DNA of 56,382 nt from Acidobacteriaceae bacterium (GTDB lineage: Bacteria > Acidobacteriota > Terriglobia > Terriglobales > Acidobacteriaceae), in assembly GCA_003131315.1 (NCBI GenBank), contig PKUV01000177.1, positions 1-56,382 of the forward strand, read 5' to 3'. The notes beneath the pieces were generated by a model. The model searched no databases. It worked only from the letters and a program-made list of their open reading frames with translations, and was not told where the DNA came from. Numbering within the stretch: the stretch's first letter is position 1; the number at the start of each line of letters is the position of its first letter. The position numbers and the translations under genes were made by a program. This document shows positions 1-56,382 of the stretch, one piece after another.

Positions 1-40
1 GCTAAATATGAAAATGCTCTAAGTACTGAGAACCGAGAAC

Positions 41-70
41 TGGGAACTGATCTTGGCGCCAGTCTATAAT
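41..70 (+). promoter_or_regulatory. Candidate sigma70-type promoter
   Basis: A perfect TATAAT lies at 65-70, about 25 bases before the ATG of the first gene. The best -35 (TGGGAA at 41-46, 18-base spacer) matches only three of six consensus bases. The -10 is seen directly; its use is inferred. Confidence 0.35.
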
Positions 71-95
71 TAAGGCAGTCGGCCCGGGGTGCTGC

Positions 96-1118
96 ATGCG
101 GTCCTTCCACGTTTACTCCGTTTGTTATCGGCTGTTGGCGATCTCCTTGGTCTTCTCCGCGCTGACGCTCGCCGAGAATGCTCCGCCCCCAAGGATTTCT
201 AAGGAAACCCGCGAAGAAATTGTCCACGCCTTCAATGAAGAGCTGGTCTACATCCGCACGAGTTTTCCGATGGGGAAGACTGGACTGAAACTCAGAAACG
301 GAACCGTGACTCCCAGCGGCCCGGAACTGCAACGTTTGATGGCGCTCTGGGGACCAGCCGCGAAACCCGGCGACCGGGCCCGCATCAGCGACGTCGTCAT
401 CAAGGAAGACCACATCCACTTTGAGATCAACGGCGGTCCCATCAAGAAGCAGAAGTGGTACCAGCGCATCCAGATCTCAGGGGCGAGCACATCTGTGCCG
501 ATTGCGCCGTCGGATTCGTCCGCCAACGCCCGCGGCTCTTTCGTGGATCTCTACTTCGACAAGTATGTTCCGGAGATGACCGGGCCAGAGCTGAAGCAGT
601 TGCTGCGTCCGGTGTTTGATTTCGATTCCAAGTCCGCGCTCGATGCTTATCTGGAAACCGTTTCTCCCCAGGTCAAAGATGCCATCAAGAATCACCACGT
701 GCTGGTGGGAATGAACCACGACATGGTGATGTACGCCAAGGGGCGTCCGCCAAAGAAAGTGCGCGAGCATGTGGACGAAGTTGAGTACGAAGAATGGATC
801 TACGGCACGCCTCCGCAGGACGTGGATTTTGTGCGCTTCGTGGGCGACGAAGTTGTGCGGGTCGAGATCATGAAGGTGGATGGCCAAAAAATTGTGCGTG
901 TCGAAAAGGAAGTCGATCTGGGTGCGCCAACCGTTGCCAAGAAACAGGAAGAACGCCCAGCGAACGCGCCCACGTTGCGGCGTCCCGGAGAAGAGATGCC
1001 GGAGTCGAATCCCGCAAACCCTTCCAGCACGCCACCGATGGGCGCGCCTCAACCGACCGATCCCGGTAAAGATCCAAACCCCAACTGGGCTAAGATTATT
1101 GAGCGATTGAGGCATTGA
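96..1118 (+). CDS. Secreted protein of unknown function
   Basis: A 340-residue protein that I do not recognise. Residues 1-26 form a signal peptide-like stretch (basic start, hydrophobic VCYRLLAISLVFSALTLA), so it is probably exported. The middle (30-270) is a mixed charged/hydrophobic region with no catalytic motif I can name. Residues 285-330 are rich in Pro, Asn and Glu and look disordered. The ATG at 96 is preceded by GGGGTG and a TATAAT box. The last codons and the stop (Leu-Arg-His-TGA) are written by the left arm of the palindromic repeat at 1106-1191, so the native C-terminus may have been replaced by repeat sequence. Real by length and codon use; function unknown. Confidence 0.75.
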   Translation: MRSFHVYSVCYRLLAISLVFSALTLAENAPPPRISKETREEIVHAFNEELVYIRTSFPMGKTGLKLRNGTVTPSGPELQRLMALWGPAAKPGDRARISDVVIKEDHIHFEINGGPIKKQKWYQRIQISGASTSVPIAPSDSSANARGSFVDLYFDKYVPEMTGPELKQLLRPVFDFDSKSALDAYLETVSPQVKDAIKNHHVLVGMNHDMVMYAKGRPPKKVREHVDEVEYEEWIYGTPPQDVDFVRFVGDEVVRVEIMKVDGQKIVRVEKEVDLGAPTVAKKQEERPANAPTLRRPGEEMPESNPANPSSTPPMGAPQPTDPGKDPNPNWAKIIERLRH

Positions 1119-1191
1119 ATCATTGAAATTCAAAGACTCGTAGGGTTTAGGTTTTCAATGACTAAATGACTAAATGATTCAATGCCTCAAT
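1106..1191. repeat. TCATTGAA-type octamer inverted repeat, copy A
   Basis: Two arms built from 8-bp units related to TCATTGAA face each other: ATTGAGGCATTGAATCATTG begins at 1106 and the complementary arm ends at 1191 with GATTCAATGCCTCAAT. The left arm contains the stop codon of the upstream gene (1116-1118). Related copies are at 5010-5094, 23401-23485, 33568-33628 and 38041-38135. There is no T-tract, so a classical intrinsic terminator is not evident, although the RNA could fold into a long hairpin. Confidence 0.85.
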
Positions 1192-1237
1192 AGTCTTGGA
1201 GGCGGGTAGGTCCTGTGGTAGGATTTTCATACCGGCC

Positions 1238-1582
1238 ATGTCAACCCATAACACGCCCCTCGAATACATGACGACGACCAAGATCGGCGAAAAGGGACAG
1301 CTCACGGTCCCCAAGCAGTTCCGGGACGACCTCGGGTTGGGGATTGGGGCGCCCTTTGCCGTTCTGCGTTTGGGTGACGGCCTCATTCTCCTGCCGGAGC
1401 AGCGGCGCTTTGAGCGGCTTTGCGAACGGGTGCGATCGAGCCTTACGGCTGCTGGGCTGACGTCAGAGGACATTCTCGCGACCATCCCGGAGGCCCGCAA
1501 TCGCGTATACGCTCGTCGCTACGGCAAGAAGCCTACCGATGACGTTTTGCGGCGCCGCTCTCGCGGCCATCGTGGGAAGTGA
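1238..1582 (+). CDS. AbrB/MazE-type antitoxin
   Basis: About 114 residues with an N-terminal SpoVT/AbrB swapped-hairpin DNA-binding domain: the signature KIGEKGQLTVPKQFRDDLGL lies near residues 14-33, followed by GAPFAVLRLGDGLILLP. The C-terminal half is basic and would contact the toxin. In such modules the antitoxin neutralises the PIN nuclease and represses its own promoter. The ATG at 1238 is chosen because the domain begins soon after it; a TTG at 1196 and an ATG at 1268 are alternatives. A PIN toxin gene follows after 12 bases. The stop codon falls inside a 16-bp tandem duplication that also carries the toxin start. Confidence 0.8.
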   Translation: MSTHNTPLEYMTTTKIGEKGQLTVPKQFRDDLGLGIGAPFAVLRLGDGLILLPEQRRFERLCERVRSSLTAAGLTSEDILATIPEARNRVYARRYGKKPTDDVLRRRSRGHRGK

Positions 1583-1606
1583 CCAGCCCAGGAAGTGACC
1601 AGCCAA
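1575..1606 (+). repeat. 16-bp tandem duplication at the antitoxin/toxin junction
   Basis: GGAAGTGACCAGCCCA at 1575-1590 is repeated as GGAAGTGACCAGCCAA at 1591-1606 (15 of 16 identical). The first copy contains the antitoxin TGA (1580-1582) and a GTGA; the second contains the toxin GTG start (1595). Confidence 0.9.
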
Positions 1607-2065
1607 CGCAGAATCCGGTTGTTCCTGGACTCAAATGTCCTGACCGGAGGGATTGTCTCCCCCTGGGGCCTGGACAAAGCTACGCTGTCGCTCTGCGCCG
1701 CCAGGGTGTGCAAGCTGGTGCTGGCCGAGGTGGTTCGCGATGAAGTGGAGGAAAACCTTTTCCTACACGCGGAACGTTTGCCGTCGCTCGATGCCGAACA
1801 GTTGATCGAGGACTATCGCCACCTCATCAAGTTAACCAATCCCGAGCTTGTTCCGTATCCGGATAAAGATCTGGTGCATTCGAGCCGGCACTTGATCCGG
1901 CACGAGGCGGATGTACCGGTGCTACTGTCTGCGACGGCGAGCAAACCCGACTGGTTGCTGACGCACAATACCAAGCACTTCACCAAGGCCGTCGCGCAGC
2001 GGACCTCGCTGCGCATCGCAACGCCGGCAGAGTTCTTTCGTGCGCTTTCGGCCCTGTTCCGTTAG
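1595..2065 (+). CDS. PIN-domain toxin (putative ribonuclease)
   Basis: A 156-residue PIN protein, probably the toxin partner of the AbrB-type gene just upstream. Acidic residues expected of the metal-binding site are visible: Asp12 in LFLDSNVL, Glu residues in EVVRDEVEENL, and Asp in EADVPVLLSA followed by DWLLTHNTKHF. PIN toxins cleave RNA with Mg2+ or Mn2+ and are held inactive by the antitoxin. The GTG at 1595 follows AGGAA within the duplicated 16-mer. The TAG stop is shared with the first bases of the REP-like element that begins at 2063. Family is confident; target RNA unknown. Confidence 0.8.
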   Translation: MTSQRRIRLFLDSNVLTGGIVSPWGLDKATLSLCAARVCKLVLAEVVRDEVEENLFLHAERLPSLDAEQLIEDYRHLIKLTNPELVPYPDKDLVHSSRHLIRHEADVPVLLSATASKPDWLLTHNTKHFTKAVAQRTSLRIATPAEFFRALSALFR

Positions 2066-2184
2066 CAGCCTGTGGTGAAACTCCAGAGCCCAAGACCAGC
2101 GCCTAAAGGCGGTCTCATAACGCGGCACCTACGGCATCGCTGAAGCGATGCCCTGATACGAACCTCACTTGCGCCACGGGTCTG
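2063..2184 (+). repeat. TIR-bearing REP/MITE-like element, copy 1
   Basis: Begins TAGCAGCCTGTGGTG on the PIN toxin stop codon and ends near GCGCCACGGG. It has two hairpins with 4-base loops: CGCC-TAAA-GGCG and GGCATCGC-TGAA-GCGATGCC. A second copy lies at 3866-3997, so the two copies flank nadE in the same orientation. The right end is diverged after 2180. Confidence 0.85.
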
Positions 2185-2227
2185 ATACGCCTCGACCACC
2201 TACACCTCGACCTTCTACACTAGGAAC

Positions 2228-3868
2228 GTGAAGATTGCCTTGGGCCAGATCAACCCCACCGTGGGGGATTTTTCCGGCAACGCTGCCAAGATCATCCAGT
2301 TTGCGCTTCAGGCGCGGAGTGCCGGCGCTGGCCTGATTCTGTTTCCGGAACTCGCCGTCTCCGGTTACCCGCCGCGCGACCTGGTCGAGAGGCCGTCGTT
2401 TGTGGCGCGCAATCGCGCGACCGTCGAGAGGATCGCCACGGAAACGCGGGGAATCGCCGTCATCTGCGGGGCGGTAACCCCGGCCGAAGCGGAGTCCGGC
2501 AAAAAAGTCATGAACTCCGCCGTGCTGCTGCGCGAAGGGCGCATCGAATTCATCCAGTCGAAGATGCTGCTGCCCACCTATGACGTCTTCGACGAGATGC
2601 GCAACTTCGCTCCCGCCAAGAGCCAGCAACTGTTCAGCTTTTGCGGCAAGCAGATGGCTTTGACCATCTGTGAAGATGCCTGGAACGACAAGCGCTTCTG
2701 GAATCGGCGGCTGTATCGCATCGACCCAGTCGAAGAACTGGTCCGAGCCGGCGGGAACTTCGTGCTCAACATTTCCGCGTCGCCATTTTGGCTGGGCAAG
2801 CGCGAACTGCGCCGCGACATGCTGGCGGCTATCGCCCGGAATCAGAAAGTTCCGGTCGCGATGGTGAACCAGGTCGGGGGCAACGACAGCCTGGTCTTCG
2901 ACGGATCGAGCCTGGTGATTGCGCCCGACGGACAGGTGATCGCGCAAGCGAAGTCGTTCGAGGAAGACCTGATCTATTTCGACTCCCAGAAACTCAACGG
3001 AGACATGCACCCCCAAGTCGCCGGTGAAGAAGCCAGCGCGTATGAAGCACTGGTTCTGGGCACGCGAGACTACGTCCACAAATGCGGCTTCCAGCGGGCG
3101 ATTATCGGCCTCAGCGGAGGCATCGATTCCGCGCTCACCGCCTCGATAGCGGTCGATGCGCTCGGTCCTGAAAACGTCATCGGCGTCGGCATGCCGGGGC
3201 CGTACTCGTCGCGAGGGTCGATTGACGACGCGCGGGAACTGGCCAATAACCTCACAATTCGCTTCGAACTGCTCTCGATCCACGAAATCTACGAGGCTGC
3301 ACGCCAGACGCTCGCACCCGTGTTTGCCGGTTTGCCAGAAGACGTCACCGAAGAAAATATTCAGTCCCGTGCCCGCGGATTGCTGCTGATGTCGATGTCG
3401 AACAAGTTCGGCGCGCTGGTGCTCTCGACCGGCAACAAAAGCGAATTGGCCGTCGGCTATTGCACTCTTTACGGCGATATGGTGGGTGGACTGGCGGTGA
3501 TCTCGGATGTGCCGAAGACGTTGGTGTACGGTCTGTGCGCCTACGCGAACTCGCGGCGCAAGGTAATTCCGGAAGCGACGATTGAGAAGCCGCCATCCGC
3601 GGAATTGCGCCCGGATCAGAAGGATTCGGACTCGCTGCCGCCCTACGAGGTGCTCGATGCGATTCTCGAAGATTACGTGGAGGAGTCGTGCTCGGCCGAA
3701 CAGATTGCTCGCGTTCACAATTTCGATCCAGATCTGGTGCGGCGTGTGATCCGGATGGTGGAGCGCAGCGAGTACAAGCGGCAACAAGCAGCCCCCGGAA
3801 TCAAGATTTCGGCGAAGGCTTTTGGCTATGGACGGAGATTCCCGATCGCGGCCAAGGCGGAAGTCTAG
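2228..3868 (+). CDS. nadE: Glutamine-dependent NAD+ synthetase
   Basis: A 546-residue two-domain enzyme that makes NAD+ from deamido-NAD+, ATP and glutamine in the cytoplasm, the last step of NAD synthesis. The N-terminal nitrilase-like glutaminase domain (1-260) has the Glu-Lys-Cys triad: Glu41 in FPELAVSGYPP, Lys112 in QSKMLLPTYDV and Cys148 in TICEDAW. The C-terminal synthetase domain carries the PP-loop SGGIDSA at 296-302 and STGNKSELAVGY further on. Length is normal for the glutamine-using form. The start is the GTG at 2228, directly before the conserved MKIALGQINP. The gene stands alone between two copies of a palindromic element, and its TAG stop coincides with the start of the second. 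Confidence 0.96.
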   Translation: MKIALGQINPTVGDFSGNAAKIIQFALQARSAGAGLILFPELAVSGYPPRDLVERPSFVARNRATVERIATETRGIAVICGAVTPAEAESGKKVMNSAVLLREGRIEFIQSKMLLPTYDVFDEMRNFAPAKSQQLFSFCGKQMALTICEDAWNDKRFWNRRLYRIDPVEELVRAGGNFVLNISASPFWLGKRELRRDMLAAIARNQKVPVAMVNQVGGNDSLVFDGSSLVIAPDGQVIAQAKSFEEDLIYFDSQKLNGDMHPQVAGEEASAYEALVLGTRDYVHKCGFQRAIIGLSGGIDSALTASIAVDALGPENVIGVGMPGPYSSRGSIDDARELANNLTIRFELLSIHEIYEAARQTLAPVFAGLPEDVTEENIQSRARGLLLMSMSNKFGALVLSTGNKSELAVGYCTLYGDMVGGLAVISDVPKTLVYGLCAYANSRRKVIPEATIEKPPSAELRPDQKDSDSLPPYEVLDAILEDYVEESCSAEQIARVHNFDPDLVRRVIRMVERSEYKRQQAAPGIKISAKAFGYGRRFPIAAKAEV

Positions 3869-3997
3869 CAGCCTGTGGTGAAACTCCAGCACCCCAAACC
3901 ACAAACCAGCGCCTAAAGGCGCTCTCATGGCACGGCACTTACGGTATGCCTGAAGGCGTGCCCTGATACGAATCGCACTTGCACCACGGGCTGCTAG
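3866..3997 (+). repeat. TIR-bearing REP/MITE-like element, copy 2
   Basis: A 132-bp element with near-perfect terminal inverted repeats: TAGCAGCCTGTGGTG at the left and CACCACGGGCTGCTA at the right (one mismatch). Inside are hairpins AGCGCC-TAAA-GGCGCT and GGTATGCC-TGAA-GGCGTGCC. The left end overlaps the nadE TAG stop. The second hairpin differs from copy 1 on both arms in a way that mostly keeps pairing. Confidence 0.9.
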
Positions 3998-4085
3998 ACG
4001 CAAATTGCAGCGACGCCTTCGATCCTTCGGAAATGACAACTCCGGCGGTTTTTGTAACAATCGAATTTCACTCGAATTTCAAAAT

Positions 4086-5009
4086 ATGACACGCATGCAT
4101 CGCACACTGCTCGCTGCTTTCCTGTTGTCCGGCCTCGCCTTCGCTCAAACCCAACCGGCTCATCCAGCAAAACCGGCAGCCAAACCAGCGGCGACTTCGA
4201 CTGCCGCGGTCGGCACGACGGGTCTGCCCAGCGAAGACACCGTCAACTCGTTCCTGTTCCAGATGTTTGGTTACGATGCCACGGTGACGTGGAAGGTGAA
4301 TGAGATTCGTCCCTCGGAGGTGCCGGGACTGGCGGAGGTCTTAGTTGTCATCACCAACCCGCAGGGCTCGAACCCGAATCGGTTGCTGGTTAGCTCTGAC
4401 GGCAAGCGCGCAATCTCGGGCGAGATCCTGCCCTTCGGTGCGAAGCCATTTGACGATGCCCGCGCCAAGCTCGAAAAAGGCGTGAACGGCCCTGCGAAGG
4501 GACCGGCGAAGGCTTCTGTAACGATTGTCGAGTTCAGCGATATGCAGTGCCCGCACTGTCAGAAGGCCGCGCCTGCGATTGAACAGCTGCTTGCGCAGGA
4601 GCCCGAGGCCCACTTTATTTTCCAGAATTTTCCGCTGCCCGCGCACAACTGGGCGGAGAAAGCGGCCGGCTATGTCGATTGTGTGGGGCGCGCTTCGAAC
4701 GACGCAGTCTGGAAATTTATCCAGAAGACGTTTGACGAGCAGGCCAATATCACTGAGGCCAACGTCGATGAAAAGCTGAAGGCCATCGCGACCGCATCGG
4801 GCGCGAATGCCGACGAGATCGCAGCCTGCGCAGCTAAGCCGGATACTAAAGCCAGAATCGAGGCCTCCATTGCGCTTGGAAAGTCGGTTGGCGTGAATAG
4901 CACACCGACTCTGTTCATCAATGGACAAAACGTACCCGGCGGGGCGAAAGTCGAACTGTTGAAGAAGATTGTGGACTTCAAGGCAAGCCAGGGAAAAGGC
5001 GACAAGTAG
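4086..5009 (+). CDS. DsbA-like periplasmic thioredoxin-fold protein
   Basis: A 307-residue exported thiol oxidoreductase. Residues 1-20 are a signal peptide (MHRTLLAAFLLSGLAFA, cut before QTQ), followed by an Ala/Pro/Lys linker to about 45. Residues 145-300 are a DsbA/Thioredoxin_4 domain with the redox motif C155-P-H-C158 and a later cis-Pro loop in NSTPTLFINGQ. CPHC is the DsbA-type motif, favouring a disulphide donor or a DsbA/DsbG-like isomerase. Residues 50-120 are an extra N-terminal module of unknown role. The ATG at 4086 is chosen over an upstream TTG because it begins the signal peptide. It is convergent with the secretin, and the 85 bases between the stops are entirely an octamer palindrome. 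Confidence 0.85.
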   Translation: MTRMHRTLLAAFLLSGLAFAQTQPAHPAKPAAKPAATSTAAVGTTGLPSEDTVNSFLFQMFGYDATVTWKVNEIRPSEVPGLAEVLVVITNPQGSNPNRLLVSSDGKRAISGEILPFGAKPFDDARAKLEKGVNGPAKGPAKASVTIVEFSDMQCPHCQKAAPAIEQLLAQEPEAHFIFQNFPLPAHNWAEKAAGYVDCVGRASNDAVWKFIQKTFDEQANITEANVDEKLKAIATASGANADEIAACAAKPDTKARIEASIALGKSVGVNSTPTLFINGQNVPGGAKVELLKKIVDFKASQGKGDK

Positions 5010-5094
5010 ATCGGGTCATTGAACCATTTAGTCATTGAATCATTGAAAACCAAAAGCAGGGCCCTTCAACGACTCAATGATTCAATGTCCCGAT
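5010..5094. repeat. TCATTGAA-type octamer inverted repeat, copy B
   Basis: Fills exactly the gap between the stop codons of the convergent thioredoxin and secretin genes. The left arm starts ATCGGG and continues with four 8-bp units (TCATTGAA, CCATTTAG, TCATTGAA, TCATTGAA). The right arm is its imperfect complement and ends CCCGAT. Could act as a bidirectional transcript end or mRNA 3' hairpin; not shown. Confidence 0.88.
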
Positions 5095-6927
5095 TCACTT
5101 CATCCAGATTTCCGGTGCTTCGGTGCGCTCCGGGCCACGGACGATGTACGGCGTGATCAGGATCAGTAGCTCGTCGTCCTCTTCCTGTTTGGAACTTTGT
5201 GATGTGAGGACGCCGAGGCCCGGGATATTGGAGAACGCAGGCAGACCGCTCAGGCTCTTCTGATCGGACGCGGTGATCATTCCCGCCACTACCGCCGGTT
5301 CCCCTTCCTTGAGCAGGATTCCACCCTTGTACTCACGATTGAAAATTACCGGAATGCCATTTGCGTTTGTGCTTCCCAAAGTGCGGAATTGGATCTCCAG
5401 CTCGAGGGCTACGTCTGAATTGTTGTGAACCAGCGGTTTCGCCTTGAGCGTGAGTCCGATGTCCTCATAACTGACGGAAGGAAAGGCCGCGGTGAACGAC
5501 TGATTCCCGATGGCCTGGGAGATGGCCGCATTGTTATAAATCGGAGCAAAGCTGGCGTTGAGGATGGGATAGCGCGATCCCAGCTTAAAAGTGGCGTCCT
5601 TCTCCTGGGAAGCGCGCAGGTGGACGTGATCGAGCGACCGGACGGAACTCTCATTCATGGAAAGCGCGGCGGACAACTGATCGAGGCTCAGTCCCATCAG
5701 CGTGAGCCCGCCGCCAAAGGTCGCGAGCGGCTGGCTGAAGATCGAATTCTGCTGGCCCTGCAATTGTGCGAGAAGGGCGGCGATGGTCTGATTGCCGGCC
5801 TGGTTGATGCCGCCGGAGGCAATCAGTTGGTTGATCAGGTCCTGGATGTTTTGTCCGCCGAGAGCCGTAAGTGCGGCTACCGGAATGTTGAAAAGATTGA
5901 ATTGGTTCGGGACGTGCAGCCCGATATTGCGCGCGTAGGTGTGGCTCACCTGAAAGACTTTCAGGTCGAGCATCACTTCCGGCCGGGGGCTATTCAGCTG
6001 TCCGAGAAACTGGGTTGCGGCTTCCAATGCCGCCTGCGGTCCGCGCAGCGTGATCGTGCTTGATGCCGCGTTGAGGCTCGCAAGCTTGAACTCAAATAGC
6101 GTCCGCAGCGAGTTCATCAGCTCGTTCAAGTCCTGGGGACTGCCGCCAGAGATGTAAAACGAGCGCATGCCCATGCGGTCGTAGAGCCGGTGGTTGTCGG
6201 GCGTGTCAGCGCAAGCAAAAAGAACTGTGTCTTCGAGCCCCACGCTGAAGCTCTTCGTGACCGCGGACGCCGCCCGCATGGCGGTTGCGAAATCAGCATT
6301 CTCTATGTCGAATCGCACGCGGCGGCTGGGGAAATTATCGTCGAAGACTACCGTCAGTCCGTAGCTCGCGGCGACCGCAGTGAGCAGACCACGCGAATCG
6401 CCGCGGTAGTGGATGTCATGGTGCCCGTCGATCGGTTTGGCGACGAGCGTGTCGGTGCTGGCGACCACTTGCGGCGGGCCGGCGGTGTGCACCGGCACGG
6501 GCCCCAGGGCGTCGCTTATGCGCTGCTGAGCGAATTCGTTCTGCGGATCGAGGTTCAGCGCCGTTCGGAACTCCGCCAGCGCCTCCACCTGCCGCCCATC
6601 GAGCAGGTCGCTGTTTCCTCGCTCCAGATGCATCCCGGCCAGATGTTGTCGCGTAATCTCGCGCGCGGTCAGGTACTCCACGTTTTGCGGGACCAGGCGA
6701 GACGCTTCCTCAAACTCGTAAAAAGCCTCGTCCAGGTTCTGCGATTTCTCCAGTTTGAGGCCGCGCGCGAAAGCTTGGCGGGCGGCCTTCAGGTCTTTGA
6801 CAGGACCGTGGCAGGTGGGTGCACCCGCGGAATTGGAGCAGAGCGATGGCGCAGCGGTCGGGGGAGTGTCTGCGGCCAAACACACTCCGACAAGCAACAA
6901 AGCAATTCCTGCTGGCAGCCATCGCAT
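5095..6927 (-). CDS. TPR-secretin family outer membrane channel protein
   Basis: A 610-residue secretin-like protein. Residues 1-18 are a signal peptide. Residues 45-150 hold TPR-like helices (RQAFARGLKLEKSQNLDEAF, EALAEFRTALNLDPQNEFA). Residues 165-310 resemble the STN and secretin N domains, and 320-605 the secretin beta-barrel domain, with the typical ending EGEPAVVAGMI, SNIPGLGVL and LLILITPYIV. Secretins are outer-membrane gates of type II secretion, type IV pili and related machines. No other gsp or pil gene is next to it, so the machine it serves is unknown. The ATG at 6927 begins the signal peptide directly. Confidence 0.85.
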   Translation of the reverse strand: MRWLPAGIALLLVGVCLAADTPPTAAPSLCSNSAGAPTCHGPVKDLKAARQAFARGLKLEKSQNLDEAFYEFEEASRLVPQNVEYLTAREITRQHLAGMHLERGNSDLLDGRQVEALAEFRTALNLDPQNEFAQQRISDALGPVPVHTAGPPQVVASTDTLVAKPIDGHHDIHYRGDSRGLLTAVAASYGLTVVFDDNFPSRRVRFDIENADFATAMRAASAVTKSFSVGLEDTVLFACADTPDNHRLYDRMGMRSFYISGGSPQDLNELMNSLRTLFEFKLASLNAASSTITLRGPQAALEAATQFLGQLNSPRPEVMLDLKVFQVSHTYARNIGLHVPNQFNLFNIPVAALTALGGQNIQDLINQLIASGGINQAGNQTIAALLAQLQGQQNSIFSQPLATFGGGLTLMGLSLDQLSAALSMNESSVRSLDHVHLRASQEKDATFKLGSRYPILNASFAPIYNNAAISQAIGNQSFTAAFPSVSYEDIGLTLKAKPLVHNNSDVALELEIQFRTLGSTNANGIPVIFNREYKGGILLKEGEPAVVAGMITASDQKSLSGLPAFSNIPGLGVLTSQSSKQEEDDELLILITPYIVRGPERTEAPEIWMK

Positions 6928-7030
6928 ATTACTTACTATAGAATGCCCGGCTGCCGCTGTCTTGCAAGAGAAATCCTGGGTTGTGAACTACGGTCGTAAC
7001 GGGAGAGTCGCAACGGGAGGAAAGACATGT

Positions 7031-7822
7031 TCACCGCAGCATCAGGCGTTCCATCCGGGTGGCGCGGCCGGTCTGGTCATCGCACTCGACCAGCACGGCG
7101 CACAGTCGGACGTCGCCGTTGGCCGCTTCGAAGCGCGCCGGCATCCCGCTGAGAAACTTCTCGATCACTAATTCCTTCTTTACCCCAATGACGCTGTCGT
7201 ACGGCCCGGTCATGCCGACGTCCGTGATGTAGGCAGTGCCCTTCGGCAGGACGGTCTCATCTGCGGTGGGAATGTGCGTGTGTGTGCCCACGACGGCGGT
7301 GGCGCGCCCGTCGAGGTACCATCCGAAGGCGATTTTTTCGGAACTCGCCTCGGCATGGAAATCGACAAACACGATCTTCGATTTGATCTGTTCCAGCAGT
7401 CGATCGGCATAGCGAAAGGGATCGTCGGACGAGCCCATGAACACACGTCCCTGAAGATTCACGACAGCATACGCGATGCCGTTTTTCTGGCCTTCATACA
7501 CTCCCCAGCCGGGCAGGTTCTGCGGAAAATTTGCTGGCCGCAACAGCCGGCGTGCCGGACTGTGTGGGTTGCCGTCCGCCATCTGGAAGTATTCGATGAT
7601 TTCGCGTTTGTCCCAGACGTGATTTCCGGTGGTCATCACGTCGATACCCAGATCGAAAAGCTCTTCCGCCAGCGGCGGCGTGATTCCAAACCCAGCCGCG
7701 GCATTTTCGCAGTTGGCGATGACCAGATCCACGGCATGCTGCTTGCGCAGTTCAGACAGGCGCTCTCTTACGATGGTCCGCCCAGGGCGCCCAAAAATGT
7801 CACCGATAAAAAGAATTTTCAA
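7031..7822 (-). CDS. ymdB: YmdB-family metallophosphoesterase
   Basis: A 263-residue protein of the TIGR00282/YmdB family, dinuclear-metal phosphodiesterases; the Bacillus member hydrolyses 2',3'-cyclic nucleotides. Metal-binding motifs in order: GDIFGRPGR (Asp8), ANCENAA, TTGNHVWDKRE, FVDFHAEASSEK and GTHTHIPTAD. Length is normal. ATG at 7822. It lies 209 bases downstream of the secretin start on the same strand; the spacer shows no conserved element beyond short AT-rich sequence. Assignment rests on complete motif conservation; the physiological substrate here is unknown. Confidence 0.92.
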   Translation of the reverse strand: MKILFIGDIFGRPGRTIVRERLSELRKQHAVDLVIANCENAAAGFGITPPLAEELFDLGIDVMTTGNHVWDKREIIEYFQMADGNPHSPARRLLRPANFPQNLPGWGVYEGQKNGIAYAVVNLQGRVFMGSSDDPFRYADRLLEQIKSKIVFVDFHAEASSEKIAFGWYLDGRATAVVGTHTHIPTADETVLPKGTAYITDVGMTGPYDSVIGVKKELVIEKFLSGMPARFEAANGDVRLCAVLVECDDQTGRATRMERLMLR

Positions 7823-7824
7823 GA

Positions 7825-7850
7825 TCAGGTCTCAGGTGTCAGGTGTCAGG
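7825..7850. repeat. Heptamer direct repeat (TCAGGTG)
   Basis: Three tandem 7-bp units (TCAGGTC, TCAGGTG, TCAGGTG) plus a partial fourth, immediately upstream of the ymdB start. No inverted partner is seen nearby. Confidence 0.75.
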
Positions 7851-7968
7851 AGCAATGCTGCCCGCTATCAAGCGCACGCCCAACGTTCGATGGTACCACG
7901 CTAAAAATCGCTCAGGTTTCAGGCGCGGGCGCAGTCCGCCACGAGCTTCACGCGTAGTGTACTGGCCA

Positions 7969-7996
7969 CCGACTACCGACTACTGACTACTGATTT
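7969..7996. repeat. Heptamer direct repeat (CCGACTA/CTGACTA)
   Basis: Units CCGACTA, CCGACTA, CTGACTA and CTGATTT run in tandem. Read on the minus strand they encode the last residues (Ser-Ser-Gln) and the TAG stop of the peptide-binding protein gene. Confidence 0.75.
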
Positions 7997-9497
7997 CAGC
8001 CGTCTTCAGAAAGTCGTAATTTCCCGACGGATTCAGGGTTACGTTCCGCACACGGCGCGTGTGCACAAGCACGTTATCGAAATACCACAGGTTTATATAC
8101 GGGACATCTTGCGCCAGCACTTCCTGAACTTTGGCGTACAGTCGCTTGCGGGCATTCTGATCGGTTTGGCGGCGCGCCTCGTCGATCAGACTATCGATAC
8201 GCGGATTGGAATAAAAACCGCGATTTGCGCCTTTGGGCGGAAATCGGTTGGAGTGAAACGAATACTCGAAAATATCGGGGTCCTCGTTTCCCCCAATCCA
8301 GCGCAACGAATAAAGCTGGAAAGCGCCGCTGGTGACGTCGGCAAAAAATGTAGCGAACTCGAACGTGCGAATGTCGAGCACAATGCCCACATCCCGTAAT
8401 TGCTGCTGCAGCACCGCCGCCAGCAGCCGCGTGGACTCCTCCGTAGATGTCTTCATCGTCAGGTGAAAGCGAACGCCGTCGTGAGCCCGGTAGCCGGCAG
8501 CGTCGAGCATCTGGCGCGCTTTCTCTGGATTGTGCGGGTAGGCCGCCACGTCCTGGTCATACGCCCAGCTTTGCGGGGGGAGCACGCTCAGCGCCGGTTG
8601 CGCGAAGCCGCGCCAGATGTATTCGAGAAGAGGACCGCGGTCGATGGCATACGCGATCGCCTGGCGAACCCGCACATCCCGCAAGGTCGGATCGCGCAGG
8701 TTAAACGCGAGATAGGAAAGCACCGTGCCTGGCGCGCGCTCAACCTGCAAATTTGGCTCGCGCTCGAGCGCCACGATGGTGTCGGAAGTAAGCGCATTGA
8801 TCGCGGCATCGGCGCTGCCCTTGCGCAATTCTAGTGCCCGCGTCGTCGCGTCTGGCACAACGCTGAAGCGTACCCTGGCCAAGCGCGCCTTCGGCCCCCA
8901 GTAGTTGTCGTAGCGCTCGACGACAACTTCTTTATCTTGTTCGGCGCTGACAAACTTGAATGGCCCCGACCCGATCGGCCTGCGCGTGATCTCGTCGAGC
9001 GAGCCATAGGGCACAATTCCACTCGCCCCCTCCGAGAGATTCCACAGCAAGGTCGCGTTCGGTTCTTTCAGATGAAATACCACCGTGAACTCATCGGGCG
9101 CATCGATGCGCTCCACGAAACGGTAGGCCGCCGACTTCGTACTGCGAATCTTGCCTTCGAGCAGAGAGTCGAACGTCCACTTCACGTCGCGGGAAGTAAG
9201 CGGCCGCCCATCGTGAAACGTTACGCCGTGATGCAGTTGGAAGACGTAGGTCAACGGATCCGGAATCTCCCAATGCTCCGCCAGCCCGGGCTGAATATTT
9301 AAGTGCTCGTCGCGGGTCAGCAGCGCGTCGAAGAGGAGCTCGCCAATGCGCTCCGATTGTGCATCAATCCCCACCCGCGGGTCGAGATTCGTGGGACTGC
9401 TTTCAATGATCATCACCAGCGCGTTGGGATCGGGAGCTTGTGAGCAGGAGAGGAGAGGCAGCACCCATCCGGCAACAAATAACAAACAACTTGTCAT
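7980..9497 (-). CDS. Peptide-type ABC transporter substrate-binding lipoprotein
   Basis: A 505-residue member of solute-binding family 5 (oligopeptide/dipeptide/murein peptide binders). It starts MTSCLLFVAGWVLPLLSC, a lipoprotein signal with the acylated Cys in LLSC. Family motifs include TNLDPRVGIDAQSERIGELLFDAL, TYVFQLHHGVTFHDGRPLTSRDV, IGSGPF and VRQAIAYAIDR. No permease or ATPase gene is adjacent. It lies directly downstream of nagZ-anmK on the same strand, so binding cell-wall peptides is a reasonable inference. The ATG lies inside a 27-bp dispersed repeat (9493-9519), and longer upstream reading is only repeat sequence. The stop also lies in repeat sequence. Confidence 0.85.
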   Translation of the reverse strand: MTSCLLFVAGWVLPLLSCSQAPDPNALVMIIESSPTNLDPRVGIDAQSERIGELLFDALLTRDEHLNIQPGLAEHWEIPDPLTYVFQLHHGVTFHDGRPLTSRDVKWTFDSLLEGKIRSTKSAAYRFVERIDAPDEFTVVFHLKEPNATLLWNLSEGASGIVPYGSLDEITRRPIGSGPFKFVSAEQDKEVVVERYDNYWGPKARLARVRFSVVPDATTRALELRKGSADAAINALTSDTIVALEREPNLQVERAPGTVLSYLAFNLRDPTLRDVRVRQAIAYAIDRGPLLEYIWRGFAQPALSVLPPQSWAYDQDVAAYPHNPEKARQMLDAAGYRAHDGVRFHLTMKTSTEESTRLLAAVLQQQLRDVGIVLDIRTFEFATFFADVTSGAFQLYSLRWIGGNEDPDIFEYSFHSNRFPPKGANRGFYSNPRIDSLIDEARRQTDQNARKRLYAKVQEVLAQDVPYINLWYFDNVLVHTRRVRNVTLNPSGNYDFLKTAEISSQ

Positions 9498-9519
9498 CCT
9501 GAGCGAAGCGAAGGACCTG
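9493..9519 (+). repeat. 27-bp dispersed repeat, copy 1
   Basis: Starts GTCATCCTGAGCGAAGCGAA and ends GGACCTG. Identical copies are at 22491-22517 and 54599-54625, all in the plus orientation. Here the CAT within it supplies the ATG of the minus-strand binding protein. Confidence 0.92.
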
Positions 9520-9546
9520 CTTCTTGCGCGCTCTCGTACTGCTGCC

Positions 9547-10716
9547 TCACGCATACGAGATCTTTCCCAGGATTGCCGCCCGCTTCGCTCCCGTCGCCGA
9601 CGGCACATTGCTTGGCCGCCGATGCCACGTCTCATGCGCGAGCAGGGCAAAAGCCACTGCCTCCTTCGCTTCCGCCGGCAGGCCGAACTCATCCGAGAAA
9701 TGCAGTCCGATCCCCAGAGGTGCGATTTCATCGCGCAACATGGCCATTAGCGTCGGATTCCTCGTGCCTCCGCCCGAGACAATCATCTGGTGATCACGGC
9801 GCTTTCGGCGGGCTCCAAATCGCGGCAGCACGAATCGTTGAACCGCGTCCGCAATCGTTCGCGCCGTCAACGCCGTCGCCGTCGCCACCACGTCGGACTT
9901 ACTGGCGCCGTGGCATATCTGAAGAAATCGGCCCACATATTCGCGGCCAAATTCTTCGCGGCCCGCTGTACGCGGAGGCTTCTGCCGGAAAAAGTGCGCG
10001 CGCAGCAACTGCGCAATCACGCCATCCAGCACGCGCCCCGAGGCTGAGATTTTGCCGTCGCGGTCGTAGCGTTTCCCGAAAAGCTCTTCCATCACCGCAT
10101 CCATCACCATGTTGCCGGGGCCGGTGTCAAAAGCAAGCACCTGGCGGAGCGACGCGCCCGCGGGAATCGCCGTCAGATTCGCAATTCCGCCGATGTTCTG
10201 CGCAATGCGCCCCACGCGTTGGTCGCGATAGAGAGAGTAATCGAGAAAGGGAACCAACGGCGCACCCTTTCCGCCCGCTGCCATATCCGCGGGACGAAAA
10301 TCAGAGACCACCGGCACACCCAGCCGCGCCGCGATTACTGCGCCTTCGCCCGTTTGCCACGTCACCGCCAATTTTCGCCCGAGAAAGCGCGCCGCCACTC
10401 CCTGGTGATACAGCGTCTGTCCATGACAGCCCACCAGGTCAAGTTTCACGCGATGCTCGCGTGCAGTCTTTGCCACCGCCTCGGCGTAGAGTTCGCCCAG
10501 AAGAAAGTTCAGCCGCGCCAGATCCGCAACCCGCGCCAATTCCGCGTTCATCATTTCCAAGATCGCGCGTCGAACCGGGGCAGGGAACGGATACTCCGCG
10601 TGAGCAAGCAGTGTGTGGCGCGGACACTCCTGTCCGCGTGCCGACAGTCGCACGAGAGCCACATTGATTCCGTCCGCCGAGGTACCGCTCATCACGCCGG
10701 CAATAATCATGCTCAT
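9547..10716 (-). CDS. anmK: Anhydro-N-acetylmuramic acid kinase
   Basis: A 389-residue sugar kinase that phosphorylates and opens 1,6-anhydroMurNAc to MurNAc-6-phosphate during cell-wall recycling. Family motifs: GVMSGTSADGINVALV at the N-terminus (phosphate loop), GCHGQTLYHQ, DFRPADMAAGGKGAPLVP, NIGGIANLT, FDTGPGNMVMD and IVSGGGTRNP. The start overlaps the stop of nagZ by four bases (ATGA), indicating translational coupling. Residues encoded near 10617-10635 come from a GC-rich palindrome (CGGACA-CTCC-TGTCCG), a repeat insertion in the coding region that keeps the frame. The C-terminal tail (from HRRPSNVPSATG) is slightly longer than usual. Confidence 0.95.
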   Translation of the reverse strand: MSMIIAGVMSGTSADGINVALVRLSARGQECPRHTLLAHAEYPFPAPVRRAILEMMNAELARVADLARLNFLLGELYAEAVAKTAREHRVKLDLVGCHGQTLYHQGVAARFLGRKLAVTWQTGEGAVIAARLGVPVVSDFRPADMAAGGKGAPLVPFLDYSLYRDQRVGRIAQNIGGIANLTAIPAGASLRQVLAFDTGPGNMVMDAVMEELFGKRYDRDGKISASGRVLDGVIAQLLRAHFFRQKPPRTAGREEFGREYVGRFLQICHGASKSDVVATATALTARTIADAVQRFVLPRFGARRKRRDHQMIVSGGGTRNPTLMAMLRDEIAPLGIGLHFSDEFGLPAEAKEAVAFALLAHETWHRRPSNVPSATGAKRAAILGKISYA

Positions 10717-11849
10717 GCGCGTTCCTCGCGAGCAAACGTAGCCAGCCGGATCTCTTCACCGAATTCCCAGAGCTGTCGCGTCAGTTTCTCAACTCGTGCG
10801 GAAGAGGGAGCGGGAATGCGGCGCTTTGCCAACGACTTCTCCTTGAACGCCAGCACACGCCGCGCCGATTCCCGCACGCGGCGGGCAAATCTGCCGTCGC
10901 GCTCCGCCTCGCGAACAACCGCTTCGTGCGCGCGCAGAATGAAATCTTCCTGATGGCAGATCAGGCCAAGATCGCCCCCGGCGCGGATGTGCCCGATCAT
11001 CGCCTGTTCGATCGGACCGGCCGCCAGTACGCCGCCCATCTCCAGATCGTCGGAGCAGATCAGGCCCCGATAGCCAATCTTCTTGCGGAGAATGTCGGCG
11101 ATCCACTTCTTCGAGAGCGATGCCGGAGTGCGTTCCTTGGTCACCGCCGGATAAGCCGCGTGCGAAACCATGACGAACGGCAATTCGCGCCGCAGCAAGC
11201 GGTAGGGAACCAGATCCTGCTCCCACAATTTGCGTAGCGGCTTTTCGACGCTGGGGAGTTCATGGTGCGTATCGAGCGTGGCCTCGCCCAGTCCGGGGAA
11301 GTGCTTGCCGCAGCCGAGCACGCCCGATTCGCGCAGCCCGCGCAGAAACTCGCGCGCGTAGGCAACCACCTGCTTCGGATCGGCCGAAACCGCCCGCGAA
11401 CTCATCACCGAACGCGAAGCCTCGTAGGCCAAGTCGAGCACCGGGGCAAAATCCACGTTGAAGCCAAGCGCCCGGCAGTTCTCGCCGATCACGCGTCCAT
11501 GCTTGCGAAAGAGCGTGCGGCTGCCCGTGGCAAAAACCTCCGCCGGAGAAGGCGCCGAACCGATCACGTTGCGAAAGCGGTCCACCGTGCCGCCTTCAAG
11601 GTCCAGGCAAGTGAAAAGTGGCGTGGCAACGCACTTCTGGCATTCGCGCAGAAGAGCGTGCGTCTGCGCAGCTCCGGTGATGTTGCGGGCAAACAAAATC
11701 ACGCCCGCCGGCTGAATCTTCGCGAGCAGGGCAGCGAGGCGCGGAGACATCTCGATCCCGTCGAAGCCGATGATTAGGAGTTGGCCGATGTTGAGTTTCA
11801 ATTCTCTTCTCGTTAATGTCTGACTTAGGGAAACCTTCCGTCTGTCCAC
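10713..11849 (-). CDS. nagZ: Beta-N-acetylhexosaminidase, glycoside hydrolase family 3
   Basis: About 378 residues. NagZ removes GlcNAc from GlcNAc-anhydroMurNAc peptides released from murein, producing the substrate of AnmK encoded next. GH3 motifs: GFDGIEMS, LDLEGGTVDRFR, DFAPVLDL, KHFPGLGEATLDTHHELP with the catalytic Asp-His loop, and the nucleophile region CSDDLEMGG. No signal peptide, so it is cytoplasmic like other NagZ. The GTG at 11849 overlaps the upstream TAG by one base with GGCGAGG before it; a TTG 17 codons later, with GAGAAGAGAA ahead, is a plausible alternative. Confidence 0.92.
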   Translation of the reverse strand: MDRRKVSLSQTLTRRELKLNIGQLLIIGFDGIEMSPRLAALLAKIQPAGVILFARNITGAAQTHALLRECQKCVATPLFTCLDLEGGTVDRFRNVIGSAPSPAEVFATGSRTLFRKHGRVIGENCRALGFNVDFAPVLDLAYEASRSVMSSRAVSADPKQVVAYAREFLRGLRESGVLGCGKHFPGLGEATLDTHHELPSVEKPLRKLWEQDLVPYRLLRRELPFVMVSHAAYPAVTKERTPASLSKKWIADILRKKIGYRGLICSDDLEMGGVLAAGPIEQAMIGHIRAGGDLGLICHQEDFILRAHEAVVREAERDGRFARRVRESARRVLAFKEKSLAKRRIPAPSSARVEKLTRQLWEFGEEIRLATFAREERA

Positions 11850-12454
11850 TAGCCTCGCCAGCCGCTTGGACCCCCCAGTTGGATGTCTTTCCGCAGCTCC
11901 TCTGCACGTACCATAACCTGCTCCACAATTTCCGCGGAAAAGGCTCCCTTGGACCCTCGCGAATGCGCGTATGCGGGGAAAAGTCTGACTGTCTCTATGG
12001 CTTCGCTTGCCTCAGCATTCCTGCCGGCGTGAACGAGTAGATCGGCAACATCCAGAAGAACCATAGGGTTCAAGCCGCATAGCCAAGCCTTCAGATATGT
12101 CGATAAATTCTCCTTCCAGTCCTCTGGAAGTTTGTCCCCGAATCTCCATGCGCCATCCGCTAATCGCCTGAGTCCTTGTTCAGCTAACATTCGCCGAATA
12201 TCCTCTACATGGTTAGGGTGAATGGCCATCTTATCTCCCCCACGCTCTCTCGCCACTTCATCGCCGATACGCTGAAATTGGGATAGAGAAAAGTCGATGG
12301 CTTCGTTCTCTCCTTCTGTATAGCCAGGCGGGCCATTCCGCCAGTCGGGAAGAGGTAAGCTCTGCGTAAGTCTCTTTATTAGAGTTGTTCCTGAATCGAG
12401 ATACGATTCAGGCGTCGATTCTTGTGCCCCGGAGACCTTGTTGAACAGCCCCAT
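11849..12454 (-). CDS. Conserved-looking protein of unknown function
   Basis: A 201-residue soluble protein I do not recognise. No signal peptide or membrane segment. It is acidic and helical in character, with segments such as AEASEAIETVRLFPAYAHSRG near the C-terminus that resemble a TPR-like helix pair. It lies 27 bases downstream of the small Cys-rich gene on the same strand and touches the start of nagZ. AT content (about half) is higher than in nagZ and mutS on either side, suggesting that this pair arrived separately. Function unknown. Confidence 0.6.
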   Translation of the reverse strand: MGLFNKVSGAQESTPESYLDSGTTLIKRLTQSLPLPDWRNGPPGYTEGENEAIDFSLSQFQRIGDEVARERGGDKMAIHPNHVEDIRRMLAEQGLRRLADGAWRFGDKLPEDWKENLSTYLKAWLCGLNPMVLLDVADLLVHAGRNAEASEAIETVRLFPAYAHSRGSKGAFSAEIVEQVMVRAEELRKDIQLGGPSGWRG

Positions 12455-12481
12455 CTTTTGCTCCTTGATTCGGGCAAATGT

Positions 12482-12823
12482 TCACAACTCGGGGAGAAAA
12501 GCACGATCCGTCGCCCTGGACCGCTCGCAGCCATCTATGCAGCAGCGCCAGATTAAGCGATCTTCTTGAACGCTTTCCACGAACATCGCCCCTTCCTCGC
12601 ATCCGATGAAGTTTCTGCTCGCAGGATCGATCATACCGTTGGAAACGGTTATGTATCCTCCCGAATCGAAGGAACGAGTGCAGCCCTGAACAGGGCAGCG
12701 AAACGGGTCCCAAGTCCATTCATCCGACCCTCCCATCTTCGCCTTCACACGAACCGCTTCCATTTCAACCAAATGCTTATCACATAGGGGTTTGATATCG
12801 CATTTCAGTTTTGGCGCCGACAT
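12482..12823 (-). CDS. Small Cys-rich (zinc-ribbon-like) protein
   Basis: A 113-residue protein with eight cysteines: Cys8, Cys14 (with His17), Cys43 and Cys48 (CPVQGC), Cys75, and Cys94, Cys95 and Cys99 (CCIDGC). The spacing suggests one or two zinc-binding ribbons. I do not recognise the family. ATG at 12823, preceded on its strand by GGGAGAAACTCT. It forms a pair with the 201-residue gene downstream, and both are AT-richer than their neighbours. It could be a DNA-, RNA- or protein-binding factor, but nothing here decides it. Confidence 0.6.
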   Translation of the reverse strand: MSAPKLKCDIKPLCDKHLVEMEAVRVKAKMGGSDEWTWDPFRCPVQGCTRSFDSGGYITVSNGMIDPASRNFIGCEEGAMFVESVQEDRLIWRCCIDGCERSRATDRAFLPEL

Positions 12824-12886
12824 AGAGTTTCTCCCTGGGCTGCTATTCTGATTTCCCTGCTTTCCTCGGACTCCGCGTCTCGGCGG

Positions 12887-15736
12887 TTAGATTTCTTTCT
12901 TCAGCTCCGCCAGCAAGTTTAGCGCCTCCAGCGGCGTCAGACGGTTCAAATCGACTTCGCGCAGCTTTTCCAGCACCGGCTGCGAGAGCGGCGTGAAGAT
13001 GGTCAACTGCGTCGGACGCTCCGGTTCGGCACCCGGCGTCAGATGTTCCGAAAGCCGGCGCTCGGACGATTCATGCTCCGCCAGCACCTCGCGCGCACGC
13101 ACTACGACTTCGTTCGGCAGTCCCGCCAGCTTCGCGACTTCGATTCCGTAGCTGCGGTCGGCAGCGCCCGGCTCGACCCGGCGCAGAAAAACGACGCTGC
13201 CGCCGGTTTCCTTGACGGATACGTGATAGTTTTTCACGCCACTCAATTGCTCCGCCAATTCGGTTAACTCGAAATAGTGTGTGGCAAACAAAGTCTTGGC
13301 GCGTACTCGCGCATGCAGATACTCGATCGCGGCCCACGCGATCGCCAGGCCGTCATAGGTGGAAGTGCCTCGGCCGACTTCATCCAACAGGATCAACGAC
13401 CGCGCCGTCGCAGTGTGCAGAATCGCCGCCGTCTCCGTCATCTCGACCATAAACGTCGATCGCCCTCGGGCCAGGTTGTCGCTCGCGCCAATGCGCGTGA
13501 ACACGCGGTCCACAATGCCCAGCCGCACGGCACGCGCGGGAACGAACGAGCCCATCTGCGCCATGATCACGATCAGCGCCGCCTGCCGCAGATAGGTACT
13601 CTTGCCGCCCATGTTCGGTCCGGTCAGCACGATGATGTTGTGCGTCATATTGTGCAGGTCCAAAGACGAATTCAGAAACAGATCGTTCGGAACGAACCGC
13701 TCGCTCCCTGCCGCCAGTTCCTGAAGTTCGATCACCGGATGACGTCCTTCGACAATCTCCAAATCGCCCGCGTGCTCGGCCTCGTCAGCTGGCTCGAACC
13801 GCGGCCGGCAGTAATTCCGCAGGGCCGCAATGTGTGCCAGGCAGCCGAGTACATCCACTTCCGCCAGTGCCAGCGCGGTTTGCCGGATGCGCTTGGCCTC
13901 GGCCGCAATGGCGGAACGCAAGTCGGCAAACAGACGGCGCTCGATTTCGACAATCTTCTCCTGGGCATCCAGAATCTTGGACTCATACTCTTTCAGTTCC
14001 GGAGTCGTGAAGCGCTCGGCATTCACCAGCGTCTGCTTGCGTTCGTAGTCGGCGGGCGAGAGGTGCAGGTTCGCCTTCGAAATCTCAATGTAGTAGCCAA
14101 AAATGGAATTGAACTTTACCTTCAGCGATCCAATCCCCGTCCGTTCCCGTTCACGCAACTCCACATGCGCCAGGTACTGCTTCGAGTTGCGGCTCAGGTC
14201 GCGGAGTTCGTCCAGATCTTTGTCCACGCCCGGGGCGATCACCCCGCCATCGCTCAGCGTGAGCGGCGGCTCCGGAACCAACGTGCAATCGATCTTCTCC
14301 CGCAGATCGCCCAGTTCGTCGATCAGTCCATGCAGCGTGCCCAGCCGAGACGCAGGCACGGATGGGTGCGTGATTTTCTCAGTCGTCCCTCCGGGACTTG
14401 AATTGCTTGCTCCGCTTTTCCCAGCGCTGAAGCGCTGGGCTAAGTTAGTTCGCCCCTCCGGGGCGGGATTGTCGAGTAGTGTCCCCGATAGCTCAGTCAA
14501 CACCGTTCGCACCTTGGGAATTCGTGCGAGCGATGCAGCTAGGGCCAGCACGTCCCGTGGATTCGCGGTTTCCAGCGTGACCCGGCTGAGCAGACGTTCC
14601 AGGTCAAGAATTCCATCCAGCGACCGCCGCAACTCTTCGCGCCGCACCGTGTCCTTGACCTGCACCTCAACCGAATCCAGTCGGCCATCGATCTCGGCCC
14701 GATCCAAAGACGGGCGCAGCATCCATGTACGCAGCAAGCGCTTGCCCATCGGAGTGACGGTCGCATCGAGGCAGCGGAACAGAGTCACTCCGGCATCCGT
14801 TCCCGCGAATAGGGGTTCGATCAATTCCAGGTTGCGCACCGTCACGGCATCGAGCACCAGGCAATTCTGACGCTCGTAGAAGCCGATGCGGTCCACATGA
14901 TCGAGCGTGCCGCGCTGCGTTGACCGGATGTAATATAAAATGGCCCCCGCCGCTGAAGCCGCCGCGCGTTTGCCCGCCAACCCGAAGCCCTCCAGCGAGA
15001 GCACGCCGAAGTGATTCTCCAGCAGCGGAATGGCGTGATCGGGAGCGAAGATCCAGTCGTCTAGAGGAGTCTCCGCCCAGCCCCCGCCAGAGACCCGAGC
15101 GACAGGCGCGGTGCCTGTGGAGGGACGGGCGTCTCGCCCGTCCAAGGGAGCGAAGGTCCGCAATTGGACTCCAGCAGCCCGCTCCAGCAAAGGAGCTGAA
15201 GACCCATATAACACCTCTCTTGGCCGCAATTGCTCAAGTTCTTCTTGAATACGGCGTCCGGCCGACTCGCCCACAAACTCCGTCGCTCGAAACTCGCCGG
15301 TCGAAAGATCCAGCGCCGCAAAACCCACGCGATCCCCAACCGTCGCCACCGCCGCCAGAAAGTTGTTCTCCTCCGCGTTCAGCGACGAATCCGCCGCCGT
15401 GCCCGGAGTGACGACGCGCGTCACCTCGCGCCGCACCAGCTTCTTCGCCAGGCGGGGGTCTTCCACCTGTTCGCAGACCGCGACCTTGAACCCGCGCCGG
15501 ATCAGTTTTGCGATGTAGCCGTCGGCGGCGTGGTAAGGCACGCCACACATGGGGATGGCCACGCCCTTTTCTTTATTGCGCGAGGTCAGCGTGATCTGTA
15601 ACTCGCGCGCGGCCAGCACCGCGTCGTCGAAGAAAAGCTCGTAGAAATCCCCCAGCCGGAAGAACAGCAGAGCGTTGGGATGCTCCTTCTTGATGGCGGC
15701 ATATTGCCGCATCAGCGGCGTCGAGGGCTCGGACAT
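12887..15736 (-). CDS. mutS: DNA mismatch repair ATPase MutS
   Basis: A 949-residue MutS, which binds mismatches and recruits MutL. The N-terminal mismatch-binding domain has [11 protein letters not shown] (Phe-x-Glu motif, 31-33). The ATPase domain has Walker [14 protein letters not shown] near residue 705, [14 protein letters not shown] and [11 protein letters not shown]. The protein is about 80-100 residues longer than usual because two blocks of repeat DNA are inserted in frame: around residues 198-222 (Pro/Gly/Ala-rich) and 418-457 (from [10 protein letters not shown] to the SPGG region). Both fall between conserved domains, so activity may be retained. No Shine-Dalgarno sequence precedes the ATG, which lies just beyond an octamer palindrome. 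Confidence 0.95.
14385..14465. repeat. Three-hairpin repeat cassette inside mutS
   Basis: Three perfect hairpins in 81 bases: GTCCC-TCC-GGGAC (14385-14397), CCCAGCGCT-GA-AGCGCTGGG (14420-14439) and CGCCCC-TCC-GGGGCG (14451-14465). They are translated in frame as part of mutS. The architecture resembles intergenic repeats common in Acidobacteriota (from memory, not searched). Confidence 0.85.
15102..15143. repeat. Two-hairpin GC-rich repeat inside mutS
   Basis: ACAGGC-GCGGT-GCCTGT (15102-15118) followed by GGACGGGCG-TCT-CGCCCGTCC (15123-15143), within the mutS coding region. The second hairpin belongs to the same family as palindromes at 44185, 45831 and 52869. Confidence 0.85.
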
Positions 15737-15747
15737 AGGACAATATG

Positions 15748-15862
15748 TGATTGGTAATTTGTAATGGGTAATTTGGTAATTTGCAATTCGCCGCTGGAGC
15801 AGGGAGACCGAAGCGCCGGAAAGGCTTTTAAATTACAAATCACCAATTGCAAATTACAAATT
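15748..15862. repeat. TAATTTG-type phased inverted repeat
   Basis: Lies between the divergent mutS and galT. The left arm (15748-15789) has repeated GGTAATTT and TAATTTGC units; the right arm (15831-15862) is rich in AAATTACA and includes the approximate complement (ATTGGTAATTTGTAAT against ATTGGTGATTTGTAAT). It ends 10 bases from the mutS start and about 20 from that of galT. Confidence 0.75.
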
Positions 15863-15882
15863 CTTTTGTTCTCCTTACTGCC

Positions 15883-16869
15883 ATGGAACTCCGCAAAGAT
15901 CCCATCACCCGCTCCTGGGTGATCACCGGTGACGATGTCATCGAGCCCACTCCACGCACCCAAGCATGCCGGTTTTGCGGTCCCTCCGCCGAGCCAGCCC
16001 AAGTCATCGCCAACCTGCCCGGCGTGGATGGCAGCGCGTGGTCGGCGCGTTCTGTCGTCCATCCGCATGCGCTCTATCACATCGAAGGCGAGGCGGCCCG
16101 CCGCGGCGACGGCCTCTACGACCGCATGGGATCGGTCGGCGCTCACGAAGTTCTGCTCGAAAATCCCCGCCACGACGGCCATCTCTGGAATGCGAGCGAC
16201 GTCGAAGTCGAACAGTTCCTGCGTCTGGCCGCCCTGCGGATTCAGGATTTGAAGCGCGACAGCCGGTTGAAGTACGTCAGCATTTTCAAGAATCACGGCG
16301 AAGGAGCCGGACAGGAGTTTGACCACCCCACTTCCCAGCTGACCGCAACGCCTTTCGTGCCGCGCCGCGTCCTCTACGAACTCCGCGCTGGACGCGACTA
16401 TTACGAGAGCAAAGAGCGCTGCGTCTTCTGCGACATTCTGGCGCAGGAGGAGCGTCAGAGCCTGCGCATCCTCGAAATTCGCGGAGACTACGTGGCCTTC
16501 TGCCCCTATGCTCCGCGCGTCCCCTACGAAACCTGGATTATGCCGCGCAGCCATGAAGCTTCCTTTGAGCGCACCGGTTCATCGCGCGTGGGCAGCGTGA
16601 CCGATCTCGCCGCGCTCCTGCGGCGCACCCTGCAACGTATCCGCACCGTCACGGAAGCCTTCCACCTCGTGCTCCACACCTCGCCCAACAGCCAACATCC
16701 TTCGGCAACACTGGGATATTGGAAAACACTCGATGACGATTACCACTGGCACATCGAAATCCTGCCTATTCTCGAGGCCAAGGCACGGTCCTACACTTTC
16801 AAAGAGATTTATTATTCTCCGGTCACCTCCGAGACCGCAGTCAAACGCCTGCGAGAGGCAAGAATCTGA
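15883..16869 (+). CDS. Galactose-1-phosphate uridylyltransferase family protein
   Basis: A 328-residue HIT-superfamily nucleotidyl transferase of the GalT type. Zinc-site cysteines appear in CRFCGP (near residue 31) and CVFCD (near 185). It opens MELRKDPITRSWVITG, as GalT relatives do. The active-site motif, normally His-Pro-His-x-Gln, reads HWHIE here (after YWKTLDDDY), so the nucleophile His is kept but the flanking Pro and Gln are changed. It may use another sugar or nucleotide, as in ADP-glucose phosphorylases. The ATG at 15883 is chosen because the family begins there; upstream is repeat DNA without a Shine-Dalgarno sequence. The beta-lactamase-like gene follows after three bases. Confidence 0.85.
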   Translation: MELRKDPITRSWVITGDDVIEPTPRTQACRFCGPSAEPAQVIANLPGVDGSAWSARSVVHPHALYHIEGEAARRGDGLYDRMGSVGAHEVLLENPRHDGHLWNASDVEVEQFLRLAALRIQDLKRDSRLKYVSIFKNHGEGAGQEFDHPTSQLTATPFVPRRVLYELRAGRDYYESKERCVFCDILAQEERQSLRILEIRGDYVAFCPYAPRVPYETWIMPRSHEASFERTGSSRVGSVTDLAALLRRTLQRIRTVTEAFHLVLHTSPNSQHPSATLGYWKTLDDDYHWHIEILPILEAKARSYTFKEIYYSPVTSETAVKRLREARI

Positions 16870-16872
16870 TCC

Positions 16873-17862
16873 ATGCCACGAAGACCCGTGCCACGAAAAC
16901 CGATGCCACAAAAAAGAATCGCCGCCTTGCTGACCACCGCCTTCCTGACGTTAGCCAGTCTTTGTCTGGCTGCGGCCGCGTCCGCTCAAACTTCGCCGCC
17001 GCCGCCCACCGAGAAGCAGCAAGTCCTCTGGATGAAGCTTGAAAAATCCATTCTTGACGTTGACCGCGGTCTCGACGGCGTCATGGGCGTCGCCATCGTC
17101 GATCTCACCGACGGCCACAAGTACCTGCTTCACGCCAACGACGTTTTCCCGCAAGCCAGCTCCATCAAGATCTGTATCCTCGCCGAACTCTACCGGCAAG
17201 CCCAGCAAGGCAAGCTGAAACTCACAGACATGTACACCGTCAATGCTGCCGATCTGGTCCAGGACAGCGACATCATGGGTGGCCTCACGCCCGGCGTCAC
17301 CCAGATCACGCTGCGCGACCTTGCGACCATGATGGTCGCCGTCAGCGACAACTCCGCCACCAACGTCCTCATCGACCGCGTCGGCATGGACAACGTGAAC
17401 GCCTTCCTGACCGCGCAGGGGCTGCGCGATACCCGCCTCCGCCGCAAGATGATGGACCTCAAGGCCGCGGTCGAAGGCCGCGAAAACGTCTCCACGCCCA
17501 ACGAGATGTTGAACCTGCTTGAAGCGCTCTACCGCGGCCAGATCCTGAACAAAGAGATGACCGACGATTTCTTCAAAGTCCTCTCTACCCACAAAGACAG
17601 CTGGATCCCGCGCGATCTCCCCGACGATTTGAAGATCGCCGACAAGCCCGGCGCTCTCGAAGGCGTGCGCAACGATTCGGGCGTGATCTTCGTCGACAAG
17701 CGTCCGTACATCCTCTGCGTTATGACGACCTACCTGCGCCGCGAGCGTGACGGAGAAGAAGCGATCAGCAACATCTCGCTCGCCGCCTGGCGCATGTTCG
17801 ACCGCCTGGCGCGAGCGAGTGAATATGGGAGAGTGATTTCGCCGGGGAATAGCAGCCGGTAG
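16873..17862 (+). CDS. Class A beta-lactamase-like serine hydrolase
   Basis: A 329-residue exported protein with a signal peptide to about residue 39 (cut after ASAQ). Class A motifs are present: S96-S97-I98-K99 (SxxK nucleophile box), S158-D159-N160 and E201-x-x-x-N205 in the omega loop. The KTG box reads KPG (ADKPGALEGVRNDSGVIF). This set points to a chromosomal class A beta-lactamase or related penicillin-recognising hydrolase in the periplasm; the Thr-to-Pro change may alter substrate range. ATG at 16873; the ATG at 16903 would give a shorter signal peptide. It is probably co-transcribed with the GalT-family gene. Confidence 0.88.
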   Translation: MPRRPVPRKPMPQKRIAALLTTAFLTLASLCLAAAASAQTSPPPPTEKQQVLWMKLEKSILDVDRGLDGVMGVAIVDLTDGHKYLLHANDVFPQASSIKICILAELYRQAQQGKLKLTDMYTVNAADLVQDSDIMGGLTPGVTQITLRDLATMMVAVSDNSATNVLIDRVGMDNVNAFLTAQGLRDTRLRRKMMDLKAAVEGRENVSTPNEMLNLLEALYRGQILNKEMTDDFFKVLSTHKDSWIPRDLPDDLKIADKPGALEGVRNDSGVIFVDKRPYILCVMTTYLRRERDGEEAISNISLAAWRMFDRLARASEYGRVISPGNSSR

Positions 17863-17866
17863 TGCT

Positions 17867-18013
17867 CAGTCGCTGGTCGTTCGTCGTTCGGCGGTTCGTA
17901 GTCAGGGCTGCACCGATTTGGTTTTCCCCTGTGGACCTCTGTGCCCTCTGTGGTTCAAGCTTTTTGCCGTCATTGTCTGATCGCCAGCGACTAACGACTA
18001 ACGACTAACGACC
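17867..18013. repeat. Heptamer inverted repeat (GTCGTTA/ACTAACG)
   Basis: The left arm (17867-17903) contains GTCGCTGGTCGTTCGTCGTT; the right arm (17983-18013) has CCAGCGACTAACG then tandem ACTAACG heptamers, its near complement. The spacer holds another phased repeat (CCTCTGTG units, 17930-17955). It fills the gap between the beta-lactamase and the next gene and ends five bases before that start codon. Confidence 0.8.
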
Positions 18014-18018
18014 ACCTC

Positions 18019-18369
18019 ATGACCATCCGCCGCCTCAAAACCTACACCGGCTCCCAAGGCTACGTTTACCAGTACTACTTCGTCGGGAAACGTCTGGCCC
18101 CGACATCCGACGCCAATGAGTACATCTTCGACGTCACCTCCGACCGCAAGCTGACCTACGCGGTCAGCATCATCCTTCCGCATAGTGTCGTGGCCGCCTG
18201 GGCAGCATCCCACGGTCGCCCCCTCGCCGATTCCGAGCAGTACGCCGCCGTCAAGATTCGTCTGTTTCGCGCCTTCGACGAACTGGAAGAAATGCAGGTG
18301 GAAGGCCGGCAACTGCAGATCGACTCGCCGTCTCTGGAAGAATCGCTGGCGTCGTTAGGCGTGGAGTAG
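18019..18369 (+). CDS. Small protein of unknown function
   Basis: A 116-residue soluble protein, not recognised. It begins MTIRRLKTYTGSQGYVYQYYFVGKR, is rich in Tyr and Arg early, and ends in an acidic amphipathic stretch (RAFDELEEMQVEGRQLQI). No signal or membrane segment. ATG at 18019 without a Shine-Dalgarno sequence; the upstream sequence is repeat. Codon use and uninterrupted length support a real gene. The following 200 bases (18370-18573) hold no gene that I can support. Confidence 0.65.
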   Translation: MTIRRLKTYTGSQGYVYQYYFVGKRLAPTSDANEYIFDVTSDRKLTYAVSIILPHSVVAAWAASHGRPLADSEQYAAVKIRLFRAFDELEEMQVEGRQLQIDSPSLEESLASLGVE

Positions 18370-18573
18370 ATTCGGCAGGTGCCGCAGTATCAGCCCTCCC
18401 CGATCGCTGGCGACAACGCCTGATCACAGCGTGCCAAATCGGCCGCCCGACAGTCGAATCCCCGGCCGTGTAATCGGACGGTGAACAAACGAATTCTCAA
18501 ACTCAAGAGAAGTGCTATGCTCCCCTCTGCTTGACATCGCTGCCTGGGGTTCGCAGCGCGGAGCGGAGGGACT

Positions 18574-19230
18574 TTGGCGACTGCTGTTCCCGGATTCTGG
18601 ACTCGTAGAAATTCATTTCAGGCTAGGCATGCTGTGTTGGGTGTGTTCGCTCTGATGACGGTGTTCGTCCTGCTCACACGCGACCGGACACTCCTGGATT
18701 CGCACTCGTTCCTGCGCCACCGCTATGCGGTGATTCCATGGCTGATGTTGGCCCACGGCATTCCCGGGGCGCTGGCGCTTCTCCTCGGCATGTTCCAGTT
18801 TTCGAGCCGTCTGCGGCAGCGGCATCTGCAACTGCATCGCGTGATGGGACGCGTCTACGTCGGGTGTGTCGCAATTTCCGCGCCGGTTGCGATTACGGTT
18901 GCCATCGCTCTGCCCCATGTCACCCTGACCATGGCTTCGGTGATCCAGGCCGTTGGCTGGCTTGTGACCACCGCCACTGGCCTCTACTGCGTCCGCACGG
19001 GCAGGATCCAGCAGCACCGCGAGTGGATGATGCGCAGCTATCCGTTTGCGATGGTCTTCGTGGTGGTTCGCACCATTAACGCCATCCCTGCGATTGCACG
19101 GATCGAATTCGGTGCCGTCACGGTGGTTTGGAGCGTCATTGCCACGGCGTGTTTTCTGCCGTCGTTTGTGATTGCGTGGCAGGCGCTGGCTGCGAGCCAG
19201 CGGGTGGTAAAGGTTCGACCGGCGGCATGA
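18574..19230 (+). CDS. DUF2306-like integral membrane protein
   Basis: A 218-residue protein with about six membrane segments: FALMTVFVLLT (24-34), WLMLAHGIPGALALLLGMF (56-74), VYVGCVAISAPVAITVAIAL (93-113), VIQAVGWLVTTATGLYCV (121-138), FAMVFVVVRTINAIPAI and VWSVIATACFLPSFVIAW. The loop LRQRHLQLHRVMGRVYVG is typical of the DUF2306 family, whose function is unknown (a cytochrome b561-like fold has been suggested from the His residues). The TTG at 18574 is preceded by GCGGAGGG at good spacing. Confidence 0.7.
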   Translation: MATAVPGFWTRRNSFQARHAVLGVFALMTVFVLLTRDRTLLDSHSFLRHRYAVIPWLMLAHGIPGALALLLGMFQFSSRLRQRHLQLHRVMGRVYVGCVAISAPVAITVAIALPHVTLTMASVIQAVGWLVTTATGLYCVRTGRIQQHREWMMRSYPFAMVFVVVRTINAIPAIARIEFGAVTVVWSVIATACFLPSFVIAWQALAASQRVVKVRPAA

Positions 19231-19410
19231 CCAGCTACTTCCCGTGACATTCGGTAGCTTCGGGAGCGCACACAGGCCCATTTGCCCTCCGTGACCCCCG
19301 TCACATGCACTTGTGATAGCGCCTGTTTACGCGCACCCCTCAGCCCGGCACACTATAATCACCCAGGCGGGGTGGGGGAGTATCAAACCGGCCTGCAGAA
19401 GCACCCTAGA

Positions 19411-20229
19411 ATGATGACCCTGATTTGGCTGCGCGTCGCGCTTGTTTGTTACGCCGCGGGATTGCTCTATGCGCTGGTCGCGCTCACCCGCACCTCGGAA
19501 ATCCTCGGCAAAGTCGCGCTCCATGCGTCCTACCTCGGCATGGTGTTTCATCTGGTTTCGCTGACCGAAGCCGTCGTCGAAACCGGCCAGCTCGCTTCGG
19601 CCTCGGTTCACAACTCGGAATCGCTTCTCGCTTTTCTGATCATGGTCGTCTTTATGCTCGCCTATTTGATCTACAAGACGACTACCCCGGGCATCGTGAT
19701 TTTTCCCCTGGTTTTTCTGCTGACCTTCGTGGCCGCCACCGGTCAGCAACCCCTTGTCTTCGCTTCGGATGTCGTGAAGAAGGGTTGGCTGGCCGTGCAT
19801 ATCCTGATGATCTTCACCGGATACGCGGCGCTGTTCCTCAGCTTTGGCGCCAGCATTCTGTACCTCATGCAAGAACGCGCTCTGAAATCCAAGAGTTCGA
19901 GTGGAATGTTTTCGCGACTGCCCGCTCTTCAGGTGATTGACGACATCGGTTACCGCTCCCTCATGCTCGGATTTCCCTTCATGACTCTGGGCCTGATCGC
20001 GGGCTCCGTGGTCGCCGAATCCACCTACGGCCGCATTGATTTTTTCGATCCCAAGATTCTGCTTTCCGTCCTGATGTGGGCCGTGTATCTGCTGATGGTG
20101 TTTACGCGCCTGAATGCCGGGTGGCGCGGACGCCGGGCCGCCATGCTCGCCAGTGCGGCCTTCGTCGCGGCCATCGTGGCCTGGATCGCGAACTACTTCA
20201 GCGGAATGCACAGGTTTATCGCGTCATGA
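19411..20229 (+). CDS. ccsA: Cytochrome c assembly protein, CcsA/HemX family
   Basis: A 272-residue membrane protein of about eight helices (LIWLRVALVCYAAGLLYALVAL near the start; LLAFLIMVVFMLAYLIY; WLAVHILMIFTGYAALFLSFGASILYLM; ILLSVLMWAVYLLMVF). It matches the CcsA/ResC/HemX group that handles haem for cytochrome c maturation or modulates glutamyl-tRNA reductase. It heads the operon and overlaps hemA by four bases (ATGA), as hemX often does. The ATG at 19411 is chosen; the upstream open frame lacks a start with membrane character. The exact subgroup (CcsA or HemX) is not settled by sequence. Confidence 0.85.
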   Translation: MMTLIWLRVALVCYAAGLLYALVALTRTSEILGKVALHASYLGMVFHLVSLTEAVVETGQLASASVHNSESLLAFLIMVVFMLAYLIYKTTTPGIVIFPLVFLLTFVAATGQQPLVFASDVVKKGWLAVHILMIFTGYAALFLSFGASILYLMQERALKSKSSSGMFSRLPALQVIDDIGYRSLMLGFPFMTLGLIAGSVVAESTYGRIDFFDPKILLSVLMWAVYLLMVFTRLNAGWRGRRAAMLASAAFVAAIVAWIANYFSGMHRFIAS

Positions 20230-21533
20230 GATTCCAGCTCATCGGTGTCAATCACAAGACCGCGCCGGTCGAGGTGCGCGAGCGCCTGGCCATTCCTGAA
20301 TCGCGCTTGCCGGAGGCCTGCAAGAGACTGGCCGAGCATCCCGCCGTTTCCGAGGGCATGATCGTCTCCACCTGCAACCGCGTGGAATTTATCGCGAACA
20401 TGAAGAACGGCACCGGCGACCTGCGCGAATTCCTGCGCGACTATTTCGACACCGATCTCAGTCAGTTTGAAAGTTATCTCTACGAATTTCGCGAAGATGA
20501 GGCCATCCGCCACGTCTTTCGCGTTGCCGCCAGCCTCGACTCCATGGTCGTTGGTGAGCCCCAGATCCTGGGACAGGTAAAGGAAGCCTATGCCACCGCC
20601 CGCGCCGTTGGAGCGGTGCGCTCGCAACTGGATCAGTTGCTCACCCGGGCGTTTGCCGTGGCCAAGCGCGTCCGCACCGAAACCGCCGTCGGATCTTCTT
20701 CGGTTTCGATTGCTTCGGTGGCCGTCGAACTGGCAGAGAAAATCTTCGGCAGCCTGAACGGCAAGAGCGTGTACCTGGTGGGTGCGGGGAAGATGAGCGA
20801 GTTAGCGGCCCGGCATCTGCTGGCGCACGGCGCCGCGTCTCTGTTTGTCGCCAACCGCACCTACGACCGCGCCATCCGGCTGGCGCAAAAGTTCGACGGG
20901 CAGGCGATCGAGTTTAGCCGACTTTATGATACCTGCGAGCGCGCCGACATCGTGATTACCTCGACCGGCTCGCCCCACTTCATCTTCCGGCGCGAACACG
21001 GTGAAAAGCTCATGGCGCTGCGCCGTAACAAGCCCATGTTCTTCATCGATATCGCCGTTCCCCGCGACGTCGATCCCGAGATGAACAAGATCGATGGCAT
21101 TTTCGTCTATGACATCGACGATCTGCAGCAAGCGGTTAGTTCGCACGTTGCCGATCGCAAGAAGGAAGCGGAAAAGGCCGAGGCGATCGTCAATGGCGAG
21201 GTGGATAAATTCCACGCTCGCCTGCAGACTCTCGACGTGGTTCCCACCATCGTCAGCTTGCAGGACCACCTCGAAACCATTCGCCAGGCCGAGATTGATC
21301 GTGTTCGTGGCCGCCTCGGTTCCATGACCACCGACCAGGAACTTGCCGTCGAAGCGCTCACTCGTGGCATCGTCAACAAGATCATGCATACCCCCATCAG
21401 CACCCTGAAAACGGCGGCGCGCGATCCCGAATCCACCACCGTCATCGAACTTGTGCGTCGTCTCTTCAACCTGCACGATGAAAAAGAGGCGGCCGCTTCG
21501 AAGTCCGCCCGTCGCCCGGAAGCGGAAGACTGA
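20226..21533 (+). CDS. hemA: Glutamyl-tRNA reductase
   Basis: A 435-residue enzyme that reduces glutamyl-tRNA(Glu) to glutamate-1-semialdehyde with NADPH, the committed step of C5 tetrapyrrole synthesis. It has the catalytic Cys50 in [11 protein letters not shown], the Rossmann NADPH site [20 protein letters not shown]-like [13 protein letters not shown] and a C-terminal dimerisation helix. The ATG at 20226 lies in the ATGA overlap with ccsA; a longer in-frame opening upstream is inside ccsA and is rejected. The stop overlaps the hemC start by one base (TGATG). Confidence 0.97.
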
Positions 21534-22468
21534 TGGCCCGCCTGCGCATCGGCTCCCGCGGCTCGCAACTCGCTCTCTGGCAGGCCCATCACATTTCCGA
21601 CCTGCTTCGCGCTCAGGGCCATACCGTGGAACTCGAGATCATCAAGACCACGGGCGATAAAATCACCGACGTTGCGCTCGCTAAAGTCGGCACCAAGGGC
21701 ATGTTCACCAAGGAAATCGAAGAAGCCCTCGTCGAAAACCGGGTTGACCTCGCCGTGCACAGCTTGAAAGACTTGCCCACGGAGCTGGCTGCCGATTTCG
21801 AAATTGCCGCCATCACCACCCGCGAAAATCCACGCGACGTTTTTTGTTCCGTGAAGTTCGCCAGCATCGAAGCGCTGCCGCAGCAGGCGAGCGTTGGTAC
21901 CAGCAGCCTGCGCCGTCAGGCCCAGTTGAAGGCGCTTCGTCCGGATCTTCAGATTCACCCGCTCCGCGGCAATGTGGATACGCGCCTGCGCAAGCTCGAA
22001 TGCGGCGACTACGATGCCATCATTCTGGCCGCCGCCGGCCTGAACCGTCTGGGCAAAACGCAACGGGTCCGCCAGGTGATCCCTGCGGACGTGATGACCC
22101 CCGCCGCCGGACAAGGCGCCTTGGGAATCGAAATTCGCAACGGCGACAGCACGACGCGGGCGCTCCTCGCCTTTCTCGATGACGCGGCCGCCCGCGCCGC
22201 CACCACCTGCGAGCGTGCCCTGCTCAACAAACTCGGCGGCGGCTGCCAGGTCCCCATCGGAGCCTTCGCAGAAGCAATGGGAGGCCGCATTCGCCTGAAC
22301 GCGCTCGTAGCCCATCCCGATGGAACCAAAGTTCTGCGCGAAACCCGCGACGGCGACGATCCCGTGCGCCTCGGCGAAGAAGTCGGCGAAACCCTTCTCC
22401 GTCGAGGCGGCGATGTTATTCTCGAAGAAGTTTATGGCGAAGGTTTCGCGCTGCCGCAACAACCATGA
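21533..22468 (+). CDS. hemC: Porphobilinogen deaminase (hydroxymethylbilane synthase)
   Basis: A 311-residue cytoplasmic enzyme that joins four porphobilinogens into hydroxymethylbilane. It has the start [14 protein letters not shown], the active-site loop [10 protein letters not shown] (Asp80-containing), [10 protein letters not shown] and the dipyrromethane cofactor-binding Cys238 in [11 protein letters not shown]. Standard length. The start codon shares one base with the hemA stop. The next gene, hemD, follows after 120 bases that contain a dispersed 27-bp repeat. Confidence 0.97.
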
Positions 22469-22490
22469 GATAACGTCTATTCAATGCTTT

Positions 22491-22517
22491 GTCATCCTGA
22501 GCGAAGCGAAGGACCTG
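22491..22517 (+). repeat. 27-bp dispersed repeat, copy 2
   Basis: Identical to 9493-9519 and 54599-54625, inserted between hemC and hemD. It is followed by short ACTGGCAAC-like phased repeats (22552-22584) that run up to the hemD start. Confidence 0.92.
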
Positions 22518-22588
22518 CTTTTTGTGGCCGGAGCCAGGAAGATGAATCTGAGACTGGCAACCGGCAACTGAGAACTGGCAACTGCCCC

Positions 22589-23407
22589 ATGCGCAAGCCC
22601 AACGAAAACCATCCCCTCGCCGGAACCCGGATTCTAGTCGGACGCGCCCGCCACCAAGCTGGCAGCCTTTCCGCCAGCCTGCGCAGCCTGGGCGCATCTG
22701 TAATCGAAATCCCTTTTATTGAAATCCGCAAGCCGCAATCGTACCGGCCACTCGACGATGCTCTGAAAAATATCAAGTCGTACGACTGGCTCATTCTCAC
22801 CAGCGCCAATGGTGTCGAAGCGATGTGGGAGCGCGTCCGGAAGCTGCGCATCACGCGCCGGACTCTCAAGCATCTCCAGATCGCAGCGATCGGGCCTGCG
22901 ACCAAGAAGGCGATTGTGAAGCATGGGCTGAAGGTGAAGATGGTGCCCGAGGAGTACGTCGCCGAGTCGGTAGTGAAGGGACTGCGCGATAAGGTCGACG
23001 GCAAGCGCGTCGTGCTGATACGAGCCAAAGTCGCGCGCGACGTGATTCCAGAGGAACTGCGCGCCGCCGGAGCCGAAGTCGATGTGGTCGAGGCTTACGA
23101 AACGGTAGTGCCCGAGAAATCGCAGGTGCGCCTGCGCGCGCTCCTGAGAAACGCAGGTCGCCGCCCGCACGTCGTGACCTTCACCAGTTCCTCCAGCGCG
23201 AAGAACTTTGCCGAACTGCTCGGCAACTTCAAGGCAGGCTCACTCAGCGTAGGTTTGCTCAAGCATGTCCAGTTTGCTTCGATTGGTCCCGTGACTTCGG
23301 CGACGCTGCGCGAATTGCAGATGCCGGTCGCAATCGAGGCCCGCGAATTCACGATGGGTGGACTGATTCGCGCGATCGTGCTCGCCCGCTACGCAGTGAG
23401 TCATTGA
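22589..23407 (+). CDS. hemD: Uroporphyrinogen-III synthase
   Basis: A 272-residue enzyme that cyclises hydroxymethylbilane with inversion of ring D. It has the typical opening LAGTRILVGRARHQAGSLSASLRSLGASVIEIPFIEI, the central DWLILTSANGVEAMW and TFTSSSSAKNF, with SIGPVTSATLRE late. Sequence is generally weak in this family; the operon position after hemA-hemC confirms the call. The ATG at 22589 is used because the upstream in-frame stretch is only repeat DNA; no Shine-Dalgarno sequence is visible. The last two residues and the TGA come from the octamer palindrome at 23401. Confidence 0.9.
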   Translation: MRKPNENHPLAGTRILVGRARHQAGSLSASLRSLGASVIEIPFIEIRKPQSYRPLDDALKNIKSYDWLILTSANGVEAMWERVRKLRITRRTLKHLQIAAIGPATKKAIVKHGLKVKMVPEEYVAESVVKGLRDKVDGKRVVLIRAKVARDVIPEELRAAGAEVDVVEAYETVVPEKSQVRLRALLRNAGRRPHVVTFTSSSSAKNFAELLGNFKAGSLSVGLLKHVQFASIGPVTSATLRELQMPVAIEAREFTMGGLIRAIVLARYAVSH

Positions 23408-23485
23408 ATCATTTGGTCATTGAATCATTGAAAACCTAAGCTCCCAGCGATTTTCAAATGACTCAATGACTCAATGATTCAATGA
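23401..23485. repeat. TCATTGAA-type octamer inverted repeat, copy C
   Basis: Left units TCATTGAA, TCATTTGG, TCATTGAA, TCATTGAA; the right arm is the near complement, ending TGATTCAATGA. It lies between convergent hemD and the PilZ gene, contains the hemD TGA (23405-23407) and ends three bases from the PilZ stop. Confidence 0.88.
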
Positions 23486-23487
23486 TT

Positions 23488-24159
23488 TTACTCCGGCTTC
23501 GGAGCTGAGACTCCCCTCTGCGGATCAATCGCGTCCAGGTAGGCCTGCATGCGTGCCTTGCCGTCGACGGGCATACCGGTGAACTCGATTCCATTGCCCA
23601 CGCCCGGATCGCACGTCCGGACCACCGCCGTGATCTTGATGTGCTCCGAGTCCAGCCAGAAATCCACCCGCAGCACAGTTCCGAGCGGCAGAGGCAGCAT
23701 GCTCTCGACGTAGCATCCATTGCCGCTCACGTCGGTGGCATTAATGCGCAGCGGCGCGTTGACGCGCTCGTCGCGAAGTTCCAGGGGAAGCGAAATCTTA
23801 TGCCGGTGCCAGCGCCGCCGGTTGGAGGGGGAAATCGTCACCGTCGCGCCGTCGAGTGGCAGATAGTTTTTCCACGGGCACTCCTGATCGGCGACCAACT
23901 TCACTCCCACTTGATTTTTCTTGACCGGGCCGGTGTTCATCACCCAGATCACCGTGCAGCGCGTTTTTCTCTCTTCGCATTGCACCCCGACCACGTCACC
24001 CACTTTCAGTTCGTTCTCGACGCCCGAGATCAGTGCACCCTCCGAACTGATGTTCTGAGCGCGAGCATGTTGGGAAAAGGGGCGTCCCTCGGCGCTCATT
24101 CCCCATATACGCACGGGCAGGTCCACACTCAGGCGAGGTTCGCTTTGATGGTCAGCCAT
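23488..24159 (-). CDS. Tandem PilZ-domain protein (c-di-GMP effector candidate)
   Basis: A 223-residue soluble protein with two PilZ-like halves. The N-terminal half (1-95) keeps the fold signature NISSEGALISG but lacks the Arg-rich switch. The C-terminal half (105-215) has RRRWHRHKISLPLELRDE (RxxxR type) and DVSGNGCYVES (D-x-S-x-x-G), the two c-di-GMP-contact motifs. It probably binds c-di-GMP through the second domain and acts on motility, secretion or envelope synthesis. ATG at 24159. No cyclase or phosphodiesterase is adjacent. Confidence 0.85.
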   Translation of the reverse strand: MADHQSEPRLSVDLPVRIWGMSAEGRPFSQHARAQNISSEGALISGVENELKVGDVVGVQCEERKTRCTVIWVMNTGPVKKNQVGVKLVADQECPWKNYLPLDGATVTISPSNRRRWHRHKISLPLELRDERVNAPLRINATDVSGNGCYVESMLPLPLGTVLRVDFWLDSEHIKITAVVRTCDPGVGNGIEFTGMPVDGKARMQAYLDAIDPQRGVSAPKPE

Positions 24160-24274
24160 GCCTTATCCTCGTATCCGGTTCATGCGATGATACCGCCCTC
24201 GGACGCGCCGCGATATTACTAAAGTTGGCCCTTGCAGTAACGAGGGAAGCACCACTTTCGGCACCTGCCAATCA

Positions 24275-25204
24275 TCATTCAGGGCGGTTTCCCGCAAACT
24301 TTTCCGCAAACTCACGATAACTGATGACCCGGATCTTTTGCTCCTCCAGAAACTGTCGCAGTTCCGCCGAAGTCAGCAGACGCCGCTCCTCCTCGCGAGA
24401 ATCGAGCAATCGCGTGCGGGCGGCGCGCAAGTCGGCGTCGTTGTAGCCGGGATGGCAGACTAACTCCCATGTGCCGTCCGGCAGGCTCGCGAGCGTCTGG
24501 CGCAGCAGGGAACTATAGCCGGAACTGTCGCCTTGACCATCGAGCGAGCCGGTCTCGATCACTCCCACCACACCGTCGGGTGTAAGCAGTCCAGCGCGCT
24601 TGGTCCGCTGGAGGAATTGCCCGGAGAAGGCGTGCAGCATGCGCACCTGGCCATAACGCTTCCAGAGATCTCGCTTGCCTTTGAATTGCCGCGCGTGCAT
24701 CGCTTTCACGGGAACGAACGGATTGCGGATGGCGCGAACGCCGCAAATCCGCGCGGCTCGCAGCAGCGCCGCAAGAATCTCGGGAAAGATGTGGGCGTGC
24801 TTGTGCGTATCGAGGTGAGTAACCTGGAGACCGGTGGATTGAAGTTTCCTTATTTGCGCAGTGACTTCTGCGACCAGTTGATCGCGATCGAAGCCTCCCA
24901 ACATGGCGCGCGCGGCGAAGGCCGAAAGGCTGGTGTAGAACTTGTCCGGCTCCGCCGAGCGAATCGCCAGCAACGTATCCACTGCGTCCGGTGGTGACAC
25001 CGGGGTTCCGTCCACCAATACGACGTGGCATCCCACGGAGAGATTCGGCGCCGAGCGCGCCGAACTCACCGCGTCCTCGAACGCTGCGCCGTTGGCCATC
25101 AGTGTCGCCGACGACACGACTCCACCGATGTGGGTTTCCACAATAGCTCGATTCACTCCAGCGGTTAGACCTAAATCATCGGCGTTGACGATTAACTTTC
25201 GCAC
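24275..25204 (-). CDS. ChbG/HpnK-type carbohydrate deacetylase
   Basis: About 309 residues of the YdjC/ChbG/HpnK superfamily, metal-dependent deacetylases acting on N-acetyl sugars or hopanoid glucosamine. Motifs: LIVNADDLGLTAGVNRAIVE (metal Asp pair), VTHLDTHKHAHIFPEILAALL (metal His residues), and WELVCHPGYNDADL at the C-terminus. HpnK is a likely role in hopanoid-making bacteria, but no hpn gene is near. The GTG at 25204 is chosen because the family begins at RKLIVNADDLG; ATGs further upstream (for example 25237) are possible but have no homologous sequence. Confidence 0.85.
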   Translation of the reverse strand: MRKLIVNADDLGLTAGVNRAIVETHIGGVVSSATLMANGAAFEDAVSSARSAPNLSVGCHVVLVDGTPVSPPDAVDTLLAIRSAEPDKFYTSLSAFAARAMLGGFDRDQLVAEVTAQIRKLQSTGLQVTHLDTHKHAHIFPEILAALLRAARICGVRAIRNPFVPVKAMHARQFKGKRDLWKRYGQVRMLHAFSGQFLQRTKRAGLLTPDGVVGVIETGSLDGQGDSSGYSSLLRQTLASLPDGTWELVCHPGYNDADLRAARTRLLDSREEERRLLTSAELRQFLEEQKIRVISYREFAEKFAGNRPE

Positions 25205-25379
25205 GCAGAAAGTGTAGCAGCCGCGCCCGCGGAACATATGCGCGCAAATCACTGCGCGCATATCACTTGCCGCATGCACTGTTTGACCGGCAAGGGAAGC
25301 GTCCAGTATCCTCAGCATAAGTTTGCAGAAGGTTTTTCGTGAGCGGCGGAAACACGCCGTGATCGCATCCGCGCGGAGC

Positions 25380-25456
25380 GGGCGGTTAGCTCAGTTGGTT
25401 AGAGCGCCTGCCTTACAAGCAGGAGGTCGCAGGTTCGAGTCCTGCACTGCCCACCA
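25380..25456 (+). tRNA. tRNA-Val (anticodon TAC)
   Basis: A complete cloverleaf: acceptor GGGCGGT pairing with ACTGCCC (one G-U), D-loop AGCTCAGTTGGTTAGA, anticodon stem CCTGC/GCAGG with loop CTTACAA (anticodon TAC), T-arm CGCAGGTTCGAGTCCTGC, and CCA encoded at 25454-25456. No integrase or repeated tRNA 3' end is seen nearby. Confidence 0.97.
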
Positions 25457-26112
25457 AGTTCCAGTCTCAGTTGCCAGCTCGCAGATCCCAGGAAGAACCG
25501 GTTTTTTACTCATCTTTCGACCGTGGCTCGCTCGCCAATCACGTCGGGTTTACTAGTTGGTACTGGTGGGGGTACCCCCCTCCCCCTGGTCTATTGGAAT
25601 CATAGATTTAGGGCGGGGCTACCTCCTAAATCTCACCGTTTAAAGAACTTATTCGTAAAATATTCCGGAATAAGGACTTAGGGGTTAAAAACGGCAAAAA
25701 TGAGTGATTTTCTTGCAGAGAGTCCACGCGATTTCCGCCTGATCCGTCGATTCCAAAGAACATTTCGTGCAAAATCTAGACAACATGGCACTTAGCCATT
25801 CGATCCGGCTTGGGGAGCGGGCCTCAGGCGGCCCAGTAAGTTATACCGGAATCAAAATTATTATCCCAAGATCTGACTATGTCAAGACCGAAGTCACAGG
25901 GTTGCAGAACGGATTCACGATGGCAAAATCGAATCGTGCTTCATGGTTCGAGTTGCAGTGATGCCCGCGCCCGCATCCAAGAAAGCATAGAGGGCTTCCT
26001 CGTTTCGGGTGCTGACCGGCAAGAATTTGTGGGGCTATCCGAGTGTAAGGCCGTGCGGCCGGGTTATCATCCGGATGAATGAAGACCACACTCCCCCGAG
26101 GTGAGTGCTGAA
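25457..26112. other. Gene-free stretch with a palindrome-rich block
   Basis: No convincing gene. At 25568-25672 three palindromic units follow one another: GGGGGTACCCCC (25568-25579), AGATTTAGG/CCTAAATCT (25604-25612 with 25625-25633) and TATTCCGGAATA (25661-25672). The block is AT-richer than its surroundings. The rest (25700-26090) has only short open frames without start signals. Confidence 0.6.
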
Positions 26113-27576
26113 ATGATCAAGCTTCGTATCTTAGTGTTCGCAATCGTGGTGTTGGCCATGGGAGGCACTCTCGTGAGCCTCAACGGCTGCGGCGGTACCA
26201 GTGGCGGTTCCCCGCCTCCACCACCGCCGCCGGGGAAAATTGAGCACGTGGTGGTGATCTTCCAGGAGAACCGCAGCACGGATAATCTTTTCCAGGATCC
26301 GGTGCTGATCGGCCGGGGCGCGGATCTTGCCCAAAGCGGAAAAGATTCGCATGGCAATACGATTCAGCTGCAAGAAGTCAGCCTCCAAGTCAACTACGAC
26401 CCCGGCCACAGTCACGGTGCGTTCAAAGCCATGTGCGACCTGAATTCGGCGACCGGACAATGCCGGATGGATGGGGCGGACCTGATTCCGGTTTCTTGCC
26501 CTACGGGTATGCAGGACTACTGCACGTTTGCTTACGTGAACCCGTCTGATGTGCAACCCTACTTCCAGTTAGCCGAGCAGTACACATTTGCCGATCGCAT
26601 GTTCCAGACCAACCAGGGCCCCAGCTTTCCGGCGCATCAGTTCATCATTTCCGGGACATCGGCCCCATCGATCGGGAGCGATCTGTTTGCGGCGGAGAAT
26701 CCGAACAACCCGAACGGCGGCACGCCAAACGCGGGGTGTGATGCCCCCGCGGCGTACACAGTCAAGCTGATCGATCCGACCGGCAGCGAAACTGCCAACA
26801 ACCCAATCTACCCCTGTTTTGAGCATAAAACGCTGACCGACCTGCTGGAGGAGAACGGCAATACTTGGCGGTATTACTCGCCCGGTACTTCACCACCACC
26901 TCCACTACACGGATCCCCGGCGATCTGGAACGGCCCGGAAGCCATCCAGCATATCTGCGGACCAAACCTGCCGCCGCCCAATGGCACCGCCTGCGTGGGA
27001 TCGGATTGGACCAACCATGTGATCCTCAATCAGACGCAGGTACTCACCGACATTACCAACAACCAGTTGCAGGACGTGAGCTGGGTGATTCCGAGCGGCC
27101 AGGCGTCGGACCACCCAGGGGGGACCATCGACACAGGGCCATCGTGGGTGGCGTCGGTGGTGAATGCGATCGGCAACAGCCCCTATTGGGCGAACACGGC
27201 GATCTTCATTACGTGGGACGACTGGGGAGGCTGGTACGATCACGTTCCTCCGCCGCAAGTGCTGGTGAATTGCGCGCCCGCGCAGTGGGGATGCGGCTAT
27301 GTCTACGGCTTCCGGGTTCCGCTGATTGTGGTCTCGCCGTACGCGAAAGCACAGTACATTTCGCACCAGCAGCATGATTTCGGCAGCATATTGAAGTTCG
27401 TCGAAACCACGTTCAGCCTGCCATCGCTCGGCTACGCGGATGCCGTGGCGGATGATCTCTCCGATTGCTTCAACTTCAATCAGACCCCGTTGCAGTTTCA
27501 GACGATCCCGGCAGCTTTGAAGGCGCAAGATTTTCTGAATGACAAAACGCCGCCGACGGACCCGGACGACGACTGA
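26113..27576 (+). CDS. Phospholipase C/acid phosphatase-family lipoprotein
   Basis: A 487-residue member of the phosphoesterase family of non-haemolytic phospholipases C and AcpA-like acid phosphatases. It has a lipoprotein signal ending LNGC near residue 26, then a Gly/Ser/Pro linker. The catalytic domain begins IEHVVVIFQENRSTDN (metal-binding Glu and Asn region), with QGPSFPAHQFIISGTS, WVIPSGQASDHPGG and ITWDDWGGWYDHVPPP, all typical metal-site motifs. Likely anchored in the outer membrane or periplasm, releasing phosphate from lipids or esters. The ATG at 26113 is preceded by GAGGTGAG at ideal spacing, so the GTG at 26101 is less likely. Confidence 0.9.
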   Translation: MIKLRILVFAIVVLAMGGTLVSLNGCGGTSGGSPPPPPPPGKIEHVVVIFQENRSTDNLFQDPVLIGRGADLAQSGKDSHGNTIQLQEVSLQVNYDPGHSHGAFKAMCDLNSATGQCRMDGADLIPVSCPTGMQDYCTFAYVNPSDVQPYFQLAEQYTFADRMFQTNQGPSFPAHQFIISGTSAPSIGSDLFAAENPNNPNGGTPNAGCDAPAAYTVKLIDPTGSETANNPIYPCFEHKTLTDLLEENGNTWRYYSPGTSPPPPLHGSPAIWNGPEAIQHICGPNLPPPNGTACVGSDWTNHVILNQTQVLTDITNNQLQDVSWVIPSGQASDHPGGTIDTGPSWVASVVNAIGNSPYWANTAIFITWDDWGGWYDHVPPPQVLVNCAPAQWGCGYVYGFRVPLIVVSPYAKAQYISHQQHDFGSILKFVETTFSLPSLGYADAVADDLSDCFNFNQTPLQFQTIPAALKAQDFLNDKTPPTDPDDD

Positions 27577-27639
27577 GGAAGGCGGGTGTCGGGCGCGGGG
27601 TTGAGGGGCTAGACCATATTCACGATTGCTGTACCCCGC

Positions 27640-27830
27640 TCATGTGGAGACGGGCGAGTCTGTATCGCAACCCCAAGCGCAGGAAAGAAGTGGAACGCGC
27701 TATCCCTCCAGCCGCGAAGCGGCGACATGGGAAAGCCCGGCACGTCAGTGCCGGGAAGGCAAGGTGGACCAAGCCGGAGTCCCTTCAGGGACGGCACCGA
27801 GTTGCGACACAGTCTCGGGCGCACCAAGCA
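27640..27830. repeat. Multi-hairpin intergenic repeat cassette
   Basis: In the 329-base gap between the convergent phospholipase and sedolisin genes. It contains GCCGC-GAA-GCGGC (27714-27726), CCCGGCAC-GTCA-GTGCCGGG (27738-27757) and GTCCC-TTCA-GGGAC (27779-27792). The arrangement is like the cassette in mutS. No gene is supported here. Confidence 0.7.
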
Positions 27831-27843
27831 GTGCTCCCTAATA

Positions 27844-27872
27844 GAAAAAGGGCGCGGAACCTCTCCGCGCCC
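27844..27872 (-). terminator. Rho-independent terminator of the sedolisin gene
   Basis: Read on the minus strand: GGGCGCGGA, loop GAGGT, TCCGCGCCC, then TTTTTCT. A 9-bp GC stem followed by a T-run, 34 bases after the stop. Confidence 0.88.
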
Positions 27873-27905
27873 AAATTACAAATCAGCCAACTGCAACAAC
27901 GTCCC

Positions 27906-30900
27906 TTAGTCCACGGTCAGCGATACCGTCTGCGAGTGCGATGTCCCGCCCTCGTTCGCTGTTACGGTAACGGTGTACGGCGCCGGTAACAACCCGTTGC
28001 CAGTCGGGGTCAGGAGGTTGACAGTGCCCGATCCCGGCGTTGTTGCTGCCGCCGATGTGGCTGTCACTGTGACCGTCGCCGGGCTGGGGACAGTCGCGGG
28101 CGATGTATAGACTCCGGCGGAGGTAATCGTGCCATTCGCGCTCGTGCCGGTGACTGCCCAGGTCACTGACTGATTGCTGGAGTTGTTGACCGTGGCTGAG
28201 AATTGCTGTTGGGTTGCCCTCGTGGGCCAAGAGTTTCCGGCTTCGTTGGCATAGAGCTGCACGGTTGAACTCGGAGTGACGGTTACGCTAACGGGCGGCG
28301 ACGAGCTTCCGCCGCAAGCGACCATGAACCCGAGAAGCGCAAGCGAGAAGCAGAAGAGGGCGATCGCCGAGCGCTTCGACAACTTCCTACCAAACAAGCC
28401 CACCATTACCACGCCCGCGATGGGCAGAGCGAATGGCAGCCACGGAGAGCGGTTGTCAGCCCGGTGCCGCAATTGCGATCCCGTGCCCTGGTTCGGGCCT
28501 GTAGTAGTGATGGTTAGGGTCACCGGGACCGCTCCCGTTGTACCGGCCGCTATCTGTGTCGGGATGGTTTGGCCTGTGTTGAAGGCACAACTAGCGTTCG
28601 TCAGCGTGGTGTCTGTGGGAGCGAAAGTGCAACCAAAAGTCACCGTGCTGGTGAACTGCGGTGCGCCAGTGGGAGTCGTGGGAGTGGCAGTGAAGCTATA
28701 AGGTATAGTCTTTTGTCCCGCCAGGACCGTGTGCGAAGCGCCGCCGCCGACCCAGGTGAACGCTGGGGCCGTAACGTTGACGACGGTCGTACCGGTGGAC
28801 GGCTGGTTGTAGCCGTCGCCGGGGTAGGAAGCAGTAATGGTGTCGGCGCCTACGGGCAGACTGGTTGTGGAGATGGCGGCGACGCCGCTGCTCAGGGGTT
28901 TGGTGCCGAGGGTCGTGCCGCCGGTCGAGAAGGTTACCACACCAGTAGCAGTCAAAGGATTCGCCGTGGCGGTGAGAGTTACGCTTTGGCCGAAGACGAT
29001 CGGTGACGCGGAGGCGTGCAGTGCGATTGAGGAGGTGGTACGCGCGGCGGCCCAGGCGGTTGCCAGGTTGTTTAAGTCCACCGACCCAAGGCCGGTAACC
29101 AGGTTGTACCCGGTCGGCGTGTCGGAGTTGGACGCGAGGAAGCCGAGAACCCCACTGGGAGGGCACTGCCACGCGAGCTGCTGGCTCGTTGGCGTTCCCG
29201 GCACACAATATTCCTGGCTGTTTCCTGTGGTCAGCTGGTGGAAATAGTTGTTGGGATTTGTCTTCGCCAGCGTGTACAGCATGGGGTTAACGTTTCCCAA
29301 CCCCGCTGCCGACGTCCCCTGGAAATACTGGTTCAGTAACGCCACCATGCCTGCAAATACTGGTGTCGAAACTGACGTGCCTCCAATGATGGTCGGGTCG
29401 GGGTTACCCTTGGAATTGATGAGGGCAAGTGTATTGGTAATGCCAGTTGCGCCACCAGGGGCGCAAGTGCTACCCGTGCCACTGAGGCCCCATTCCGAAA
29501 GTTCCGTACAGAAGATGAACCCGGGAAAGTTCGGCGTCGCCAGCAAGGAAACGTCCGGCACGAACCGCGCGCTCGCCTGCAGGGGTATCGTCACCGTTTG
29601 CCACGAAGGCTGTGGAAAGCCCGCCGTACACTGGCCAGCCCCGTTGACCGTGTAGCAGTTGCTCGCCCCGCCACCGCCAGCCCCGATGCCAAGCGCAGCT
29701 TGCGCCGTATACTGCGAGGTGATTCCATAGTAAGTGCAGAACGAATCCGTTGGGTTCGCCGCACAGTACGCACCAAATTCATAATCATCGTTCCAGGCTT
29801 CCTCGGGAACACGGGGGGCAGGCGGCCCCAGCGCCGAGCCGCCATCGGAACCGTTCGTCGTGCCCCAGTATGTGCTGGTGAAATCGGTGAATGGAACCTC
29901 GGTTCCGCCCACTCCCGTCACATACTGGCTGCTCGCCGGATAGCTCACCGCCGGCCCGCCCACCGCCAGGTTCGGAGGGTTGGTCAGTGAGTTTGTGAAG
30001 CCGTCGCACCCTGCCGCCCCAGTGTCTCCTGAAGAGTTAATGATGGTCATGCCTTGCGTGTTCGCCTGCTGGAGTTCGGTTTCATCTGAGTTCGCATACA
30101 ACTCGCAGATACCGTAGCTCATGCTCACGACGGGCGCGACGGTGTGCTGAATGGCATAGGAGAGGGCATTCTCCACTCCGCCGCTGAGCAGGGTGGTGCA
30201 CTGAGGGTTGACAATGGCAGGGGAGTTAACGAAGATGATTTGCGCATTACGTGCGGTAGCTCCGGACCACTCGACGTCGAGGTCCGCCTCGGCTAAATCG
30301 CCACATGTGTCGGGCGCACCCGGATCGGGGTAGGTCGCATCAGGCACCCAAATATACTGGAAGTTACTAGAGTTGCAGGCCGTAACAACGCCGCTCGTGT
30401 TGGTTGTGCAGCCACTGATTTGGGAGAGACCGAAGCCGGAGCGGAAGTCATTGATATCGGAAAGATAAATGTCGGTTTGCCCAATAATCGCCAGCTTCTG
30501 TCCCGTACCGTCGAAGCCTGCGGTGTAAAGCGGGCCAATGTCGTAAATGGTGGCGACATCACCCGGGGCAGCAAAAATTGCATTCAACGCCGAATCGTAG
30601 TAAGAGGGATGCAGCCCCGGCATGCGCCGAACCCCCAGGGGCTTCATCTGGAAGTTGTGTAAGCCGCGGACAACGGTCACGATGCCCGACCATGCCGCTG
30701 GTATCTTCAATGGAGTCGCGTTGGCGAAGTGCGACTCCCCATCCACATTGTAGTGGTGAATCTCGGTCTGGAATGCCCGTTCGAACTGGCCGGCGGTTCC
30801 GCTGAGGATGATCGAGTTCCGTCCAGGCGCTACACTGAGCACGGTGAACCCCTGCGCCTTCAGCCACGTCGAGATCTTGCTAATGTCGTTCTGGCTGAGC

Positions 30901-31265
30901 CCAAACCGCTCCGCATACTGCTCGGGGGTGAGCCACTTGTGGTAGTTCGGCGACGAGGGGTTCTGCTGGTCTGCCATCACCTTGTCGAGCGCCCTCTGCT
31001 GGCTGGCCGAGGGTGAGGTCAGCAACGTGACATAGCTGAACTTAAATTGCGGGTCCACTGCGCCCTGGTCGTACTGCGGCTGCACCTTTGGGTGCAGGCT
31101 TCTCGCCAGTTGGACCATCTGGCCGGAATCAATCGAGCCGGTGATGCGGTCGGGCGCAGCGGCGAAGCTGATCGTCGAAAGAATCAGGATGCAAAGGATG
31201 AGCGTCGAAAAGTTGGTCGTCGAAAGGCTGGACAACGACCGCAAGGCCGAAGGCGAACGTCGCAT
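27906..31265 (-). CDS. Pro-kumamolisin-type secreted serine-carboxyl peptidase (S53)
   Basis: A 1119-residue sedolisin. Signal peptide 1-36; activation (pro) domain 45-205 with SPNYHKWLTPEQYAERFG; catalytic domain about 215-740. Catalytic residues (numbered from the ATG): Glu326 and Asp330 in EADLDVEW, Asp414 in SSGDTGAAGCDG and Ser631 in IIGGTSVSTPVFAG. An Ig-like repeat domain follows (about 740-830, SPIVFGQSVTLTATANP). Near 925-985 there are two hydrophobic helices, the second ending FMVACGG, a lipobox-like motif placed internally, then another Ig-like segment. Acid-active secreted protease by family. The ATG at 31265 is favoured by CGGAG just upstream; a GTG six bases earlier is possible. 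Confidence 0.92.
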   Translation of the reverse strand: MRRSPSALRSLSSLSTTNFSTLILCILILSTISFAAAPDRITGSIDSGQMVQLARSLHPKVQPQYDQGAVDPQFKFSYVTLLTSPSASQQRALDKVMADQQNPSSPNYHKWLTPEQYAERFGLSQNDISKISTWLKAQGFTVLSVAPGRNSIILSGTAGQFERAFQTEIHHYNVDGESHFANATPLKIPAAWSGIVTVVRGLHNFQMKPLGVRRMPGLHPSYYDSALNAIFAAPGDVATIYDIGPLYTAGFDGTGQKLAIIGQTDIYLSDINDFRSGFGLSQISGCTTNTSGVVTACNSSNFQYIWVPDATYPDPGAPDTCGDLAEADLDVEWSGATARNAQIIFVNSPAIVNPQCTTLLSGGVENALSYAIQHTVAPVVSMSYGICELYANSDETELQQANTQGMTIINSSGDTGAAGCDGFTNSLTNPPNLAVGGPAVSYPASSQYVTGVGGTEVPFTDFTSTYWGTTNGSDGGSALGPPAPRVPEEAWNDDYEFGAYCAANPTDSFCTYYGITSQYTAQAALGIGAGGGGASNCYTVNGAGQCTAGFPQPSWQTVTIPLQASARFVPDVSLLATPNFPGFIFCTELSEWGLSGTGSTCAPGGATGITNTLALINSKGNPDPTIIGGTSVSTPVFAGMVALLNQYFQGTSAAGLGNVNPMLYTLAKTNPNNYFHQLTTGNSQEYCVPGTPTSQQLAWQCPPSGVLGFLASNSDTPTGYNLVTGLGSVDLNNLATAWAAARTTSSIALHASASPIVFGQSVTLTATANPLTATGVVTFSTGGTTLGTKPLSSGVAAISTTSLPVGADTITASYPGDGYNQPSTGTTVVNVTAPAFTWVGGGASHTVLAGQKTIPYSFTATPTTPTGAPQFTSTVTFGCTFAPTDTTLTNASCAFNTGQTIPTQIAAGTTGAVPVTLTITTTGPNQGTGSQLRHRADNRSPWLPFALPIAGVVMVGLFGRKLSKRSAIALFCFSLALLGFMVACGGSSSPPVSVTVTPSSTVQLYANEAGNSWPTRATQQQFSATVNNSSNQSVTWAVTGTSANGTITSAGVYTSPATVPSPATVTVTATSAAATTPGSGTVNLLTPTGNGLLPAPYTVTVTANEGGTSHSQTVSLTVD

Positions 31266-31419
31266 GGTCACTCCGTAGCAGAGCAGGATTGTGAGGGACT
31301 CGGAAGCATTATCAACGCTTCTCCTTGTCTGATCAAGTTATTCCGCGTGGGGTTGTATGACCGGGAACTGTTAGTTGGCTTTTTATGACCAAGGGCACAA
31401 TTATTCGGTGACCGCGGCT

Positions 31420-31439
31420 GGCGGACAGGAGTGTCCGCC
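31420..31439. repeat. Short GC-rich palindrome (GGCGGACA/TGTCCGCC)
   Basis: A perfect 8-bp stem with loop GGAG just downstream of the ABC exporter stop. The same core lies inside anmK near 10617. No T-run follows on either strand. Confidence 0.7.
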
Positions 31440-31448
31440 CCACACGGG

Positions 31449-33302
31449 CTAGACTTCGGCGAGTTCTTCTTCCAGTAACTGTTTGTTATAGAGATCGGTG
31501 TAATAACCGTTGCGGGCGATGAGTTGGTCGTGGGTGCCGAGTTCTACGATGCGTCCCTGATGGAGGACGGCGATGCAGTCGGCGTTGCGGACGGTGGACA
31601 CGCGGTGGGAGATGAAGATGGTGGTGCGTCCGCGCATGATTTCGCGGAGATGGTTGAGGATTTTATCTTCAGTGTGGGTGTCGACGCTGGAGAGGGCGTC
31701 GTCGAGGATGAGGATGCGGGGGCTGCGGAGAAGGGCGCGGGCGATGGCGGTACGCTGCTTCTGGCCTCCGGAAAGAGTGAGGCCGCGTTCGCCGACGGTG
31801 GTGTTGAAGCCTTCGGGGAAGCTTTCGATGTCGTGAGCGATGTTGGCGGCTTCGGCGGCGGCTTTGATGTCGGCAAGTAATGCCTCGCCATCTTCGCGCG
31901 AGATGCCGAAGGCGATGTTTTCGCGGATGGTGTCGCTGAAGAGGAATGTTTCCTGCGGAACGAATCCGATGTGGCGGCGCAGGGAGTCGAGACGGAATTG
32001 GCGGACGGGGCGGCCGTCGATGAGGACGGCTCCAGGCGCGGCGTCGTAGATACGGGGGATGAGGTTGACGAGCGTCGTTTTCCCGGAACCGGTGGGGCCG
32101 ACAATGGCGAGGCTGGAGCCGGCGGGGATGCGCAGGTTGATGTCCTTAAGAACAGAGGTGCCGTTGTAGGCGAAGTTGAGATTGCGGAATTCGACTTCGC
32201 CGAGGAATCGGGTCATCGGGTGATCGGGTGATCGGGTCATCTGAACCGATTGTGCGATCTGGTCTGATTGGGCGAGCGAAGGTTGGTTTTTCGATGATCC
32301 GATGACCCGATGATCCGATGACCCGATCACTTCGTCGGCGATCTCGGGCTGCTGGGAAAGGATTTCGTCGATACGCGCCATGGACGCCGTTCCACGCTGG
32401 AAGATGTTGATGACCCATCCAAGGGCGATGACTGGCCAGGTCAGCTGCACCATGTAGGTGTTGAAGGCGACGAAATCGCCGACGGTCATTTTTCCGAGGA
32501 GGACTTGTCGTCCGCCGAGCCACAGCACGATGACGACGGCGGCGCCGAGCATGAGTTCCAGCGTGGGCCAGAGCATTCCCATGAGGCGAACCAGGCCGAG
32601 GCTGCGGCGGATGTATTCCTGGTTGGCGCCCTCGAAGGCGGCGATTTCGGCCTGTTCCTGCACGTAGGCGCGGATGACGCGGGCGCCAGAGAAATTTTCC
32701 TGGGCGCGGGCCGAGATGTCGGAGAACATGGCCTGAATGCGTTCGAAGCGCTCGTGAATGCGGCGGCCGAAATACTGGATGATGATGCTGGTGATGGGCA
32801 GCGGCAGAAAGGCGTAGAGGGTGAGCTTGGGGCTGATGGCGAGCATGAAGGCCATGGCGCCGACGGTGAAGACGATGGTGTTGGCCGAGTACATGATGGC
32901 GGGACCGAGCAGCATCCGGACCGCGTTGAGGTCGTTGGTGGCGCGGGCCATAATGTCGCCCGTGCGGTTGCGCTGATAGTAGGAGTAGGAGAGGCGTTCG
33001 AGGTGCGCGAACAGGTCGTTGCGCAGATCGAACTCGATGTCGCGGGAGATACCGATGACCACCCAGCGCGTCAGAAACTGGAAGATTCCCTTGGCCAGCG
33101 CGATGGCGACGACGAGCAGGGAGTAGGTGAGAAGTTTCTGGCGGGTTACGCCGGAGTGAAGATCGTTGACGGCGCGGCGGAGGACTTGCGGAAAGAGTAT
33201 CCAGATTCCGTTATTGAATAAGACGCAGAGCCCGCCCCAAAATAGACCGCTGCGGTAGCGCTTCAGATAGGGAACGAGGGGGCGTAGGTTCTTCGGCACC
33301 AT
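31449..33302 (-). CDS. ABC-type exporter, membrane plus ATPase half-transporter
   Basis: A 617-residue MdlB/MsbA-like half transporter that would work as a dimer in the inner membrane to export lipids or drugs. The membrane domain (15-310) has about six helices starting SGLFWGGLCVLFNNGIWILF. The ATPase domain (about 365-610) has Walker A GPTGSGKTTLV, Q-loop FVPQETFLFSD, signature LSGGQKQR, Walker B ILILDDALSSVD and switch His in FISHRVSTV. Between the domains, residues 326-365 are encoded by a palindromic octamer repeat (32207-32327), an in-frame insertion absent from typical relatives. ATG at 33302. Substrate not deducible. Confidence 0.93.
   Translation of the reverse strand: MVPKNLRPLVPYLKRYRSGLFWGGLCVLFNNGIWILFPQVLRRAVNDLHSGVTRQKLLTYSLLVVAIALAKGIFQFLTRWVVIGISRDIEFDLRNDLFAHLERLSYSYYQRNRTGDIMARATNDLNAVRMLLGPAIMYSANTIVFTVGAMAFMLAISPKLTLYAFLPLPITSIIIQYFGRRIHERFERIQAMFSDISARAQENFSGARVIRAYVQEQAEIAAFEGANQEYIRRSLGLVRLMGMLWPTLELMLGAAVVIVLWLGGRQVLLGKMTVGDFVAFNTYMVQLTWPVIALGWVINIFQRGTASMARIDEILSQQPEIADEVIGSSDHRVIGSSKNQPSLAQSDQIAQSVQMTRSPDHPMTRFLGEVEFRNLNFAYNGTSVLKDINLRIPAGSSLAIVGPTGSGKTTLVNLIPRIYDAAPGAVLIDGRPVRQFRLDSLRRHIGFVPQETFLFSDTIRENIAFGISREDGEALLADIKAAAEAANIAHDIESFPEGFNTTVGERGLTLSGGQKQRTAIARALLRSPRILILDDALSSVDTHTEDKILNHLREIMRGRTTIFISHRVSTVRNADCIAVLHQGRIVELGTHDQLIARNGYYTDLYNKQLLEEELAEV
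32207..32327. repeat. TCATCGGG-type octamer inverted repeat inside the ABC exporter gene
   Basis: The left arm (32207-32243) consists of 8-bp units ATCGGGTC/ATCGGGTG; the right arm (32291-32327) runs through CGATGATC and CGATGACC units, its near complement. It is read in frame as a polar linker (VIGSSDHRVIGSSKNQ and so on) between the membrane and ATPase domains. Confidence 0.9.
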
Positions 33303-33474
33303 GATGTGTCAGAGTATGACGTGTTGTAGATGAGATTGTAGCAGCGGTGGGTGCGGATTTTCGGAGCGAGGGTGCGAGGGCAACGAAGGTGGCAGTGAGC
33401 AGCAGTGCGGTCCAGAGCGACAGCATGCCGGCGGCGAACATCAATCCCGAGTAGAGCAGGTCAGCGCGTTCCAT
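33211..33474 (-). CDS. Possible small membrane protein overlapping the exporter start
   Basis: An 87-residue frame with a hydrophobic segment (LMFAAGMLSLWTALLLTATFVAL, 11-33). A good Shine-Dalgarno sequence (GTGGAGAAAG) precedes its ATG at 33474. It overlaps the first 92 bases of the ABC exporter in another frame, and the C-terminal half has no protein-like bias. Either a short real membrane peptide upstream of the exporter or a decayed gene. Not recognised. Confidence 0.3.
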   Translation of the reverse strand: MERADLLYSGLMFAAGMLSLWTALLLTATFVALAPSLRKSAPTAATISSTTRHTLTHHGAEEPTPPRSLSEALPQRSILGRALRLIQ

Positions 33475-33567
33475 TCGCTTTCTCCACTTTTAAGGGCCGG
33501 TGAAAAAGCCGGGCGAGGACGGAGGTTGGAGGTTCCGTTCCCCACCCGGGTTGGAGAGAAACTGACG

Positions 33568-33658
33568 ATTGAATCATTGAGACATTGAGTCATTGAAAGG
33601 CTCAGCTTGTGGTTTTCAATGACTCAATACCCGATGGTTCGACGCGGCTTGCCGCGTC
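33568..33658. repeat. TCATTGAA-type repeat, copy D, followed by a GACGCGGC palindrome
   Basis: Left arm units related to ATTGAATC and ATTGAGTC (33568-33600), with a shortened right arm GGTTTTCAATGACTCAAT (33611-33628). Immediately after comes GACGCGGC-TT-GCCGCGTC (33641-33658), also found at 45747-45768. Together they fill the gap before the Spy-like gene stop. Confidence 0.8.
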
Positions 33659-33671
33659 TCTATAGAAAAAG

Positions 33672-34127
33672 TTAGTCCGCGGGCGGAGGCGGCGCGTGCT
33701 TGCTCATGTGTGCTTCGCGATCAGCCTCGATCTGAGCCAGTTTGGCTTTCTGATCGGGTGTCAGGACCTGCATCATTTCGGACTTGATGCGGGCGTGCTG
33801 GACCTGGAGTTCGATCATGGTCTGTGCGTTTTGCGTGGCGAGGGCACGCGTTTTGGCTTCATCGAAGGAGCCGCTGGCCTCAAGAGCGCTCATGGCGCTG
33901 TGGTTTTGGCGCATCTGCTGCATCAGGGGCTGCAGGGTTGGCTTCTCTTTTGCCCAGATCGCCTTAACCTGGTCGTGTTGCGCGCTGGTCAGATCGAGAC
34001 GGTTGAACATGTGGCGGAGGTCGCCGCCGGGGCCACCATGACCGTGCATGCCTTGCGCAATCGCGGCTGCCACCGCCAGCATCACAGCGGCGCCGATGGT
34101 TAGAATGCGGATACGAGTTGATTTCAT
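33672..34127 (-). CDS. Spy/CpxP-like periplasmic chaperone
   Basis: A 151-residue exported helical protein: signal peptide 1-24, then a His/Gly-rich start (QGMHGHGGPGG) and two LTxxQ motifs, LTSAQ at 46-50 and LTPDQ near 128, the hallmark of the Spy/CpxP/ZraP family. These bind unfolded periplasmic proteins or metals and, in CpxP, restrain the sensor kinase. It is divergent from the CpxR/CpxA-like pair, the same arrangement as cpxP-cpxRA in enterobacteria. A direct repeat matching the CpxR box lies in the shared promoter region, so induction by that system is likely. ATG at 34127, with AGGAGTTCC before it on its strand. Confidence 0.85.
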   Translation of the reverse strand: MKSTRIRILTIGAAVMLAVAAAIAQGMHGHGGPGGDLRHMFNRLDLTSAQHDQVKAIWAKEKPTLQPLMQQMRQNHSAMSALEASGSFDEAKTRALATQNAQTMIELQVQHARIKSEMMQVLTPDQKAKLAQIEADREAHMSKHAPPPPAD

Positions 34128-34241
34128 TGGAACTCCTTTTGGATCTCTTTAGATTTCGTGGGGTCCGGGAGGCAGCCCGAACGTCTACGCAGATAAGAAC
34201 ACTATTCTCGAAAAGATGGGGTAAAGAGTCGGTCAATCGCG

Positions 34242-34256
34242 GTAAAGTTTTGTAAA
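34242..34256 (+). promoter_or_regulatory. CpxR-box-like operator between spy-like and cpxRA-like genes
   Basis: GTAAA-GTTTT-GTAAA at 34242-34256 matches the enterobacterial CpxR consensus (GTAAA, five bases, GTAAA). A further GTAAA half-site is at 34221-34225. The site lies about 115 bases before the spy-like start. The regulator downstream keeps the CpxR recognition-helix sequence. Confidence 0.6.
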
Positions 34257-34266
34257 GGCGGAAGGA

Positions 34267-34326
34267 CGCTCTTGGCTTTTGGCCTTTGGCTTTTAGCTAA
34301 GAGCCAAGAGCTAGAAGCCAAGAGCG
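34267..34326. repeat. TTGGCTTT-type phased inverted repeat
   Basis: CGCTCTTGGC at 34267-34276 pairs with GCCAAGAGCG at 34317-34326, and the arms contain repeated TTTTGGCC/TTTGGCTT and AGCCAAGA units. It lies between the CpxR-like box and the response-regulator start. Confidence 0.8.
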
Positions 34327-34380
34327 CCTTTCTCTGGTAATCACAAATCTTTACCGCGTGGAGGCAAGGGAGGGTGTTAG

Positions 34381-35100
34381 ATGACTAGAAGAATGGATCA
34401 CGTACTGGTGGTGGATGACGACGTCGAATTGTGCGCGCTGGTGCAGGAGTATCTGACGGCCGAGGGGTTCAGCCTGAAGGCCGTCCATGACGGCGAACAG
34501 GGACTGCAACAGGCGCTGACCAGCGAGTATGCGCTGGTGGTGCTCGACGTAATGCTGCCGGGGATCAATGGCTTCGAAGTGCTGCGGCGAATTCGCAGCG
34601 TGTCGAAGATTCCGGTGCTGCTGTTGACGGCACGCGGCGAGGATGTGGACCGCATCGTGGGGTTGGAAATCGGGGCGGACGATTATCTGCCGAAGCCGTT
34701 TAACCCGCGGGAGTTGGTGGCGCGAATCCGCGCGATCCTGCGCCGCACCCAGCCGGCTAGGGGAGCGGACGGGGTGCCGGAAGTGCTGAGCGTGGGCGAC
34801 GTGGAACTGGATCCGGCGACGCGAAGCGTGCTGCGAGCGGGGCAACCGGTCGATCTTACTTCGGTGGAATTCAATCTGCTGGAAGTTCTGCTGCGCGAGG
34901 CGGGACGAGTGGTGACGCGGGAGCGTTTGGTGAATGCCGTCCTCAGCCGGAAGTTCATGCCGTTTGATCGCAGCATTGACATGCACGTCAGCAAGGTGCG
35001 TCGGAAGTTGGGCGACTCCGAAGAGGACGGCGACCACATCAAGACGATTCGAGGAGTGGGGTACATGTTTGCGCGGCCGGCGGCAAAGCCGAATAAATGA
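34381..35100 (+). CDS. OmpR-family response regulator, CpxR-like
   Basis: A 239-residue regulator. The receiver domain (5-120) has Asp12-14, phospho-acceptor Asp56 in VVLDVMLPG, Thr83 and Lys105 in LPKPF. The winged-helix domain (140-235) has a recognition helix region PFDRSIDMHVSKVRRKL, nearly the same as in E. coli CpxR, and IKTIRGVGYMF. It should bind direct repeats such as GTAAA boxes, one of which lies upstream. ATG at 34381 (or 34393, MDHVLVVDDD). The stop overlaps the kinase start by four bases. Confidence 0.93.
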   Translation: MTRRMDHVLVVDDDVELCALVQEYLTAEGFSLKAVHDGEQGLQQALTSEYALVVLDVMLPGINGFEVLRRIRSVSKIPVLLLTARGEDVDRIVGLEIGADDYLPKPFNPRELVARIRAILRRTQPARGADGVPEVLSVGDVELDPATRSVLRAGQPVDLTSVEFNLLEVLLREAGRVVTRERLVNAVLSRKFMPFDRSIDMHVSKVRRKLGDSEEDGDHIKTIRGVGYMFARPAAKPNK

Positions 35101-36521
35101 AGAGCCTTTTCCTGAAAATCTTCCTGTCCTTCTGGGCAGCCCAGGCGCTGTTCCTGGTGCTGGCCATTCTGGTGACGATTGCCTTGCGTCCGGCGCGGCA
35201 TGGGATCGAGAGCCAGGGTCCGCAAATTTTGGCGGAAGTGGTGAATGCGTACCAGAGCGGCGGAGAGCGCGGCGCCCACGACTATCTGGAAGAACTTTGG
35301 CACACGCAGCACGTGCGGGCATTCGTTTTTGATCCGTCGGGCCATGAACTCTCTGGACGGCCAGCGCCACCCTGGATCGAGGATGTCCGGCAGGGTGGTG
35401 CGTCTCAGGGCGGCCCACCGCACGGCGGCCTGCCACACCACCACGGTTGGATGGACAATCTGCTTCCCGACCGCATCATGCGGCAGGCACTGACACTGGA
35501 TGGAAAACGGTACACGATGGTGTTGGAGTTGCCGCCGGGACCGAGAGTATTTTTCGGGCCGCATGACATCCCGGGGCTGGGAATCGCGATCGCGGTCATT
35601 ACGTCGGGATTGATGTGCTACCTGCTGGCGTGGTCGATGACGAGTCCGGTGACGCGTCTTCGGAAGGCGGCGCAGAGCCTGGCGGCAGGTGACTTGAGCG
35701 CACGGACGGGCGCGCCAGCGAGTGGCCGACGCGACGAACTGACCGAGTTGATGCGTGATTTTGACCGCATGGCCGAACGGATCGAAGGATTGGTGGACTC
35801 GCAATCGCGGCTGCTGAAGGATGTTTCGCACGAACTGCGGTCTCCGCTGGCCAGGCTGAGTGTGGCGCTGGGGCTGGCGCGGCAGCGGGCCACGCCGGAA
35901 GTTGCGCCGGAACTCGAAAGCTCGCTGAACCGGATCGAACTGGAGGCCGACCGGCTGAATCAACTGATCGAGCGGCTGCTGACGATTTCGCGGCTGGAGT
36001 CGGGGACCGACGGCCTGCGAAACACCATGTTGTCACTACGGAAGTTGGTGGAGCAGGTGGCGCACGACGCCGAGTACGAAACTCCGGGGCGGGGCTGCCG
36101 CGTAACGACGCCGGCCGAGGCCGCGGATGAATTTCTGGTGGAAGCCGATCCCGACTTGCTGCGGAGCGCAGTGGAGAATGTGGTAAGGAACGCCACGCGG
36201 TATACTGCAGAAGGCACGACGGTGGAGGTGCGACTGGAGCGGCAGCAGGCCGTTAGTGGCGAAGAGATCGTGGTTCGCGTGCTTGATTCCGGCCCCGGCG
36301 TTCCAGACGAAGCGCTGCCAAAGATATTTGAGCCCTTTTATCGGCTGGACGATGCCCGCAACCGGCAGACCGGGGGAGCGGGTCTGGGCCTGTCGATCGC
36401 GGATCGGGCCATCAGGCTGCATGGCGGGCAACTTCGTGCATCCAACCGCAAAGAGGGTGGGTTAGAGGTTGAAATCCGGATTCCAGCTGCGCCTGGGTTT
36501 GCTCTTCCCGCTCATTCCTGA
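35097..36521 (+). CDS. Sensor histidine kinase, CpxA-like
   Basis: A 474-residue inner-membrane kinase. Membrane helix 10-30, periplasmic sensor 31-158, helix 159-180, HAMP 182-235, dimerisation domain with His245 in VSHELRSP, and an ATPase domain with N-box VENVVRNATRY, G1 DSGPGVP, F-box FEPFYRLDD and G2 GAGLGLSI. The periplasmic part has a His-rich stretch (PHGGLPHHHG, 108-117) that could bind metal. It is translationally coupled to the response regulator (ATGA). Together with the divergent Spy-like chaperone this forms an envelope-stress system by analogy with CpxPRA. Confidence 0.93.
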   Translation: MKSLFLKIFLSFWAAQALFLVLAILVTIALRPARHGIESQGPQILAEVVNAYQSGGERGAHDYLEELWHTQHVRAFVFDPSGHELSGRPAPPWIEDVRQGGASQGGPPHGGLPHHHGWMDNLLPDRIMRQALTLDGKRYTMVLELPPGPRVFFGPHDIPGLGIAIAVITSGLMCYLLAWSMTSPVTRLRKAAQSLAAGDLSARTGAPASGRRDELTELMRDFDRMAERIEGLVDSQSRLLKDVSHELRSPLARLSVALGLARQRATPEVAPELESSLNRIELEADRLNQLIERLLTISRLESGTDGLRNTMLSLRKLVEQVAHDAEYETPGRGCRVTTPAEAADEFLVEADPDLLRSAVENVVRNATRYTAEGTTVEVRLERQQAVSGEEIVVRVLDSGPGVPDEALPKIFEPFYRLDDARNRQTGGAGLGLSIADRAIRLHGGQLRASNRKEGGLEVEIRIPAAPGFALPAHS

Positions 36522-36652
36522 TACACAAATATATTTCAGCCACAAGCTTCAATCTCCGTGACGGCTGGCGGGACATCGCCTGCGGACGGGAAGCGGCTGA
36601 CCACCCCGATCGGCGAAAAACGCGCCGATTGGGAACCTCAGTGGGAGAACAG

Positions 36653-38038
36653 ATGTCGAAGAAAATAAGTTTAGTCGTTGCGCTCGTGGGCATGTGCGCC
36701 CTGAGTTTGTTTCTGCTCAGTTGTGGCAGTTCCTCGTCCCGGCCCTCGGGACTCCTGTACGTGCTGACCCAGGGCAGCAACGGGGTAGGGAACAACGTGA
36801 GCTCCTTTGCCATCGATTTGAATAGCGGGAACCTGTCGCTGGTCAATTCGAACGCCAGCACGTGCATACCGGCGGGCGGGTCGTGTGGACTTCCGCTGGA
36901 CATTTTGCTCGACCCGACGGGCGCGGCTGCTTTCGTTTTGAATCAGGGTATTCCCTCCGCGTCGGTGGCGCCGACCATCTACTCATATACCGTGAACTCC
37001 AATGGAAGCCTTGGAGCGCCGATACTCGCCCAGACGCTGACGAGCGGAGATACGCCCGTCGCGATGGCGCGCGATGCTGCAGGGCAGTTCCTGTTCGTGA
37101 TCGATCAGGGGTCCTACCCTTCGCCGGGATATCCGGCCCCTTCGCCGACAAATCCGACCTGTCCGCATGTCCCCACCAGTGCTACCGATGTGTGTCCGTC
37201 GATCTCGGTGTTTGCCATGCAGTCCGGCTCAACCAGTTTGACATTGGCAAGTGGAAGTCCGTTCTACCTAAGCAAAATTCCGTCCGCGCTTTCGGCCATT
37301 ACGTTTACTCCACCGGGCTTTACCACGGCCCAGGAGATCCTCTTCGTAACCAACAATCTCGACATTTGTACGGCCAACTGCGTTCTCCCCCCGCACAGTG
37401 ACAATACGGTGAGCGTGTATACCGTGAGCTCATCGGGCGTCCTGACCGAGCAACCGAATTCGCCTTATGCCGTTGCCGCGGTCGATCCAATCTCGGTGTT
37501 GGCGGTCAACACCTACCCGGCGGGAGAGAATACCGGCGGCCTGTTTGTGTATGTGGGGAATGAGGACGCGAATGGCGGCCATTTGTATCCGTTCCAGGTG
37601 TGCACGGTAGTGAATGCGGTATGCAAAACGCAGGATGTGGCCAACGCGCTGATGACTCCGCTGGAAACGTGTTCCCAAGGGATTTGCATTGACGTATCGG
37701 CAACCTCGGCGGGGCAGAACCCGGTTGCAATGCTGGTGGATCCGACGAATAGTTTTCTCTACGTTGTGAGCGAAGGCTCGAGCCAGGTTTTTGGATTTCG
37801 CATCGGCACGACGGCGGGCACGTTGACTGCGCTAAGCCCGGCGAACGAGTCCAGCCAAGGATCGCAGCCGGTGTCGATAGCGCTGCACCCGAGCGTGAAC
37901 AACACCGGTCAGTTTCTCTTCGTGTCGAACACATCGGGCAACATTGCGGGCTTTACGTTGAACACGACGAGCGGATCCATGAGCAGTCCGACCTCGACGG
38001 TCGCCCCGGCGACGCCGAGCGGGTTGGCGGTGCGGTAG
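36653..38038 (+). CDS. Lactonase-like beta-propeller lipoprotein
   Basis: A 461-residue lipoprotein: signal ending LFLLSC near residue 23, then a Ser-rich linker. The rest is a repeated beta-propeller of the YVTN/6-phosphogluconolactonase type, with recurring units such as GLLYVLTQGSNGVGNNVSSF, FLFVIDQGS, EILFVTNN, GLFVYVGNED and FLYVVSEGSSQVFGFRI. Catalytic ability is not evident; many such proteins are binding or scaffold proteins. The ATG at 36653 follows GGGAGAAC at good spacing, so the TTG at 36629 is rejected. Confidence 0.82.
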   Translation: MSKKISLVVALVGMCALSLFLLSCGSSSSRPSGLLYVLTQGSNGVGNNVSSFAIDLNSGNLSLVNSNASTCIPAGGSCGLPLDILLDPTGAAAFVLNQGIPSASVAPTIYSYTVNSNGSLGAPILAQTLTSGDTPVAMARDAAGQFLFVIDQGSYPSPGYPAPSPTNPTCPHVPTSATDVCPSISVFAMQSGSTSLTLASGSPFYLSKIPSALSAITFTPPGFTTAQEILFVTNNLDICTANCVLPPHSDNTVSVYTVSSSGVLTEQPNSPYAVAAVDPISVLAVNTYPAGENTGGLFVYVGNEDANGGHLYPFQVCTVVNAVCKTQDVANALMTPLETCSQGICIDVSATSAGQNPVAMLVDPTNSFLYVVSEGSSQVFGFRIGTTAGTLTALSPANESSQGSQPVSIALHPSVNNTGQFLFVSNTSGNIAGFTLNTTSGSMSSPTSTVAPATPSGLAVR

Positions 38039-38040
38039 AG

Positions 38041-38135
38041 GGCATTGAGTCATTGAATCATTTAGTCATTGAGGCATTGAAAACCCGCTGGGAACTTAGG
38101 TTTTCAATGATTCAATGGTTCAATGACTCAATGCC
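38041..38135. repeat. TCATTGAA-type octamer inverted repeat, copy E
   Basis: GGCATTGAG at 38041 pairs with CTCAATGCC ending at 38135; between them are five left units and four right units of the TCATTGAA type. It fills the gap between the convergent propeller lipoprotein and lptFG, starting two bases after the former's stop and ending seven before the latter's. Confidence 0.88.
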
Positions 38136-38142
38136 CCGATGG

Positions 38143-40539
38143 TTACGTTGGCATCCGAAGAATTAGATAGCCTCCGATGAATCCGAAGACCAGGTCTGGA
38201 GACCAGGCAGCGACCGCGGGCGGGAGCTGACTCAAATTGCCCATCGCTTCGAACAGGCCAGAGATCGTCCAATAGACAACGCCGATGCCGATGGCGGTCG
38301 CAACCCCTGCCACCGCGGAACGCTTGCCGGCGGAAAGCGCGAAGGGAATGGCGAGGATGGCCATCACCAGCGTGATCAGCGGGTAGGCAATCTTCTTTTG
38401 CAACTGCACGCGCAGACGCACCACGTCAAAGCCGCTCTGCTCGAGATCGTGAATGTAGCGGCGTAGTTCGTCGTAGCTCATTTCCGACGATTGTTTGATT
38501 TCCTTCTTGAAGTAGGCGGGCGCTTCCGCCAGTTCGGGATAGGTGGCCGCATCGAACTTATGGTAGCTCTCGATGGCGGAGCCGCTCAGGCTTCGCTCCC
38601 ACCCCTGCTCGTAAACCCACCGGCCCATGGAGCCCGACCAGTGTGCGCGGTCGGCGGTGATGCGGTGCGTGATCTGGAAGGTGTGCGGATCGAACTGGAA
38701 CACGGACACACCGCCGAAAACGTCGCGGTCGGGATCGAAGAACTGATAGTAATAAATATCGGAGTGCTGTCCGAAGATCCACTTGCGGTCGGGGCGAAGG
38801 TAGGTTTGCGCGGGTTTGCCCTTGATGCGGTTGCGGAGCGCGTCCTGACGCTTGTTGGTGTAGGGAAGGTAGAGCTGGTCAGAGAGAAAGAGCACGCCGG
38901 CGACCAGGGTGGAGGCGATCAGGACAGGGACGACGATGCGGTAAAGACTGATGCCGGTGGCCTTGATGGCGGTGATTTCGTTGGAGCGCTGCAGCAGGCC
39001 GAAGGTGACCAGCACCGCCAGCAGCATGCTGAGAGGCGTGGTGTTGTAAAGAAAATATGGCACTACGTTCAGCAGGTATTCGCCCACGGTGAGCGGCGAG
39101 ACCTGATTCCGCATGATGTCGCCCAGCAACTCGAACAGGGTGAACACCAGCAGCAGCATCAGGAAAGCGGCGACGATCATGGCGAGGTAGAGCGTAAAGT
39201 CGCGTAGCACATAATCGTCGAGGATGGTTGGGAAACGAAGATTGAACAAGCGCCTGCGCCTCGGCAGGCGGGGTATGATGCCTTCGCGAAGCGCCGGGCG
39301 AGACGCCTCACCGTTCAGTGGCAGCGCTGGCGCCGGCAGGCTGGGCTTCGAAGCTGTGGACCTCGAAGCCTTCAACCATGAAGCTCTGAACCAGGAGCGG
39401 AGTGCAGTCAGTTCGAGCGGGCGGCGTTCCGATTGCCAGAGCAGAAAAACTCCTCCGACAAGAAACGCGAAGTCGGCGAGCCAGACACCGGCGGCAGGAG
39501 AGAGGCGTCCCTGGCGCGCGAAAGAGACTCCGATCAAAGAAATCGAATAGTACAGAAAGACCAGCAGAATGGTCAGGACAAATCCGCTGGACTTGCCGCC
39601 TTTCTTCGACGAGAGGCCGAGGGGAATGCCGACCAGGGCAAGGACGAGGCAGGCGGTCGGTAGCGCGAGGCGGCGATGGTATTCGATCAGGTGCCAGCGG
39701 CGGGCGACGGGGTCGGCGGTTCGTGCGATGCGGAGGAGGTCCGCAACTTTGATCTCACCGAGTGATGTGGGTTCGTGTTCCTGACCGTTTGGTGGCGAGG
39801 GAATCCGGATGGGGATGTCAGTGGTCTGGAAGGTGGAGATCTGGTACTGGTCCGGATTCTTGGGATCGGTTTCGTGAGTGGAGCCGTTGGTGAGATGCAA
39901 GTCCAGGGTATCGGGCCCCTGGCTGACGAGCAGGCCTTCGCGCGCCAGGCTGATGCGGGGCGCGGATGGGGCAGTCAAATCGGCCAGGAACACGCCTTTC
40001 CAGAGGGCTCCGCCGGACATGGCCTTGACGTCTTGCACGTAGAGGATGATCTTCGGGAATCCCTCGTAAAACACGCGGGGCTGGACTTCGAAAGAAGCCT
40101 GAGAAGACTTGAGGCGGTCCTGGAGATGTCCGAGGGCAGCGAGCGAGCGGGGCGCCAGATAGACGCTGTTACCGAGAGCGAGCAACCATGCCACCACCAC
40201 GAAGAGTGAGATCACACGGAGGAAGGTCCACACGCCCATGCCGCTGGCGCGCATGGCGGTGATTTCGCTGTCCGCAGCCAGGCGGCTGAGTCCGATGAGG
40301 ATGCCGACGAGCACGCCCATGGGAATGGTGTAGGTGAGCGCGACGGGGACGGTGAAGAAAAAGATTTCTGCAACGCTGGGCAGTGGGGCGCTGTTGCGGA
40401 CCACGAGTTCGAGGATGCGGCCGAGATCGCGAGTGAAAAGAACGAAAGTGAAAACGGCCGCGCCGATCAAGGCGTGGGAGACGACTTCTCCCAGGATGTA
40501 GCGGGTGAGGATGCGCATCCGCAAAGGTGGTTGACTCAT
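38143..40539 (-). CDS. Fused LptF-LptG lipopolysaccharide export permease
   Basis: A 798-residue protein made of two YjgP/YjgQ permease halves that are separate proteins (LptF, LptG) in most Gram-negative bacteria. Half 1 (about 8-375) begins RILTRYILGEVVSHALIGAAVF with a periplasmic domain and ends LVFLYYSISLIG...AGVWLADFAFLVGG. A linker of low complexity (380-430) follows, then half 2 (430-795) beginning ILDDYVLRDFTLYLAMIVAAFLMLL, also with a periplasmic beta-jellyroll (YYYQFFDPDRDVFGGVSVFQF) and terminal helices. With LptB it would extract LPS from the inner membrane. The linker is partly written by tandem repeat DNA (39300-39400). Confidence 0.92.
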   Translation of the reverse strand: MSQPPLRMRILTRYILGEVVSHALIGAAVFTFVLFTRDLGRILELVVRNSAPLPSVAEIFFFTVPVALTYTIPMGVLVGILIGLSRLAADSEITAMRASGMGVWTFLRVISLFVVVAWLLALGNSVYLAPRSLAALGHLQDRLKSSQASFEVQPRVFYEGFPKIILYVQDVKAMSGGALWKGVFLADLTAPSAPRISLAREGLLVSQGPDTLDLHLTNGSTHETDPKNPDQYQISTFQTTDIPIRIPSPPNGQEHEPTSLGEIKVADLLRIARTADPVARRWHLIEYHRRLALPTACLVLALVGIPLGLSSKKGGKSSGFVLTILLVFLYYSISLIGVSFARQGRLSPAAGVWLADFAFLVGGVFLLWQSERRPLELTALRSWFRASWLKASRSTASKPSLPAPALPLNGEASRPALREGIIPRLPRRRRLFNLRFPTILDDYVLRDFTLYLAMIVAAFLMLLLVFTLFELLGDIMRNQVSPLTVGEYLLNVVPYFLYNTTPLSMLLAVLVTFGLLQRSNEITAIKATGISLYRIVVPVLIASTLVAGVLFLSDQLYLPYTNKRQDALRNRIKGKPAQTYLRPDRKWIFGQHSDIYYYQFFDPDRDVFGGVSVFQFDPHTFQITHRITADRAHWSGSMGRWVYEQGWERSLSGSAIESYHKFDAATYPELAEAPAYFKKEIKQSSEMSYDELRRYIHDLEQSGFDVVRLRVQLQKKIAYPLITLVMAILAIPFALSAGKRSAVAGVATAIGIGVVYWTISGLFEAMGNLSQLPPAVAAWSPDLVFGFIGGYLILRMPT

Positions 40540-40683
40540 TGCGAGTCTAGCATGAGAGCGGGAGCGCTGGGGTGGTGGAGGTGCTGGGTTTGCAATAGCT
40601 AGATTTGCAATGCGGGCAGTGTTCGTAGAGAATGCCCATTCGCTTAGCGAAGCTTGATTGCTAATTTTTTGGCCGGAGGAGAA

Positions 40684-42138
40684 ATGAATCTGCGTCGTGC
40701 AGTTGCATTGTCGGTGTGGTGGGCGATTCCGGTGCTGGCGTGGTCGCAGCAGCCGTCGGAAATGAAGCCGGTGACGGACCGGCTGGCAGCTTCGATTTAC
40801 AACGGGCCGTCGATGACAACATTAGGCGAACTCGCGGACGGCATCGGCGGGCGGTTGACGGCTTCGCCAGCCTATGTTCGCTCGACAGAATGGGCGGCGG
40901 CGAAGTTTCGGAGCTACGGGATCGAGAACGTGCGACTGGAGCCGTTCACGATCCCGGCGGGCTGGCAGCGAGGGACGGCGAGCGGGGCGATGCTGGCGCC
41001 TTTGGCGCGGCCGCTGAGCCTGGCATCGTTGGGGTGGGCGCCGTCAACGCCGGCGGGAGGAGTGCACGGCACGGTTGTGACGGTTGCAGACGTGGCGCCG
41101 GACGCGTTGCGATCCCGGGAAGACGAACTGCGGGGGAAGATTGTTTTTCTGGATACGGCGAAGATCATGGCGGAAGGCTACGGGAAGGCTTTGCCGAAGC
41201 TGGAGTCAGCATGGCCCACATTTCAGAAGGCGGGCGTGCTGGCGGTGATCATGCCGGATCGCGAGAAGAATAACGTCTTGAATGCGCACGACAGTCTGTG
41301 GGGTGCGAAGCTGGTTCCGCTGCCGGCCGCCGAGATCGGTATGGAAGACGCGAAGCTCATTCAGCGAGAACTGGAGCGCGGGCCCGTCACCATTCAATTG
41401 ACGATCGAGAACAAGACGTCGGGAGAGACGACCGTCAACAATGTTGTGGCGGAGATTCGGGGCAGCGAGCGTCCTGACGAGTGGATGCTGATCGGCGCGC
41501 ACCTGGATTCATGGGACTTCGGCACGGGCGCGCAGGACAACGGCACCGGTGCAATCAGCGTCCTCGAAATCGGTCGCGCCCTGATGTTGCTGGGGAAGGC
41601 GCCGCGGCGCAGCGTGCGGCTGGCGCTGTGGGGCGGAGAAGAACAGGGGCTGCTCGGATCGTATGCCTACACGCAGACGCACCAGAGCGAGTTGGACAAG
41701 TGCGTGGCCGTTCTGAATACCGATAATGGCGCGGGGCATCCTAAGGGATGGAAAGTGGAGGGCCGCGAGGATCTGAAAAAGGCGATGCAGCCCTGGAGCG
41801 ACGGCCTGTTGAAAGACTTGAACGGTGGCGATCTTTCGCTCGATACAACTTACGACACCGACCACGGTCCGTTCGTGTTGCAGGGAATTCCGGCGCTGGA
41901 TTTGTGGGTGGACATGTCGCACTATTTCGAAATCCATCACAAATCGAGCGACACGCTCGACAAAGTCGATGGGCTGGACTTCAAGGCCGGGGAGGCGATT
42001 GTGGCAGTGACCGCCTACGCCATCGCGCAAAGCGAAACGCCGATTGCTCCGCACATCGATCACCAGGCGGTGGGCGAAATCCTGAAGAAGGCGAAATTAG
42101 AGGGACTGCTGGAGCATGTGGGGGTGTGGAAACCCTGA
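40684..42138 (+). CDS. M28-family zinc metallopeptidase
   Basis: A 484-residue exported aminopeptidase or carboxypeptidase. Signal peptide 1-20 (VALSVWWAIPVLAWS). A PA-like inserted domain occupies about 100-230. The M28 catalytic domain has the zinc ligands: His-Asp in GAHLDSWDFGTGAQDNGTG, the Glu pair in WGGEEQGLLGS, Asp in NTDNGAG and a late His in HYFEIHHKSSDT. The ATG at 40684 has a strong GGAGGAGAA site just ahead; the upstream TTG at 40654 is rejected. Probably trims peptides in the periplasm or outside the cell. Confidence 0.92.
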   Translation: MNLRRAVALSVWWAIPVLAWSQQPSEMKPVTDRLAASIYNGPSMTTLGELADGIGGRLTASPAYVRSTEWAAAKFRSYGIENVRLEPFTIPAGWQRGTASGAMLAPLARPLSLASLGWAPSTPAGGVHGTVVTVADVAPDALRSREDELRGKIVFLDTAKIMAEGYGKALPKLESAWPTFQKAGVLAVIMPDREKNNVLNAHDSLWGAKLVPLPAAEIGMEDAKLIQRELERGPVTIQLTIENKTSGETTVNNVVAEIRGSERPDEWMLIGAHLDSWDFGTGAQDNGTGAISVLEIGRALMLLGKAPRRSVRLALWGGEEQGLLGSYAYTQTHQSELDKCVAVLNTDNGAGHPKGWKVEGREDLKKAMQPWSDGLLKDLNGGDLSLDTTYDTDHGPFVLQGIPALDLWVDMSHYFEIHHKSSDTLDKVDGLDFKAGEAIVAVTAYAIAQSETPIAPHIDHQAVGEILKKAKLEGLLEHVGVWKP

Positions 42139-42143
42139 GTGCA

Positions 42144-42169
42144 AGTTCTCAGTTGTCAGTTCTCAGTTA
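42144..42169. repeat. Heptamer direct repeat (TTCTCAG/TTGTCAG)
   Basis: Units TTCTCAG, TTGTCAG and TTCTCAG follow the M28 peptidase stop. A related sequence (ACTGAGAAC) occurs at 25-45 and at 22565-22580. Confidence 0.65.
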
Positions 42170-42208
42170 AACCGGCGGCTGCAGCTGATTCGCACTGCCC
42201 GTCTGCGG

Positions 42209-44146
42209 CTACGCTTTTCTCAGAAACAGCGCTCCCAGCGGAGGCAGCGTCAGTCGCAGCGAATACGGGCGGCCGTGGGTTTCTTCGGGGAGGGCCTCGG
42301 CGCCTCCCATGTTGCCGGAGCCGCTGCCGCCATATTCGCGGCCGTCGCTGTTGAGAAGTTCTTTCCAGTAGCCGCCCGTCGGCACGCCCACCATGTATCC
42401 CACTCTGGGGACGGGCGTGAAATTGCACGCGACGAGCATGGGGTTCTCGCCGTCCTTGCCTTTGCGCAGCAGCGAGATGACGCTGGCAGGGGCGTCATTG
42501 CAGTCCACCCATTCAAAACCCTTGGGATCGTTATCGAACCAATGCAGCGGAGATTCGCTGCGGTAGAGGCGATTGAGATGCTCGACCCAAGTCATGAGCC
42601 CACGATGCAGCGGATATTTCAGCACGTCCCAGTCGAGGCTGCGATCGTGCGACCACTCGCTAACCTGGCCGAACTCGCAGCCCATAAAGAGCAGTTTCTT
42701 GCCGGGCTGGGCGAACATGTAGGCCAAGAGCAGGCGCAGGTTGGCAAACCTCTGCCATTCGTCGCCGGGCATTTTGCCGATCAGGGAACCTTTTCCGTGC
42801 ACGACCTCGTCGTGGCTGAGCGGCAGCACGAAGTTTTCGTGGAACGAATAGAGCATGCGAAAGGTTAATTTGTTGTGGTGATACTGGCGATGAATCGGGT
42901 CCTGGCTGAAGTACTGGAGCGTGTCGTGCATCCAGCCCATGTCCCACTTCAGGCCGAAGCCCAGACCGCCAAGATGGGTGGGGCGCGAAACCATGGCGTA
43001 AGAGGTTGATTCTTCGGCGTAGGTCTGAATGTCGGGGTGCTCTTTGTAGGCTTCGAGGTTGAAGCGGCGCAGAAAGTCGATGGCTTCCAGGTTCTCGCGT
43101 CCGCCGAACTGGTTGGGAATCCATTCGCCCTCCTTGCGCGAGTAGTCGAGATAGAGCATGGAAGCGACGGCGTCAACGCGCAGGCCGTCGACATGATATT
43201 TGTCGAGCCAGAACATGGCGCTCGACATCAGGAAGCTGCGCACTTCGGAGCGGCCGTAGTTGAAGATCATCGTCTTCCAATCGGGATGGAAGCCCTGGCG
43301 CGAGTCGGAGTGCTCGAACAGGTGGGTGCCGTCGAAGAAGGAGAGGCCGTGGCCGTCGGAAGGGAAGTGCGACGGGACCCAGTCGAGAATGACGGCGATG
43401 TTGTGCTGGTGCAGGTAGTCCACCAGGTACATGAAATCCTGCGGCGTGCCGTAACGCGACGTGGGAGAGAAGTAGCCCGTGGTCTGATATCCCCAGGAAC
43501 CGTAGAAGGGATGCTCCATGATGGGGAGCAGTTCGACGTGAGTGAATCCCAGCTTATTCACGTGGTCGGCCAGGCGGGGCGCGATCTCGCGATAGGTGAG
43601 CGAACGGTTGTGCTCTTCGGGGAGGCGCATCCAGGAGCCGAGGTGAACCTCGTAGATGGACATGGGCGCGTGCAGCGAGTTGACGGCTGCGCGTTTTTCA
43701 AGAAAGGCCGCGTCGTTCCAGGTGTAGTCGAGATCCCAGACCACGGAAGCCGTGCGCGGCGGTTTCTCCGTGAAAAGTCCCACCGGGTCGGCTTTTTCAG
43801 TCTCGTGCCCGTGTTTATTGGAGCCGATATGGAACTTGTACAACGTGCCCTTGCCGACGCCGGGGATAAAGCCTTCCCAGATTCCCGACGAGCCGCGAGG
43901 TTGGAGTTGGTGGGATTGCGGGTTCCATCCATTGAAGCCGCCGATCACCGACACCTGGCGGGCGTTGGGAGCCCAGACGCTGAAGACAGTGCCCCTGGTT
44001 CCCGCGGATTCCACGAGGTGTGCGCCCATCTTCTCGTACATGCGATAGTGGCTGCCTTCGTTGAATAAATAAAAATCTTCGGCGGTCAGCAGGGAAACGT
44101 CGTCGCGGACCGGAGATGCTTCCTGCGTTGGAGGTTTCTGCGTCAT
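42209..44146 (-). CDS. glgB: 1,4-alpha-glucan branching enzyme
   Basis: A 645-residue GH13 enzyme that makes alpha-1,6 branches in glycogen. The N-terminal CBM48 domain (30-140) has FSVWAPNARQVSVIGGFNGW. The catalytic barrel has DWVPSHFPSD, nucleophile Asp in GLRVDAVASMLYLDY, acid Glu in YAEEST and Asp in LPLSHDEVVHGKGS. The C-terminal all-beta domain ends with LPPLGALFLRKA. Length is normal for the shorter GlgB type. No other glg gene lies in the window. ATG at 44146; a GC-rich palindrome and repeat fragments lie upstream. Confidence 0.96.
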   Translation of the reverse strand: MTQKPPTQEASPVRDDVSLLTAEDFYLFNEGSHYRMYEKMGAHLVESAGTRGTVFSVWAPNARQVSVIGGFNGWNPQSHQLQPRGSSGIWEGFIPGVGKGTLYKFHIGSNKHGHETEKADPVGLFTEKPPRTASVVWDLDYTWNDAAFLEKRAAVNSLHAPMSIYEVHLGSWMRLPEEHNRSLTYREIAPRLADHVNKLGFTHVELLPIMEHPFYGSWGYQTTGYFSPTSRYGTPQDFMYLVDYLHQHNIAVILDWVPSHFPSDGHGLSFFDGTHLFEHSDSRQGFHPDWKTMIFNYGRSEVRSFLMSSAMFWLDKYHVDGLRVDAVASMLYLDYSRKEGEWIPNQFGGRENLEAIDFLRRFNLEAYKEHPDIQTYAEESTSYAMVSRPTHLGGLGFGLKWDMGWMHDTLQYFSQDPIHRQYHHNKLTFRMLYSFHENFVLPLSHDEVVHGKGSLIGKMPGDEWQRFANLRLLLAYMFAQPGKKLLFMGCEFGQVSEWSHDRSLDWDVLKYPLHRGLMTWVEHLNRLYRSESPLHWFDNDPKGFEWVDCNDAPASVISLLRKGKDGENPMLVACNFTPVPRVGYMVGVPTGGYWKELLNSDGREYGGSGSGNMGGAEALPEETHGRPYSLRLTLPPLGALFLRKA

Positions 44147-44184
44147 AATTTTGCTTCCGGGCTAGTGTAGTCGAATTCCGAAGT

Positions 44185-44254
44185 GGAGGGACGGGCGTCT
44201 CGCGAGCCTGCCCTGAGCGAAGTCGAAGGGTCCAGCCGGGCGGGGACGCCCGGC
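44185..44254. repeat. GC-rich repeat cluster between glmU and glgB
   Basis: A fragment of the GGAGGGACGGGCGTCTCGC family, then CCTGAGCGAAGTCGAAGG (related to the 27-bp repeat), then AGCCGGGCG-GGGA-CGCCCGGCT (44232-44253). It fills the gap between the glmU stop and the glgB start. Confidence 0.75.
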
Positions 44255-44260
44255 TCTCCA

Positions 44261-45715
44261 CTAACGACTTTTTTCCTTCTGCGCTTCGCGCTTCTCCCGT
44301 GCCCAGCCTTCTTTCACGCTTTGTCGCGAACGCCCGAGCGCCAGCGCATCCGGCGGCACATCTTCGGTAATACAGCTTGCCGCCGCGACGTAGGAGCCGC
44401 GTCCAATCTTTACCGGCGCCACCAGCGTCGAGTCGCTGCCGATGAACACGCCATCTTCGATGACCGTTTTGTGCTTGTTCACGCCGTCGTAGTTGCAGGT
44501 GATGGTACCCGCGCCTATGTTCACGCCTTCACCGATTTCCGCGTCGCCCAGGTAGCTGAGGTGATTCGCCTTCGAACCCTTGCCCAGCTTGATTTTCTTG
44601 GTCTCGACGAAGTTCCCCACGTGAGCGCCTTCGCCCACATCGCTGCCAGGACGCAGATGAGAGTACGGACCGAGGACAGCTCCCGCGCCCACCCGTGCGT
44701 CTTCCATGATTGTCCCCGGCCGCACCGTGACATGCTCGCCAAGAACGGAATTTCCGATCACGCTGTAAGAGCGGATGCGGCAATCCGCGCCAATCTTCGT
44801 ATGACCCAGCAACTGAACGAAGGGCTCAATCACGGTGTCGGCGCCAATTTCCACGTCGCTGTCAATCACGCAGGTGTGCGGGTAAAAAATCGTAACACCT
44901 TGCTCCAGCAGTGCGCGGCACTTCGCCAGCCGCATCCGCACATCCAGAACCATCATCTCCGCTCGGGTGTTGCTGCCGAGCACTTCGCCCGCATCGGAGG
45001 TCTTGATCGCGACCACCTTCTTGCGCGCCCGGTGAAACACTCCCGCCATATCCGTGAGGTAGTACTCGCCGTGCGCGTTCTCGGTTGAAAGACGGTCAAT
45101 ATGCTCGTACAAGGCGGGCCCGGCGAAGGCATAGAACCCGGAATTGATCTCGCGGATTTTCTTCTGCCGCGGGGTGGCGGACTTTTCTTCCACAATCGCC
45201 TGCACCTCCGCTCGTCCCCGCGCGCCTTTGCGGATCACTCGCCCATATCCATAAGGATTGTCGAGATCGGCGCTGAGCAAAGTCATGGTCGCTTTCTGAG
45301 CCGTGTGGAAGTCGCTGAGCTTCCGAATGGTTTCGACGGTAATCAGCGGAGCGTCCCCGGAAAGCACGATGACCTGGTCATAGCCGGAAAGCGCTTTGCG
45401 CGCCACCATGAGTGCGTGTCCGGTGCCACGTTGTTCGGCTTGCACCACGAAGTTCACGCCCGTGCCGGCAACCGCCTCGCGCACGCGCTCCGCCTCGTGG
45501 CCAATGATCACGAAGATGTCCTGCGCGGGCACGACCTTTTCCGCCGTAGCAATCACATGCGCGAGGATCGGCTTGCCGCCGATTTCATGCAGGACCTTGG
45601 GATGTTTCGATTTGAGTCGCGTGCCTTTGCCCGCCGCCATGATCGCGATGGCGATACGCGGGGGCTGCGGATTTGATCGGGAAGACTTCGACTTGGTCTC
45701 TGGCGTTTTTGCCAT
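44261..45715 (-). CDS. glmU: Bifunctional N-acetylglucosamine-1-phosphate uridyltransferase / acetyltransferase
   Basis: A 484-residue enzyme that makes UDP-GlcNAc for peptidoglycan and LPS. A basic N-terminal extension (1-20) precedes the uridyltransferase domain (IAIAIMAAGKGTRLKSKHPKVL, with VLSGDAPLI and GYGRVIR). The C-terminal left-handed beta-helix (about 270-460) has repeated hexapeptides and NHLSYLGDAEIGEGVNIGAGTITCNYDG, the acetyltransferase site. Normal GlmU plus a short extension. ATG at 45715. Its product feeds the murein pathway whose recycling enzymes, nagZ and anmK, are elsewhere in the window. Confidence 0.96.
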   Translation of the reverse strand: MAKTPETKSKSSRSNPQPPRIAIAIMAAGKGTRLKSKHPKVLHEIGGKPILAHVIATAEKVVPAQDIFVIIGHEAERVREAVAGTGVNFVVQAEQRGTGHALMVARKALSGYDQVIVLSGDAPLITVETIRKLSDFHTAQKATMTLLSADLDNPYGYGRVIRKGARGRAEVQAIVEEKSATPRQKKIREINSGFYAFAGPALYEHIDRLSTENAHGEYYLTDMAGVFHRARKKVVAIKTSDAGEVLGSNTRAEMMVLDVRMRLAKCRALLEQGVTIFYPHTCVIDSDVEIGADTVIEPFVQLLGHTKIGADCRIRSYSVIGNSVLGEHVTVRPGTIMEDARVGAGAVLGPYSHLRPGSDVGEGAHVGNFVETKKIKLGKGSKANHLSYLGDAEIGEGVNIGAGTITCNYDGVNKHKTVIEDGVFIGSDSTLVAPVKIGRGSYVAAASCITEDVPPDALALGRSRQSVKEGWAREKREAQKEKSR

Positions 45716-45746
45716 GCTCAGCCAATATACCGCGAACCCCGCCGTA

Positions 45747-45866
45747 GAGACGCGGCTTGCCGCGTCTCAGATTGCCGACAAACTCGTGTTGCGACCGTGT
45801 GATTGTTGCTGCTGTCGGTCCAAGCTTGCTGGTGGAGAGCCGGGCGTCCCCGCCCGTCCCTCCACC
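45747..45866. repeat. Two GC-rich palindromes between yvcK and glmU
   Basis: GAGACGCGGC-TT-GCCGCGTCTC (45747-45768, perfect) is followed by GGTGGA...CGGGCG-TCCC-CGCCCG...TCCACC (45831-45866). Both families recur elsewhere in the window (33641, 15123, 52869). The 191-base gap holds no gene. Confidence 0.8.
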
Positions 45867-45906
45867 GTGACCTTCCCAAGAACCTTCTGTGAATCTACTT
45901 TGTGAA

Positions 45907-46965
45907 TCAACTACGGATCGTCTGCCGATCCGGCGCTTGGGCCATTAGCGCCATCAGGTCGTGCGCGACCCGGTCGGTTGCGTGCCGGGCCACCTCGCCC
46001 TCCTCCAGATAATCTCCCAGCACCGGGCACACGCCAAGCGCCTCGATCGCTTCCAGATCCACCACGATCTGCGAAGCTCCCTCCAGGGCGTACTTGGCTT
46101 TCATCTCTGCCGATGCCGTCTTGCGATTGATCAGGGCATAGTCGAACAACTGGACACCAGCGTGGCCATTGAGTGCGCGGATGTGATCCGCCGCAGTTAA
46201 ACTAAGACTTTCATTTACCTGTGTCATCAAGTTGCAAACAAATACCTTGATACCAGGAGAGTCCTTGATCGCCTCGGGGATGCCGCGCACTAGTAAGTTC
46301 GGAATCAGGCTGGTGAAGAGCGAACCGGGGCCGATCGTGATCAGGTCGGCGCTGGCGATTGCCTCCAGCGTCTGGGGAAGCGGCCCAACGTCGGGAGGCA
46401 CCAGGAATAGCTCTCGAATCTTGCCCTTGCTCGCCGTGATCCGGGTCTCGCCGCGCACCCGCGTCCCGTCTTCCAGTAACGCTTCGAGCTCCACGATCGA
46501 CATGGTTGCCGGATAGATATGCCCGCGCGTGAGCAGAATTTCCGAAGAGAGCCGCACCGCTTCGGCAAAGTCTCCGGTAATCGAAGTCAGCGCCGCCAGA
46601 AAAAGATTTCCGAAGCTGTGGCCTTCCAGTCCCGAGCCCTTCTGAAAGCGATGCTGGAAGAGTCTTGAGAGCAGGGCTTCGTCTTCGGAGAGGGCAACGA
46701 TGCAATTGCGCACATCGCCCGGCGGAAGCATATTGAACTCTTTGCGCAGACGGCCACTCGATCCGCCATCGTCGCTGACCGTCACCACGCCAAACAATTC
46801 ACGAATGGTTGGCTGACCGGAGGTGGCCAGCGCCGGCGTCATGACGTAACGCTTCAGCCCCTTCAGCAGCGTGGAGAGGCCCGTGCCGCCGCCGATCGCG
46901 ACCACGCGCAGTTCGGGGCCAGCCTTGCCGGTGTCAGATGAGTTCGTGCGCACTTTGGGAAGCAT
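45907..46965 (-). CDS. yvcK: YvcK/CofD-family protein (gluconeogenesis factor)
   Basis: A 352-residue member of the CofD/YvcK family. In Bacillus and mycobacteria it binds UDP-sugars and governs carbon flow into cell-wall precursors. Motifs: VVAIGGGTGLSTLLKGLK near the start, VVTVSDDGGSSGRLRKEFNMLPPGDVRNC, GHSFGNLFLAALT and TIGPGSLFTSLIPNLLV. The ATG at 46965 is preceded by GAGGCGG; the upstream extension is repeat DNA and is rejected. It lies directly upstream of glmU on the same strand, consistent with a UDP-GlcNAc link. Confidence 0.93.
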   Translation of the reverse strand: MLPKVRTNSSDTGKAGPELRVVAIGGGTGLSTLLKGLKRYVMTPALATSGQPTIRELFGVVTVSDDGGSSGRLRKEFNMLPPGDVRNCIVALSEDEALLSRLFQHRFQKGSGLEGHSFGNLFLAALTSITGDFAEAVRLSSEILLTRGHIYPATMSIVELEALLEDGTRVRGETRITASKGKIRELFLVPPDVGPLPQTLEAIASADLITIGPGSLFTSLIPNLLVRGIPEAIKDSPGIKVFVCNLMTQVNESLSLTAADHIRALNGHAGVQLFDYALINRKTASAEMKAKYALEGASQIVVDLEAIEALGVCPVLGDYLEEGEVARHATDRVAHDLMALMAQAPDRQTIRS

Positions 46966-46986
46966 ACCGCCTCGAATGGCAGCTAA

Positions 46987-47138
46987 GGAATCTCTGATTA
47001 AGTTCGTTCCCGGATAGCTTTGGGTAGGGCACGGCTTTAACCGTGCCGTTAGAGCCCGCGATACAAGCGGCTTTAGCCGCTGAGGCCGGCCCTCTCCAAG
47101 CATCCCAACTCGCCCATGAACACTTAATCAGACCTTCC
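46987..47138. mobile_element. MITE-like element with terminal inverted repeats
   Basis: A 152-bp non-coding unit with matching ends: core TCTGATTAAGT at 46993-47003 and its complement ACTTAATCAGA at 47122-47132. Inside are GGCACGG-CTTTAA-CCGTGCC (47028-47047) and AGCGGC-TTTA-GCCGCT (47066-47081). It lies between yvcK and the TPR gene. No transposase is present, so any movement would need help in trans. Confidence 0.7.
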
Positions 47139-47152
47139 CTAAATGCTGGCAG

Positions 47153-47719
47153 CTAGTACGCGCTCGCTTCTTCTTCCCGCGGCTCAGATTCTTCGGCGCC
47201 CGGATCCGGATATAGCAGTTCGGTGAAGCGCGGATCTTCCGCCAGATTCTGGAAGTCGTCATCATTCCGCGCCTGGAAGCGCAGCGCGGGTTTCGCCTGA
47301 ATCGCCTCGTCGAGCGTCTTGAGCGATTCTTCGACGTGACCGGTCAGGCAATGCAACGCGGCTAGCCCGTACAGAACGTATTCCGACTTCGGATTCTGCT
47401 TCAATAGCTTGTCGAGGTGCTCGCGCGCCGTCACGTAGTCACCCGCGTTGATCAGCGACACCGCGTAGTCGTAATGCTCTTCCGTTGTTTTGAACTGCAA
47501 CGCGGGCGTTTCCAGATGCTTGTCGCAGGTGAGGATATGTACCTTGGCCCGGTCGACCAGGGACTTGTTCGGCCCGCTCAGTACTTTCTGCAGGTGGCCT
47601 TTGGCCTTCTCGAACTTGTGCTCCTGCAACGCGCGGAGCCCGGACTCGTAGCTCTGCACCGCCTGTGTGTGTCGTGGATCTTCGGTCACTTGTTTCTTGG
47701 GGGTTACCTTCAGTGCCAT
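47153..47719 (-). CDS. TPR-repeat protein
   Basis: A 188-residue soluble protein with tandem TPR helices: QSYESGLRALQEHKFEKAKGHLQKVL (24-49), EEHYDYAVSLINAGDYVTAREHLDKLLKQNPKSEYVLYGLA (81-121) and EESLKTLDEAIQAKP (131-145), followed by an acidic tail. Probably a protein-protein adaptor; the partner is unknown. The ATG at 47719 is preceded by GAAGGCGG. Upstream on its strand lies a phased repeat and the CYCXC gene. Confidence 0.8.
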   Translation of the reverse strand: MALKVTPKKQVTEDPRHTQAVQSYESGLRALQEHKFEKAKGHLQKVLSGPNKSLVDRAKVHILTCDKHLETPALQFKTTEEHYDYAVSLINAGDYVTAREHLDKLLKQNPKSEYVLYGLAALHCLTGHVEESLKTLDEAIQAKPALRFQARNDDDFQNLAEDPRFTELLYPDPGAEESEPREEEASAY

Positions 47720-47737
47720 CAAACCGCCTTCAGTTCA

Positions 47738-47806
47738 GAATTGAAATCGAAAAACTTGAAATCGACAGCTCGAAATTGAAAGCCCGAAATTGCGAGCGCG
47801 CTCTCA
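47738..47806. repeat. GAAATTG-type phased repeat
   Basis: Imperfect units related to TTGAAATCG and CGAAATTGA repeat about every 8-10 bases from 47744 to 47795. The TGA stop of the CYCXC gene (47804-47806) lies at its edge. Confidence 0.6.
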
Positions 47807-48262
47807 ATTCATGCTGGCCGCTGTGTCCAGATCGACCAGCTTCCATTCGCCCTTGATAATTCCTGCGCGAATCTGCCGCGCCGTCTTGCCCTGCTTGTGC
47901 ATGGTGTAAGCGTAATAAAGCTCTTTGAGGCAGGTTCCGCACTGCGCACCATGCGTGCCCGAAAAGCAGCTGTGCAGGCTGGTGTGTCCCATGCCGCGGT
48001 CACAGTAGCAGTAACAGGGCTGCTGGTAGATGACCTTCGGAATCTTCGCCGCCAGTTCATAGGCATGCGTCTGATACGGAAACTGCGCGTTATCGCCCCA
48101 AAGCTGATCCTTGGTCAGGATCGGCGGAAGCTTGCTGCCCGCCGCCGGAGGAGCCGCGTTGAAATGCGGAACTCCCTGATCGGCTTCGGATTGCAGCCAT
48201 GGCGCCGATACCATCGTGACCATCAAAAACAGCACCGCCGACGCGAAAACCCGTGTACGCAT
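47804..48262 (-). CDS. CYCXC-family exported protein
   Basis: A 152-residue exported protein. Signal peptide 1-20, then a Pro/Ala-rich stretch, then the Cys-dense motif PCYCYCDRGMGHTSLHSC, followed by CGTC, matching the PCYCGC/CYCXC family of unknown function. Six or more Cys in 40 residues suggests a metal site or disulphide knot. The ATG at 48262 is preferred to a GTG six bases earlier. Nearby redox partners are not evident; the DsbA-like gene is far away. Confidence 0.8.
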   Translation of the reverse strand: MRTRVFASAVLFLMVTMVSAPWLQSEADQGVPHFNAAPPAAGSKLPPILTKDQLWGDNAQFPYQTHAYELAAKIPKVIYQQPCYCYCDRGMGHTSLHSCFSGTHGAQCGTCLKELYYAYTMHKQGKTARQIRAGIIKGEWKLVDLDTAASMN

Positions 48263-48382
48263 GACCACTCAGCCTCAATCCTTTATTTTACCTGAAGGCG
48301 CGGGATTGGCGAGTCACTGGGAGGGTTCGGGCGAGCGTCCAGGCCCGGACGCTTATCGGCCGAATAAACATCGAGCCGATCC

Positions 48383-48607
48383 TTAGCGATTCCGAAGGAG
48401 GTCATCCACCGACAGCTCAACGTCGCGCAGAATTGAGCGAAGAAGACCGGGTCCGACCGTCTCACCAGCATGTGCTGGCACTGTAGTCACTCTCCCATCG
48501 GTATGCCGAAGAAATAAGTGGCTACCGCGCGTCCGCACGATTTCAAATCCGAGTTTTTCGAGGAGACGCACCAGTTCCTTGCCTTTCAAGCGAGGAAGGC
48601 GAGTCAT
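48383..48607 (-). CDS. hicA: HicA-type mRNA interferase toxin
   Basis: A 74-residue toxin with the dsRNA-binding-like HicA fold: LKGKELVRLLEKLGFEIVRTRGSHLFLRH with catalytic His30 in RGSH, then VTTVPAHAGETVGPGLLRSILRDV. It cleaves mRNA when freed from HicB. The start overlaps the hicB stop by four bases (ATGA), so translation is coupled. Confidence 0.92.
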   Translation of the reverse strand: MTRLPRLKGKELVRLLEKLGFEIVRTRGSHLFLRHTDGRVTTVPAHAGETVGPGLLRSILRDVELSVDDLLRNR

Positions 48608-48816
48608 ACTGAGATCTGCTGGATGCCGACGAGTTCGAGCGATGGGCTGACGCTGCGATCCTCCAAACAGAGTTCGACCACCTCCCGAACGCGTTTCATG
48701 AGAGTGTCGAGGTTTTTCGCTTGAGTGTGACAGCCCCGCAAGACAGGAACGGTGGCGACGTAATAACCGTCCTCATCTCGTTCAATGACAACAGTAAACT
48801 TTCGCTCAGCTTTCAC
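48604..48816 (-). CDS. hicB: HicB-type antitoxin
   Basis: A 70-residue antitoxin with the partial RNase H-like fold: FTVVIERDEDGYYVATVPVLRGCHTQAKNLDTLMKRVREVVELCLE. It is the short HicB form without an obvious C-terminal DNA-binding domain, so autoregulation may be weak or need HicA. HicB precedes HicA here. ATG at 48816. Confidence 0.9.
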   Translation of the reverse strand: MKAERKFTVVIERDEDGYYVATVPVLRGCHTQAKNLDTLMKRVREVVELCLEDRSVSPSLELVGIQQISV

Positions 48817-48834
48817 GAGTCGATTTTAGCACGG

Positions 48835-48872
48835 GAAAAGTGAGGCCCGCTCGGGGTTGCCCCGGCGGGCCT
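48835..48872 (-). terminator. Rho-independent terminator of the M20 peptidase gene
   Basis: On the minus strand: AGGCCCGC, inner stem CGGGG/CCCCG, GCGGGCCT, then CACTTTTC. It lies 32 bases after the M20 stop, separating it from hicBA. Confidence 0.8.
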
Positions 48873-48903
48873 GAACCTGAAATCCACAGCCTAAAGCCTG
48901 ACT

Positions 48904-50274
48904 TTACCCCAGCTTCTCAAAAAACAAACAGATCGTTTCAATCCCGCGATGGAAATTCGGGATGTGGAACTTCTCGTTTGGAGCATGCAGGTTGTCGTCG
49001 GGAAGCCCAAAGCCCATCATGACCGATGGAATCTTCAGCACGTCCTGGAAATCGGTCACGATCGGAATCGACCCGCCGGAGCGAATGAACACGGTCTCTT
49101 TCTTGAACGTGTCATGCAGCGCCTCGGTAGCCGCTTTGATGAACCGGTTGTCGGTGCCAACCACGCATGCGGGACCCTTGCTCCACACCTTAATCTTGAT
49201 GTCGATCCCCTTGGGCGTGTGTTTCTTGACGAACGCCGTGTAGCGCTTAAGGATGTCGTTCGGATCCTGGTTCGGCACCATTCGCATGGAAACTTTTGCC
49301 GATGCCTTCGCCGGAATCACCGTCTTCGCCCCCTGAGTCACAAACCCACCCGGCATGCCGTGCACCTCAAGCGTCGGACGCGCCCACGTCCGGTACAGCA
49401 CCGAATATCCCGGCTCGCCGGTCAGCACCTTGGAGCCGACTTCGGCTTTGCGATAGCGTTCTTCATTGAAAGGCAGCCGCTTCCATGCCTTCAGCTCATC
49501 TTTGCTGGGCACTTTGACGTCCTTGTAAAAGCCCGGGATCAGTACCTTCCCTTTCGAATCTTTCAGCTTGCCGATGATCTCAATCAGCGCGAACAGCGGA
49601 TTCGGCGCCGCGCCGCCATAGATGCCGGAGTGCAGATCGGTCTTTGCCCCGAAGGCTTCAATCTCCGTGTAGACCAGGCCGCGCAGGCCGACGCATAGAG
49701 TTGGAAGGTTCGGCGCGAACAGTTCCGTATCGCAGACCAGCGCGAAATCCGCCTTCAACTTCGCCTTCTGTTTGCGGACGTACTCGGCAATCGATTCGCC
49801 GCCCACTTCTTCTTCGCCTTCAAAAATAATCTTGACGTTGATCGGCAGCTTGCCCCCATTGGCCTGCATCAGGGACTCGAGCGCCTTCACTTCCATCCAG
49901 AGTTGCCCTTTGTCATCGACCGCGCCGCGCGCGTAAATGTTGTTGTTGCGCTCGGTCGGTTCAAACGGCGGCGTCTTCCATTCGTCCAAAGGATCGGGCG
50001 GCTGCACATCGTAGTGCGCATACATCACGACCGTCGGCTTGCCATCCGCGTGCAGCCAGTCGGCGTAGAGCAGGGGATGTCCCTTGGTCGGGATGATCTC
50101 GACATTGTCCATCCCGATGCGGCGCAGTTCTGCGGCGACAAATTCCGCCGCCTTCAGCACGTCTCCTTTATGTTCATCGAGCGTGCTGATGCTGGGAATA
50201 CGGAGAAGAGTCTTCAGCTCGTCGAGAAAACGCGGCTGATTGTTGCGGGCAAAATCGATTGCTGGGGAAGCCAT
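48904..50274 (-). CDS. M20-family dipeptidase
   Basis: A 456-residue zinc peptidase. Motifs: VVMYAHYDVQPPDP (metal His and catalytic Asp), ARGAVDDKGQL (bridging Asp), IFEGEEEVGGES (catalytic Glu and ligand), CDTELF and the late His in NEKFHIPNFHRGIE. The lid domain (about 195-330) mediates dimerisation. No signal peptide, so it is cytoplasmic, hydrolysing dipeptides or similar. ATG at 50274. Monocistronic with its own terminator. Confidence 0.93.
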   Translation of the reverse strand: MASPAIDFARNNQPRFLDELKTLLRIPSISTLDEHKGDVLKAAEFVAAELRRIGMDNVEIIPTKGHPLLYADWLHADGKPTVVMYAHYDVQPPDPLDEWKTPPFEPTERNNNIYARGAVDDKGQLWMEVKALESLMQANGGKLPINVKIIFEGEEEVGGESIAEYVRKQKAKLKADFALVCDTELFAPNLPTLCVGLRGLVYTEIEAFGAKTDLHSGIYGGAAPNPLFALIEIIGKLKDSKGKVLIPGFYKDVKVPSKDELKAWKRLPFNEERYRKAEVGSKVLTGEPGYSVLYRTWARPTLEVHGMPGGFVTQGAKTVIPAKASAKVSMRMVPNQDPNDILKRYTAFVKKHTPKGIDIKIKVWSKGPACVVGTDNRFIKAATEALHDTFKKETVFIRSGGSIPIVTDFQDVLKIPSVMMGFGLPDDNLHAPNEKFHIPNFHRGIETICLFFEKLG

Positions 50275-50434
50275 AGTCTGTTGCCTTTCTGGCGCGCTGG
50301 GCGCACGTACTTAATTTAAGATGATCGCCGAAAACGGATCAGTATATACCCTGAATCCCGGCATTTGCGGCGATCGCGTCGCGGTTCTTCACGCCTTTCA
50401 TTCTATTTCGGCCCACGCATTGTCGCCGGCGTGC

Positions 50435-50908
50435 TCATGGATTTCGTTTCAGAAGAGCTGCACGCACGCTGGGCGACATTCGAAAATTAGTCTGCTCCAG
50501 TTTGCTCAACGCACGGCGAAGATCGATCTTGCCCAAGTGCGCTCCTCGCTCCAGGATGCCAAGCGTCCCTCGCACTTCCAGATGGAGGCTTTCTGCCCGT
50601 CGCCGTCCGTCTGCTTCATCGATAAGCACGGTGCCCACACCCAACTCCAGCGCCAACTGAATAGCCTCGCGTTCTCCGACATCCAAACCCATCAGCGCGG
50701 GGTTTGGCGCCGAGGCCACAGTACGCACCTCCAACCATGCTGGAGGTTGGGCGACCCATTGGCGCACCCTCGGAGACGTTTTGGGATGCTGCAATTCCTG
50801 AAAGACCGCATGCGGGAGAAGCACCTGCCCGAAAATAGCGGGCAATAGATCGATCTCATCGATCAGCAGCAGGTAGTTTAGCGGAGAGGTATCGGCAACG
50901 ACGATCAT
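50435..50908 (-). CDS. PIN-domain toxin, DUF3368 type
   Basis: A 157-residue PIN protein: VVADTSPLNYLLLI with Asp6, VFQELQHP, GEREAIQLAL and VLIDEADGRRRAE, which carry the acidic metal-site residues. The DUF3368 group pairs with UPF0175 antitoxins, exactly as here; the start overlaps that gene by four bases (ATGA). A likely ribonuclease toxin; target unknown. The 160 bases before the M20 start hold nothing clear. Confidence 0.88.
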   Translation of the reverse strand: MIVVADTSPLNYLLLIDEIDLLPAIFGQVLLPHAVFQELQHPKTSPRVRQWVAQPPAWLEVRTVASAPNPALMGLDVGEREAIQLALELGVGTVLIDEADGRRRAESLHLEVRGTLGILERGAHLGKIDLRRALSKLEQTNFRMSPSVRAALLKRNP

Positions 50909-51153
50909 GCATGCCGTTCAAATCCCGCGGCATCTTTCTCCAGGTCTTCGACGCTGTAGGCGCGATCCCAGACCTCATGTTCCTTGAGAAAGGCATCCAG
51001 TTCGCAACCGGTCTCAAACCCCAGCAGCAGCCGTATCTGATGGGCGGAGAGCACACCGGATCGATAACCCTCGATGGCAAAAGCTTCCAGGGCCTCCCGT
51101 GCAGGATTGGGGTGCCGGGCCAGGTCGTCGGGAAGCTGCACGGTGATCTGCAT
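50905..51153 (-). CDS. UPF0175-family antitoxin
   Basis: An 82-residue partner of the PIN toxin. It reads MQITVQLPDDLARHPNPAREALEAFAIEGYRSGVLSAHQIRLLLGF, a helix-turn-helix typical of UPF0175, ending with a toxin-binding helix EVWDRAYSVEDLEKDAAGFE. The ATG at 51153 begins the conserved part; an upstream in-frame ATG at 51189 would add 12 unrelated residues. No clear Shine-Dalgarno sequence is visible. Confidence 0.87.
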   Translation of the reverse strand: MQITVQLPDDLARHPNPAREALEAFAIEGYRSGVLSAHQIRLLLGFETGCELDAFLKEHEVWDRAYSVEDLEKDAAGFERHA

Positions 51154-51362
51154 AGTCGGAGGATAGCAAAAGTGGGTCTGAAATGCCATTCAACTCCTAT
51201 CTGCAAGTGCCGCCAGTCTGCTACAGAAGTGCAGCCTTTGATTTCGCGGAGTCAAGGTCGGCCGGGCAAGTTACGTCCGGCCAAGAACCTGAAACGCAAT
51301 TGACAGCAACCCGTATCTCACAAACAATAAGCTGTACAGTCTAGGTTCAACTGGAGACCACC

Positions 51363-52199
51363 ATGTCTGAAGGCGAGCAACCCACCGTTTACCACCCCGA
51401 GCCGCAAAGCAATGTCGGCAAATGGATTCTTCTGGCCGTGGCCGTTGCCTATGTCGGCGCATCGGCGTTTTTCATTTACGACCAGCACAGCAAACTCGGA
51501 AAGGTCACGCAAGATCAAGCCGCCAGCCAAAAACAAATTGGCGATCTGACCAAGCGCATGCAGTCCGCTGAAGCGGATTCCGAGACTCTGGCCCAGCAGT
51601 TGGGCATGACCAAGAAAGAATTGAAGACGCGTGCCGACGAGTTGCAGCACCAGCAGCAGGCCGCATCGGCGCGCATCGCGGCACAGGCGGCCGAAGAGAA
51701 AAAAGATGTCGGCGCCGTTGCCGGAGAAGTAGGAACCGTGAAGACCGACGTCGGCGGCGTGAAGACCGACGTGGCCGCCACCAAGGCCTCGCTCGAGTCG
51801 ACCATCGCGCAACTGCAGCACACCATCGGCGATCTCGGCGTGCAGAGCGGACTGATCGCCAACACGCGCGGCGATCTGGAAGCCCTCAAACACAAGGGCG
51901 ACCGCCAGTACTACGAGTTCACCTTATTGAAGGGATCCAAGCCGCAGGCGTTCTCGACCGTGGGCTTGCAGCTCAAGAAGACCGATCCGAAACGCGGCAA
52001 GTACACGCTAAACGTCACCGCCGACGACAAAACCATCGAGAAAAAAGACAGGAACCAGAGCGAGCCGGTGCAGTTCTATACCGGACGCGATCACATGCTG
52101 TATGAACTCGTGGTCTGGACGGTGGACAAGAACAAGATCACCGGCTACCTGAGCACGCCCAAGAATGCGCCGGTGCCGATCACCGCAACCCCGCAGTAG
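51363..52199 (+). CDS. Membrane-anchored coiled-coil protein of unknown function
   Basis: A 278-residue protein with one membrane segment (WILLAVAVAYVGASAFFIY, 21-39), a long coiled coil (45-165, heptads rich in Ala, Gln, Lys, Glu, with a VGTVKTDVGGVKTDV repeat) and a C-terminal beta-rich domain (175-270). The N-terminus is cytoplasmic by charge, so most of the protein would be periplasmic. It could be a spacer or scaffold in the envelope. Not recognised as a named family. ATG at 51363 with CTGGAGACC upstream. Confidence 0.75.
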   Translation: MSEGEQPTVYHPEPQSNVGKWILLAVAVAYVGASAFFIYDQHSKLGKVTQDQAASQKQIGDLTKRMQSAEADSETLAQQLGMTKKELKTRADELQHQQQAASARIAAQAAEEKKDVGAVAGEVGTVKTDVGGVKTDVAATKASLESTIAQLQHTIGDLGVQSGLIANTRGDLEALKHKGDRQYYEFTLLKGSKPQAFSTVGLQLKKTDPKRGKYTLNVTADDKTIEKKDRNQSEPVQFYTGRDHMLYELVVWTVDKNKITGYLSTPKNAPVPITATPQ

Positions 52200-52222
52200 C
52201 GGCAACTGTAGTAATAGTAATG

Positions 52223-52329
52223 AGGTCAGAGGTTAGAGGTCAGATTGCAGAGGTTAAAACCCATCGCACAAACGGTGGCCGGCGATCCCGTGATTTCACC
52301 TCTGCAATCTGACCTCTAACCTCTGACCT
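52223..52329. repeat. Perfect 32-bp inverted repeat of octamers (AGGTCAGA type)
   Basis: The left arm 52223-52254 begins AGGTCAGAGGTTAGAG and the right arm 52298-52329 is its exact reverse complement, ending CTCTAACCTCTGACCT. The loop is 43 bases. It fills the gap between the coiled-coil gene and yetF, ending four bases before the yetF ATG. Confidence 0.95.
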
Positions 52330-52333
52330 TCCC

Positions 52334-52858
52334 ATGCTGCCCGCGAACGCGCACACGCTCCTTGAAATCGCACTCCGCACCGGAGTCATCTACCTCCTCG
52401 TGCTGATCGGAATTCGCATCAGCGGCAAGAGGGAAGTCGGCCAGATGACTCCGTTCGATCTCACGCTTCTCCTGTTGCTTTCGAACTCCGTGCAGAACGC
52501 CATGACCGGCCCCGACACCTCGCTGGCCGGAGGCGCGATCGCCGCCACTACGCTGCTCGTCCTGAACTATCTGGTAGCCGAGGTTTCCGGCGGGAATCGT
52601 CGCTTTCGAAAATATATTCAGGGACAGCCCAGTCTGCTGGTGCACGACGGCGAGGTCATCCAAGCGCACATGGCAAAAGAGCATGTCAGCATGGACGAGC
52701 TAGAACGCGCGCTCCGTGAGCACGGCGTCGGCACCTACAAAGAAGCGGCGCTCGCGGTCCTCGAAGTGGATGGCTCCATCAGCGTGCTGAAGTACGACGA
52801 CATCGCGCCAACCTCAGCGACCCACCTCAACCGGCGGCGCTTCCTCAACAAAAAGTGA
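52334..52858 (+). CDS. YetF-type DUF421 membrane protein
   Basis: A 174-residue protein. Membrane helices lie at about 10-27 (EIALRTGVIYLLVLIGIRI), 42-58 (FDLTLLLLLSNSVQNAM) and 65-82 (GGAIAATTLLVLNYLVA). A soluble DUF421 domain follows (90-160), with PSLLVHDGEVIQAHMAKEHVSMDEL and EAALAVLEVDGSISVL. Related proteins are linked to spore envelope or stress in Bacillus; function is unknown here. No Shine-Dalgarno sequence is visible before the ATG because the right arm of the 32-bp palindrome ends four bases upstream. Confidence 0.87.
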   Translation: MLPANAHTLLEIALRTGVIYLLVLIGIRISGKREVGQMTPFDLTLLLLLSNSVQNAMTGPDTSLAGGAIAATTLLVLNYLVAEVSGGNRRFRKYIQGQPSLLVHDGEVIQAHMAKEHVSMDELERALREHGVGTYKEAALAVLEVDGSISVLKYDDIAPTSATHLNRRRFLNKK

Positions 52859-52868
52859 ACGATGGAGC

Positions 52869-52888
52869 GACGGGCGCCCTCGCCCGTC
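52869..52888. repeat. GACGGGCG palindrome
   Basis: GACGGGCG-CCCT-CGCCCGTC, a perfect 8-bp stem just after the yetF stop. Same family as 15123-15143. Confidence 0.75.
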
Positions 52889-53012
52889 CTACCATGCATC
52901 CGCCTACTTGGCCTTCAGCTTCTCCCGGTCTTTCGCCGCGTCCAGCGGGCGCACCGGCTCCGTCATGCGCCCGCTGGGTCGAGGATCTCTTTGATCTGCT
53001 CGTCACCGCTCT

Positions 53013-54449
53013 CTACGGATGCGTCATCTTCTCCGGCTTGACCAGCTGATCAAATTCCTCGCCCGTGAGATATCCCAGCTTCAACGCCGCCTCGCGCAGG
53101 CTGCTGTGCTCGACGTGCGCCGTGTGCGCGATCTGCGCCGCCTTGTCGTATCCCACTTTCGGAGCGAGCGCCGTGACCAGCATGAGCGAATTCTTCACGT
53201 ACCAGTCCACCTTGGCGCGATCGACTTCAATGCCCTTGACCATGTACTCCACGTAGCCGTGGCAGGCGTCGGTGATCAGCGTGACCGAGTGCAGGAAGTT
53301 GTAGATGATCACCGGCTTGAACACGTTGAGCTCAAAGTTGCCCTGCGATCCGGCGAATCCCACCGCGGCCGTCGCTCCGTGAACCTGCGCGCAAACCATC
53401 GTCATCGCTTCGCATTGCGTGGGGTTGACCTTGCCCGGCATGATGGACGATCCCGGCTCATTCTCCGGGATCGACAGCTCGCCCAGCCCACACCGCGGAC
53501 CGGAAGCCAGCCAGCGAATATCGTTTGAGATCTTCATCAGCGACCCGGCCAGCGTTGCCATCGCGCCTTGCGCAAACACGATCTCATCGTGGGCGGAAAG
53601 CGCGGCGAACTTGTTGGGATGGGAGCGGAAGGGAAGTCCTGTCAGTTCGGCGATCTTCTTGGCGGCGCGCTCGGCAAATTCCGGATGCGCGTTCAGCCCC
53701 GTGCCCACTGCGGTCCCGCCGATCGCCAGATCGTAAAGCCCATCCAGCGCCTGCTCCAGCCGCTTCGTGTCGCGGTCTAAAAGACTGGCCCAGCCGCCAA
53801 ACTCCTGTCCAAAGGTCAAAGGCACGGCATCCTGCAGATGGGTGCGGCCAATCTTCACCACGCCTTCAAATTCCTTCGCCTTGGCTGCGATCGCATCGCG
53901 CACGGTCTTGATCGCCGGAATCAGCGCGTTCTTCACCCGCTCCGCCGCCGCAATGTGCATCGCCGCCGGAAACGTGTCGTTCGACGACTGCGACATGTTG
54001 ACGTGATCGTTCGGATGCACCGGCTTCTTCGATCCCATCTCGCCGCTCGCAATTTCGATGGCGCGATTCGAGATGACCTCATTCACATTCATGTTGGTCT
54101 GCGTGCCGCTACCCGTCTGCCAAATGCGCAGAGGAAACTGGTCATCCAGCTTGCCGGCGATGACTTCGTCGGCGGCAAGCACGATGAGCTTCGCGATGTC
54201 GGAGGGAAGTTTCCCCAGGTCCTGATTCACCAGCGCGCAAGCCTTCTTGAGCGTGCCAAACGCCCGAATCAACTCCGGAGGCATGACGTCGCGCCCAATA
54301 TCGAAATGCAGCAGCGAGCGCTGCGTCTGCGCACCCCAGTAAACATTCGCCGGGACTTCGATCTTCCCCATGCTGTCGGATTCGGTGCGGGTCTTTCCTT
54401 GGGACTGAGTGGCGGGTTCGGCAGCTTTAGGATCAGTAAGAGTCGACAT
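53013..54449 (-). CDS. fumC: Class II fumarate hydratase
   Basis: A 478-residue fumarase of the TCA cycle. Motifs: [70 protein letters not shown] and the superfamily loop [16 protein letters not shown] with the catalytic Ser. An extra 18 residues precede the usual N-terminus. ATG at 54449, preceded on its strand by AGGAGATCATC. Stand-alone gene. Confidence 0.96.
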
Positions 54450-55026
54450 GATGATCTCCTGTGCGTCGGACCAGATCGAGAGCGGCCAGGCCCTTCGGCG
54501 GGTATGAGGAACCGATTATTATACGGCGGCGTGAAAGGGTTGCCGCTCAAAATACCAGCGTCGGCAGTGGCTCAGTTTGGCCATCATCATCAAGATTTGT
54601 CATCCTGAGCGAAGCGAAGGACCTGGCGGGTGGCCCACTCTTCTACACGCTCTGTTCTTCCTTTCCCCATAACGAAACGTGGGTGCCCTATCCTTGCGTT
54701 TTTTGCAAGGGTGGGCCGCGATGCTGCCGACGCGTTTCGCTTCAAACCACGCGGGCGTGAAGGCGCGGGTCCCACTGTGCGATCAGACTGCCACCCACCC
54801 TTCGCGAAAAGCACGCGAAGGATGGGGCACCCACTTCATAGTGGTGCCAGCGGAAGGCTTGGCCACCCGCCAATAGCTGAAGGAATGTTCGTTATTATGA
54901 ATCTTGATGGCCAATTTGTGAGTTTCAATTTAGAAAGCCGATCAATGCCATAGGAAAGTCTGCTTAATTGCCAAACCCTGAGTTATACTCGACGATGTTC
55001 TGAAGGCAAACGCTGGAGGAGAAAGT
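54450..55026. other. Repeat-rich gap between fumC and the YeaQ-type gene
   Basis: No gene supported. It contains the 27-bp repeat (54599-54625), a GGCGGGTGGCCCACT fragment at 54626-54640 that resembles the head of the HigBA-flanking direct repeats, and low-complexity fragments to about 54880. A TATACT at 54984-54989, about 40 bases before the YeaQ-type ATG, is a possible -10 for that gene; no good -35 is seen. Confidence 0.6.
54599..54625 (+). repeat. 27-bp dispersed repeat, copy 3
   Basis: Identical to 9493-9519 and 22491-22517, in the same orientation, in the gap after the fumC start. Confidence 0.92.
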
Positions 55027-55296
55027 ATGTTTCACTTAATCTGGTATATCCTCATTGGGCTAATCTCGGGGGTTATCGCGAAATCGGTGATGCACGTGCA
55101 TATGACGATCTTCTGGACGATCGTGCTCGGCATCATCGGATCGATCCTGGGCGGCGGCGTTACCCACATGTTTTCGCGCCCGACAAACGAACGCTATCAT
55201 CCCGCCGGCCTAATTTTTTCCACACTGGGCGCGATGCTGGTTCTCTTCATTTGCTACAAGCTGAAGATTCATTTTCCCCAGGTCGACCCGTTCTAG
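55027..55296 (+). CDS. GlsB/YeaQ/YmgE-family small membrane protein
   Basis: An 89-residue protein with three helices: LIWYILIGLISGVIAKSV (4-21), IFWTIVLGIIGSILGGGVTHMF (28-49, with the family glycine pattern GIIGSILGG) and LIFSTLGAMLVLFICYKL (62-79). The family is stress-associated in the cell membrane; molecular function is unknown. Strong GGAGGAGAAAG site before the ATG. Confidence 0.9.
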   Translation: MFHLIWYILIGLISGVIAKSVMHVHMTIFWTIVLGIIGSILGGGVTHMFSRPTNERYHPAGLIFSTLGAMLVLFICYKLKIHFPQVDPF

Positions 55297-55363
55297 CTTA
55301 TCGACGACTAACCTCGTATTCCGATAGGGCGGTCACGTCTCGGGCTCGTCGAGCCACTGGCCT

Positions 55364-55437
55364 GGCGGGTGGGCCACTTTAACGGGGAAATATAACGCGG
55401 GTTTGTTTTCTAACATTGGCCGAAATAACTGGGGGTG
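55364..55437 (+). repeat. 74-bp direct repeat, left copy
   Basis: Starts GGCGGGTGGGCCACTTTAAC and ends GAAATAACTGGGGGTG. The right copy is at 56309-56382 (67 of 74 identical). Between them lie a hairpin (55440-55466), the HigBA promoter and HigBA. Confidence 0.95.
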
Positions 55438-55439
55438 CG

Positions 55440-55466
55440 CCACTTCTCGCGCTTTTCGAGAAGTGG
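55440..55466. repeat. CCACTTCTCG hairpin
   Basis: CCACTTCTCG, loop CGCTTTT, CGAGAAGTGG: a perfect 10-bp stem directly following the left direct repeat. No T-run on either side. The rest of the gap to 55584 shows nothing further. Confidence 0.85.
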
Positions 55467-55584
55467 CCTGCCGAGCCGCCGACACCGTTCGACTCCGCTT
55501 TACGCCGCCGGAGGCCGGATCTTCATCTTAAGCACTTCCCACTCCTTCACTCTTACCAGACCTGCCTTGCCCCGGGCTTACTGC

Positions 55585-55613
55585 TTGACGTTAAACGCTA
55601 TACGGTATAGGAT
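55585..55613 (+). promoter_or_regulatory. Candidate HigBA promoter with overlapping operator
   Basis: TTGACG at 55585-55590, 17 bases, then TAGGAT at 55608-55613. The palindrome CTATAC-G-GTATAG (55598-55610) overlaps the -10, as expected for HigA autorepression. The expected transcript start falls at about the toxin GTG (55620). Confidence 0.6.
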
Positions 55614-55619
55614 GGATAG

Positions 55620-55898
55620 GTGATCGGGTCGTTCCGTTGCGCGGAGACCGGGCGACTTCACCACCGGCAGCCGAGTCGTCGTTTTCGAGCGGTGGAACGG
55701 GTCGCCCGCAGAAAGCTTCGCCAACTGGACAGCGCTACGGAGTTGCGCGATCTGGCAGCACCGCCGGGGAACCGGCTGGAAGCCTTGCGCGGCGAGCGCA
55801 AGGGGCAACACAGTATCCGGATCAACGACCAGTGGCGTCTTTGTTTTGTGTGGCGCGACGGAAATGCCCACGACGTCGAGATCGTGGACTACCACTAA
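55620..55898 (+). CDS. higB: HigB-type RelE/ParE-family toxin
   Basis: A 92-residue ribosome-dependent mRNA interferase candidate. It has the HigB layout: IGSFRCAETGRLHHRQ at the start, ARRKLRQLDSATELRDLAAPPGNRLEALRGERKGQHSIRINDQWRLCFVW and the final DGNAHDVEIVDYH, with the Arg/His residues typical of this group. The toxin precedes the antitoxin, the usual order for HigBA. The GTG at 55620 is the only start that gives the family N-terminus; no Shine-Dalgarno sequence precedes it. Confidence 0.92.
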   Translation: MIGSFRCAETGRLHHRQPSRRFRAVERVARRKLRQLDSATELRDLAAPPGNRLEALRGERKGQHSIRINDQWRLCFVWRDGNAHDVEIVDYH

Positions 55899-55961
55899 GT
55901 GTTGGCAAAGAACGTTGCAACGTTACGGTCCAGCGGCAGACGCACGGAGCAAGAGGAAGCA

Positions 55962-56288
55962 ATGGCTAAGTCCCAACATCTCCTTCCCGCGATCCATCCC
56001 GGCGAGATTCTGCGTGCCGAGTTCATGGAGCCACTTCAGCTCAGCATGAATCGTCTGGCGCTCGATCTGCGAGTGCCGGTCACACGGATCGCCGAGATTG
56101 TTCACGAACGCCGTGGGATCACTCCGGACACGGCCCTGCGCCTGGCTCGGTACTTCAATACCAGCGCTGGCTTCTGGATGAATCTTCAGACTGCCTACGA
56201 TCTGGAAGTTGCAGAGGATAAGTTGTCGCGCACGATCGAAAGAGAAGTCCGTCCCTCCTCGATGGTGGCTGCGAATTCGCTTTCTTGA
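55962..56288 (+). CDS. higA: HigA-type antitoxin with helix-turn-helix
   Basis: A 108-residue antitoxin. It opens LLPAIHPGEILRAEFMEPLQLSMNRLALDLRVPVTRIAEIVHERRGITPDTALRLARYF, the XRE-type helix-turn-helix of HigA, followed by NTSAGFWMNLQTAYDLEVAE. It should bind HigB and repress the promoter. The ATG at 55962 follows AGAGGAAGC; the upstream in-frame start at 55899 adds residues outside the family. It lies 63 bases after higB and 20 before the right direct repeat. Confidence 0.92.
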   Translation: MAKSQHLLPAIHPGEILRAEFMEPLQLSMNRLALDLRVPVTRIAEIVHERRGITPDTALRLARYFNTSAGFWMNLQTAYDLEVAEDKLSRTIEREVRPSSMVAANSLS

Positions 56289-56308
56289 TTGCCGCTCTGC
56301 GTCGCCGC

Positions 56309-56382
56309 GGCGGGTGGGCCACTTTAACGGGGAAGTATAACGCGGGTTCATCTTTTAACGTTGACCGAAATAACTGGGGGTG
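56309..56382 (+). repeat. 74-bp direct repeat, right copy
   Basis: Same length as 55364-55437 with seven substitutions. The window ends on its last base, so what follows is not visible. Confidence 0.95.

Follow-up and report, generated by a model that had tools for sequence, protein, structure and literature searches.

Inverted arrays of 7- and 8-base tandem repeats in gene gaps of Acidobacteriota: one layout with changing words

The preference of bacteria for repeat units of seven bases is a long-standing puzzle, on which the arrays described here bear. Cyanobacterial STRR heptamers occur as several heptamer words per genome, and we know of no inverted pairing or site-wise word exchange among them. 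Mrazek (2007), as cited in PMC4679880 and PMC4692102, found heptamers to be the most abundant long simple sequence repeats in most genomes and proposed slippage tied to the DNA length contacted by the polymerase; as cited in the available portions of these two papers, that excess is described without an inverted layout, an octamer class, or word exchange. The closest described arrays are the heptamer repeats GGGAATC of Xanthomonas and GGGGA(C/T)T of Nostoc, which are mostly intergenic, often form two nearby sites in convergent orientation, and mostly occupy the same gene gaps in two species with differing length and sequence (PMC4692102). We take this convergent orientation to mean that the 5′ arm carries the G-rich word. 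The same report describes one word type per organism, G-quadruplex formation, and under-representation between divergent genes, and mentions three heptamers for Calothrix (PMC4692102). The arrays analyzed here share with these repeats the 7-bp unit, the intergenic location, the convergent inverted pairs, and the use of the same gaps in relatives with sequence variation. Unlike them, they use many words, include octamers, and mostly have no G-tracts; moreover, divergent gaps are not depleted (10 of 37 with arrays in the window's own genome, against 10 of 36 convergent and 41 of 166 tandem gaps), and about half or more of the ribosomal-operon gaps are occupied. Heptamer hairpins were thus already known from Xanthomonas, and the Acidobacteriota arrays differ by word variety and octamers. 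TAACTGA direct repeats of Beggiatoaceae, some Cyanobacteria, and Bacteroidetes are intergenic and lie close upstream of start codons, with one favored word, a single indirect case, and only rare related heptamers (PMC4679880). The arrays here are, in contrast, inverted and variable. Rotated to TGATAAC, that word fits the TRANRRC pattern described below, which is only a hint because a few percent of random 7-mers are expected to fit.

The window is the whole stretch of 56,382 nucleotides analyzed, from an Acidobacteriaceae genome. All arrays named in the original prediction were found in it, with corrections to coordinates or units (Table 1): for example, AGGTCAGA and TTGGCTTT proved to be 7-bp arrays, and the array near 17867 is the inverted partner of ACTAACG. 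The prediction that most named arrays are paired was also borne out, as five of the eight have an inverted partner; partner scores for the remaining three were only 9 (7825/7960 cluster) and 6 (42144). The touching-arm pair is absent from the list of the automatic pair search. Genes were called with a home-made codon model, and start codons are approximate. At the Rfam gathering score, the window gave only one tRNA and two Acido-Lenti-1 RNAs, none at the arrays.

Table 1. Repeat arrays of the window and the gene that contains one of them.
Feature	Position	Strand	Remark
7-bp array (ACTGAGA)	25..50	.	start of window
Inverted pair, 8-bp unit (CATTGA+NN)	1098..1191	.	
Inverted pair, 8-bp unit (CATTGA+NN)	5015..5087	.	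convergent genes either side
7-bp array (TCAGGTG), single	7825..7850	.	no inverted partner detected
7-bp array (TACTGAC), single	7960..7993	.	originally given as CTGACTA; no inverted partner detected
7/8-bp inverted pair (ATTTGTA ... AAATTAC)	15742..15862	.	divergent gap; GGTAATTT array 15742-15783, 7- and 8-bp steps mixed; partner 15830-15862
7-bp inverted pair (GTCGTTC ... CGACTAA)	17869..18012	.	long loop; GTCGTTC 17869-17890, ACTAACG 17988-18012
7-bp array (ACTGGCA)	22553..22584	.	
8-bp inverted pair (CATTGA+NN)	23397..23487	.	loop resembles 38043 loop
8-bp inverted pair (ATCGGGTC)	32207..32327	.	in frame within ABC transporter gene; TCATCGGG array 32207-32241; partner 32292-32327
ABC transporter gene	31449..33302	-	transmembrane domain residues 21-291, ATPase domain 385-537; array between domains
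8-bp inverted pair (CATTGA+NN)	33568..33628	.	
7-bp inverted pair (GCTTTTG ... AGCCAAG)	34268..34325	.	touching arms, no loop; TTGGCTTT array 34268-34298; partner 34295-34325
8-bp inverted pair (CATTGA+NN)	38043..38133	.	lptFG gap; orthologous gap compared across relatives
7-bp array (AGTTCTC), single	42144..42168	.	originally given as TTCTCAG; no inverted partner detected
7-bp inverted pair (GAGGTCA ... TCTGACC)	52222..52329	.	AGGTCAGA array (GAGGTCA) 52222-52244; partner 52308-52329

The preference for units of 7 and 8 over shuffled sequence, also predicted, held in the window's own genome, of which 438,714 bp of 6.0 Mb were scanned. The unit was 7, 8, 14, or 16 in 52 of 61 strong intergenic arrays, and ten shuffles of the intergenic sequence yielded no strong array; of the arrays with units of 7 or 8, 38 were intergenic and 5 coding. 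In 257 gaps (79,041 bp), inverted pairs numbered 17 at k = 7, 12 at k = 8, 3 at k = 5, and 1 at k = 14, and every other k from 4 to 16 gave zero. Seven is thus the commonest unit and octamers form the second class, against a dinucleotide-shuffle expectation of ~0.02 at k = 7 and 8 (50 shuffles, never more than 1 at a given k). Of 90 arrays, 55 had an inverted partner with a score of 14 or more, compared with 0 of 90 when the flanks were shuffled. An assembly artifact is disfavored because such arrays recur in assemblies from several projects.

The S10-spc-alpha ribosomal operon, common to all species, offers ~25 comparable sites per genome at which interchangeable 7- and 8-base hairpins appear and vanish. 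Among its gaps of 45 bp or more in 17 genomes of the genus, arrays occupied 174 of 337, with 149 matches at k = 7 and 30 at k = 8. The remaining unit lengths between 4 and 12 together gave 4, and none was found in the ribosomal gaps of seven same-order relatives; the thresholds of these last two results differ from those of the own-genome pair count. In one genome, G022, the ribosomal gaps remain long yet are free of arrays, and the relatives G033, G034, and G036 are likewise poor in them. Orthologous gaps often retain the hairpin while the word differs between species, in agreement with the predicted inverted layout and word-independent common process. Between species, we counted at least 93 changes of word class over 21 gaps, on a tree holding 25 of 41 genomes; each word was assigned to the class of its nearest prototype, and because A and B intergrade, part of the 93 is drift. 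At rplR|rpsE, the close relatives G001 and G010 differ by an exchange of whole cassettes, which looks more like replacement than drift. Unit birth and death were not visible at the divergence of the species compared.

The unit words are not unrelated, as had been supposed: 7-mers share the consensus TRANARC and 8-mers YCRATGNC, both above letter-shuffled controls, and the related triplet pattern TRANRRC is present in other families of the phylum. In some distant genomes, such as G109, a backward control pattern is equally common or commoner, so that other words serve there. Among the listed words, GGG (or CCC) is confined to the ATCGGG type and a few other 8-mers and is found in none of the 20 7-mers. 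The two arms of a hairpin agree in word, allowing one mismatch, in 77% of the 61 pairs with k = 7 and in 81% of the 21 with k = 8, compared with 11% and 21% between arms of different hairpins. The claim of a common mechanism instead of descent stands in its first half only, because between genomes, words agree in 39% of pairs taken from the same gap and in 15.5% of those taken from different gaps, showing that descent matters. Words are also shared among loci of a genome (20.7% versus 15.9% permuted, 0 of 300 permutations), so that site-wise inheritance is accompanied by spread inside a genome; 15 genus members were named for this test, among which G022 yielded no words. A tandem-repeat DNA- or RNA-binding protein that holds the words of its binding arrays to a shared consensus would account for TRANARC and YCRATGNC exceeding their controls and for TRANRRC in other families. 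We find this explanation quite improbable, as words change at a site beyond what a binding site should tolerate, every gap type is hit, and the backward pattern prevails or draws level in some distant genomes.

The 5′ arm was the G+T-rich one in all 27 pairs of the own genome and in 14 of 16 pairs from three further families of the phylum (five genomes); the regions of these genomes were picked for TRANRRC matches, and two of nine G121 pairs have one arm in common. In two of these five genomes the consensus word is reversed, and in one distant genome only 2 of 4 pairs follow the rule. A looser own-genome set of 45 gave 43 versus 1. Ribosomal gaps, where the rule has exceptions, gave 121 versus 27 of 155, like the looser set under thresholds other than those behind the 27 pairs, and 59 versus 12 of 74 in a second count. 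Polarity may not be special to the arrays, since ribosomal-gap hairpins not scored as 7/8 arrays share it (52 versus 8 of 65); non-array hairpins of the own genome show it weakly (34 versus 20 of 58). The rule provides a simple, testable handle on the mechanism. In head-to-head telomere fusions, too, the G/T-rich strand is directed at the center. A telomerase-like enzyme with short RNA templates, adding 7–8-nt repeats to DNA ends before their head-to-head joining, would reproduce this geometry. It is nevertheless highly improbable: the many words would demand many templates, and searches for reverse transcriptase (PF00078) came up empty in G006 (98% complete), G031 (100%), G002 (98%), and G020 (96%), all of which bear arrays.

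Among related species of these soil bacteria, the position of a hairpin is often kept and its word changed, which points to a copying process working in steps of seven or eight bases. We propose, with a probability of about one half, that the arrays are fast-evolving hairpins of inverted short tandem repeats that the cell's own DNA copying produces and renews, and not copies of a fixed element. The most likely process is mutational, combining slippage by 7–8 nt with fold-back copying of the G/T-rich strand. A word would be multiplied by replication slippage in 7–8-nt steps; the 3′ end of the G/T-rich nascent strand may then fold back via G·T pairing and be copied into an inverted arm, which would leave the G/T-rich arm 5′ on both strands. 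Recurrent slippage and template switching would produce the observed patterns of one word on both arms with scrambled unit order, and of words that drift, swap, and spread between the loci of a genome. Hairpins landing in genes, at stop codons, or at ribosome-binding sites are probably purged by selection, and those that persist would occupy the remainder of the gap. Slippage with hairpin templating, one of the two mechanisms originally suggested, appears to fit best, and tests of unit order and indel steps gave it no support. Permuting the units of one arm did not lower pairing (36 hairpins, p = 0.14), and fine unit variants stood no nearer to the own arm than to other hairpins of the word class (0.41 versus 0.36, p = 0.25, 54 comparisons); recent arm-to-arm copying was thus not directly seen. 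Among strongly diverged relatives, 72 of 264 indels of at least 4 bases in array gaps had a length divisible by 7 or 8, versus 22 of 80 in other gaps.

The other original suggestion was a dedicated enzyme. In its stronger form, a specialized DNA-copying activity would write and rewrite inverted 7–8-nt arrays in permissive gaps, G/T-rich strand inwards, with a word vocabulary shared along the genome and G022 as a natural loss; we consider this improbable. Few candidate families were tested, and reverse transcriptase is rejected as a necessary factor because none was found in the nearly complete array-bearing genomes listed above. None of 61 genomes passed the TIGR00619 cut-off for the hairpin nuclease SbcD (13 weak matches), compared with 8 of 14 controls. 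Lack of SbcD may permit palindromes; as a discriminator it was rejected, because it fails to tell relatives rich in arrays from those free of them. IMS polymerases (PF00817) occur in 56 of the 61 genomes and are uninformative for arrays.

So many hairpins inside the ribosomal operon pose a question about its expression in these bacteria. Intercistronic hairpins might be selected as RNA to insulate, stabilize, or process mRNA, the sequence being free while the hairpin stays, as is often observed when words turn over. In a set of 55, ribosomal-gap hairpins start a median of 5 nt past the stop codon (quartiles 3–6) and end 13 nt before the next start codon, and the folding of 97 array gaps from eight genomes was better than that of shuffles (mean z −4.1). 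However, 73 gaps without arrays fold nearly as well (z −3.3), pairing is not favored by unit order, and same-order relatives manage without the hairpins. Convergent, tandem, and divergent gaps are equally hit, and one hairpin occupies the coding linker of the ABC transporter (27 of 28 matching loci were examined; the stretch read for L047 does not cover the linker); these last two facts favor a process at the DNA level, and we regard RNA selection as unlikely. Intrinsic terminators were rejected, as a T-tract follows the stem in 3 of 24 cases and divergent gaps and operon interiors are also occupied; a generic terminator scan of 37000–43000 gave no clear excess. The idea that units avoid multiples of three because they supply stop codons in all frames was dropped after inspection by eye: several words have no stops, and units of 5, 10, or 11 would do equally.

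REP/BIME palindromes with RAYT transposases are dispersed and intergenic and have a fixed sequence without tandem arms. The arrays resemble them as dispersed intergenic palindromes in a genome with Y1 transposase genes (11 Y1_Tnp matches), and movement of REP-, BIME-, or MITE-type elements by such a transposase, for example the genome's Y1 (RAYT), would suit the dozens of CATTGA-type matches, the alike loops at 23417 and 38043 (17-nt match, E 1.8e-4), the other palindromes that occupy the same sites, and the whole cassettes that differ among close relatives. Sites with and without arrays both exist among relatives, which are too distant for target duplications to be judged. Unlike REP/BIME, the arrays have no fixed palindrome, as many words are used and loops at different loci are mostly unrelated. 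The rpoA-rplQ cassette has no close long match: the best long matches were 86% over 78 and 89% over 70 of its 96 bases, with 95% reached only over 44, and no near whole-cassette donor was found. A 7- or 8-bp array lies directly beside none of the 11 Y1 genes, and copy numbers do not track arrays: G030 has 16 copies and none of its 8 gaps holds an array, G016 has one copy and arrays, and G008 (83% completeness) has arrays and no Y1 copy. On these grounds Y1 transposase was rejected as a general cause, and a mobile-element origin is improbable. Around the Y1 loci, arrays are present further away at L082 and L086, and weak 14- and 16-bp repeats occur nearby at L089 and L091.

The short tandem arrays named in the original prediction are real: they appear in the Tandem Repeats Finder output and were borne out by the raw sequence. 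Most had been described as paired in inverted orientation, and an inverted partner was found for five of the eight named besides TCATTGAA, with none at 7825, 7960, or 42144; three supposed 8-mers are actually 7-mers or mixed. The window comes from a single contig of a 6.0 Mb genome, and the named relatives of its lptFG protein (~90% identical) are Terriglobia and "Acidobacteriaceae" metagenome assemblies, so the genome is taken to belong to the Acidobacteriota. When the window and 20 more stretches of this genome (438,714 bp) were scanned, both the proposed 7/8-bp preference and the excess over shuffled sequence held. Units of 7, 8, 14, or 16 bp account for 52 of the 61 strong intergenic arrays, and shuffled intergenic sequence of the genome yielded no strong arrays. 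With the word left free, inverted pairs occurred at k = 7 (17), k = 8 (12), k = 5 (3), and k = 14 (1), with none at the remaining k within 4–16; 50 shuffles gave no more than 1 at any k. An inverted partner is present for 55/90 arrays, and for 0/90 after shuffling of the flanks.

The ribosomal operon was compared among 41 genomes. In the genome of the window, the S10-spc-alpha ribosomal protein operon (L020) carries a 7/8 array in 16 of its 24 gaps of at least 45 bp. The 17 genus members have 337 such gaps, 174 of them with a k = 7 or 8 array (209 with a looser score), compared with 1/1011 shuffled gaps (13/1011 with the looser score); the remaining unit lengths between 4 and 12 together gave four matches. 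One genus member, G022 (L106), had no detected 7/8 array in 25 equally long gaps, as if its arrays had decayed. Among family members, arrays are several to many in G029, G031, and G026, few in G024, G027, G028, and G035, and absent from the ribosomal gaps of G030, G033, G034, and G036. The neighboring family f2 (seven genomes) has arrays in 0/47 gaps; its median gap is 13–22 bp in six genomes and 50 bp in the seventh (G038). Elsewhere in the class, six genomes from other families were compared, and three of them (G051, G057, and G058) have one or two arrays. Over the operon (L020:24–18721), median gaps are 74–117 bp in the genus versus 13–22 bp for all but one of the seven same-order relatives. 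Separately, the rpsN–rpsH gap (39 genomes) contains a stem-loop-like block, CAGGTTCTCCGC ... GCGGAGCGAACG, ahead of rpsH, which is possibly a regulatory RNA; 16 of the 39 genomes carry an exact copy of its first half, and near variants occur in G000 and G020.

At fixed sites, the words differ. In the gap downstream of lptFG (48 loci), many relatives have no array, and others keep the inverted layout with CATTGA, CATCGGG, GCGAGTA, GAGGTCT, AGGGTCA-like, CAGTGGC, or AATTTGTA words. Placed on a 25-genome tree, the words of 21 ribosomal gaps require at least 93 changes of word class. Words match in 39% of 715 pairs from the same gap in different genomes, in 15.5% of 15,622 pairs differing in both gap and genome, and in 20.7% of 1,241 pairs from different gaps within one genome; permuting genome labels within gaps gave 15.9%, and 20.7% was reached in 0/300 permutations. 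The sites are therefore inherited, whereas the words change and spread along the genome. Two results count against slippage in 7–8-nt steps with fold-back copying as the probable origin: the close relatives G001 and G010 differ by whole cassettes at rplR|rpsE, and indels between relatives showed no excess of 7/8 multiples (72/264 in array gaps versus 22/80 in other gaps).

Word exchange at a single site is also shown by the TCATCGGG hairpin of the window, which lies in frame between two domains of an ABC transporter. Of the 27 orthologues read, L047 was unreadable at the linker. The linker carries CATCGGG-type hairpins in L033, L035, and L037, a CATCGGG/CATTGA mixture in L065, a hairpin of the 7-mer CGAGCCA in L032, and another GC-rich palindrome, whole or partial, in L031, L034, L036, L040, L042, and L049; most other orthologues have no such array. 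Hairpins in a coding linker argue against a role limited to mRNA between genes.

Intrinsic termination was ruled out, because a T-tract follows the hairpin in just 3/24 cases and arrays occupy convergent (10/36), tandem (41/166), and divergent (10/37) gaps of at least 60 bp alike. In 55 ribosomal-gap hairpins from 15 genomes, the median distance is 5 nt from the stop codon to the hairpin start and 13 nt from the hairpin end to the following start codon. Folding is only slightly stronger in array gaps (z = −4.1) than in those lacking arrays (z = −3.3).

The 5′ arm is the one higher in G+T in 43 versus 1 of 45 pairs in the genome of the window, in 27/27 of a stricter set that takes in convergent and divergent gaps, in 121 versus 27 of 155 ribosomal-gap pairs, in 59 versus 12 of 74 pairs pooled from ribosomal gaps and the genome of the window, and in 14/16 pairs from five distant genomes of three families. 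In G121 and G068, a TGAGGAC-type word occupies the left arm, opposite to the genome of the window; thus, the rule there follows composition and not the word. Counting against the rule, hairpins outside the 7/8-array score share this bias in ribosomal gaps (52 versus 8 of 65) and have a weaker one in the genome of the window (34 versus 20 of 58). A portion of them could be arrays that have decayed. A G/T-rich nascent strand could fold back and prime via G·T pairing, which would produce the strand rule. Unit order inside the arms gave no advantage for pairing, and fine unit variants showed no extra sharing with their own arm; both results speak against such copying. As to enzymes, searches of several genomes with arrays detected no reverse transcriptase, and the copy number of Y1 transposase did not track the arrays. 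SbcD was below the cut-off in 61/61 genomes searched; therefore, these relatives may lack the nuclease that normally cleaves hairpins or have a divergent form of it. Y-family polymerases are present in 56 of the 61.

The 20 distinct 7-mers of the genome align to TRANARC (information 5.08 versus a letter-shuffled maximum of 4.48) and the 17 8-mers to YCRATGNC (5.51 versus 4.37). The TRANRRC triplet occurs at 178 places in this genome, versus 3 for the backward control, and in 28/119 Acidobacteriota genomes, some distant from the family; in some distant genomes the backward control is equally common. In six TRANRRC-bearing genomes, the arrays in stretches chosen for their matches are mainly intergenic with a 7-bp unit; some form inverted pairs, and words of other kinds occur too. 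A comparison of 26 loops gave six pairs with E < 0.05, of which two look genuinely alike and four are short. The loops at 23417 and 38043 look alike (E = 1.8e-4); those of L016:13978–14052 and L016:15744–15848, 1.7 kb apart, are similar (E = 0.011) with CATCGGG and mixed CATTGA/CATCGG words, respectively.

Inverted heptamer repeats of varying sequence are reported to occupy the same gene gaps in Xanthomonas (PMC4692102); TAACTGA repeats are favored in Beggiatoaceae (PMC4679880), and template switching is reported to homogenize arms in yeast (PMC8604942). Titles and abstract openings, mostly of papers outside subscription, gave no recognizable report of comparable Acidobacteria arrays, nor of words being swapped at a fixed site. 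We therefore take the arrays as a variant of known repeats.

The window also holds other dispersed palindromic repeats and two Acido-Lenti-1 RNAs, the first inside a called gene of the opposite strand. In relatives, palindromes resembling the former occur in ribosomal gaps or in the ABC transporter linker.

Other repeat and RNA features of the window
Feature	Positions	Type
Dispersed palindromes	9495-9515, 22493-22513, 54601-54621, 45744-45766, 44237-44250, 45843-45856	CATCCTGAGCGAAGCGAAGGA/GTAGAGACGCGGCTTGCCGCGTC/GGCGTCCCCGCCCG types
Acido-Lenti-1 RNA	14420-14465	Rfam RF01687
Acido-Lenti-1 RNA	27710-27755	Rfam RF01687
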